64,000 bases of DNA, taken from contig CM054158.1 of NCBI GenBank assembly GCA_028751875.1, positions 10,574,320-10,638,319 of the forward strand. The letters run 5' to 3'. The stretch is from Rapana venosa (Eukaryota > Mollusca > Gastropoda > Neogastropoda > Muricidae). Both the position numbers and the translations under genes were made by a program. This document shows positions 1 to 64,000 of this stretch, one piece after another; positions within the stretch are counted from its first letter, which is position 1; each line of letters opens with the position of its first letter. Under the pieces are notes generated by a model. It was not told the DNA's origin. It worked only from the letters and a program-made list of their open reading frames with translations, and did not search any database.

Positions 1-9660: not shown

Positions 9661-12600
9661 ACCCCGGGGGGAGAACCCAAAATTTCCGGGAAAGAAATTT
9701 TCCCGGACTTAAAAAAAATCGAGGGCTTTGAATTTTTGGGGGCTTTTAACAAAAAGACCAATCGAAAATATAAATTCCAAAAAAAATTTTTAAAAAAAAA
9801 TTTAATTTCCAGCGTAATTTCAGGCCCCCGTTTCAACAACACCCCTATGGAAAAACTTTCCCCGGTGTACAAAATAAATTAAAGCTTTTATTTTTTGTTT
9901 TTTCAAGTTACCTTTAAAACCCATAACACCAAATTTTATTTTTATTTTTTACTCTGGCTTTTTAAATCTTTTTTATTTTGACAACACACCCCCTTTAATA
10001 AAAAAACCCAGCCTTACCCAAAAAGTCTTACCATTCCCCCTCTCTTGCTTTTCCCCCAAATGTTGTCCCCAAAAAAGAAATTTTGTCAACCCTCTTTAAA
10101 AAATTCCCCAAAAAACGCGGTTTTCCCTACCTTTGAAGGGCCCTTTCCTTACACTCCTTAAATTTTCCCCCCCGGCACTCGAATAATTTCCTGGAAAAAA
10201 AAATTCCCAACCACCCACCCCCTTTTAATCCTCAGGGTCCGGGTCCTCCCCGGAATTTTGAAAATTTTAATTGACCCCTCTCTTTCTTCCCAAAAACCCC
10301 TATTATTGGAACACTTTTAAAAAATTTCCAGCCCCCCAAGACATTTTTCCAAAAACCTAAGTTTCAAACCCCCCCCGTTTTCTATTTTTGGGCACGTCAC
10401 CCGGAATGAAGGGGAAAAATTCCCCCTTCCCCAGCTGTTTTGCTTTAAAACCCCCACAAGCTTTTTTTCCCTCAATTTTCCCCCCCCCTTTTTTAAAAAT
10501 TTTTCTGCACTGCTTCTATCTCCTGCGGGGCTGTTTCCAATGCATGATGAGGGAAAAAAGCAAATAAAAATTTGGGCCCAAACACCATCAGAGAATATGG
10601 TCACAGATAAAATCCGGATTTGTTGAAAAAACAAAGTGAATGGAGTGTCCATATAAAACGGAGCAGGTAAAATACAGAGGATCACCAAAAGATCAAGAAA
10701 GAAAAGTAAAAGGCCAAAGAAAAATGGATTAAAGAAAAAATTTGTCAGATATGGGAAGAAAATGTGTCTAAAGAGAAAAGCAGGGGGTTATCAAATTTTT
10801 TAAAAGAGCTCACACAGCAGAAGCTGCAAGAACAACGACACAAAGACAAAGACGGGAACCCCCTCCAGAAAAAAAGAAAACGTTAACAGTTTTGGACAGA
10901 ACACTGTTCAAGCTTTTAAACCCAAAGACCAAGGGGCCCCCTGTGCATTTAACCCAGACCACCCCCAGAGGATGTGACTTCCTACCCTTTGGGGAAAGGG
11001 AAGGGTTGGGGGCACCCTTTTAAAATTGTGAAAAAAGGGGAAAGTGCAGGTTTGACAACACCCCAAAAGGTGATCAAACACAGGGGACAACTGGGATAGA
11101 TATCCCCCCAGAATTTGCAAAAAGATCGGGGAAAAACCGGGGGAGTGGCCAACCCCTTTGGGAAACCCAATCACCCCATCATTATGCCCCCCAAGGGGGA
11201 AGGGGCCAATCTCCCGCAATCCCCAAAAACAAATCGAAAAACCCGCCTATAGCCATGCCAGTAAATGTTAAAGTAATTTTGGAAGAAAAAAAACCCCAAC
11301 GGGTTGGGGAAGTGACCCATGCCAAAAGAAAGGAGGTTTCCCCCCAAACAAAATTCCCACAGAACAAATTTTAAAAACCCGGGGTTTCTTGTGAAAAATT
11401 ACGCCAGCACCAAAAAGAAACTGTACCCAAGTTTTTCACAGATTTTAAAAAAGGGCCTTTTTGCCCAAGTATGGCAAAGTTTAGGGCCAAAATGAAAAAA
11501 GTAAAACATAGGGTCAAGGATCACCCAAAGACATCAAAGAGGTTTCCCAAAAAAGGTGGGTTTTTCAATTTACTTTCGGGCCCCTTTAAATTTGATTTTG
11601 GGGGGGAAAAACCCAAACTAGCGAAAGTGTTGCCCAAGGCACGGTTGGGAAGGTTTCCAAATACCTCCAGGGGGTAAAAAACATTAAGGTGTTCCTATCA
11701 CCACAGTTAAATGTTTTCCTTGAGGCAGAATAACTGATGCCTTTAGGGAAACCCACACGGCACAGCCCAGAAATTGGGGGGCGGACAATCCCCCAAAACC
11801 CTAAATTTTCCCAATGAATCGAGGGATTCGGGAAACGAACGGGAACGGGCCAAACCAAAAAGTCCAAATTTTAATAAAAACTTTCCTCCAGAAAAACCGC
11901 ATGGAGTTTCAGTGCCAAAAATAATCCCTCCCAAAGATACAGTCAGTGGAAAAGAATTTTAAAGGTTGTAGAACATTTCAAGAAACTTGCAGAATTTATT
12001 AGTGAAGGGGGTTTTGGGAAAGCCCGAAATCCTCGCGGCTAGCTGACAAACTTTTCCCCGCAATGGTGAAGCCCCAAAAACCATCGGGAAAAAAGACAAA
12101 AACAATCTCTCCCCGGGCCCAAAGGGAAGTTTTAAACCATTATTTTTGTCCGAAATCCTGACCCTTTTGGGGCCCACCCCAAAAAACCTCAAAAGAAGTT
12201 CCCTCCATTCCCTCTTTTTCTCCTTTCCCCGGGTTTTTGGTTGAGTTCAAACCCTGCCCATTTCACGAATTTTTTTCCTCCACTTTTTCCTTGGTCGCCT
12301 TTCTTCTTACTCCTTGGAAAAATGCCTTGTAAAACGCCCCCTTTGAAAGTCCTTTTGGATCTTGTGACAGGGCCCAAACCTTTTTAAAGGTTTAAACGTT
12401 TTTTTCAAAAACTTTTAAAAGGGTTTTCTAAATTGGGGTTCAAAAGGGTTTGGGCGGTTTTCTTTTAAAGAAACCTTTTCGTTGTTTTGGGCCCTTTTGT
12501 AGGAAAACCCAAAGATCCCCCAAAAAGGATCTACTCCACCCCCCCTGAATTTTTCCTCTCCAAATCGGGCAAAAAAGGGTCCATGATTTCACGGTTAAAA

Positions 12601-13624
12601 AAAAATTTAGGGATATGAAAAGGGAGGCTTTTAAGTAATTTTGGGAGTTAAGGAGATTTTTTTACCCTCCCCAGATGGTGTTTATTTTTCCCAGTGCGTT
12701 TTGTCTGTGAGCCCTCCCATATACTTCGGGCCCTTGGACCCCTTTGGTCGGGATACAAGGCTCCCAGGTTTTTTAAGGGCTTTTGAACTTTTTTTCCACT
12801 TTGTCTTTAAACCCCCTGTTATCAGTGCAAATTCCTTTGGTGTTTATTGGGCCCAATCAGTTTGGAAAATCTCGCATTTGTTTTCCCATCCCAAAAATTT
12901 TGGGGCCCCTTAGTAAGTTTTTCTGTTAGGCGGGAAAAGTTTTTTTTCTGACCTTTGTTTTTTCATCATTTGTAAATCTGCGAAGCGGGGGTTTGTAAAT
13001 GTTCTCCCCCCAAAATGTGATGATCCTTCTTGATTTTAAAAAGTGCTTAGCCATGTTTTCCCTAAAGGAAGATTTGAAAAAGGGGTGAAGGAGTAGAACC
13101 CCTTTCCCTTCCCTCCCAACCCTGTTTTCAAAACCATTCCCCAATGTTTTTTGTAGAAACCCCTGCAACGGGGGCCCTCGCTGTACAGCTTTTTTGATAA
13201 CACTGATCGGGTTTTGCTTTGGGTTTTGTTTGGTACAAATTCCCCGGTTGCCCAAAAGCTGCATCCCAACCCCCTTTGTAAAAATCCCTTCTTAAATTTT
13301 ATAAATACACGGAAAAAGGTCTTTTTTTTGATTTTTAAAGGGTTTACCGCTAAACATATATTTGGGGGGTTGAATATCTGTTCTGTTGTGCTGCCCCCTG
13401 TTTCTGAAACCTGTTTTTCCCTAAAAAAATTTTTTTGGTCTTGTTGGGGTTTTCAGTCTATTCAATATTATCTGCCAGGCCTTTGGGCTTGGGGGGCATA
13501 TGGGCTGATTTTTTTGGCGGTAATTTTTGGCTTTTTTTTGTAGTTTTCCTTTCTTGGGGAGGGGTTAAAAGATTTAAACTGTGCCCAGGGTTTGGCCATT
13601 TTCCTGTCTGTCTTTTTGCAAAAA
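9661..13624. other. corrupted, unassigned DNA
   Basis: Ordinary composition returns gradually, but short homopolymer runs (CCCC, AAAA, GGGG, TTTT) remain strongly over-represented. Open frames are short and shared by both strands. Positions 10.6-12.0 kb look more natural than the rest, but I recognise no domain there. I see no supported gene. Confidence 0.6.
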
Positions 13625-16019
13625 AAGACGCAATTTACCCCAATATGTCCCTTCCCAAAGGTGTTCTGCAAAAAACATAAAGTTTGCAAAACCACCCTGC
13701 CTTTTTTAAAACCCCACTATGAGGCCCCAACGCAAATTTTTTATTTTTTCCTGACCCTTTTCCAAATCCCCCCCCCAAAAGGGGAAACAAACATTTTTAG
13801 TTTTCAGCCTCAAATACCCGCCCCCCCGAACCCAAACGACACCTCCCTGACGCCCTCCAATGCAGGGGCCCCCTAAAGTAAAGAGGACCCAAACCCCTTT
13901 AAACATCCGCTTCCCAAAAAGGGTATCTTTGGTTTTTTTATCCCCTTTTTTTCGGGCGGATGTAAAGGGGGCGCCAACCTACCCTCAACCCCTGAATGAC
14001 GGTGTCGGGGAAACCCAACCCAAACCCTCCCAAAGTCAAATGATAGGCAACGCCCTACCCCTCCCCCCCGCCACCCCCCTTTCCCACCCAAGTGTCCGTC
14101 CCAAACTTCCCCCCACCCCAAATTTTCTGTCTGGGGTTACATTTAAAAAACTCGGGGTTGTGACAAATTCCCCCTACCAATTTTCCCCCACAATTAAGTG
14201 TTGTGTGTTTTGTGTTGTTGTGGGTTTGTTGGGTTTTGGGGTTTTTTTTGGTGGGGGGTGTGGGGGGGAGGTGTGGGGGGTTTGCATTTTACCCCTATGT
14301 GGGGCTTTTATTCGGAAAATAGGTGGGGTTTTTTTGTGTTTTTGGGGAGTGTTTTTTGGGGGTTGTGTGGTGTGTTTGGTGGTGTGTGGTAAAACGGGAT
14401 TTGTTTGCGTTCAACCTGCTTTCAGGGGTTAAAAAACACTTCCTTTTTTCCAATATTAGTTAGAATTTTCCTTTAACCATCTTCCCAAGGATTTTAACTC
14501 CTGGTTCTGCTCCCCAAACCCCCAAGGGTAAATTTTGGGGAAAAGGGGTTAATTTTAAACATTTTTTTCTTTTTCTTTTGTTGGAACACCCCCATCCAGT
14601 GCGGGCAGTGTGAACGGGGACAGTTTAATTTTAAATTATTTTTTCTTTTTTTCTTTTCTCGGGGACAACCCCCCAGTGCGGGCATGTGAAGCAAACAATG
14701 AAACGGGACAAAACCAGTAACAATCCCCCTGTCCCGGAAACCAAGCTTTCGGAAACAGGGGTTGAATGTGCCCATCACTTTCTTTCTTTTTCTTTTTTTT
14801 TTTTTTGACTTTCTTTTTTTTTTAATTTTTTTTAAAAAAATTCATTTTTTTCTGGGAAACCGGTCGGATTTTTAAGTTGTGCTTATTTTTCAAAAATTTC
14901 TGGCATTTTTTTATTTACAGGTTTTTTTTTACTGATTGCTGGCCTTCCCTTGGTTAAAAGGTGTTTTGGGGTTGCTCTGTTGTTATGGTTGTTTTTTTGG
15001 GGGGGTTTTTATATCTATCCCTTTCTTGGGCCCCCCCAAACCCACCCCATTTTGTGGAATTTTTTTTTTTCTTTTTTTCTTGTCTTTAATACTTTTAGTT
15101 TTTTTGAGTTTTTCACAAATTTTTGGGGGTTTTACGGGGAAATGGAAATTTGGCTTTTAAACTCCTTTTTCACCCTTCCCCCCAACTTTTAACCCCTATC
15201 AAGTTTCCACTCCCCCCTCCTGTTTTTTTTTTCTTTTGTCTCTCTTTTTTTTCCTTTATCTTCACCATTCTTGTACCCCTTTTAATACATTTCTCAAAAA
15301 AACTAACTTAAATTTAAAATGTTTCAAACACAATTCCAAGCCCCCCAAAAGGAATGGCTTTCCCAATTTGCCCCCAAAATTTTTAAAACCATTGAAATTT
15401 CCAATAAAAATCGAAAAATAAAACAAAAATTTCATCAAAAAAACCGGGGGCCAAACCCAAATTCAAAATACTGGGGGTTTTTCCCCGGGGGTAAAGACTT
15501 AAAAAAACCATAAAACACTGCCATTTCCACCCCCAAGGATAAAAAATTTTCATAAAAAAAAGGGACCCGGAAAAAACCCCAAAGAAACGGGGTTTTTAAA
15601 ATTTTAAATTATTAGTGAGTCCCCCCTTTTAAATTTTTTATAAATTGAATCCATTTTGGAACCCGAAGGTGTTTATAAAAAGGTGCGGGCCCTAATTTAA
15701 TAAGGGGGTTTTGCAAACAGAAAAACCCAACCCGAAAGAAAAAAATTGATAGAAAATTTTTAAATTCCCATGGGGAAACAAAGCCCCTTAAATTAAAATT
15801 TGGGAAATTTTTCTTAAAGGTGTTTAAAAAAATAGGGAACCAAAAGCGACAGCAAAAAAACCAAATTGGGCCCCCCAAGTTTTTTAATCATTAAATTCTT
15901 CACCAATTAAAATACTTCACCCATAAGTCCCCTCAAATTTTCTAACAAAAATTTTTGATCCCCATCTAGTACCCAAACCCCTTTAAAAAAACTTTAAAAA
16001 AAAAGTGTGCCCAATAACA

Positions 16020-18250
16020 AACTTTAGGGGCCACAACCCATTCGGAAACCACAAGGAAAAAAAAAAAGGAACAAAAATTTCCCCAAAAAGGGGGCCCAAA
16101 AAAATTTATAACCTATAAATTTTTTTTGCAAAATTTTAAATTTGGGGCACTTTTTTTTTAAAAGGGGGTTTAATCATTTTCCATGTTGGGAAAACCATTC
16201 TTTAAATTTACGATCCAAAACCGGGCCCTTTGAGTTCTGGAAAATTTTTCTAAAAACCCAAAACCAAAAAAAGCCCCATTAAAAAACCCCAAAAGGGAAT
16301 AAACATGTCCGCAAACCACCTTGTTTACAAGAAACTAGAAGAAGCCCGTTATCTTGGGAATTTTTTTTTTAAAAGAATATTTTTTATTATGGGAGGAAAA
16401 AAAAAATTAAAAAAACCCGGGGTAAACCCCAAAAAAAGGGCCCGGGGGAAAAGGGAAAATTTTTCCCAAAAAAAGAAAAAATTTTAATCCAAAACCAAAT
16501 TCAAAAATTTGAAAAGGAAGCAACCCAATAACAAAAAAAAAAAATTTAACAATTTTTCCCAAATTAAAAAAATTTAAAAAGATATTTCTGCTAAAAAAAA
16601 CCTAACAATAACTTCTTTAAAAATTTCTTCTAACAAAAATTTTAACAATGAAAAAATTCGAAAGCCCAATGACCCTAAAATAACTAAAAAATTCCCCAAA
16701 AAAAAAATATACCCCCCAAAACCCACATAAATTTCATATTGTTTTGGGGGTTACAAATTTCCGATCCCCTCAAAAAATTAAAGAAACGCGGGGGGTTTTG
16801 ATGGAAAATAGATGGCAAAAAATTTAAACTCTCACTCCAGTTTTTAAAGAAAATTCGACACAAAATCTAAACCTTTGCCCTTCAAAGAAAAAATTTTCCC
16901 CAACCCCCTTCAAAACTGCAAGGGGGGAATCCGATCTACTTTTGGGGGGGAAAACTTTAAACCCTAAAAATTTTTTTGCCAACTTTTCCTTTTTTAATTT
17001 TCCCTTTAAAAACCCCCTTGGGAAAAACAAAAAAAAACACATAATCCAAAACCCTTTATAGATAATTTAAAATTTTTCTTTCCCCCAAAGGAAATCTGGT
17101 TTTTTAAGAAAAAATCCTCGTCCCATACGAAAAACTAGTCTTTTTGCCAATTGGCGTCAAAATTTAAATGACAATACATTTTGGGGTTTTTTTTTGTAGT
17201 TTCATAAAAGCATTTGATAAATTTTGCCCGGGAAAAATTTAATTTAAAAAGCTAGACTATTTTTATAATCTTTTCTCAAATACTCTTAAAATTCTTGCTT
17301 CTTATCTTAAAAACCCAGGCAAAAATTGTGTTCAATAGCAACGTACTTTCCACACAAAAACCCCATTCATTAAGGATTTCCCAAAGGGGGATCCATTTTT
17401 TAACCAACCCCTCTTTTTCAATATACATAAATGCCCTTTCCCTCCCCTTTCAAATCTAAATGCAATTTTTTTGGGGGGACGACCAAAACCCTTTACATAA
17501 AAGGCCATATTCCCAATTAACCCTTTTGGGCAAAAAAAACCATTGCAAAATAGCACTGAGGGGGTTTTCTTTTTAAAATGGATTTAAAAAAAATTTCAAC
17601 CATGTCTTTACACCCCAAAAAAAACAAAATGGCATGTTTAATCAAAACCCGGGGAAAAAGGGGCGCCCCAAAATTTTAGCTCAAAAATTTTCCCCCAATC
17701 CTTAGTTGGAAAAGGAAACAAAAGGAACCCAAAAAGCTGCTTACCCAAATTTATAGGAAAGAAAAAAAATTTGAATGAAAAATTCCCCGCTGTACCATCC
17801 AAAAAATCCCATCTGTCCCCAAAAACAAGTCCCAAAAATTATTCCCAATTGACTAAAATCAAACATTTTCTTGACTTTTCTTTCAAGGAAACTATTTTTT
17901 TCAAGCTTATATAAAATCCCCCAATTTTTTAAAGCTAAACCCTGTGGGGTTTTGCTGGGGCAAAAAAATATAAAAACCCTTTTTAAGTCTGTAAAAAACG
18001 TCTCTTAAATTTGGTTCGTCAAAAAAGGGAAAGTCCCAATAAAGGGGGTTTATACTCAGTTAAAAATTTTTCCCAACCCCCAAAGCCAAAAGTTTTAAAA
18101 CAAAGGAAACCAAGAGGGTTTAAAGAAAAATGAAAAGAAATTTTCCCCACCAAAAAAAGAAATTTTCCCTTTTGGAAACTACCCCAAAAGAAACTGAAAA
18201 ACCCAATTTTTCCCAATCCAAGAATAGAATTCAAATTTACCCTTATTTTA
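16020..18250 (+). pseudogene. corrupted LINE-2 copy within the degraded rendition
   Basis: CTAGAAGAAGCCCGTTATCT at 16336-16355 matches the KALEEA region of LINE-2 at about 36.27 kb. ACCCCATTCATTAAGG followed by GGGGGATCC at 17.36-17.40 kb matches its GVxQGS motif region. AATATACATAAATGCCC at about 17.42 kb matches LYINDL. No frame stays open. It adds no information beyond showing that the rendition keeps the LINE-2 continuity across the position where the exact repeat ends at 36979. Confidence 0.7.
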
Positions 18251-18439
18251 AACGGGGGCCCTTTTTTCTTTTTGGAACCCCCCCTTTACTCATGAAGCAA
18301 CACCAATCATTAACAATCTTCAAAAAGTCATTTTTTTCACCCCAATTGATGCTTTCAAAAAAAAAATTTCCAAAAAATTGATTGTTGGAAAAAAAAGTAA
18401 ATATATCCCCCCCTACATTATTCCAAAATTTTTTTCCTT

Positions 18440-18540
18440 TTCCCTCCCCCTCCCCCGCCCCCTTCCCGCTCCTCCCCTCTCTCCCTCTCTCTCTCCCCTC
18501 TCTCTTCTCTCTTTTCCTCCTCTTCCCCCTTCTCCTCTAT
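18440..18540 (+). repeat. CT-rich microsatellite
   Basis: C/T-only tract with CTCTCTCT runs, the counterpart of 38.33-38.40 kb. The G/A-only minus-strand frame here is not a gene. Confidence 0.85.
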
Positions 18541-19754
18541 TTTTTCCCCCAAAGGGCCAAATTTTGGAAATTTAAAACCCCATTTCAGATTTTTGGGTTT
18601 CCCAGGTTCTCTTCTCATAAAGAGAGGGAAAGTGATTTTATAATCTTTTTAAAAAGTATTTGTAAAAATGGCAGTTTTTTTAAAAATTTTAAAGATGTTT
18701 TACTGTTTCGTGTGGGGCTTTTACAAAGCAAGAGTTAATGTTTTCCCTCTTTAACCCAAAATGTGAAAAGTTTATAGGGGAAAAATACCCGAAAAATTTT
18801 TCCATTTTTTTAAAAACAATTTGAAAATGAAGCCCAACTTTCAAACAAATTTTAACTTTACTAAAAACCCCTTAAGAGAAAAGTTTTTAAACAAATGTAT
18901 CAATGAAAAGGGGAAAGTCAGGGTCTGAGCACCTCGCTTTTCCCCCCCAAGTTAAGCGGGGGCGAGCGTTGGTTTACCATTTGGGTAAAGGGTTTCCCCC
19001 GTTTCCCGGGCCTTTGGCTTAAAACCCTTTTCCCCCCATTTTTCCCCCAGTTTTAAAATTGGTTTAAAACCTGCCCCTTTTAGGGGTTAAGGTAAGGGTT
19101 AAACCCGGGGAGGGAGGAGGAGAGGCGCCGGCCCTCACAAATGCGGGCCACAAAGAAGTGGGGTCTTGACGCTCCTCCCCACGCCCTTTTTAGGTTAGGG
19201 AATTCCTTTATTTTCCCCCCTTCCTTTACAATGTACCATTGACAGATTTTTAAAAGGGGTAAGAAAGGGGTTGGGGTTAAAAACCATAGTTTGTCTATTT
19301 ACTTTTTCCCTTCTATAAAAAAAAGGGAAAAAACAATGTTGGCGCAAAAATTTTAAAGGGAAAACTGTTTCGTTTTTAAAATATAAAAAAAAAGGGGGAG
19401 GGATTTTTTTTTAGACGCATTTCTTCAAATGATTGGGTTTTTAAAATGTTTAAAAAGGGGTTTATAACCCCAAGAAATAGAATTTTAGGGTTGTTTTTTT
19501 TGGTTTTCCCGTCATAAATTTTTTTAAACAACTTTTTTTTTAAATTTTGGGGTTTAGGGTATTATTTGGGGTTTTTTTTCTTCTTAATCAGTCAAAAACC
19601 CAATTTTTTTGTTTGTGCTTTTTGCTTTGCCAATGTTTTAAAATGAATGAACCCTTTGGTTTTACCCCAAGCCCAAAAAATGTATTGTGGCCCAAAGGCC
19701 CAATGTCCCTTTTTAAATCTTTTCCCAAAATTTTCCAGACTTCAGAGTTCTCCC

Positions 19755-19858
19755 CCTTTTTTCTCTCCCCTCCCCTTTTTCCCAAATCTCTCCCCTCCTC
19801 CTCTCCTCTCCCTCTCTCTCTCTCCTTCACTCTCTCCTCCCCTTCCTCCCTTCTTTTT
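19755..19858 (+). repeat. CT-rich microsatellite
   Basis: Second C/T-only tract of the degraded rendition (CCCTCTCTCTCTCTCC). It has no exact counterpart in the cleaner rendition, where CT tracts are fewer. Confidence 0.85.
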
Positions 19859-20094
19859 TAAGGTAAATGCCCTTTAAAAATTTTCGCATTTGGATTTTTG
19901 AAAAATTTATTTCTAAACATGATTTTTTCCACAAACCTAAACTTTAAAATGACCGGGGGCCCAATCTAAACATGTTACAAGTTAAATCTTTGGAGGTGCT
20001 AATGGTGAGGGGTTTTAAAATTAAAAATTTAACAATAATTAAACCTTTCCAATAACATAAAAAAAAAAAGGTTTTAAATTTTTAAACGTGCTTG

Positions 20095-20228
20095 CTCCTC
20101 CCCCCTTTCCCTCCTCCCCCCCCCAAACACCCTCTCCCTTTTCTCCTTTTCTCTCTCCTTTTCACTCCCCCCCCATTCTCACTTCCCCTCCTCTTCTTTT
20201 CTCTCCTCTCTCCTCTTTTCTTCTCCCG
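20095..20228 (+). repeat. CT/C-rich tract
   Basis: C/T-only tract with long C runs. The translated serine/proline-rich frame reflects composition only. Confidence 0.85.
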
Positions 20229-20489
20229 AAGCTGAAATCAAGTCGAATGACAAACGTAAAATTAAATTTGGGGGAAAAAATTTTCCAAAAAAGGGGTGAT
20301 GTATTTTCTTTTTTAATTGCTAAATTTTTAAAAAATTAAAATTTTTTAATAAACATTGTTTAGTAATGTTTTTTTTAATAACATATGAAAAATTGTCCAA
20401 CCCCACACCCCCGTTTTTTCCTTTGTTTTTTGGGAAAGGCCTGTTTTAAACATAAAAGTTAAAATTCAAAGGGTTCCTGCATTCCAGAA

Positions 20490-20575
20490 GTCTTTTCTCT
20501 TTTTCTCTCTCTCCTTCTCCTTCCTCTCCTCCCCTTCTTTTCCCCTCGTTTTTCTCTCTCCCCTTTTCAAACTAT
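20490..20575 (+). repeat. CT-rich microsatellite
   Basis: C/T-only tract (CTCTCTCTCC runs) in T-rich corrupted surroundings. Confidence 0.85.
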
Positions 20576-20889
20576 TATATTATCTTATCAATTTTTTATC
20601 TTCCCTCTTCTCCCCTTTTCCTTTTTTTTTTTTTGCTTTTAGTTTTAAATCGTTTTGTTTAAAATTTATATTTTTTTTGAATGTTTTTTTTCAATTTTTA
20701 ATTTATTTTCCATTTCCCTATGCGTAATTTTGACTGAAATTTGGATTTAGGGGGAATGTTTCATTTTGTTATCATGTTTTTGAGGGGGGGGAAAAAAACC
20801 CCAAATTGTTTTTATAGAAATTAAAATTTGTATATGTCCTTCCCCTAGGGGCCAATACATAAAGTTTTTTTGGGATTTGATTTTGGGCA

Positions 20890-21130
20890 TTAAATGCAGG
20901 GTTTATGAGTCGTGCGCCGCCGGCGCGGGGGGTTTTGGGAACGGGTTTTTGTGAGGGGTGTTTTGTGTTTTGTGTGTGCGTGCGTGGGCGTGCTTTGCGG
21001 GGCCCCGTGCGGGCTTTTTGTTTTGGGGGTTTTGTTGTGGGGGTGTGGGGCCGTGCTTTTGCCCTGCGTGCGGCGTGGGTGTTTTTTTTTGTTTTTTGTG
21101 TGGGGGGGTGTTGTGGGGGAACGGGTGAAA
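20890..21130 (+). repeat. G/T-rich tract, counterpart of the GT microsatellite at 39.17-39.26 kb
   Basis: Runs of GTGTG and GGGG follow a CGTGCGCCGCCGGCGCGGGG block, which corresponds to the CGCGCCCGCGCGTG block at 39.18 kb. It is longer than its counterpart and homopolymer-inflated. Confidence 0.7.
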
Positions 21131-21499
21131 GGGGTTTCAATTTGGTTTTATATAAAATTTTTTTCTTTTGTATTGAAACTAATTGCGGGTTGCCCCCCTT
21201 TAAAAGACAAAGAATTTTGCCCTTTTTCTTTCTTTTAAGCCAAAATGAAGCTATTTACGGGGGTTTGTTCCCCTTTTTTTTATGGGGGTTTTGGGCTTTG
21301 TTTGGGATTTTTTTTGGTTTTTGATTTGGGGTTGTTTTTTTGGGGCTTTTTTGGGGGGGATAATTCTTTGCCCCTTTTCCCCCTTGTTGTTGTTGCCTTT
21401 TAATTTTTTTGCTCTTGGGTTGTTTGCTTTTTTTTTTGGGTTGTTTCTTTTTTTTTGTTCCCTTTCTTTCTTATTTGTTTGAAAATCTCTTTTTTCCCC

Positions 21500-21612
21500 T
21501 TTTTCTTTTTCTCATCCTCTCTCTTTTTTTCTTTTTTCTCTCCTTCCTACTCTCTCTCTCTTTTCTTTTTATCCTTTTCTTTTCTCTTTTCGCTCTCTTC
21601 TCTCTCTCTGGT
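21500..21612 (+). repeat. CT-rich microsatellite
   Basis: C/T-only tract with CTCTCTCTCTC runs. It corresponds in position to the TCTCTCTCT run at 39.65 kb but is longer. Confidence 0.8.
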
Positions 21613-21814
21613 TTTTTGGTGAAAATTTTGGTGGGGTTTTTTTGGGGTAGATGTTTTTTTTTCGTAAAACTGTTTAAGTGTATTGAATGGGCTTTTAATT
21701 TTATTTCTTTAACTATATACCTTAAGGGGGGGGGACTGGATTTAAAAAAGCCAGGGGTGTTTTATTAAATTTAAATCTTTCGAAAAAAAAAAAAATTGTC
21801 ATTGTTTGTTCATT

Positions 21815-21895
21815 TCTTTCTCTCTTCTCTCTCCCCTTCTCCTCCCCTTCTCTCTCCTTTTTTCTCTCTCTCTCTCCTTCCCCTCCCTGTCCCTA
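21815..21895 (+). repeat. CT-rich microsatellite at the end of the degraded rendition
   Basis: C/T-only tract. To its right (21.90-22.12 kb) lies unmatched G/C-rich DNA, so the homology to 39.9 kb appears to stop about here. Confidence 0.8.
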
Positions 21896-22095
21896 TTTTG
21901 TATGGAAAAGAGAGAGGGGGGGGGTTGCAGTAAAAAGGGGGGGGTTATTGGGAACTGTTTTTGTGGAAGGGAAACAGGGAAGGGGGGGTCCCGGGCGAGG
22001 CCCCCCGGCCCCGGGTTCCGCCCGCCGGGGTTAGCAAAAGGGAAACCCAGCAGACCCTCACAGCTGACCGGGACTGCATTTTGGGGAAAGATCAC

Positions 22096-22530
22096 ACACC
22101 AACTCACCCCCACACACACCCACACAAAACACAAAATCACACACACATCACAACCCCCGAATTCCAATTTTTTTTTTAAACCCACGTCCCATCCCCCTTT
22201 ATCTCTCCGTCTCTCTCGCTTTTTCCCCTCTTGCTTTTTAAAATAATAATAAATAAAAAAAAAATTTTAAAAATAATATAAAAATGGAACTTAAAAAGCG
22301 CAATATTTTGAAAAGCCCAAATCAAAGCGCATGCATTCAAACCTAATCTTAGTAAATACAACCAATGACAAATAATCAATAGTTAAACAATTTTACAAAC
22401 AGGGTTTACGGGGCAGCCCAAAATCTAGGGAAAAAAAATTGGAATGGGTCAAATTTTTTTCCCAAAAGCACACACACACAACAACACACCACACACACCC
22501 ACACCCCACCACACACACACAACAAAGGGG
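22096..22530 (+). repeat. CA-rich microsatellites in AT-rich DNA
   Basis: CACACA-type runs occur at 22.09-22.16 kb and 22.47-22.53 kb. AT-rich sequence without recognisable genes lies between them. Confidence 0.8.
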
Positions 22531-23228
22531 TAATTTACTTTAGCAGGTTTGTTTGGAAACATGGGTTGGAGGGGGGGGGAAAGATTCTGTTTATGGGGGA
22601 CGGAGGGGGGAAAATCTGGGTTTGAAAAAAAATATTCTGACAAATTTAAAAAGGTCATACTGGGTTTTCTGGTGAAAGGGGCCTTTCCCAAGGTCGATGG
22701 ACCCGAAAAGAGAAAGAGCGGGGCCCAAACAGTAGTTTTGGTTTTGAATCTATTTTTTGTAGGCACAAGGTTTTTTCGCAGCAAAGCGGAGGGGAAGTGA
22801 AGGAGTGTACGGGTTAAAGACATTCAAGAGGAAAGGAAAGGGTGCATTTTTGTGGAGAAAATTTGGTAACAGGGGGTTTTACTGATTTTTATATTCTCCC
22901 TCTCTGTGGTACAGGCAGAAAGTGGAGAGCCCGCAAGAGGGGGGGAAAGTGCCCCGATTTTTTTTTTTCTGAAACAATCAGCTCCCGGGTTTTTTTGTTT
23001 TAAGTTAAAGGGGATGGTAGTATGGGGCGGGACCAGACAAAAGAGAATTCCCAAAGGGCCAAAACTAAAGAATGAGAGAATGACATTTTGGGTTTTGGGG
23101 CCCCTGTGGAAAAGGTATTTGAATTGAAAATTTTACCCCGTAACTAAAAGTTCACGCCCTGACAGGTCGGGGGTGATAAATTTTTGGCATAGAGAGTGTG
23201 TTGTCGATAAACCAACAACCTAGGTACT

Positions 23229-23745
23229 TCACAGCAGTGGTTTTAGAGGGACTGATAAAAGCCAAGTTCTATTGAAGCTTTTTGTAATGGAAGTGATTTT
23301 TGTTTTTGGGGCCCCTTTAAAAGCTGGCTTTTTTTTATCTGCTTTTAAAGCTGTAATTTGTTCTGTGTAAATCCAATTTAAAATATCTTCAAAGCAGGGG
23401 CCCATATCTGACAGGAAAAAGGCAAAATTTTTTAGGGGGGTATAATGTTTTGGGAATTGAAAGCCCATTTTGCATAAAAATGTTGGTTTTTTGGGTTTTT
23501 GGACGTTTTATTATATGGACGGTGGGGGAATTTTTTTAAAGAGTGAAAAACGGGGCCTAGAATGACCCCCTTTTGGGCCCTCGCATTCCATTTTGGGCAG
23601 GTTTTGTTGGATCTTTTTTTACTGCAACTGTTTTGTTCGGTCGAAAGGGGTATAAAATTAAAAACCAGGGGGGCTGGCCAGTAACCCCGGAACCCGTTTT
23701 TTTGAAGAGGGGAAAAGAGAAAAAATGGGGTGGTCTATGAATCAA
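23229..23745 (-). pseudogene. possible CR1/L2-like LINE C-terminus, minus strand
   Basis: On the minus strand at 23380-23465 the frame reads HYTPLKNFAFFLSDMG and then CFEDILNWIY. I read this as a corrupted form of the ITPVLK-LHWLPVRYR-FKIL block that ends many CR1/L2-like ORF2 proteins. The DNA keeps CCTGTCAGATATGGGCCC at the expected place for LPVRYRA. Everything around it is corrupted and no other LINE motif is firm. The alternative is unrelated DNA. Confidence 0.35.
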
Positions 23746-24510
23746 AGGCTGCTGATAAGTCGAAAAGAGGGGAAAAGGGGAAATTTTTCCCTGAGTCAGA
23801 AGAATTTAAAAAGGTTTTTTTTAAATTTGGTTATTTAGGGTGGTTTCAGTGCTGGGGCTGCCCGCAAATAGGCAGACTAAAACCGGGAAAAAAGATTTTT
23901 TTAGAAAAGGGGGGTTTTTTGAGCTGTTTGAGAACTATTTTTTCAAATTTTTAAAAAATAAAAGGGAAAATTGGAAACAGGTCTAAAATTTTTCAGGGGG
24001 GTTAGGGTCAAGGTCATGCTTTTTGAGTAAGGTGTGACTTAGCATTTTTAGACTGGTGGCTTTTCCCGGAAAAAAAGGGGGTATTTCCCACTATTTTTTT
24101 AAATTGGGAAAAAAGTTTTTGGAGGACTTTTTGTGAAAAGAGAAGCAGGAAAGGGGGATTAAGATCCCCTTGATTTTATGAATTTCTTTCAGAATTACGT
24201 GATTTTTTTTCTCACTTGTTGATGAAAGAAAAGGAAGAGTGCCGGGAAAAAAGGGGGATCGGGGAAGTGAAGGCTATTTTGATTTTAATATTTTTTTTTT
24301 TTTTTTTGCTTATTTTTTATTAGGGTTGTTTTGTTTTTGAGTTTTTTTTATCTGTTTTGTTTTTTAAAGGGGAAAATTTTGTATTTTTTCGATTTTTTTA
24401 AATTTTTTATTTGGGCTTTTTTTTAAATTGGGTTTTTTTTTAAATTCATTTTGGGCCCCCTGTTTTTTACGTCCCCTCTCCACACCCCCCTCCGCTATCC
24501 CTCAAATGTG
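23746..24510. other. corrupted T/G-rich DNA, nothing recognised
   Basis: Long T, A and G runs dominate. No conserved frame or repeat can be followed. Confidence 0.5.
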
Positions 24511-24529
24511 GAAGGGGACAAAAAAATTG

Positions 24530-24712
24530 ACGCCCGACGACGACGACAAACGAAAAACGAGGACGACTATACTGCTACTCCTACTACTACTACTCTATTT
24601 AACAACAACTATACTATTTACTACAAACAACACAACACCAAACCCACACACAAAACAAAACACAAAACACCACACACACACACACACATCAACAACACAC
24701 ACACAATTTTAA
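24530..24712 (+). repeat. trinucleotide and CA microsatellites
   Basis: GAC units (24.53-24.57 kb) are followed by ACT/CTA units (24.57-24.60 kb), AAC-rich DNA and a CA-repeat (24.64-24.71 kb). The sequence is C/A-rich and low complexity. Confidence 0.8.
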
Positions 24713-24834
24713 AGTTGCAATTTTCGGTTTAATAAAAGAAAAATTTTAGAAAATAAAAAGGGGAATTTTTTTCCCAAAAAGAAGAAGCCTACAATTTGAT
24801 TTTTTTTAACGGAATTTAACAAACTGTTTACAAA

Positions 24835-25334
24835 NNNNNNNNNNNNNNNNNNNNNNNNNNNNNNNNNNNNNNNNNNNNNNNNNNNNNNNNNNNNNNNNNN
24901 NNNNNNNNNNNNNNNNNNNNNNNNNNNNNNNNNNNNNNNNNNNNNNNNNNNNNNNNNNNNNNNNNNNNNNNNNNNNNNNNNNNNNNNNNNNNNNNNNNNN
25001 NNNNNNNNNNNNNNNNNNNNNNNNNNNNNNNNNNNNNNNNNNNNNNNNNNNNNNNNNNNNNNNNNNNNNNNNNNNNNNNNNNNNNNNNNNNNNNNNNNNN
25101 NNNNNNNNNNNNNNNNNNNNNNNNNNNNNNNNNNNNNNNNNNNNNNNNNNNNNNNNNNNNNNNNNNNNNNNNNNNNNNNNNNNNNNNNNNNNNNNNNNNN
25201 NNNNNNNNNNNNNNNNNNNNNNNNNNNNNNNNNNNNNNNNNNNNNNNNNNNNNNNNNNNNNNNNNNNNNNNNNNNNNNNNNNNNNNNNNNNNNNNNNNNN
25301 NNNNNNNNNNNNNNNNNNNNNNNNNNNNNNNNNN
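24835..25334. other. assembly gap of 500 N
   Basis: Exactly 500 undetermined bases, a customary placeholder length. The left side is corrupted A/T-rich DNA and the right side enters the 20-bp satellite, so the true gap size and the join are unknown. Confidence 1.
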
Positions 25335-26183
25335 ATAGAAATAACTGTGACTATATAAAATAACTGTACTTATTATAACTGTGACTATGTATATTAACTG
25401 TGGCAAATACCTAATAACTGGGGACTATAGATAAAAAATGTGATTTACCATAATAACTGTGACTATAGTATGATAACTGTGACTATAGTATGATAACTGT
25501 GACTATAGTATGGTAACTGTGACTGTACCATAATAACTGTGACTGTATCTAAATACCTGTGACTATAGCATGATAACTGTGACTATAGTATGATAACTGT
25601 GACTATAGTATGATAACTGTAACTATAGTATAATAACTGTGACTATAGTATGATAACTCTGGCTGTACCATGATAACTGTGACTATAGTATGATAGCCGG
25701 GACTATAGTATGATAACTATTACTATAGTATGATAACTGTGACTATAGTATGATAACTGTGACTATAGTATGATAACTGTGACTGTAGTATGATAACTGT
25801 GACTTTAGTATGAGAACTGTGACTATATCATGATAACTGACTATAGTATGATAACTGTGATGTTGCATGATAACTGTGACTCTAGCAAGATAACTTGTGA
25901 CCGTGGCATGATAACGTGTGACCGTGGCATGATAACGTGTGACTGTGGTATGATAACTTGTGACTGTGGCATGATAACGTGTGACTGTGGCATGATAACG
26001 TGTGACTGTGGCGTGATAACTTGTGACTGTGGCATGATAACGTGTGACTGTGGCATGATAACGTGTGATTGTGGCGTGATAACTTGTGACTGTGGCATGA
26101 TAACGTGTGACTGTGGCATGATAACTTGTGACTGTGGCGTGATAACTTGTGACTGTGGCATGATAACTTGTGACTGTGGCATG
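25335..26183 (+). repeat. 20-bp satellite passing into a 21-bp satellite (cleanest rendition)
   Basis: From 25.44 to 25.88 kb the unit is GTGACTATAGTATGATAACT, which contains the self-complementary octamer ACTATAGT. From about 25.89 to 26.18 kb the unit is 21 bp: GATAACGTGTGACTGTGG followed by CAT, CGT or TAT. Because 21 is divisible by three and the unit lacks stops, this half is open in a plus frame (heptads CDCGMIT) and in two minus frames (MPQSQVI and CHSHTLS). Private monomers, including ones with AAATACCTG, CTCTGGCTG and GCCGGGAC, mark positions. The array continues into the gap on its left. Confidence 0.95.
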
Positions 26184-26283
26184 ATACCTCCACTGCTGTC
26201 ACATCTCTGTCACATCTCCACTGCTGTCACATCTCTGTCACATCTCCACTGCTGTCACATCTTCACTGCTATCACATCAAATC
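26184..26283 (+). repeat. 28-bp tandem repeat at the satellite edge
   Basis: A unit of CACTGCTGTCACATCTC plus TGTCACATCTC recurs about 2.5 times. The same block follows the satellite at 31333-31432 and 47717-47816. Confidence 0.85.
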
Positions 26284-28184
26284 TCTTTTACTTTTCTGTA
26301 AACTAATGACCAAGAAAAGGAAGACCATGGCTTGGTTCAGGTCATTATTCCTCCGTGGGAATGCCGGGGGCCTCTCAGTATAAACAGCATCCCCGCCTAC
26401 TGGAAATTCTGAGCTAGGAATTTCCTCCTTTCTATCCTTCTCTTTCTTTCTGCCTTGTTCCTTTTCTTCATGTCACCTCCTACTTGTCTATTTTCTGCTT
26501 TCTTGGTCCATTCTCCTGCCTCTTTTCCCAGAATAAATTAAAGGAGAACAATTCTCTCTCTCATGAAGTCGGATGCATTGGCCCTGACTTGTCAGGCGCT
26601 TAACGGCAGGCAACGCATTTTCGCTCATATGACAGACAATGGTTGTTGCTGTCTGAGCGTTCAATGAAGAAGGAGAAAGTCCATTACGGACAAAATCCTT
26701 ATTAAAGATATAGGTTCAATCTGTACATGTCTACTGTAGAAATATCTAAGGAATTAAAAAATACCTCTGATGTCATAGATGATAGAGAATTTGGATTGTT
26801 TTGAGAAAGACGTTGGTGGGGGTAATTGCATGCTTGCCCCTCCTTCTAAACATACTTTAATGACCTATACAGGCATAGGCCTACACTATCTTCATAAGTT
26901 ATTGAATAGAGGAACAGTTGTGGCGTAACAAAGGCGAAATTACCATGCTCCAAGCTTATGGAACTAACAAGGCCAGTGTCTTTCTACAACATGATCTAAC
27001 TTGATCCTTAACTTGAAGGTCAAACTGATCTGACCTGTGGGTTCCAATTCCATAAGGCTTAGTGGGACTTTTGGACTCTGGTCGGCTTCTACCAGAGTGA
27101 GCGTGCTGTGGGCTCAGTGGGAAGACTGAGACCACACAGTCCAGCTTCAGTTACTTTATGAATGCAACTTTGAACGTGTTGCTCAAATTACCTGACTAAC
27201 ACTGCAGGTGTCTGTATCTCTCGGGCCCGGTTGACGCCGGGATCTATTAAATTGATAAAAGGGTGTAGATGCACCCCTTTTAAGAAATCGAAAGCACAGA
27301 CTTCCTACACAGCATTAAGTCACTTCATACTCATTCACCGACACATCAAGTCGATATTCTATATTACAAAGGCAGAAAACGAAAAATCAGAACTCAGGCT
27401 CACAGTTTTATGACCTTTTTCAATGGCTTCAACACATTCCCCGCAACAATGATGTACAGACCTCTTATTTTTCATATGGGAACAACAATGCAAATACACA
27501 TCCATCCAGGGAAAAAATGGAACAATTATCGAAAAATCAACTTGTTCCCCCCAACCAGGCGCTGGCTCGTTTATTATCCCCCCCAATGGGACGGCGTCCT
27601 CTAAAGAAGACCGTTTAAATACCAAAATGCCCCTTCCAAAGGGTTCTGCAGAAAACTTCCCGTTTGAAGACCACACGCAAAATTTTCAACCCCCCCAGTG
27701 GGGGCCCCCGCAATGATTAATTCTGACCCTTCCATCCCAGCCCCAAATGTGCGACAGGTTTCGTACAGCCTCAAAAACGCCCCACCCCCGACCCAACGAC
27801 AGCCTCTCATGCGACCCCACCTACACGGCCCCCTGACGTACAAGGACCAGCCCTTACCTCTCTTTAAAAAGGGATCAATCAGATTCCATGTCCCCTGGAA
27901 CCCTTTTTTTATGCAGATGTCAACGCCAACCAAACCCCCCCCCCCTGAATGACGGTGTCCCGGGGCCCAAAAGACAAACCCCCCCACGTCTACCAAAAGT
28001 GACGACCCTACATTCGAATTCTGAATTCACAATGATGTTTGACTACCTAGTTTTTACATTTCCCCTGAATTACTTGCCTGATTGTCATTGTTATGAGTAT
28101 AGTCAATACATAATTATGTGTGTGGGGGTGTGAAATTAGTCTGTCTCTAGTCAATGGTTTTTAAAAAACATTGAAATCATACAC

Positions 28185-28405
28185 TGGTGCATGGTGTGGG
28201 TGTGCGTGGGAAATGTTCGCACACGCACGTACGTGTTGCTATGTCGTACGTAAATTTTTAAGTTTTTATGTTTTCTAGCCCAAGTTTTTTTTCACAGTTT
28301 GATGTGTGTGTTTTGTGGCGTGTGTGTTGTGTGTGCGTGTGTGTATGTGTGTGCGCGCATGCGCCGTGTGTTTTTGTTTGTGTGGTGTGTGTGTTTTGTG
28401 ACATT
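28185..28405 (+). repeat. GT-rich microsatellite
   Basis: TGTGTG runs with ACGTACGT and GCGCGCATGCGC palindromes. The counterpart is 33490-33705. Confidence 0.85.
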
Positions 28406-28696
28406 TTTATTTGAAGTCATTTTGCAATTTTTTAACCAATATAAATATACCTTTTTGTGTCTTTAAAGATATTTTAATGTGTATCAATCTGCCGTCAGTA
28501 CTGTAATTACCCTTCATAGGATTTATTTAAGTGTTTTTTGACTTGACTTGACTTGAATTGACTACATTTCTCCCCACCGCCAGCCCCCACCCTACCCAGC
28601 AGTGTCCGCCACCAGACTTCACCCAGCTCCAACTTTTCTGTCTAGGGTTACACTAGAAACTCTGGTGTGATAAATTCACACCTACCTAATACTCCA

Positions 28697-28815
28697 CATT
28701 AAGTGTGTGTGTGGGGGTGGGGTGGGGGGTTGTATGCAAGTGCACCTATGTGTGCGTATGTGTGCAGGTACGTGGTGTTGTGTGGTGTTGAGAGTGTGGT
28801 GTGTGTGTGCTGTTT
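28697..28815 (+). repeat. GT-rich microsatellite
   Basis: GTGTGTGTG with G-rich interruptions. The counterpart is 34040-34180. Confidence 0.85.
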
Positions 28816-29299
28816 GGGAACAAGAATATGTAGGGGCGTTCATACGTGCAAGCATTTGTATGAACTCTTCCTTTAACCAACATTAGTTAAAAGCTGCATA
28901 ACATCTTACAAGGGCTGATTCCTGTTTTCTGCTACCCATGGCCTTGAAATTCGATTTGGTGACAGTTTTTAAATTTTTATTACATATCAATTTGGGGACA
29001 GTTTAATTTTATATTATATATCTCTGTTTGTGCAGAACCCCGCCCACCCAGTGCTGCAGGTGAAGCAAACAGTGACAGGACACACCAGTGGCAAATCTCC
29101 TACACCAGGACCAAGCTTTCTGGAACAGTGCTGATTGTGCTCATCACTTTCTTTTCTTTTTTCTTTCTTTCTTTTCTTAAATCAATTTTCCAGACGTGCT
29201 AATTTTAGTTGTGCTTTTTATTCATATTTTGGGATCTTTTATTACAGGTGCTTTTCTGAGTCTGACCTCGCTTTTTGGGTGATTAGTCGCTCGTTTTTT

Positions 29300-30218
29300 G
29301 CTATGAGACTGCCCATCTGTGTTTTCGAGATCCATCAAACCAACCACGTAATGCACGTACCAACTGTACAGTTGAGATCTCACTGCAGAACCAAGCGTCA
29401 CCCACGTGTTCACGCGGCCCTCATCTTCGTGCTTTTCCTTGCCCATCCCTCTGGTGCAGTCACTGTCACCATCTGCACTGTGTCACAGTGTCCCAAGAGT
29501 AAGAAGTGTTTCCCGCTGTGACAGAAAAGAGTGTCGTCTGCTTCTGTTCCCTCACCTCCAACAGACCTGGCAGTATACTCCGTATGCATTGTTGGCACTC
29601 CATTCTGTATCTCAAATGCATCCTTGTGCCAGCTATGGACGGTTCGCGATCTTCGTGGTCTTGTTCCTGAAGTGAAAGTAGGGGGGCGCTATGAAAATTT
29701 GTTATCTTGGTTTTTCACAAGGTTTTACCTTCTAAGTTCAGTGATAAACTTGCACACCCTGCACTTTTTTTTTATTACCTCTGTGGAACCAAATTTAAAG
29801 AAACAGTAAATAAGCTTTTTCGGAAAATGAGCTTGTCAAACACCCTCAACAGCCTTAAAGGTCCAAGCAACTAGAAAAGTTCAGGGAACACTGAATCATC
29901 TGAAAATGAAAACTTGAAGCAACAAACAAATGTTTTAAAGATGTTTTTGTGGAAGAAGGCGTTTGATGAATTCATATTTGGTAGATTACAAACCACAGTA
30001 AACACGTCTGTCAATGACCAGAAAACACAACTGTTCACATAAAATCACCACTTTTAATGTCTTCCAAACAAACTTTGAGAGAAGTATAGACCACACATTT
30101 CAAAGAGCATGATGAAGCTACGTTTTTCTTACGGATTTTAAGGAGAAACAAAAAAACAAACACAACGAACAGTGCCACCATTCCCAACTCATCAGTACAA
30201 CACAAAGTAGTCCTGTTT
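29300..30218 (+). other. upstream flank of the satellite, no firm gene
   Basis: Two consecutive open frames are visible: 29303-29521 (72 residues, MRLPICVFE start) and 29531-29809 (92 residues). The inverted rendition at 3.2-3.8 kb does not preserve either frame cleanly. The second part (29.75-30.04 kb) reads KFKETVNKLFRKMSLSNTLN in a third frame, with a similar KFLKNSNKLFGKS segment in the 3.2-3.47 kb minus-strand frame. That is the only hint of coding potential. Confidence 0.35.
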
Positions 30219-31332
30219 ATGATAACTCGTAACAATAGCAAGATACACGTGATTAAAGTATGAATAAACTGTGACATAGTCGAATAACTGTGACTATAGT
30301 ATGAAAACTGTGATTTGTACCCATACATAACCTCGTGCACTATACCATGACAACGTGACTATAGTATACAACTGGGACTATAGTATGATCACTGTGACTA
30401 TAGTATGATCGACAGTGACATAGCTACTACATAACCTGCACTATATATGATAACTGTGACTATATATGATAACTGTGGCTATACCATTAATAACTGTGAC
30501 TATTAGTTATCGATAAATGTGACTGTACCCCATAATAACTGTGATACTCAAGTATGATAACTGAGACTATAGTATGATAACTCTGTGACTAATACGTTAA
30601 TGGTAACCTGTGACTGTTCCCATAATAACTCGACCTGTAATCTAAAATACCTGTGACTATAGCAATGATAACTGTGACTAATAGTATGATAACTGTGACA
30701 CTACAGTATGATCATCCTGTACACTATCTACTGACCTAATAACTGTGACTATAGTAATGAATAACTCTGGCAAGCCACCAAGATAACTGTGATTAATAGT
30801 ATGCACTACGCCCGGACAAGACGACAATACACTATTACTATATACAATATCGCATAACTGTGACTATAGTATGATTAACTGTGGACTAATAGTATGATAA
30901 CTGTGACTGTAGTAATGATAACTGTGACTTTATATGAGAACTTGACTATATCATAGATAACTGACCATAGTATGATTGTGAGTTGCCTATACTTGTGTTC
31001 TGTGACTCTAGCAAGATAACTTGTGACCGTGGCATGACAAACTGTGTAACCGTGCATGAATAACGTGTGACTGTGTACAAACTGATAACTTGTGACTGTG
31101 GCGCATGATAGTGTGACTGTGGCATGATAACGTGTGACTGTGGGGATAACTTGTGACTGGTCTGCGGATGATAACTTTGTGACTGCGTGGCATGATAACG
31201 TGTGATTGTGGCGTGTCACTTGTGACTGAGGCATGATAACGTGTGAACTGTGGCATGATAACTTGTGATCCGCGATGCTGATAACTAGGACTGTTGGTCA
31301 TGCGATAACCTTGTGACTGTGCCATGATACCG
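30219..31332 (+). repeat. 20/21-bp satellite, second rendition
   Basis: Same 20-bp then 21-bp structure as 25335-26183, but with scattered inserted bases. The private monomers (AAAATACCTG, CTCTGGCAAGCC, CGCCCGGAC, CACTATTACTATA) occur in the same order as in the first array. This argues for one underlying array written twice rather than two independently evolving arrays. Confidence 0.9.
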
Positions 31333-31432
31333 CCATCTGCTGTCACATCTCTGTCACATCTCCACTGCTGTCACAGATCTCTCCTTCACATCGTCCACTG
31401 CTGTCACCATCTTCACTGCTATCACATCAAAT
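31333..31432 (+). repeat. 28-bp tandem repeat at the satellite edge
   Basis: Same CACTGCTGTCACATC block as at 26184, with extra inserted bases such as CACAGATCTCTCCTTC. Confidence 0.8.
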
Positions 31433-32663
31433 CCTCTTTTACTTTTCTGAAACTAATGACAAGAACAAAACGCGGAAAGACCATGGATTGGCGTTCTCAC
31501 GAGTCATTATTCCTCCGTGGAAGCCGGGGGCCTCTCAGTATTACCAGCAATCCCCCCCTACTGGAAATTCTGACTAGATTCCTCCTCTCTCTATCCTTCT
31601 CTTTCCTAACTCTGCCTTTCTCTTTTCTCATGTCACCTCCTACTTGTCACATCTATTTTCTTGGTCCATTCTCCTGCCCTCTTTTGCCCAGAATAAACAT
31701 CAAAGGACAACAATTTTCTCTCTCATGAATCGGGATGCATTGTACCTGACTTGTCAGGCGCTTAACGGAGCAGGCAACGCATTTTATCGCTCATATGAAA
31801 AGTCAATGGTTGTTGCTGTATGAGCGATTCAATGCGAAGAAGAAGAAAGCTCCATTATCCAAAATCTTCTATTAAAGATATTTTTTATCGTTCAATTCTG
31901 TACAAGTCTACTGTAGATCTCATATCTAAGGAATTCAACAAAATAATCTGACTGCGTCATAGATGATAGAGAATTTGGCATTGAGTTTTTGAAAAGACGT
32001 GGGTGGGGGTAATTGCCTCATGCTTGCCGTCCTTCTTAATACTTTAATGACCACACCGGCATAGGCCCTAACACTATCTTCATAATATTGAATAGAGGAA
32101 CAGTTTGTGGCGTAACCCAAAGCGCCAATTCACATGCACCACGCTCTATGGAACTTAACAAGGCCCATTGTCTTTTCTACAACCATGATCAAAATTGTCC
32201 CTTAACTGAAGGTCAAACTGATCTCTGCACCTCTGTGGGTTCCTCCATAAGGCTTATGGGACTTTTTTGGACTCTGGTCGGCTTCTACCAAGTGAGCGTC
32301 GCTGTGGCTCATGGGAAGACTGAGACTCTACAACAGCTCCCAGTTCATTACTATTTATGAATGCCACTTTTGCGAACGTCTGTTGCTCACAATTACCTGA
32401 CTAACACGCAGGTGTCTGTACTCTCGGGCCCGTTAGACGCCGGATCTATCTCAATATGATAGAATGTGTAGAGTCAGCCTCTGATCTAATAGTCCTGAAG
32501 CACAATGCACGTCCCATACACAGCAGCCTGCAATCTACATGTACATCTTCACTGAACCTCAGTCACCCACGACAACATCCCCAGTCAGATATTCTATATT
32601 TACCAGGCAGAAATCGAAACATCAGCAACTCAGGTCTCCAGTCTGCATGAACTTATCTCTCCA

Positions 32664-33311
32664 ATGGCTTCAACACACCTCCCCGCAACAATGATGACGC
32701 ACCTCATTAATTTTTTCAATTACTGCGGAATCAACACAGCAAATACACATCCATCACAGGCAATAAATGGACCCCACAACTTCATCAGACAATATCCCCC
32801 GCATGTTTTCGAGCCCCAAGCCCAGGCTTGCGGCACTTCAGAGGATCAATATATCCCTCCAATGGAAACGGCGTCCCTCTACAACGCAGACCGTAACTTA
32901 TCCAATAATGTCCCTTGCCCAAGTGGTGTTCGCAGAAAACTCACGTTTGATAAGAACCACACGCACATTTTTACAACCGCCAGTGGGGCCCCACGCAATG
33001 ATTTATATTCTGACCCGTTCCTCCCAGCCCAAAGTGGCAAGACCGGTTAGCGTACAGCCCATATACGCCGACCCCCTACACAACGACAGCCTCTCAAAGT
33101 CGACCCACCTACACGCCCACTGACGCACAGAGGCCGCACCCTTACCACTGCTTCAAAAAGGGTATCCACACATCGATTCCATTGTCCCCTGGATACCCTT
33201 ATTTTCATCATCGCAGATTTCAGGAACGCCAACCTACCCCTCAACCCCTGAACTTGACGGTGTCTGGCCATCAGACAAACCCTCCCACGTCTACCAAGTG
33301 ACGACCACAGT
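32664..33311 (+). CDS. unrecognised open reading frame, possible exon
   Basis: A 128-residue open frame (MASTHLPATMMTHLINFF start) runs to 33050. A one-base shift continues it as proline/threonine-rich sequence with YTPT, TYTPTD and NPPTST segments, closing near GTCGAATTCTGA at about 33311. Upstream, 32456-32650 is also open. Composition is not simple repeat: it has mixed H, N, P and T with scattered cysteines. I recognise no domain. Collinear but more damaged versions occur at 27.42-28.03 kb and 13.63-14.03 kb, and an identical one at 49048. It may be an exon or a retroelement ORF1; neither is established. Confidence 0.3.
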
Positions 33312-33489
33312 CGAATTCTGAATTCACAATGATGTTCACTACCTAGTTTTTTACCATTTCTCCTGAATTACTTGCCTGATTGTCATTAGTTATGAGTATA
33401 GTCACACTTACATAATTATGTGTGTGGCCCTGAAACTAGTCTGTCTTCTGTCAAGGTCCTTTAAAACATTGATACTCATACACGGGTGC

Positions 33490-33705
33490 ATGGTGTGGTG
33501 TGGCGTGGGTATGCTTCGCACACGCACGTACGTGTTCGCGTATGTGCGTACGTATAATAATAAGTTTTTTCTGCTCTTCTAGTCACATGTTCTTTTTTCA
33601 CAGTTATGTGTTTGTGTGTGCCGCTGTGTGTTGTGTGCGTGTCGGTATGTGTTGGCGCGCATGCGCACGTGTGTGTGTTTGCTTGTGGTGCTGTGTGTTT
33701 TGTGC
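33490..33705 (+). repeat. GT-rich microsatellite
   Basis: TGTGTG runs with ACGCACGTACGTGT and GCGCGCATGCGCAC palindromic stretches. The cysteine/valine-rich frames that overlap it are composition artefacts. Confidence 0.85.
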
Positions 33706-34039
33706 GACATTTTTTATTTGATCACGCTCCATTTTGCAATGTATCTAACCAATATGAAACCTAGCCTTTTTTGTGTCTTTGGAGATAATTTATCGTGTAT
33801 CAATCTGCCTGCGTCCAGTACTGGCTCAATTACCCTTCATAGGATGACATTTAAGTGTTTTTGAGAGCACTTGACTTGACTTGAAATGTAATACACCTTC
33901 TACCCCACCGCCCACGCCCCCACCCCTACCAGCACTCTGTCCGCCCCCAGCCACTTCACCCAGCTCAACGTTTCTCTCTCTAGCGTACACTAGAAACTCT
34001 GCGGTGTGCGATCAAATTCCACCACCTAATACTCCACAT

Positions 34040-34180
34040 TAAGTGTGTGTGTGGGGGGTGGGGTGGGTGTGGTATGCCAAGCGTGCACCTATGTGTGCCG
34101 TAATGCTGTGGCAGGTACGTTGTGTGGTGTGTGTGTGTGCTGTGTGAGAGTTGTGTGTGTCTGGGTGTGTCCGTGTTGTG
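34040..34180 (+). repeat. GT-rich microsatellite
   Basis: GTGTGTGTG with GGGGTGGGG interruptions, followed by a GTGTGTGTGTGCTGTGTG run. Confidence 0.85.
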
Positions 34181-34861
34181 AGCTCTGTCGTAACAAGAAA
34201 TATGTAGGTAGCGTTCATACTATGCAGTGCATTTTTGTATGAACTCTTCCTTTAACAATCATTCTACGTTAGAAGCTGGCATAACATCTACAAGGACTGA
34301 TTCCTGTGTTCTGCAACCCATGGCCCTTGAAATGTCCGCCTCTATGGTGACAGTTTAATTTGTATTACATATCAATTTGAGACAGTTTAAGTTTATATTA
34401 TATATCTCTTGACATTTGTCGCTCGAGCACGCCCACCCATCGCAGTGCGACGCCAACAGCAGACAGGACCACACCAGTGGCCAACTCCTACACCAGGTCC
34501 AAGCTTATCTGTAGCAACAGTGCTGATTGTGCTCATCACTTTCTTTTCTATTTTTCTTCTTCTTCTTTCTATTCTCTTAAATCATATTTTTCCAGGAACT
34601 GTGCTGATCGTAGTTCGCTCATATTTATTCATATTCTGGCATCTTTTATTTACAGGTCTTTACTGTATTGTATCTGACCTCGCTTGTTGAGGGTGATTTA
34701 GCGGTCGCTCTGTTGTTTGTTGTTTGTTGTTGCGTTGTTGTTTTAATCCCCTTTTCTCTCGGTAACCAACCACGCCACCTGTCGGCATTCTTCCCCCCCA
34801 AACTAACAGTCGGCCTGATTGAGTTAACACACAAATTGTGTGCTATAGAGTTGTAACAGAT

Positions 34862-35222
34862 TTAACTCCTTTTCTCTCCCCCCACCCTTCCACCCCTATA
34901 TCCCTATCAACCTCTTCACTTCCGCCTGACACCCCCCCCCCCATCCTGTACCCTCACACCTTCCCCCCCTCTCTTCCGTCCACCTGCCCTCCCCCCCCCC
35001 TACCTCGACCTCACGACCCCCCCTCTCTTCTCAGGTCAGTCCTCTCCTCTCAAGCCTCCCTCCCACCCCCTTCATACACTCGCTCGCCTCCTCACTCCTT
35101 CTCCTCTCCCACTTACCCCACCTACTCACTTCCCCCCTCCCCCCCCCCCCCCTCCCCGCTAATATTATTCCATTGCCTCTTCTCTTTCTCCTCTCCTAAC
35201 TTCCCCATTCTTGTATCACACT
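34862..35222 (+). repeat. C/T-rich tract
   Basis: About 360 bp of nearly G-free C/T sequence with C runs up to about 15. The 128-residue proline/serine-rich frame across it reflects composition and is not called a gene. Confidence 0.85.
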
Positions 35223-35969
35223 AATACATCCTCACTGACAAACTAAACCTCAATAGATGTATTCAAGACCAATTTCCATGGCCCCAAGGGATGGATTACG
35301 AATTTGCCACTAATTAAACCAGCAGTCAATAAAACAACTCGAAGCTATAACCACACGACTCATCACAACAAGCAAACCATTTTCAACACATACTAGGGCT
35401 TTCCGATTCAAGACTTTCAGCAACACATAACCAACACTGACATTCCATTCACCAGGATATAAAATCGTGCGAGCAGATCCACACACAGCCCAAAGAACAC
35501 AGGTCTCCTAATCTATATGAGTGAGTCTGAACTTTCACCACGTCCTGTTCCATCTTGAACGATACGAAGTAGAATCCAACCTGGATTGAAGTTCACTATA
35601 AGACAAAGCGTTGCAGCACCTATTTATAATACGGGTTCTGCTACAGAAATCCACCAGAAATAGAAAAATTGGAAGACAAAATTTGACTCCATGATGAATG
35701 TAGACCAATTAGAACATCTACAGGTGAAAATTTCTTACAAGGTTTTTTTTTTGAAAAAATTTATTTAATATTGACCTCGCAGCAAAAGTAAACAATCAAC
35801 TTCGGACCCAGTTTATGAACTCATTCAAATCATCACCAATTAGTTACTTAAACACAAGAGTCACTATCAAAATCTAACACAATTAATTGATTACAATCTA
35901 CATGTCAGACCCTAAAAATATCATAGTCAATGTCTGTCCCTGTATATAACAGCAGCGAGATTCCCTACC

Positions 35970-38245
35970 CAGCCTCCTCTACCACATGGTCACCAAAAGG
36001 ACACAAAAATTCCTAAAACCTGGCCATCTAAACCACAATAACCTAACGCTGACTCTCGGCAAAATATAATGAAGCAGACTTTTCTTACTAGAGTTTATAG
36101 CAGTTCCATGCTCTCTGGACAATCATCTCAATATTACTTCGCGATCCAGTCCTGGCATTAGCAGTCTCGGGATAAACGTGTTTTTACTGAACTCTATAAC
36201 AAACCTGCCCCATTAAAAACCATAAAGGATCAAACATTGTCCCGGAAAGCGCTTGGTTCTACAAAAGGCACTAGAAGAAGCATGCTTATCTTATGAGAAC
36301 CTTATTAAAAGAACATACAATATTATGAGCGAGGCATAAAACAAAAAGAAATACCATAAACTCACAAAAACGGCGAGAGAATAAGGCAAATATCTCTCCA
36401 AGACTACTTCATCCAATCAAAATTCCAAGCCTGTAACGGAAGGCAATCAATCAAATAACAAATAAACATTTGTCTTCCAAGCTAATGTATTCAAAGTGAA
36501 TTTTTCTGCAGAAAAAGTTTAACAATCATTCATTATATTTCATCTAAAATAATTAGCATTGAATAACTCAAAGTTCCAATTGCGCTCTCAATGAACTAAA
36601 ACAATACTGCCAAGAAAAAGCCGAATTCCATCGCACACTCACATACAATTCATAATACTGCTTCTGACGTCTATACAACTCTATCTGACTCACATCAACA
36701 AACCAAGTACGCTTGGACTCTCGAATGGAATAGATGTCAGAATAAGAAACTCTCAGCTCCAGTCTTCATACAGACCACTCTGACACATATCTATAAACTT
36801 TGCCTTCATAAGAACTATTTCCCAACGCCTTCAAAACTGCCTAAGGTGATTCCCGAACCACCAATCTGGAGACACCTTCCGATCCCTCAAAATTATCAGC
36901 GCCAATCTCTATTATATCTCCCCTTTTCAAACCCTTTGGAAAAAACATAATGATAACAATTCACCAGTCCACATATAGATATTAACAACTTACTTCATCC
37001 AAAATCACATCTGTGATTTAGAAGAAATCATCATGGTGCCATACGGAATTGACTAGTCCCTTGTAGACAAACGGCTTGTCAAACATTAAGACAATAAATT
37101 TTGTGGAGTATTATTTGTAGATTTCAAAAAAGCATCTATCGATTCACAAATTGCCACCCGCAGACTTCTCATTCTACAAAGCTAGACATATATAATCTCT
37201 CTCACAAATACTTTTAGAACTTCCTTCACCCTTTCTCTTATCTTACAAACAGTCAACACTGGTTTCAACATACACCGTCCTCATCCCACACAAAACCCAT
37301 TCATTATGGAGTATCACAGGATCCATCTTAGGATCTCTCTCTTTTCAATTATACATAAATGACCTTTCCTCTCCATATCTCAATCCCAAATCGCGTCACA
37401 CCTCTCTTTGCTGATGACACAACATCACATACAACCATACCCGATACTTAACCTCTCTTCGCAAAGATCTATTGCAAAAAAGCACTGATGATCTTGTCAA
37501 ATGAACTTAACAAAACCACACCGTCCCCACTCCCCCCAAAACAAATACATGTAATCACTTCCATGCACAAAAGCGCCAAAAATCTATCTCATAACTCTAT
37601 CTTCACACTCCATATTAAAAATGAAGCAATCGAACAAGCCTCTCACTTTACAAAGTTCTAGAGTCCAACAATTGATGAAAACTCAGCTGGTACCCATCAC
37701 ATACCCCAACTGAGCAAATGCATGTCTCAATAGAGTATACCAATCTTCTGACCCCTACAATATCAAACATCTCTCCTCTTGACTTTCATCACAGATAACT
37801 ATTCTTTCAACTTATATACAAACTTCAAACAGATTACGCTTCAATCCCCTTCTTGTAGCATTCTGCTATTGCAACACTAATGAAATCATTATTAATTATG
37901 TGTAAACGTAGCTCTTAAACTGGTCCTTCTGAAGAAACTTACTAGAAGAGAGACTTCTACTCATTAAATATTATTCCCTACACCAAAGACGAAGATTCTA
38001 ACAAAGCTCCTATGATGTTTTAATGATCTACTTTACAGGAACTCCTGGTTCCCTCATCCTTAAAAGACAAGTTCCCAATGAATCACCTTCCAGAAATACT
38101 GAAAAGCCGATGTTGCTCGAACCCACAATAGATTTGTTTAAATCTAGCTTACTTTCACTCTCAGGGCCTGTGCTTGTGGAAATCCCTTCCTGACTCATTT
38201 AGACATCACCCAACTCAACCTCTTCAAAAGGTCTCATCTTTTCAT
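35970..38245 (+). pseudogene. LINE-2: non-LTR retrotransposon ORF2, broken
   Basis: The linker region reads VFTELYNKPAPLKTIK (about 36.18-36.23 kb) and KALEEA, with NKYHKLTKTARE in shifted frames. The reverse transcriptase shows LFVDFKKA at 37111-37134 (motif A), GVSQGSILGS at 37308-37337 (motif B), LYINDL at about 37349-37366 and LFADDTT with catalytic FADD at 37407-37418 (motif C). The C-terminus reads LCLWKSLPDS then frameshifted TSPNSTSSKG, the WNSLP type that ends many CR1/Jockey-like proteins. Frameshifts and stops are frequent. It may be inactive, or the errors may be technical. Upstream, 35.25-35.97 kb is probably the same element but unrecognisable. Confidence 0.8.
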
Positions 38246-38329
38246 CACTTGATGCATCATAAATAAACTAATCACCTTGATCCGTTGGAAACAAAGTAAA
38301 TCTATCCTCCCCTTCACATTACACCCCAA

Positions 38330-38400
38330 TTATCTCTCTCTACTCTCTCCATCCTCCTCCTCTCTCTCTCTCTCTCTCTTCGTCTCTCTCTCTCTCTATT
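38330..38400 (+). repeat. CT microsatellite
   Basis: CTCTCTCTCTCTCTCT run between the LINE-2 ORF end and its 3' tail. Confidence 0.9.
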
Positions 38401-38407
38401 ACCATTA

Positions 38408-38527
38408 AATGTACCCTTACGGGCGGGGACTGGCATGTAAAAAAAGAGCACATGTGTGCTATTCATCTTCCTCGAAATAAAACTATAATCTGTCATTGCG
38501 CGCATTGTCCTTGTCATTGTCCTCTTC
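38408..38527 (+). mobile_element. LINE 3' tail, copy 1
   Basis: A block of GGGCGGGGACTGGCATGTAA, then GAGCACATGTGTGCTATTCAT, CCTCGAAATAAA and TGTCATTG-type units ending in GTCATTGTC. The same block is at 39770-39868 in a shorter form. A 3' end built of short repeats after an AATAAA-like hexamer is usual for LINEs that prime on microsatellite tails. Its position after LINE-2's C-terminus, in the same strand, makes it LINE-2's 3' end. Confidence 0.7.
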
Positions 38528-38612
38528 CTCTCTCCTCTCCCCTTCTCTCACTCCCCTTCCTCCTCCTCTCTCTCTCTCTCTCCTCTCCCCCTCTCTCCTC
38601 CTCCTCCTGTGG
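38528..38612 (+). repeat. CT microsatellite
   Basis: CTCTCTCTCTCTCTCC runs directly after the LINE 3' tail. Possibly the insertion target or an expanded tail. Confidence 0.9.
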
Positions 38613-38819
38613 TATGAGAGTGAATGTTTACTTGTAATGCTTTGTGCCTACTTCCAAACTGCCATCAAAAATGATTTCTTTCCACTATTCTTTCTTCTTT
38701 ATCATGACTCTAGAGCGCGATCTTAACATACAATATTAAATCACAGTGAGTGCTAATGGCTGCTAGCTCGCTTGATGAAATGAAAATTTGTATGCAATCA
38801 TTCATATCATCACATATGC

Positions 38820-38905
38820 TACTCTCTGTACACTCTCTGTCCTCTCCCGTACCCCTTCCTCCCTCCTCGTCACTCTCTCTCTCGTCACCACTCTCTCTCG
38901 TCTAT
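38820..38905 (+). repeat. CT-rich tract
   Basis: CTCTCTGT and CTCTCTCTCG runs, the third CT tract of the region. Confidence 0.8.
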
Positions 38906-39164
38906 CCTTTTAATGTTTGCCTTATAGAATTTAATTGTCCTGTTTACAATAAGTATCCTTTGAATACTTTTATTTAATATTTCAGTTCTTTTAAATGCCG
39001 AAAGTCTTTGACTGTAATTTGCGATTAGTGAATGTTTTATTTTTGATATCTTGTTTTGAGTGTACCAATTACATGTATAGCTAATTCCAATGTGCAGATG
39101 TCCTCTCTTCCTCCATGACTATACTCCATATCATCATAAAGAGACCTCGATTCGGCATTGATGC

Positions 39165-39262
39165 ATGGTGTGCGAGTGTGCGCGCCCGCGCGTGTGGTTG
39201 TGTGACGTGTGTGTGTGTGTGCGTGTGTGTGTCGTGTGTGTGTGTACGTGTACGTGTGCATG
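39165..39262 (+). repeat. GT/CG-rich microsatellite
   Basis: A GCGCGCCCGCGCGTGTGG block followed by GTGTGTGTGTG and GTGTACGTGTACGTG. Confidence 0.85.
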
Positions 39263-39402
39263 GAGTCAACGCAAAATTGCTTTTACAATAATTCTCCTAA
39301 GTCTGCTATTACAATATTGTGTTTTGTGTCGTTTACCTATTGCTGTACTGCTTCCCATAACCAGCACAATAAATTTTTGACGTTTCTTTCCTGCTAGCCA
39401 AA

Positions 39403-39762
39403 ATGATACTATTTACATGTTTCTTATCCTTTAATTATGGAGATTTTGCTTTTGCGTTTGGTCTCTGCTTTGGTTTGAGGCTTCGGTTTTTCTTTCTGCG
39501 AGGGGGGGTTCATTTGGTTGCTCCCCTCTCCCCTTGGTTGGTTTGCCGAGCTTTTGACTTTCTCTTGTTTCTTTGCTTTCTTTTCGCGCGGCTTGATTCT
39601 GTGTTTTTCTGTCACATTTGGCTTACTTTCTTCCTTGTTGCTTTTTTCTCTCTCTCTTTTTCGGTGATTTCTTGTCGGGCCTTTTGTGTAGATATATTTT
39701 CCCCGTATACTGTCTGTGAGGCTATCTGCGCTATGGACGTTATTTTTATATTATTATCATAA
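39403..39762 (+). other. T-rich open frame, probably not a gene
   Basis: A 119-residue frame very rich in F, L and C lies between the GT tract and the second LINE tail. Its composition follows the T-rich DNA. In the degraded rendition the same stretch (21.24-21.72 kb) is also T-rich. It could encode a hydrophobic peptide, but nothing supports that. Confidence 0.15.
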
Positions 39763-39769
39763 ATTATAT

Positions 39770-39868
39770 TCCTAAGGGCGGGGACTGATGAACAAAGAGC
39801 ACATGGGTGCCTATATTCATTATCCTCGAAATAAAAAAAATGTCACTCGTCATTGTCATTGTCCCCCA
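39770..39868 (+). mobile_element. LINE 3' tail, copy 2 without body
   Basis: It carries AAGGGCGGGGACTGATG, AAAGAGCACATGGGTGCC, TCATTATCCTCGAAATAAA and GTCATTGTCATTGTC. This is the same 3' tail as at 38408, about 1.35 kb downstream, with no RT sequence before it. It is either a strongly 5'-truncated insertion or a second processing end. Confidence 0.7.
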
Positions 39869-39874
39869 TCATCA

Positions 39875-40300
39875 TCATGCAATACAAAAAAACATTGCCT
39901 GTGAATCGGTGGCCCGCCAGTAGTCCTCCGTCTCATTGTGACCACACCCTTCAGGATTCCCTCTACAACTTCTTGTGCCTGTTGTTGAGTTTTTGCGTGT
40001 CAGGCCTTTGGGGTTGAGGTTACTTGAGAGAGGGTCGTAGTAGGCACGTTGGGTGGTCGCCAACTCTGAGCGTGGGTCCGACTCATCTAAGCATGGCTCC
40101 GAGCGACCTGAGCTAATACACTGGTCGTCTAGAGTAGGGGGACTGGAGAAAGGGGTTGACAAAGCTTCGAAGGCGCCCAAAGGACTCGGAATCTGAGGGA
40201 TCGAGTTACGCGTGAGCGGACGCAGGGGGCTTAGTAGGTTGTGTCCCTGCGACAATAGTAGCTCAGAACAGAGCAGCACTGAACTCTCACCAAGTGACAA
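39875..40300 (-). CDS. unrecognised 141-residue open frame
   Basis: It starts MSLGESSVLLCSELLLSQGH and continues through PLTRNSIPQIPSPLGAF and SSGRSEPCLDESDPRSELA to a stop. Composition is mixed, with S, P, R and E and six cysteines, and not low complexity, so it is a better coding candidate than most frames here. I recognise no domain. It abuts a LINE 3' tail and could be part of another retroelement. Confidence 0.3.
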   Translation of the reverse strand: MSLGESSVLLCSELLLSQGHNLLSPLRPLTRNSIPQIPSPLGAFEALSTPFSSPPTLDDQCISSGRSEPCLDESDPRSELATTQRAYYDPLSSNLNPKGLTRKNSTTGTRSCRGNPEGCGHNETEDYWRATDSQAMFFCIA

Positions 40301-40504
40301 CCAGCAGCAAGTGCAGGGCCCGTCTGGCTGGTGGCACTGTGGAGGTCTGACATTGAAATGGGCTCCCTGTGGACGGCGACCCTGAGGATGCGAACATGTC
40401 GAATCTGGGTAATGCGCAACTCTGGGCTAGGGATTGGGCCAGCTACAAAAAACAATTCTTCTGTAAAGTTCTCACATTCGAAAAACATGAAGTGGTGAAT
40501 ACGG

Positions 40505-40566
40505 ACAACTAATACATAATAATAATAATTATAATAATAATAATAATAATAACAATATATATAATA
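40505..40566 (+). repeat. AAT/ATA microsatellite
   Basis: TAATAATAATAATAATAA-type run ending in ATATATATAATAAATG. Confidence 0.9.
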
Positions 40567-40574
40567 AATGGAAC

Positions 40575-40766
40575 GTGTCCTCAGTCCTAACCTCTTGCCA
40601 AAAGACAAATCTCAAACGCATCAAAAGAACCCCCAGCTTCAGGCCAAACTTAGACAGAAGACTTGGCGACCTGAGCGCCCAACAGATGAGACTTCAGGCT
40701 TGCCAAGCAGCCAGAGTCCCTTCACTCCCCACTGAGGAGGATGAGCGCGTGAGTCTTCACACAATG
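40575..40766 (+). CDS. short unrecognised open frame running into the 47-bp satellite
   Basis: The frame reads TNLKRIKRTPSFRPNLDRRL and DLSAQQMRLQACQAARVPSL, and TEEDERVSLHTMVLDD, before entering the satellite. The charged, non-repetitive composition suggests an exon or retroelement fragment. No domain is recognised, and the later part (to 40928) is satellite translation. Confidence 0.25.
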
Positions 40767-41697
40767 GTTCTGGATGATTCATGTTTTTGGCACACAGACT
40801 GCTTTCTTTACAATCGCCACTCTCTCGATGATCTTGTTTGGCTCACAGACTGTTTTCTTCAAAATGCTTCTCCGATGATCATGAGTTTTGACACACCACT
40901 GTTTCTCCTTCAAAATGCTTCTCGATGATCATGGTTTTGAGGCGACGAAGATCCTTCCTCTCAAACGCGCTTCTCCTATGTCCATTCTTCGGCTCACAGA
41001 CGTTTTTCTTCCCAATCCCTTCTCGTTTCACTCTGTTTGGAACACAACTGTTTATTCACCTTCAAATGCGTCTAGATGATCATGTTTGCTCACAGACTGT
41101 TTTCTTCCAAATGCTCTCGATACTGACCTCATGTTTGGCTCACAGACTAGTTTTTCTCTAAAATGTTCCTTCTCGATGATCATGTTTGGCACACAGACTT
41201 GTTTTTCCCTTCAAAAGCTTCTCGACTCGCCACCATGTTGGCTCACAGACTGTTTTCTTCCAAACATCCTTCTCGATGATCATTTTTGAACACAGACTGT
41301 TTTCTCCCATCAATAATGCTTCTCGATGACCATGTTTGGCTCACAGACTGTTATCTCAAAATCTTCTCGATGATCATGTTTGACACAGACTGTTTTCTTC
41401 AAAACGCTTCTCGATGATCATGTGTTGAGAACTCACAGACTGTTGCTTACAAAATGCTTCCTGAAGCGCGATCTGTTTGGACACATGCTGTTTTCTTCCA
41501 AAATGCTTCTCGACAGATCATGTTGACTCTACAGACTGTTCCTTCTTCACAATGCTTCTTGGATAATCATGTTTTTGGCTCACAGAACTGTTTTCCTTCC
41601 TAACACTTCGCTTCTGGATGATCATGTTTTTTGACACAGACTGTTTCTTCACAATGCATCTCGATGTCATGTTATTGACCTCCACAGACGTGTGCAA
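40764..41697 (+). repeat. 47-bp satellite, about 18 copies
   Basis: The unit is approximately CTTCTCGATGATCATGTTTG followed by GCTCACAGACTGTTTTCTTC and CAAAATG. Spacing between successive CACAGACTG motifs is about 47-50 bp. Copies vary by insertions and losses. The unit contains the palindrome TGATCA. Because 47 is not divisible by three, all frames rotate, and the overlapping ORFs on both strands are not genes. Confidence 0.92.
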
Positions 41698-41699
41698 AT

Positions 41700-41960
41700 G
41701 AAAGAGGAACTGAAACGAACCAACTGATGGATGGGTGCAGTACCTTGCCGTGGTCTCATGTCTGGAAGACCTGCATGGCACCAGAACAGGCAGTTTGTTG
41801 TTTCCTATGGGCAGCACGGGACAAGCATCTCCACACTGTTGACCAAAGCTGTCTGTGCGCCGACTGCTCTTCATGTAGTACTTTCCAATGGTGGTGACAC
41901 ACAAAGCACATTCAGCACAGATGCTGTCAAAGTTACCCCATGAACGTGGATGAAATCGGA
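41700..41960 (-). CDS. unrecognised cysteine-rich open frame
   Basis: Within a longer minus frame (41518-41982), the non-satellite part reads SWGNFDSICAECALCV, TTIGKYYMKSSRRTDSFGQQ and CGDACPVLPIGNNKLPVLVP. Five cysteines lie in about 55 residues, three of them closely spaced (CAEC then C) and two as CGDAC. The plus strand is also open here (41731-41943), so the coding strand is uncertain. The C-terminal part of the frame is satellite translation. Confidence 0.25.
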
Positions 41961-42137
41961 ACAAAAATAAACAACTCAACAAGCATGAACTGCCAGCAGA
42001 AAAGATAAATATAAATCTGAAGCACCATTAAGGTCCTCTCTGGCTGATGGCCCCAGAGGCGGCCTAACACGAATCCTCTGGGCCACGTGGAGGACCTTCG
42101 CCGCGTTCTTCTGCCTTCTCTGCACAGAGCGAGCTTG

Positions 42138-42480
42138 TTCTACCCGACGCCCCCTCCCCCCCCCCCCTACCAACAGGAGGAGATCGGAAGCAGACACCAC
42201 ACCGCCTTGGTGAGGCCATCCAGACATTTGAGGTATATGAACACTATCTCACATCACAAGAGATGTTCTCAGCAGCAGCTCCGTCTGATGACGTTCATGC
42301 AGCAGTACAAAGCATGCACTTCTACGTGGAGGCAAACCTCCCATCCTCTCTCTTTAATCTCAGTTTATGTCCACATTGGCTCTGCCTCTGTCCTGTCTTA
42401 CTGCCTCTCTCGCTCCTCCCCCCCCTCTCTCTCTTCCCCACCCCCCCCCCTCCCCCCCCCCCCCCCCCCCCCCCCCCGCA
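42138..42480 (+). repeat. C-rich tracts with weak ORF between
   Basis: C runs occur at 42150-42168 and 42418-42478 (over 30 C with few interruptions). The frames across them are proline-rich by composition. The DNA between (42.18-42.41 kb) is ordinary and unassigned. Confidence 0.7.
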
Positions 42481-42559
42481 TATTTTCAGCAGCTCCCCAA
42501 TGATTTTGGATTTCTTTTATGTTAGTTTCTTCTCAACTCAGAGTTTCTCAAACTAGAGG

Positions 42560-44780
42560 TCTCTTTCCGACAACTTGGGACTGACATTATCATTCTGCCT
42601 CTCTCTTACACCAATAGGAGATGTAAATTATCCAAACAACTATAGAGTATATCCCTCTGCTGTGAGCTAGCAAGAAAAATTTACAGTAATTTTTATTAAT
42701 CACAGACTTCAAGAATGAGCGGATAGAAGCAAATAATACCTTATGGTGAAACTTCAAGCAGGCTTTAAACGCCAACTACTCAACTATAGACCTCATATAT
42801 TTACTTTGATTCCTTTGTCACAGAAACAGATCTTCACTCAATCGTAGTTGTATGGTTGCTTTTTTAGATTTTGGTAAAAAGCGTTCGATACTGTCAATAA
42901 GAAACTAACCTGGAATATCGGTTAAAAAAATGGTATTCAAGCGAACATTATTGAATGCTTTAATGAACATCTGTACAGATCTTCGCCCAAAGCCAGAATT
43001 AGATACTGGAGAGTAATAAATGACTGAATGCATTCCTTGTACTTTAGGTGTAAACAACGCTGATGTTTGTAGCCCTATTTTGCGTTTCTTTTCCTTTTTA
43101 TTAATGAATTAACTGCAGAAGTTGTCTAATAATGGAAAACACAATGGAGCACGGTTTATTGGTGATATGATGGAATTATTCCATTCTTCTTCTGGATGAA
43201 GATGTTCGTTACTGATGTCTGAAACTAAATTGGCTTGCAAACTCAATTCTGCGAATCAGTTTATTCTTCACATGCTCTTCTGCAGCTCTACCAGTTAAAC
43301 ACTACCCATGTCAAAAAGGCCAATATAAGAGTACTTTACGACAAAGGGCGTTATTTGAGTTATAAGAAAAGCTCGGACTTATAATCTGACAACTTCACGC
43401 CAGTGTACCACCACTGTATAAATATATAGGATGTATCTTGCAACAAGACTTAGTTTTTACGTGGTCCATTTAAAAACAGACCTATCAAGCAAGCTCAAAC
43501 GTGCATTGTCTTTATTATAACAAAAGTTATCCCTCCCTTAGAAAATCAGTCTTTTTGAATTATTATAAAATTATTTGATGCTCAGGTTCAGCCCATCAAC
43601 ACAGTAACGAGCTGAAACTATGGGGTCTTTACTATCCCTCTGAGGCATACCACTGAGAAAAAATCATTTTATTTGCACTAAAAAATTTCTTGGGTAAAAT
43701 AGTGAAACACCAATGATCTTGATCTATGCAGAAACTAATCTCGCTATCCAATTTGTCAATTCCTCATCGGTGAGATGTTATTTGTACAGGATGAAAAATT
43801 AGAAACGGATAATCATAGGTTACCAAAAAACCAGCATTACTATGTAATATATATCTAGATAATGGGGTCAAAATAAATGGGTAATATCCAAAACTGAGGT
43901 TCAAATATGTGAGTTAGGATTATGCTTAATCGTGGTTCAATCAAGAGTAGAGATCAAATGGGTTTATACGAGTACTGCGCACTAGCCGCTCTCTCTTCTT
44001 CTTCATTGGCGCATCGATGATGACCATCTATACATCCTGGGATTGGGAGGGTCCCCCCCTTCCTCCTCTCCCTCCTCCTTCCCCCCTCCTCCTCTCTGCA
44101 TTCCGCCCTCCCATTTCTGGTGGTGCGAAGATGACTTCCTTCTGGCCATCCGCGCTTGAAAAGTTCTTGAGCATATGGACATGTAATAGTATACCATATA
44201 CCTATACTATACCCTACCTACCCCTATACCATACCCTAATTGATAGGTTGTAGGTGGCCGGAGTTTCCAGTCATACTTCAGGAGAGTGCGATCCGTTTTA
44301 AGTTTGTATATGCAGTTTCGTTTATTAGTAAAATTTCCTGTACTACTTATTCGCGTCACATGCTCCCATGGTAGACAATCTAAAACATATTAGACAAAAA
44401 TTTAGAGATTTATCGCGAGTGGTCTAACTTGTAGGTGCCTCCAATCTTTCGCTATAGACAACACACTGTGAAACAGATCTTCCTTGTCCATTATGTAAGG
44501 GATTCCTGTCACGATTAACAACGAAGTTCATTTGAGGTCACTGATGTTGTCCTATGTTAAACACTGACCTAAGAACTCCAGTTGATACCCCAACAACAAA
44601 TATACTATGTGAGCATGTCCTTCCAAGCCTTAGAACTTGTATAATTATGTCACTACTAACGAACCATTAATAAGCGACTAGCTCATTCTTATTTTGCGCT
44701 ATAACTTCTTTTAAATTAAAATCTACCGTATCTGTACTTGAGGTATTCATCTTCTGTTCATAATGTTCCTATACAACATT
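42560..44780 (+). pseudogene. LINE-3: non-LTR retrotransposon ORF2, heavily broken
   Basis: Ordered remnants in shifting frames: VKLQAGFKRQL (about 42.75 kb, fingers), FLDFGK then AFDTVNKK (about 42.86-42.90 kb, motif A, one base inserted), INELTAEVV at 43109-43135, LKRALSLL, FSPSTQ, KKFLG (about 43.68 kb), IYAETN (about 43.72 kb) and FVNSSSVRCYLYRM. A late LPCPLCK segment at about 44479-44499 is a zinc-knuckle-like pair preceding the usual C-terminal tail. The order matches LINEs whose C-terminus carries KKFLG, TPND-like, YAET and then CPxC motifs. Motif C is not clear. It is dead as written. Confidence 0.7.
44050..44100 (+). repeat. CT/C-rich tract inside LINE-3
   Basis: CCCCCCCTTCCTCCTCTCCC-type tract between the YAET part and the CPLC part of LINE-3. 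The surrounding 44.0-44.25 kb, including a run of TATACCATATACC-like units, does not look like LINE sequence and may be an insertion or consensus failure. Confidence 0.6.
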
Positions 44781-45044
44781 TTTTTGGAATGTGATTATAT
44801 ACACACAACCCCTTCATGAGGAGCAAGGCCATAATTGAATTACAACTTCGCGCATCTCGCCTCTTCGTGAGCTGAACACTCCTCACACTAAACATAACGA
44901 CCAAAACCAACAACACCAAGAAAACCTCCGATACCCTTTCACAAACAACATAACTTCGTATTTATCCCTTTAATATGGAGCAGTCCGCACCCTACATGCA
45001 TAGCATACGCGTCACCTGACGCACGCGCGTTGTGCTAATGTATG

Positions 45045-45470
45045 TATTTTTTGAGTGTGTATACCCCCGCGCGCGCGCCGCTCGCTGTGTGTTCTAGCGC
45101 CCGCGTGTCTCGTCGCGTATGTACGTGTGTGGGTGTGTAAGTTTCTTGTGTGTTAGCTTGCGTGCCGGGCATGTAACTATATAACATCTTTTTTCTTATT
45201 TCTTCATCTCCTCTCTTAAAAAACTTTTACTCACTAAACAGTACCCGCACGCTAAGCATACACACAAGAACTATCACACACCCACACACGTACATACACA
45301 CAGACACGCGCTCGCTGTTGTGGTTCAACCGCGTTCTTGTGTTGTACGTGTCTCGTGGCGTGTAAGTTCTTGTGTGTATGCTTGCGTGTCTCGGCATGTA
45401 TCTTAAAAAGCTTTTCATTTCTCATTCCTTTTAAAAACCTTCTTTATAACACAGTACCATTGTTCCCTTG
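45045..45470 (+). repeat. GT-rich repeat in three copies, the middle one inverted
   Basis: Copy 1 (45100-45235) and copy 3 (45340-45465) are direct repeats sharing CGTGTCTCGT, TTCTTGTGTGT, GCTTGCGTG and CGGCATGTA, followed by CTTAAAAA and a CACAGTACC or AACAGTACC end. Between them, 45248-45300 is the inverse complement (AAGCATACACACAAGAAC and CACACCCACACACGTAC). Copy 1 and the inverted copy could form a long hairpin. Confidence 0.75.
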
Positions 45471-45683
45471 TGTGGTAAAGTTTGTGCAGTCTCACTCTCA
45501 ATCGTTCAAAGCAGCGCTGCAATGTAGAAGGAAAGTTGAAGTGATGCTGTCTTTTCTTCCTTCCTTCCACCTCTTTGTTGTTGTTGTTTCTCTTTCTTTT
45601 TTTCTCTGTGTTTTGTTTGTTTTGTTTCTTTCTTCTTTGTTTATTTCTTCTTCTATTCTACCTTTGTTTGTTTCTTTTCCACC
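45471..45683. other. T-rich DNA left of the exact repeat
   Basis: GTTGTTGTT and TTTCTTTC-rich sequence without a gene, ending at the left edge of the 7.68-kb repeat. Confidence 0.6.
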
Positions 45684-46602
45684 GCTATGAGACTGCCCAT
45701 CTGTGTTTTCGAGATCCATCAAACCAACCACGTAATGCACGTACCAACTGTACAGTTGAGATCTCACTGCAGAACCAAGCGTCACCCACGTGTTCACGCG
45801 GCCCTCATCTTCGTGCTTTTCCTTGCCCATCCCTCTGGTGCAGTCACTGTCACCATCTGCACTGTGTCACAGTGTCCCAAGAGTAAGAAGTGTTTCCCGC
45901 TGTGACAGAAAAGAGTGTCGTCTGCTTCTGTTCCCTCACCTCCAACAGACCTGGCAGTATACTCCGTATGCATTGTTGGCACTCCATTCTGTATCTCAAA
46001 TGCATCCTTGTGCCAGCTATGGACGGTTCGCGATCTTCGTGGTCTTGTTCCTGAAGTGAAAGTAGGGGGGCGCTATGAAAATTTGTTATCTTGGTTTTTC
46101 ACAAGGTTTTACCTTCTAAGTTCAGTGATAAACTTGCACACCCTGCACTTTTTTTTTATTACCTCTGTGGAACCAAATTTAAAGAAACAGTAAATAAGCT
46201 TTTTCGGAAAATGAGCTTGTCAAACACCCTCAACAGCCTTAAAGGTCCAAGCAACTAGAAAAGTTCAGGGAACACTGAATCATCTGAAAATGAAAACTTG
46301 AAGCAACAAACAAATGTTTTAAAGATGTTTTTGTGGAAGAAGGCGTTTGATGAATTCATATTTGGTAGATTACAAACCACAGTAAACACGTCTGTCAATG
46401 ACCAGAAAACACAACTGTTCACATAAAATCACCACTTTTAATGTCTTCCAAACAAACTTTGAGAGAAGTATAGACCACACATTTCAAAGAGCATGATGAA
46501 GCTACGTTTTTCTTACGGATTTTAAGGAGAAACAAAAAAACAAACACAACGAACAGTGCCACCATTCCCAACTCATCAGTACAACACAAAGTAGTCCTGT
46601 TT

Positions 46603-47716
46603 ATGATAACTCGTAACAATAGCAAGATACACGTGATTAAAGTATGAATAAACTGTGACATAGTCGAATAACTGTGACTATAGTATGAAAACTGTGATTT
46701 GTACCCATACATAACCTCGTGCACTATACCATGACAACGTGACTATAGTATACAACTGGGACTATAGTATGATCACTGTGACTATAGTATGATCGACAGT
46801 GACATAGCTACTACATAACCTGCACTATATATGATAACTGTGACTATATATGATAACTGTGGCTATACCATTAATAACTGTGACTATTAGTTATCGATAA
46901 ATGTGACTGTACCCCATAATAACTGTGATACTCAAGTATGATAACTGAGACTATAGTATGATAACTCTGTGACTAATACGTTAATGGTAACCTGTGACTG
47001 TTCCCATAATAACTCGACCTGTAATCTAAAATACCTGTGACTATAGCAATGATAACTGTGACTAATAGTATGATAACTGTGACACTACAGTATGATCATC
47101 CTGTACACTATCTACTGACCTAATAACTGTGACTATAGTAATGAATAACTCTGGCAAGCCACCAAGATAACTGTGATTAATAGTATGCACTACGCCCGGA
47201 CAAGACGACAATACACTATTACTATATACAATATCGCATAACTGTGACTATAGTATGATTAACTGTGGACTAATAGTATGATAACTGTGACTGTAGTAAT
47301 GATAACTGTGACTTTATATGAGAACTTGACTATATCATAGATAACTGACCATAGTATGATTGTGAGTTGCCTATACTTGTGTTCTGTGACTCTAGCAAGA
47401 TAACTTGTGACCGTGGCATGACAAACTGTGTAACCGTGCATGAATAACGTGTGACTGTGTACAAACTGATAACTTGTGACTGTGGCGCATGATAGTGTGA
47501 CTGTGGCATGATAACGTGTGACTGTGGGGATAACTTGTGACTGGTCTGCGGATGATAACTTTGTGACTGCGTGGCATGATAACGTGTGATTGTGGCGTGT
47601 CACTTGTGACTGAGGCATGATAACGTGTGAACTGTGGCATGATAACTTGTGATCCGCGATGCTGATAACTAGGACTGTTGGTCATGCGATAACCTTGTGA
47701 CTGTGCCATGATACCG
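46603..47716 (+). repeat. 20/21-bp satellite, exact copy
   Basis: Base-for-base copy of 30219-31332. Confidence 0.95.
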
Positions 47717-49047
47717 CCATCTGCTGTCACATCTCTGTCACATCTCCACTGCTGTCACAGATCTCTCCTTCACATCGTCCACTGCTGTCACCATCTTCAC
47801 TGCTATCACATCAAATCCTCTTTTACTTTTCTGAAACTAATGACAAGAACAAAACGCGGAAAGACCATGGATTGGCGTTCTCACGAGTCATTATTCCTCC
47901 GTGGAAGCCGGGGGCCTCTCAGTATTACCAGCAATCCCCCCCTACTGGAAATTCTGACTAGATTCCTCCTCTCTCTATCCTTCTCTTTCCTAACTCTGCC
48001 TTTCTCTTTTCTCATGTCACCTCCTACTTGTCACATCTATTTTCTTGGTCCATTCTCCTGCCCTCTTTTGCCCAGAATAAACATCAAAGGACAACAATTT
48101 TCTCTCTCATGAATCGGGATGCATTGTACCTGACTTGTCAGGCGCTTAACGGAGCAGGCAACGCATTTTATCGCTCATATGAAAAGTCAATGGTTGTTGC
48201 TGTATGAGCGATTCAATGCGAAGAAGAAGAAAGCTCCATTATCCAAAATCTTCTATTAAAGATATTTTTTATCGTTCAATTCTGTACAAGTCTACTGTAG
48301 ATCTCATATCTAAGGAATTCAACAAAATAATCTGACTGCGTCATAGATGATAGAGAATTTGGCATTGAGTTTTTGAAAAGACGTGGGTGGGGGTAATTGC
48401 CTCATGCTTGCCGTCCTTCTTAATACTTTAATGACCACACCGGCATAGGCCCTAACACTATCTTCATAATATTGAATAGAGGAACAGTTTGTGGCGTAAC
48501 CCAAAGCGCCAATTCACATGCACCACGCTCTATGGAACTTAACAAGGCCCATTGTCTTTTCTACAACCATGATCAAAATTGTCCCTTAACTGAAGGTCAA
48601 ACTGATCTCTGCACCTCTGTGGGTTCCTCCATAAGGCTTATGGGACTTTTTTGGACTCTGGTCGGCTTCTACCAAGTGAGCGTCGCTGTGGCTCATGGGA
48701 AGACTGAGACTCTACAACAGCTCCCAGTTCATTACTATTTATGAATGCCACTTTTGCGAACGTCTGTTGCTCACAATTACCTGACTAACACGCAGGTGTC
48801 TGTACTCTCGGGCCCGTTAGACGCCGGATCTATCTCAATATGATAGAATGTGTAGAGTCAGCCTCTGATCTAATAGTCCTGAAGCACAATGCACGTCCCA
48901 TACACAGCAGCCTGCAATCTACATGTACATCTTCACTGAACCTCAGTCACCCACGACAACATCCCCAGTCAGATATTCTATATTTACCAGGCAGAAATCG
49001 AAACATCAGCAACTCAGGTCTCCAGTCTGCATGAACTTATCTCTCCA

Positions 49048-49695
49048 ATGGCTTCAACACACCTCCCCGCAACAATGATGACGCACCTCATTAATTTTTT
49101 CAATTACTGCGGAATCAACACAGCAAATACACATCCATCACAGGCAATAAATGGACCCCACAACTTCATCAGACAATATCCCCCGCATGTTTTCGAGCCC
49201 CAAGCCCAGGCTTGCGGCACTTCAGAGGATCAATATATCCCTCCAATGGAAACGGCGTCCCTCTACAACGCAGACCGTAACTTATCCAATAATGTCCCTT
49301 GCCCAAGTGGTGTTCGCAGAAAACTCACGTTTGATAAGAACCACACGCACATTTTTACAACCGCCAGTGGGGCCCCACGCAATGATTTATATTCTGACCC
49401 GTTCCTCCCAGCCCAAAGTGGCAAGACCGGTTAGCGTACAGCCCATATACGCCGACCCCCTACACAACGACAGCCTCTCAAAGTCGACCCACCTACACGC
49501 CCACTGACGCACAGAGGCCGCACCCTTACCACTGCTTCAAAAAGGGTATCCACACATCGATTCCATTGTCCCCTGGATACCCTTATTTTCATCATCGCAG
49601 ATTTCAGGAACGCCAACCTACCCCTCAACCCCTGAACTTGACGGTGTCTGGCCATCAGACAAACCCTCCCACGTCTACCAAGTGACGACCACAGT
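49048..49695 (+). CDS. unrecognised open reading frame, exact copy of 32664-33311
   Basis: See the first copy: a 128-residue open frame followed by a one-base shift and a P/T-rich tail. Identity to the first copy gives no independent support for coding. Confidence 0.25.
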
Positions 49696-52353
49696 CGAAT
49701 TCTGAATTCACAATGATGTTCACTACCTAGTTTTTTACCATTTCTCCTGAATTACTTGCCTGATTGTCATTAGTTATGAGTATAGTCACACTTACATAAT
49801 TATGTGTGTGGCCCTGAAACTAGTCTGTCTTCTGTCAAGGTCCTTTAAAACATTGATACTCATACACGGGTGCATGGTGTGGTGTGGCGTGGGTATGCTT
49901 CGCACACGCACGTACGTGTTCGCGTATGTGCGTACGTATAATAATAAGTTTTTTCTGCTCTTCTAGTCACATGTTCTTTTTTCACAGTTATGTGTTTGTG
50001 TGTGCCGCTGTGTGTTGTGTGCGTGTCGGTATGTGTTGGCGCGCATGCGCACGTGTGTGTGTTTGCTTGTGGTGCTGTGTGTTTTGTGCGACATTTTTTA
50101 TTTGATCACGCTCCATTTTGCAATGTATCTAACCAATATGAAACCTAGCCTTTTTTGTGTCTTTGGAGATAATTTATCGTGTATCAATCTGCCTGCGTCC
50201 AGTACTGGCTCAATTACCCTTCATAGGATGACATTTAAGTGTTTTTGAGAGCACTTGACTTGACTTGAAATGTAATACACCTTCTACCCCACCGCCCACG
50301 CCCCCACCCCTACCAGCACTCTGTCCGCCCCCAGCCACTTCACCCAGCTCAACGTTTCTCTCTCTAGCGTACACTAGAAACTCTGCGGTGTGCGATCAAA
50401 TTCCACCACCTAATACTCCACATTAAGTGTGTGTGTGGGGGGTGGGGTGGGTGTGGTATGCCAAGCGTGCACCTATGTGTGCCGTAATGCTGTGGCAGGT
50501 ACGTTGTGTGGTGTGTGTGTGTGCTGTGTGAGAGTTGTGTGTGTCTGGGTGTGTCCGTGTTGTGAGCTCTGTCGTAACAAGAAATATGTAGGTAGCGTTC
50601 ATACTATGCAGTGCATTTTTGTATGAACTCTTCCTTTAACAATCATTCTACGTTAGAAGCTGGCATAACATCTACAAGGACTGATTCCTGTGTTCTGCAA
50701 CCCATGGCCCTTGAAATGTCCGCCTCTATGGTGACAGTTTAATTTGTATTACATATCAATTTGAGACAGTTTAAGTTTATATTATATATCTCTTGACATT
50801 TGTCGCTCGAGCACGCCCACCCATCGCAGTGCGACGCCAACAGCAGACAGGACCACACCAGTGGCCAACTCCTACACCAGGTCCAAGCTTATCTGTAGCA
50901 ACAGTGCTGATTGTGCTCATCACTTTCTTTTCTATTTTTCTTCTTCTTCTTTCTATTCTCTTAAATCATATTTTTCCAGGAACTGTGCTGATCGTAGTTC
51001 GCTCATATTTATTCATATTCTGGCATCTTTTATTTACAGGTCTTTACTGTATTGTATCTGACCTCGCTTGTTGAGGGTGATTTAGCGGTCGCTCTGTTGT
51101 TTGTTGTTTGTTGTTGCGTTGTTGTTTTAATCCCCTTTTCTCTCGGTAACCAACCACGCCACCTGTCGGCATTCTTCCCCCCCAAACTAACAGTCGGCCT
51201 GATTGAGTTAACACACAAATTGTGTGCTATAGAGTTGTAACAGATTTAACTCCTTTTCTCTCCCCCCACCCTTCCACCCCTATATCCCTATCAACCTCTT
51301 CACTTCCGCCTGACACCCCCCCCCCCATCCTGTACCCTCACACCTTCCCCCCCTCTCTTCCGTCCACCTGCCCTCCCCCCCCCCTACCTCGACCTCACGA
51401 CCCCCCCTCTCTTCTCAGGTCAGTCCTCTCCTCTCAAGCCTCCCTCCCACCCCCTTCATACACTCGCTCGCCTCCTCACTCCTTCTCCTCTCCCACTTAC
51501 CCCACCTACTCACTTCCCCCCTCCCCCCCCCCCCCCTCCCCGCTAATATTATTCCATTGCCTCTTCTCTTTCTCCTCTCCTAACTTCCCCATTCTTGTAT
51601 CACACTAATACATCCTCACTGACAAACTAAACCTCAATAGATGTATTCAAGACCAATTTCCATGGCCCCAAGGGATGGATTACGAATTTGCCACTAATTA
51701 AACCAGCAGTCAATAAAACAACTCGAAGCTATAACCACACGACTCATCACAACAAGCAAACCATTTTCAACACATACTAGGGCTTTCCGATTCAAGACTT
51801 TCAGCAACACATAACCAACACTGACATTCCATTCACCAGGATATAAAATCGTGCGAGCAGATCCACACACAGCCCAAAGAACACAGGTCTCCTAATCTAT
51901 ATGAGTGAGTCTGAACTTTCACCACGTCCTGTTCCATCTTGAACGATACGAAGTAGAATCCAACCTGGATTGAAGTTCACTATAAGACAAAGCGTTGCAG
52001 CACCTATTTATAATACGGGTTCTGCTACAGAAATCCACCAGAAATAGAAAAATTGGAAGACAAAATTTGACTCCATGATGAATGTAGACCAATTAGAACA
52101 TCTACAGGTGAAAATTTCTTACAAGGTTTTTTTTTTGAAAAAATTTATTTAATATTGACCTCGCAGCAAAAGTAAACAATCAACTTCGGACCCAGTTTAT
52201 GAACTCATTCAAATCATCACCAATTAGTTACTTAAACACAAGAGTCACTATCAAAATCTAACACAATTAATTGATTACAATCTACATGTCAGACCCTAAA
52301 AATATCATAGTCAATGTCTGTCCCTGTATATAACAGCAGCGAGATTCCCTACC

Positions 52354-53363
52354 CAGCCTCCTCTACCACATGGTCACCAAAAGGACACAAAAATTCCTAA
52401 AACCTGGCCATCTAAACCACAATAACCTAACGCTGACTCTCGGCAAAATATAATGAAGCAGACTTTTCTTACTAGAGTTTATAGCAGTTCCATGCTCTCT
52501 GGACAATCATCTCAATATTACTTCGCGATCCAGTCCTGGCATTAGCAGTCTCGGGATAAACGTGTTTTTACTGAACTCTATAACAAACCTGCCCCATTAA
52601 AAACCATAAAGGATCAAACATTGTCCCGGAAAGCGCTTGGTTCTACAAAAGGCACTAGAAGAAGCATGCTTATCTTATGAGAACCTTATTAAAAGAACAT
52701 ACAATATTATGAGCGAGGCATAAAACAAAAAGAAATACCATAAACTCACAAAAACGGCGAGAGAATAAGGCAAATATCTCTCCAAGACTACTTCATCCAA
52801 TCAAAATTCCAAGCCTGTAACGGAAGGCAATCAATCAAATAACAAATAAACATTTGTCTTCCAAGCTAATGTATTCAAAGTGAATTTTTCTGCAGAAAAA
52901 GTTTAACAATCATTCATTATATTTCATCTAAAATAATTAGCATTGAATAACTCAAAGTTCCAATTGCGCTCTCAATGAACTAAAACAATACTGCCAAGAA
53001 AAAGCCGAATTCCATCGCACACTCACATACAATTCATAATACTGCTTCTGACGTCTATACAACTCTATCTGACTCACATCAACAAACCAAGTACGCTTGG
53101 ACTCTCGAATGGAATAGATGTCAGAATAAGAAACTCTCAGCTCCAGTCTTCATACAGACCACTCTGACACATATCTATAAACTTTGCCTTCATAAGAACT
53201 ATTTCCCAACGCCTTCAAAACTGCCTAAGGTGATTCCCGAACCACCAATCTGGAGACACCTTCCGATCCCTCAAAATTATCAGCGCCAATCTCTATTATA
53301 TCTCCCCTTTTCAAACCCTTTGGAAAAAACATAATGATAACAATTCACCAGTCCACATATAGA
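52354..53363 (+). pseudogene. LINE-2 linker region, truncated by the repeat edge
   Basis: Exact copy of 35970-36979. The reverse-transcriptase motifs that follow in the first copy are missing here. The sequence switches within ATATAGA to unrelated DNA. Confidence 0.85.
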
Positions 53364-53438
53364 GCCTTCCCCTTGCCCAAAGCTCCCAGTTATGAAAGGA
53401 TCCAGCTGGCAGCAACGGGAAAATATTGCTTACATCCT

Positions 53439-53532
53439 AAATCCCATTGATCTGAAATCCCATTGATCTGAAATCCCATTGATCTTAAATCCCATTGATC
53501 TGAAATCCCATTGCTCTTAAATCCCATTTGTC
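53439..53532 (+). repeat. 16-bp tandem repeat, six copies
   Basis: Unit AAATCCCATTGATCTG starts at 53439, 53455, 53471, 53487 and 53503, with a partial sixth at 53519. Variants end in CTT, and one has GCTC for GATC. Confidence 0.95.
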
Positions 53533-53764
53533 AGCCTCATGCCTGCAGGACAGGTGATGGTCTTGACGCTCACAGAGTGTCCAGCCGCCGCCAGATGAGA
53601 GGCCTATTGTAGCACAGGGGAGAGAGATTTGCTTCCATCTGGTCCAACCTCTGAACTACAAAGCAAAATCAGAACAGTGGGGTGTGGCTTCTGAGGAGAG
53701 GCTGCATACATTCTACAATTCATCAGTCACCACCCAAGGAAACACAGCCTCGCACAATTTGCTG

Positions 53765-53823
53765 TTGTCTCCCGTTTTAGAAACATGGCATTACACCTCG
53801 AGCTCCCTCTGCAAGGGAGACAA
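53765..53823. repeat. 59-bp element with 9-bp inverted ends TTGTCTCCC / GGGAGACAA
   Basis: TTGTCTCCC at 53765-53773 is the exact inverse complement of GGGAGACAA at 53815-53823, with 41 bp between. Short palindromic elements with GTTGTCTCCC-like ends are familiar from mollusc DNA, as far as I recall. Here the stem is short and could be chance. Confidence 0.35.
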
Positions 53824-54230
53824 TTAGGGCCCGCCATCATTGTGCACCAATAGGAAACAGTTGCAGCAATACGTCAGTGCGACGCAAAGCACAGGTGCAG
53901 GGCAGCCTTAAAGTCATTGGTAATGATGAAGGTTAAGCAGTGATGTCGACATTGAGTGCATAATCATTGTTGCAAAGATAGCAGCAGCGACATTGCCGTC
54001 CATGCCCATGAGAGACTGTCCCTGCATAGTCAACATTGTCTGCAGACACCTTTCACCCAATGTAGCTAGGGGCTCATGTACTCATTTCATTCTGCACACT
54101 GAAGCACCTTTCACTAAGTCCATGAGATGACTAGGCCTATGTGATGTGGTGGTGGTGGTGGGGGTGTTTTGAAAGCATTGATGTCAAATAGGCCTAAATT
54201 TGTATATACTATGCGGTGTGTATGTATGTC

Positions 54231-54235
<5 letters not shown>

Positions 54236-54267
<32 letters not shown>

Positions 54268-54276
54268 AGAGAATGC

Positions 54277-54330
<54 letters not shown>
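54236..54330 (+). repeat. GA microsatellite followed by CAGA repeat
   Basis: A GAGAGA run (54236-54306) is followed by six or seven CAGA units (54307-54330). Confidence 0.95.
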
Positions 54331-54966
54331 GAGGTTTTCTCAGTGCTCAAGTTTGCCAGTGAAGACGACGTGCACACGGGGGCAGGTGTACTCGGCATAA
54401 CCTGGGTCATTCCTTCTACGCCTGACCAAGCTCTGGCACACCAAGACCAGTAGCTTTTATCATGCCGTTCAGTGGACAAAACTCCATGCTTTCACTCCCT
54501 ACTTCAGGAGAAAGGGTACATTGTTGCGTGCAGACAAATCACTCTTTTAATCAATACCTGTATGATTATTTAGTGTCAGAATATGATTCATTTTTACACA
54601 TTTTTAAGAGCGTAAAACCGACTTTACCTTTTCTCTGCTCAGTGTATAAGCGTGTAAAACAGATTTTAATCTATTTTTTTCTGGAATGAGAAAATACAAA
54701 ATGAGGGCATAAGAGCGTCAAGCCCTGTTTATCCACTTTGTTTTTGCTGAAGATTTCTTTGCCAGCGTATTCAATGATCTCCATTTAGCATATGATATTT
54801 AAAAATGTTGATTGTGCTGCCCTATAGGACAAAGGTTATGGTCATATCATACAGTTTATGATTTTGTCACATTGATTTTTATTATTGATAGTGCTTTTAA
54901 AAGTTTTGCTCCAATGGGATTGTTTTTCGCTTGAGTTTTTCTCGTCTTCAAATTGCGACTGCTGGA
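54331..54966 (+). repeat. direct repeat, unit 1
   Basis: It begins GAGGTTTTCTCAGTGCTCAA (54331; frame EVFSVLKFASEDDVHT) and contains GCTGCCCTATAGGACAAAGG (54817), ending with TTTTTCGCTTGAGTTTTTCT and AAATTGCGACTG. All these blocks recur at 55577-56612. No gene is recognised. The translated segment could be exon or repeat ORF. Confidence 0.85.
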
Positions 54967-55122
54967 TTGAAAATTACTGCAGAGCTTAATGTCATCTTGC
55001 TAAAAATGTTAAAAGTGTCATGCTTTTCTTGAACACAAATGCTAACTTGAACTTTCTCTCCCTCCCTCTATTCCATGTGTCAAGTCACTACATTGAACAA
55101 ATGTAAAATTTGGACAACAGAC

Positions 55123-55205
55123 AGCAGCAGCAGCAGCAGCAGCGCACAGCAACAACACAACAACAACAAAACAACAAACAACAACAACAACAACAACAAA
55201 ACAAC
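55123..55205 (+). repeat. CAG then CAA trinucleotide repeat
   Basis: CAGCAGCAGCAGCAGCAG is followed by CAACAACAACAACAACAA-type units interrupted by ACAAAA. A decayed equivalent is at 56783-56820. Confidence 0.95.
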
Positions 55206-55207
55206 CA

Positions 55208-55330
55208 ATGGATGCGCTGGATGACGGTCAAATCTTTGGGAGACTGAAGACTCAGCTGCCCGACAAAGAGGACAGTGCCCTGGTTGATGCCTCAGCAGTC
55301 TTTGCAGTGTGCTGTACATCATGTGTGAAC
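55208..55330 (+). CDS. possible first coding exon after a CAG/CAA tract
   Basis: The frame starts MDALDDGQIFGRLKTQLPDK and goes on EDSALVDASAVFAV, with acidic, non-repetitive composition and codon use unlike the surrounding low-complexity DNA. GTACAT at 55315 or GTGTGA at 55323 could act as a splice donor. The frame otherwise runs to 55414 through AT-rich DNA. I recognise no family. It could also be chance. Confidence 0.3.
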
Positions 55331-55576
55331 GACAGAACGTCCCAAATAACAGAATCTAAATTTATTATTTTTTTTATATACAATACATCAAATAATAACA
55401 ATTCACACAAATAACACACCACATCTATATACAATACCCCCTAACAATATATTCACTCTCCTCTCTCATTCTCCTTAATCATCTACCATAAAGACTCCCC
55501 CCCTATATCCCCCGAGAGAGAGACGCATCGAGAGGAGGAGAGTGACAGACAGACAGATCAGAACAAGGACAGACAG

Positions 55577-56612
55577 GAGGTTTTCTCTGTGCTCAAGTTT
55601 GCCAGTGAAGACGACGTGCACACTTGGTGGGAGGTGTATCCTGCCGCAACCCACCAACCTAAACCCCCCCTCCGCACGCCCGTCCACCCAATTACTACAA
55701 CCCCAATTGTCACATCCACCCCCACACGCCCCACATGCCACACCAAAACCCACCCCCTAAACCGACCCAATCAACTCTGCGACCCCCCACACAACAACAC
55801 CAACAAGAACACCCCCCCACAACCCCAGATCCCCCCACGCCACCGCACACCCCACCCCCCCTCCCCACTCCCCACCACCACCACACCACGACCCTCCACT
55901 TTCTCCACATCCCCAGACCCACCACACCCATACACCCACCCGCCCCCCCAAATCCTAACTCCAACAAGCCCACCCCTCCTCCAGCACCCCCCCCCAGCCC
56001 AACCCCCCACACCAAAACAAACACCAACTAAACCAACCTCATGTTTTCACTCCCTACTTAGCCCCCCCGAGCACAGGGTACCATCGTCGTCATGCATGCT
56101 GTATATTACTCGCTGGGATATAAGACTGGTACAGGTCGAGGGTGGTGGGGGAGACGTGGAAGATTTTGAGGATGGCGGTGAATACACTGTGTTAGTGCAG
56201 TAGCTCCCACCCCATCGGGATATAAGACGGTTCATGTGACTGTCTATGCTCAGGGGTGTTGCGGGGGTTTTATCTGAGTGGGTGGTTGGTAGTGGGTTTC
56301 GGGAAATTGGAGTTTTAGATACTTATCTGAGGGCAATTAAGAGGGCATTGCCAGAAGGTAATGTTGTGGGCTGAATCAGGGGGGCGGTGAGTGAAGATTT
56401 CTTTGCCTGAGTATTCAAGGTTCGACTTGTAGATGATTGTGTTTTATTAAAATGGTGATATGTGCTGCCCTATAGGACAAAGGTTTTATGGTCATATTAT
56501 ACAGTTTATGATTTTGTCAATTGATTTTTTATTATTGATAGTGCTTTTAAAAGTTTTGCTCAAATGGGATTGTTTTTCGCTTGAGTTTTTCTCGTTTCAA
56601 ATTGCGATTCTG
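55577..56612 (+). repeat. direct repeat, unit 2, with an inserted G-poor block
   Basis: The blocks of 54331-54966 recur here. The offset grows from 1,246 at the GAGGTTTTCT start to 1,555 at ATGTTTTCACTCC (56041) and 1,648 at GTGCTGCCC (56462). The extra length is largely the G-depleted tract 55648-56040. Confidence 0.8.
55648..56040 (+). repeat. G-depleted C/A-rich block
   Basis: About 390 bp with very few G and more than half C. The 204-residue P/T/N-rich plus frame and the G/V/W-rich minus frames through it are due to composition. Confidence 0.9.
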
Positions 56613-56620
56613 TTAACTCG

Positions 56621-56910
56621 CACCCAACATCCTTCAACCATACCAAATCACACCCAATACCCCCTATACTAAAAAACCCGCCCACCCCAATTCCTCCCCA
56701 ATACAAAAACACAACAACCTATACTAACCTACCAAACCAAATTAAAAAATAAAAACAACTTACTCACTACACCTTCCGTAGAGCAGCAGCAGAAAACAAC
56801 AACACACCAAACAACAAAACCACATTGATTTTCCATTCATCCTTACCCAATTCCTCCACTCCTCCTACCCTCATCCACCCCCCCTATTCCTCACATCATT
56901 AATAATCCAC
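56621..56910 (+). repeat. G-depleted blocks in place of unit-1 sequence
   Basis: Positions 56621-56775 are nearly G-free and occupy the place of 54970-55115 in unit 1: the distance from TTGCGA to the CAG repeat is 179 versus 166 bp. Positions 56820-56910 are again G-free after the decayed CAG/CAA tract. Confidence 0.75.
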
Positions 56911-57440
56911 CTCCGTCATATTCCGTGTTCTATGATACATCAATAGTGAAACACAAGACAGAATGTGTGTGTCCAACGTCAACTGAAATGTCTTGTAGAC
57001 GATCCCCGGATTCTTTATTTAGACTACCTAAAGTAAAAAGGTATAAATAGCGATATATGGTTCCCATGTCCCCCCCTTTTCACCTAGTGGTCGTTGGGGA
57101 GCGTGGGACATCTGTGACTTCTAGCTCCACTGCCCGGGGCCAGCCATTAGGGACTGGGAGGCGCCCATCTACTGCCGCGCTGCGGTAACGTCCCTCCACC
57201 GGACCCTTTTGTGGGGGTGGGCCTGTTGATTTTTTACCTGCCTGGGTAAACTGGGGGACAGTACGGTAGCCAAGGCGCGGCAATCGGTCTAATCCCTTTT
57301 GGACCTCGTGTTAACCATGATGGGTGGCTGACATTACAATGTGGATGATGACGGGTTATGCGTGAGGACGTATGTCCTCTGACCAGTACCCGGTATGTTA
57401 AGGTTCATTTAAGTTCACAGTCTGGAGTTTTTACATTTTC
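56911..57440. other. unassigned DNA, open on the minus strand at 57080-57283
   Basis: Natural-looking sequence. The 67-residue minus frame reads GPPPQKGPVEGRYRSAAVDG and ELEVTDVPRSPTT. It lies beyond the C-terminus of the minus-strand LINE-4 and may be its 3' region or another element. No family is recognised. Confidence 0.3.
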
Positions 57441-57515
57441 CCGATTACCATTATACCTTTAATTAACATAACCAAACCCTAACCTAAACAAACCCTAACA
57501 ACACTAATCGTTCAC
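57440..57515 (+). repeat. short telomere-like island
   Basis: AACATAACCAAACCCTAACC and AAACAAACCCTAACAAC are the same vocabulary as the satellite starting at 61.08 kb, isolated by 3.6 kb of LINE sequence. Confidence 0.7.
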
Positions 57516-57549
57516 TGTTCACTGTTCATGTTTCCACTGGTCACGAACC

Positions 57550-58025
57550 AGCCTTAGGGCGTTAGGGGCGCTTGCATGGTGGACGAAACGGCATGCCGGA
57601 CCACCCGCCCCTTCCCCCCACCCCCCCCCGGCTCCACCTTAGCGCCGGTCCGGGCGCGACTGTGCCTGTGGTGACACTGAGTAATTCCCTCTGTCCTAGC
57701 ACGGATGTCGTCCGCCCGCCCACTTCTCTCCTCTTTGTCACTGCCCCGTCTTATATTTCCCTTGGACCCCCCCAGCGGGACTTGATGGTTGGTCTGTTGC
57801 TTGGCATGTATGTGAGGGTGAAGGGACCCAGACCCTGCCCGCGTCGGGTCCGAGGGGGCGCAATTGGTTGGGCTGTAGGGAGGCTGGTGGCAATCGAACC
57901 TGTTGAAGGGATCTTCTGAGGACTTATTGTTGGTGACATGGTCCTTGTATGAGATGCCAAGGGAGCCTTCTGAGGCATATCTCATTTCTATGCTTGGATC
58001 TCCTTTTGTAGAGTCTGCGTTCATT
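57550..58025 (-). pseudogene. LINE-4 C-terminal region
   Basis: EIQA, then a frame change to GSLGISYKDHVTNNK at about 57922-57970, the conserved M-R-C-x(3)-L-x-I-S-Y-K-D-H-V-T-N block. Remnants of a GRQ...W-DDIR motif follow at about 57.70-57.76 kb. A long 161-residue minus frame overlaps it but mixes several true frames. Confidence 0.8.
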
Positions 58026-58129
58026 TTCCATGCACACAATCATAATAACACAACCCCCCCCCACTCCCCCCCAATTCAATATGTTACTATCTCTTTATTA
58101 ACAAATACCCCTTTATTCATATAGGTGCT

Positions 58130-58560
58130 TCTTTATACTCCATCATCGGTCATCAGGTCTTTCCATCTGCTCCGACTGGCTTGTTTGTGCCGCCTTTTGC
58201 TAGGATTTCGGTCTTCGATCCATCCTCATTATGAGTGGCTCCTTAGGTACCTTGATGCGAATGGTCAACTGTTATCCAGTTCTTTTCCGCGGTGAGTGTT
58301 CATTGGTAGCGTGATGCGGTCTGGGGTCATGCTGTTGGACATGAGACTTGGTTTTTCTCACGGCGATGTTTGCCTGGCCGGTTTCGTTAGGAGGTGTGGG
58401 CGGCCAGGTGCGGCTAGTTTGGTTGGCCAGATTCTCTTTCATTTCATGACACAACAGACCGTCTATTGTAATCGGCAAACATTCTGAGGTTGGTGCATTG
58501 TCGCCCTCCCAATTTGCTGGTAAAACAAGAGAGAAAGAACAACCCCGTGTCGCTACCCCC
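58130..58560 (-). pseudogene. LINE-4 reverse transcriptase, catalytic motif C and thumb
   Basis: NLRMFAD followed by a one-base insertion and IDGLLCHEMKENLA places motif C at about 58465-58485. The second catalytic aspartate codon is disrupted as written (FADY). Further on, DGSKTEILA at about 58.20-58.23 kb matches the conserved E-G-S-K-P-E-I-L-S segment. Confidence 0.8.
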
Positions 58561-58599
58561 ACCCTATAGGCCCCCTCCCCCTAACCATCCACATAAAAC

Positions 58600-59400
58600 C
58601 TGGAGTTCAGTCATGATGCGTTCGAGGGAAAAATGTTAATAGTGTGGCGACAGCAGACATCCCTGTCGAGACCCCAAACTTGAGGTACGGAACCTTCCTC
58701 TACCGTCGCTGTACGAGTACATGACATGGTGCTTTGAGTAGAGATCCTTGATGGTGTGGATCAGCTTTGGCATGTTTGAATTCGTCTATGGTGGCCACAG
58801 AGCGTCATGCCATACTCTATACGAAGGCCTTTTAAAATCATAATGAAAGACGTGGAAGATGTTCTTGTTGTATGCAGGCTGTATTTCTCTCAATCAGAAC
58901 CCTTCAGACCGTTGAATATTGTTCTGTGGTGAGATTTTCTATTGGGCGGAACAAGGCTCTGCCTCTTCGGCCCGATGACCCTCCCACTACTCTCACCATA
59001 CCAAACCGCAACTCCATCGTCCCCGCGTCTCCCTTCCCATCCCCCCCCCACCCCCCCCCACTTCTTCAGCCTTCACCCGACTCTCGCCGCGCCACCCCTC
59101 GTCCACCCCACCAACCCCACTTGCCCACACCCATCCCCCAAACCCCCGCTAATACAAAATATTCCCCTCGCCATTTCTTAATTTTTGGCACTTCTGGAGA
59201 TTTCCTAACATGTGAAGGGGTTTGATGAAGTAGTGATTGGGTCATGGTATGTAGGCCCCACTCTCCGGTCTGCCAGATCTTGTTGCAGTTATTCTGTAAA
59301 GTACTGTCTGTCCCTGCTTTCTTCCCGTGTTGGATCGAGGCTCTGACTGGGATGTTGTCGATTCTGCTGATTTTCCTTTCTTCATCGATCTAATTGTACT
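58600..59400 (-). pseudogene. LINE-4 reverse transcriptase, fingers and motif B
   Basis: Fingers: NIPVRASIQHGKK and CNKIWQTGEWG at about 59255-59370, the N-I-P-A-E...IW-x-TGEWP signature. After a G-poor block come KLIHTIKDLYSKH (about 58.75 kb) and RQGCLLSP with LERIMTEL at 58.61-58.675 kb (motif B region). Small indels break the frame. Confidence 0.85.
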
Positions 59401-59629
59401 TCTACTTAACTTACTCCAATTATCTAATAACAAACCATAAACTCCCTCCCCTCCCCCCTCAATTACACATCCATACCTCATTTTACTCCAATCTAATCAA
59501 TCAATACTCTAACTTACACATAAAACCTACCCAATCCCCCTCAAACAAAAAACATAAACAATTCAAAACCTAAATTACCTTTAATAACTTACTAAATCCT
59601 TAAACATTTATATATACGCTCTTTCACAA

Positions 59630-60020
59630 TCTGAAGTATGCTCTTTGCTATCGTATTCTCTTGTCAGACTCTCCCTTTAGATATTCCCTGTACATTGTTT
59701 CTCTATCCATTCTTCCTGGCGCATATTCCCTGTCTCTCCTGATTCTTCTTGTTTACTTCTCGTAATCAACGCCTACTGGTAGTTGTTCTTGCTTTCTTCA
59801 GTCCTCGTCTTTTGTCACAATATTCAAGATTTAATCTGTGACCCCATGGTTGTGTTTTTCGGCGTGTTTGCGAGAAGTTGCTTGCTTGTCGCAGTCATCC
59901 ACATGTGTTAAAACTGGCTGGTCATCGTTTCGGCCATCTTCTTCAAGTGCAGCAGTGGTGCGAATTTCCCTCCTATGTTGCTTGGAAGACACGGCGATGG
60001 TTTTGTCCAACATTTATACC
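59630..60020 (-). pseudogene. LINE-4 linker between endonuclease and RT
   Basis: CDKRRGLKKAR is read on the minus strand at about 59785-59818, followed in the next frame by LREVNKKNQE. This is the C-D-K-R-R-x-L-(K/R)-K helix found between the endonuclease and RT in this LINE family. Confidence 0.7.
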
Positions 60021-60254
60021 ATTTTTAACCTTATTCTGTTTTTCTTTTTGTAATGTTATCTAACAATCCTTATCCAAAACTTACCTTCATCACTCACTTT
60101 ACCATCACTCATCCCATACAATCCCCAACTCCAATAACCATACAATTCACATATCCTCCCTCACTCCCCCTAAACATCCCCCTTCATACTACCATTAAAA
60201 TCATTCACCCCCAATTTATCATCCATACCCTCAAATATTTTAATCAATTCTAAT

Positions 60255-60670
60255 TTATGCTTTGCTTTGTGTTCTCCATGGTTATTGGCGTTATGCACCG
60301 TGTCCTTTGAAGGCTGGCAAATTCCAGTCCCAGCCGGTAGTCTCGCTGGTTCCATTGGTGATTCGCAATTTCAGGATGGGACCGCAGAATTGCCATCCAG
60401 GTCTTTCACGTGCCGTCCTCAGCCCCACCTGGAGCGGTCAAGTCCTCCTCTGGATTGATCTAGTTGTGATTTCCTGGTTCAGCTAATCGTTGTTGACCGG
60501 TATTGGTTGTAGAAGTATTTCCTGCTACTGAAATCTTCATCATTCGTGTTCCGTTGTGTGGTGCGTAGGCTTGTGCTTTTGAATCCACTGTGATGTTGAA
60601 TGGGGCTTTCCTTCCCCTCTGCAGGCGGATGAGCCTAAAAGCGGGTTCTGTTTACTGGGTATAGTTACCC
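60255..60670 (-). pseudogene. LINE-4 endonuclease domain, central part
   Basis: Minus-strand segments in shifting frames: APFNIT, then AYAP (60.54-60.61 kb), matching the PFNITVIQAYAPT-like strand of APE-type LINE endonucleases. Nearer 60.27-60.33 kb, LGLEFASLQRT corresponds to the GLRLLEFA helix. The WTW...DYILV segment expected next is replaced by a G-poor block. Confidence 0.65.
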
Positions 60671-60719
60671 TATTACCGAGTTTTGATGTTCTTGTTGGTA
60701 CAAGCATGCCTACGCCATT

Positions 60720-61075
60720 GACCCCCTCCCCCATTCTACGTCCCCCCTTCATCCCCCCCCCCCACACACACGCACCTCCCTCCTCACATCCCCCCCCCCC
60801 CCTCCAGCATCAACATCCCCCCCCCCACACCCCCCCCCCATACCCACGACCTACATTATTAACCCCCTATAAAACCAATCAACCCTCTCCCCCCCACCCC
60901 TTCATCCCCATATACCCCAATACCCCTACTACACTCCTAAATCCTAAATCCATTAAATTTCCTTCCAAACTCCCAACCATATCCTCATTATCATAACACC
61001 CACCCCCCCCCAACTCACTACCCCCACACCACCCCAACCCACACTTAACCCCCACACCCAAACCCAACACCCCCT
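60720..61075 (+). repeat. G-depleted C-rich transition into the satellite
   Basis: C runs with A and T and almost no G. Units become recognisable as CCCTAACC towards 61.06 kb. The P/T-rich frame here is compositional. Confidence 0.85.
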
Positions 61076-64000
61076 AACCCAAACCTAACCCCAACTATCG
61101 TTACATAACCCAATTCCACTAACCTATCGTAACACAAACCAAACCCTAAACATACATAATTCTAACAAACCCTAACCTCACCGCACGCCCCGAACCCCCC
61201 ACCCTAAAACTACGCTAACCCTAACCTATTGTAACCCCTTACCAAACCCTATCCGATCGTAACACTATCCACCTAACCGACCCTACGTAATCCTAACCAA
61301 ACCTACCTATCGTTACCCTGACAAACCCTAACCTACATAATCCTAAACAGACCCTACCCTAGTATCCTAAACCAAAACCCTAAACCTATCGTTACCCTGA
61401 CAAAACCCCTAAACCTTAACATAATCATAAAACAAACCCTAACCTATCGTAACCCAAACCAAACCCTAACCTATCGTAATCCTAACCAAACTTTAACCTA
61501 ACATAACCCTAACCAAATCCTAACCTAACCAAACCCTAACCTATCGTAACCCTAACCAAACCCTAACCTATCGTAACCCTAACCAAACCCTAACCTATCG
61601 TAATCCTAACCAAACTTTAACCTAACATAACCCTAACCAAATCCTAACCTAACCAAACCCTAACCTATCGTAACACTAACCAAACCCTAACCTAACCAAA
61701 CCCTAACCTAACCAAATCTTAACCTAACGTAACCCTAACCAAAACCTAACCTAGCCAAACCCTAACCTATCGTAACTCTAACCAAGTCCTAACCCTACGT
61801 AATCCTAACCAAACCCTAAACTATCGTAATCCTAACCAAACCCTAACCTATCGTAACCCTCACCAACCCTAACCCTACGTAATCCTAACCAAACCCTAAT
61901 CTATCGTAACCCTCACCAAACCCTATCGTAACGCTAACCAAACCCTAACCTATCGTAACCCTAACCAAACCCTTACCTATCGTAATCCTAACCAAACCTT
62001 AACCCTACGTAATCCTAACCAAACCCTAATCTATCGTAACCCTCACCAAACCCTATCGTAACGCTAACCAAACCCTAACCCTACGTAATCCTAACCAAAC
62101 CCTAACCTATCGTAACCCTAACCAAACCCTAACCTATCGTAACGCTAACCAAACTCTAACCCTACGTAATCCTAACCAAACCCTAACCTATCGTAACCCT
62201 CACCAAACCCTATCGTAACGCTAACCAAACCCTAAACTAAAGTAACCCTAACCAAACCCTAACCTATCGTAATCCTAGCCAAACTTTAACCTAACATAAC
62301 CCTAACCAAATCCTAACCTAACCAAACCCTAACCTAAGTTTCCTAACCCAAAAACCCCAACCTAAAAGTAATTAACCCAAACCCCAACCCAAAGTAATTC
62401 CCAACCCAAAACCCCAACCTAAAGTAATCCTAACCAAAACCCCAAACCCAAAAAACCCTAAAAAAAACGTAACCCTAACCAAAAACCTTAAACCCAGGGC
62501 CAAAACCCCAACTATCGTTAACCCCTAAACCCCAAACCCTTTAAACCAAGGAAATTTTAACCAAAAACCCCAAACTTTTCGTAATCCCAACCAAACCCTT
62601 TAAACCCTTTGTTAACCTAACAAAACCCCAAAACCCTTCGTAATCCTAACCCAAAAACCCCAAACCATCGTAAACCCCCCCAAACCCATGTAACGCTTTA
62701 ACCAAAAACCCCCAAACCCAAAGTAACCCTAACCAAACCCCAAACCCATTTGTAATCCTAACCAAACCCCCAACCTTTCGTATTTCCCAACCAAAACCCC
62801 AACCTATTTGTAACCCCCACCCAAAACCCCAAAAATAACGTAATTTTTAAACCAAAAACCTAACCCATCGTAACCCTCCCCCCAAACCCTTTAAACCCCC
62901 ATTTTCCTAACCAAAAAACCCAAAACCCATCGTAAACCCCCAACCCAAAACCCCAAAACCCATCGTAACCCTAACCAAACCCTTGCCATGTAATCCTAAA
63001 AAAACCTAAACCCAACCAAAACCCCAACCCATTTTTAACCCTAACCCAAAAACCCCAACCTACTTAACCCTTTTTTTAAAAACCCTTTTCCCAAACCCAA
63101 AATCTTAAACCCATTTTGTAACCCTAACCAAAACCCAAACCCAAATTTTGTAACTCTAACCAAACCCTAACCCTTTAAAATATTGAAAACCCCAACCCAA
63201 ATTTCCCAAACCCAACCAAACCCCTAACCCCTTTTAACCCTAACCAAACTTTAACCTAACTTAACCCCAACCAAACCCTAGCCTAACTAAACACTAACCT
63301 ATCGTAACCCTAACCCAAACCCTAACCTAACGTAATCCTAACCAAACCCCAACCTACCGTTACCCTAACCAAACCCTAAACCCAACCAAACTCTAACCTA
63401 TTGTAACCCTAACCAAACCCCAACCTAATCAAACCTAACCTATCGTAACCCTCACCAAAACCCTAACCTATCGTAACCCCAACCAAACCCTAACCTAACC
63501 AAACCCTAACCTATCGTAACCCTAACCAAACCCTAACCTAACCAAACCCTACATATCCTAACCAAACCCTAAACCTAACCAAAACCTAACCCTAACATAA
63601 CGTAATTCTAAGTAAACCCTAACTTATCGTAATCCTAACCAAATCCTAACCCTAAACTAACGTAACCCTAACCCTACGTAATCCTAACCGAACCCTAAAC
63701 CTAACCAAAACCTAACCCTAACATAACGTAATCCTAAGCAAACCTTACCCCGACGTAATCCTAACCAAACCCTAAACCTAACCAAAACCTAACCCTAACC
63801 TATCGTAACCCTAATCAAAGCATAACCCTAAACTAATCCTAACTTAAGCCTAAGCCTAACCCAACCGTAACCTAAGCCTAACCTTAACCTAAGCTTAACC
63901 CTAACAAAAGCCTAACCCAAACCAAAGCCTAACCAAAGCCTAACAAAAACCTAACCCTAACCAAAGCCTAACCCTAACCAAAGCACAGCCCTAACCAAAG
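61076..64000 (+). repeat. 27-bp telomere-like satellite
   Basis: The dominant unit is CCCTAACCTATCGTAA plus CCCTAACCAAA, 27 bp, exactly periodic at 61534, 61561 and 61588. It combines CCCTAA (the animal telomere unit on its C strand) with CCAAA and CCTATCGTAA interruptions. A larger block containing ACTTTAACCTAACATAACCC recurs at 61491 and 61615 (124 bp apart) and near 62284, indicating a higher-order pattern. Variants with CTACGTAATCC and, at 63.83-64.0 kb, AAGCCTAACC also occur. The array leaves the window. Confidence 0.95.
62338..63240 (+). repeat. corrupted interval within the satellite
   Basis: Here CTAACC becomes CCAACC, AAAACCCC and TTTAAACCC, with extra A and C runs. The pattern of neighbour-copied bases is the same as in 9.7-24 kb. 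Normal units resume after about 63.24 kb. Confidence 0.85.

Follow-up and report, generated by a model that had tools for sequence, protein, structure and literature searches.

Loci that occur twice in one assembly through read errors or wrong gap filling have been described as homotype false duplications, and chimeric inserts of raw-read length have been described alongside them (PMC9516828). A second system that invites comparison is the gap filling performed by PBJelly, in which, by its description, a gap's supporting reads and 1 kb of the flanks are assembled into one consensus; an overfilled gap of this type is one in which read sequence extends a contig end into the gap with no identifiable far join (PMC3504050).

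In the 64,000-nucleotide stretch of Rapana venosa DNA that we analysed (the window), a locus likewise appears twice in one assembly, and read sequence extends a contig end with no identifiable join on the far side. Unlike homotype false duplications, whose copies are as a rule not identical and have gaps between them (PMC9516828), the second copy here is identical to the first in every letter, noise included, and lies at a binary offset. Unlike the product of PBJelly as described (PMC3504050), the insert at 29300-53363 retains its overlap with the flank and repeats part of the read. A duplication at an offset of 16,384 does not figure among the titles found by our full-text literature search, although we make no claim that it is absent from print. 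The repeat is an assembly artefact, and there is no duplication in the organism; the larger error is the entire insert, of which the repeat forms the end. With a probability of roughly three in four, we hypothesize that 29300-53363 was sliced from one long read that had not been corrected, and was pasted untrimmed after an accurate contig end by a program whose source index ran modulo 16,384 during writing.

Dimensions of the exact repeat

The first-pass annotation had reported a perfect duplication, and its description is borne out in each particular: 29300-36979 (copy A) and 45684-53363 (copy B) agree with no mismatch over 7,680 bases, the bases flanking the block differ (T/C on the left, T/G on the right), so that it is maximal, the offset between the copies is 16,384 (2^14), and the spacer between them, 36980-45683, is 8,704 bases long. 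The contig that contains the repeat starts at 25335, after a gap of 500 N (24835-25334), and all its features discussed here lie on the forward strand. Its accurate end, 25335-29299, is a locus read again inside both copies. There follows what we take to be the whole inserted raw-read slice with its repeated beginning (29300-53363; 24,064 bases, or 94 x 256), consisting of copy A, the remainder of the 16,384-base block, which is the spacer and contains a raw-read-like tandem array with 17% indels (40823-41673), and copy B. The next sequence extends from 53364 to approximately 60800.

The block is the longest exact direct repeat among the 229 pairs of at least 24 bases in the window, the runner-up among the 60 of these 229 that were listed measuring 94 bases. 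Scanning the window at an offset of 16,384 in steps of 256 bases, we observed identity above 45% in 31 of 185 steps, every one of which overlaps the block; the remaining 154 have a mean identity of 25% and a maximum of 34%. The chance that length and offset are both multiples of 512 is 1/512 squared, or about 4e-6. Among the 8,153 other pairs of shared 16-mers in the window (counting 16-mers with at most 20 occurrences), which are largely satellite-derived and not independent, the offset is a multiple of 256 in 48, against 32 expected.

Both copies share every difference from an accurate version of the locus

The accurate sequence 25350-29299 has its counterparts at 30426-34719 (copy A) and 46810-51103 (copy B), with about 79-80% identity (384 mismatches and 533 gap bases, 79% identity). 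Compared with 26300-29299, the two copies give the same result, namely 134 mismatches, 274 insertion events and 101 deletion events at an identity of 0.798, and 509 of 509 differences are common to both over the 2,999 bases compared. Because A and B share every difference from the accurate version, which neither two loci nor two separate reads would do, they represent one string of base calls and not two loci. The presence of this accurate locus and the complete sharing of differences support the view, advanced from the letters alone at first reading, that a data-handling fault is to be preferred to a segmental duplication.

The differences in the duplicated sequence are insertion-heavy (as measured for 31440-34718), and the indel rate of a 20-base satellite is 2% in the accurate sequence (25375-26186) versus 17% in the insert (30218-30976). 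Single-pass PacBio RS reads are given an error rate of ~15%, skewed to insertions, in PMC3504050, and the error pattern of the insert appears to resemble that of one single-pass PacBio (CLR-like) read. The satellite, with a unit of about 20 bases, ATAACTGTGACTATAGCATG, is found at 25375-26186, at 30218-31440 and, on the reverse strand at the left of the window, at 1-2999; occurring in accurate and noisy versions, it provides an internal measure of how error-prone each part is.

These observations bear on two explanations that place the repeat outside the assembly software. A real segmental duplication has nothing in its favour beyond the identity of the copies itself, whereas independent errors are not what we find: all 509 differences, mostly indels of the sequencing type, are shared. 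If the noise were independent, the full identity of two noisy copies would have a log10 P of about -1190, assuming a per-base agreement of 0.7 (between two noisy versions of the locus it is 0.68-0.76). As the right edge of copy B is also unsupported (see below), we regard a real duplication as practically negligible. A single-molecule sequencing artefact, such as two passes joined through a missed adapter, is very improbable. About 1% of PacBio reads do have missed adapters (PMC3504050), but these join opposite strands, each pass having its own errors, while the two copies here lie on the same strand and do not differ in a single letter.

Homopolymer statistics, a weak discriminator, place 34719-36979 closer to accurate sequence, a point against the single-read account. 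Homopolymer-run and CpG statistics separated accurate from raw sequence so weakly that, as a measure of raw quality, they were set aside in placing the borders.

Borders of the insert

Accurate homology stops at 29299, and its final bases lie in a T-rich tail, which fixes the border to within about 15 bases. The version of the locus on the other strand, 2062-3825, matches the insert only from 29316 on among the matches listed. From these two positions it follows that the start of copy A is the start of the slice, within that error. The matches listed here and below were the best 70 of those starting no later than 61000 and ending no earlier than 2900, and, in a second listing, 61 matches of at least 300 bases that start no later than 60500 and reach outside 1-2900. 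The insert starts further upstream in the locus, by about 1.1 kb, than the accurate contig does and then reads through that contig a second time, which argues that the slice was not trimmed. We had also considered the 68% match of 2062-3821 (reverse) to 29317-31292 as one of raw against raw sequence; this was dropped, as the non-satellite part, 3000-3825, gives 76% with an excess of insertions in copy A, and as the open frames found at 5813-7028 point to fairly accurate sequence in this part of the window.

The position of the left border also weighs on the idea that a finished, unwrapped sequence file was damaged, 15 blocks of 512 bytes being overwritten with data from 16 KiB earlier. Such damage would agree with a length and an offset that are both multiples of 512, but it gives copy A no reason to start at the border between accurate and raw sequence, as it does within about 15 bases. 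Since the repeat begins at this border, we consider it more likely that the fault occurred while the slice was being written, and file damage is an unlikely account.

About 17 kb of sequence with stretched homopolymers lies to the left of the N gap (7565-24834; mean run 4.7 at 8001-10000 and about 1.8-2.2 from there to 24000) and carries the neighbouring locus once more, at very poor quality and without a change of orientation. With homopolymers collapsed before alignment, 9500-15300 against 25335-29299 scores 173.1 (11171-14980 to 26523-29294), where the highest of 60 control stretches reaches 108.3. The score of 15154-21831 with 35101-39876 is 357.7, compared with 152.1 for the reversed control. 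Among the matches listed by BLAST without collapsing, 15207-18495 against 35144-38396 (662 bits) crosses 36979|36980, and the match of the same stretched sequence to copy B ends at 53334. From its matches to 25335-29299 and 35101-39876, the stretched copy leads on from the accurate contig end to the second half of copy A, and past it. Our first local alignments were discarded, their scoring being so lenient that reversed sequence scored nearly equally, and were replaced by stricter scoring and by control joins.

Using 13000-18600 as the witness, a join of 29299 to 34719 scores 248.0 versus 211.1 for the window's order; control joins at 29299 score at best 229.3 (n = 40) and 224.3 (n = 200), none of the 200 reaching 248.0, and the window's own order is equalled or beaten by 14 of the 200. 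At 36979|36980 the native order scores 190.1 versus 135.3 for a route via copy B; here the best controls score 149.3 (n = 40) and 171.1 (n = 200), none of the 200 reaching the native score, and 39 of them reaching that of the route via copy B. As tests of independent support, these comparisons place the joins 29299|29300 and 53363|53364 below the joined and native orders, by a witness that is itself of low quality. We conclude from the edge scores that the native right flank belongs to copy A, 29300-36979, and not to copy B, and that the joins 29299|29300 and 53363|53364 are unsupported. The witness is one poor sequence, and as the stretch around 36979 looks transposon-like from its motifs, part of the second match could stem from another copy of such an element; the match of the stretched copy to the accurate contig directly before it speaks for one locus.

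Beyond copy B, the sequence from 53364 on is apparently accurate at its start, and a 16-base array at 53439-53528 is free of indels. A BLAST search for homology of the insert to 53364-60800 gave, in the best 12 and best 11 rows under two scorings, short matches of simple or low-complexity repeats only. In the stricter local alignments, three of five pairs against that stretch score above the reversed control (108.7 versus 92.8, 129.5 versus 106.5 and 106.4 versus 60.7). These scores were taken as no evidence of homology, as a supposedly unrelated pair scores 153.5 and 115.2 and the BLAST matches are short ones of simple or low-complexity repeats. The overlap expected between the slice and the sequence from 53364 on would be invisible, because the part of the slice containing it would be lost.

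Possible origin of the insert

We propose that a slice of one uncorrected long read would have been attached to the contig end at 29299 with the overlap left in, and that the writing program would have intended 24,064 bases. Its index would have run modulo 16,384, by way of a re-used buffer of 16,384, an offset that was not advanced or a wrapped counter, and bases 0-16383 would have been written, followed by bases 0-7679 again; the true final 7,680 bases of the slice would thereby have been lost. Copy B, 45684-53363, would then be the first 7,680 bases written falsely a second time, presumably where the true next 7,680 belonged. The remainder of 7,680 is a multiple of 512, and a second cause is therefore needed, for which we suggest rounding of the slice length to the next multiple or a lower one of 256, such as would result if an assembler binned reads by 256. 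The assembler wtdbg2 is described as handling reads in 256-base bins (PMC9902641).

Binning of this kind might also produce the repeat with no copying fault: a false cycle in the graph of these 256-base bins could make the assembler's layout use one read a second time, so that bins 0-63 are followed by bins 0-29. Every length is a multiple of 256 (64 + 30 bins), as such a cycle would give, and satellite DNA at the locus invites false cycles; however, the join would have to fall precisely on bin 64, which is a power of two, between neighbouring units that do not overlap, and we hold this explanation to be improbable. PacBio HDF5 files have a chunk of 16,384 elements. We rejected this as the cause, as the borders of chunks have no reason to coincide with the start of the insert.

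Returning to the index modulo 16,384, a universal wrap is argued against by the 17,270-base stretched piece, 7565-24834, which has 30% identity at the predicted place of a wrap and no 16,384 repeat, although this piece may not be an insert of the same kind. It is doubtful that the fault is systematic, with an assembler or gap filler writing unpolished single-read inserts longer than 16,384 with the index modulo 16,384. Were it so, public genomes made with that program would carry a recognisable class of false duplications, perfect and offset by exactly 16,384, with real sequence displaced by each. The pattern is easily scanned for elsewhere, as a perfect repeat of noisy sequence with an offset of 16,384 and lengths that are multiples of 256.

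The repeat has no biological importance, but annotation of the region risks counting paralogues that do not exist. The first-pass annotation rightly warned against treating the copies as paralogues, and its warning should be widened: the whole of 29300-53363 is unreliable, 45684-53363 is false, and the latter place probably lacks some 7.7 kb of true sequence. The stale 16-kb buffer that it offered as an example fits the letters, but is only one of several mechanisms that yield them.

Other elements of the window

The locus is present on both strands to the left of the N gap, at 2062-3825 (reverse) and 11171-21831 (forward), and for this reason the gap seems to join pieces of one locus. The arrangement resembles a palindromic read with a missed adapter, a class put at about 1% of PacBio reads (PMC3504050), and may reflect such a fold.

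The stretch 6398-6697 matches Pfam RVT_1 (E 1.9e-6; 28.2 bits, just under the curated 29.6) and is probably the reverse transcriptase piece of a eukaryotic non-LTR element. From its motifs, we take 36600-37450 (52984-53334 in copy B) to be a candidate frame-broken reverse transcriptase; in copy A the stretch extends beyond 36979, and in copy B it ends abruptly at 53363. Four of four further pieces had no match in Pfam, and the one piece tried had none in the PDB. A match to Mob1/phocein at 36600-36950 (E 0.0007; 20.1 bits, below the curated 27) and a weak one to a MOB2 chain (E 0.26) were taken as chance, and neither Mob1 nor reverse transcriptase is an established name for the stretch up to 37450. 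Ten further frames, nine overlapping the insert and one outside it, had no match in Pfam. Towards the right end of the window, 61217-63982 consists of long telomere-like arrays of CCCTAA variants with interspersed units.
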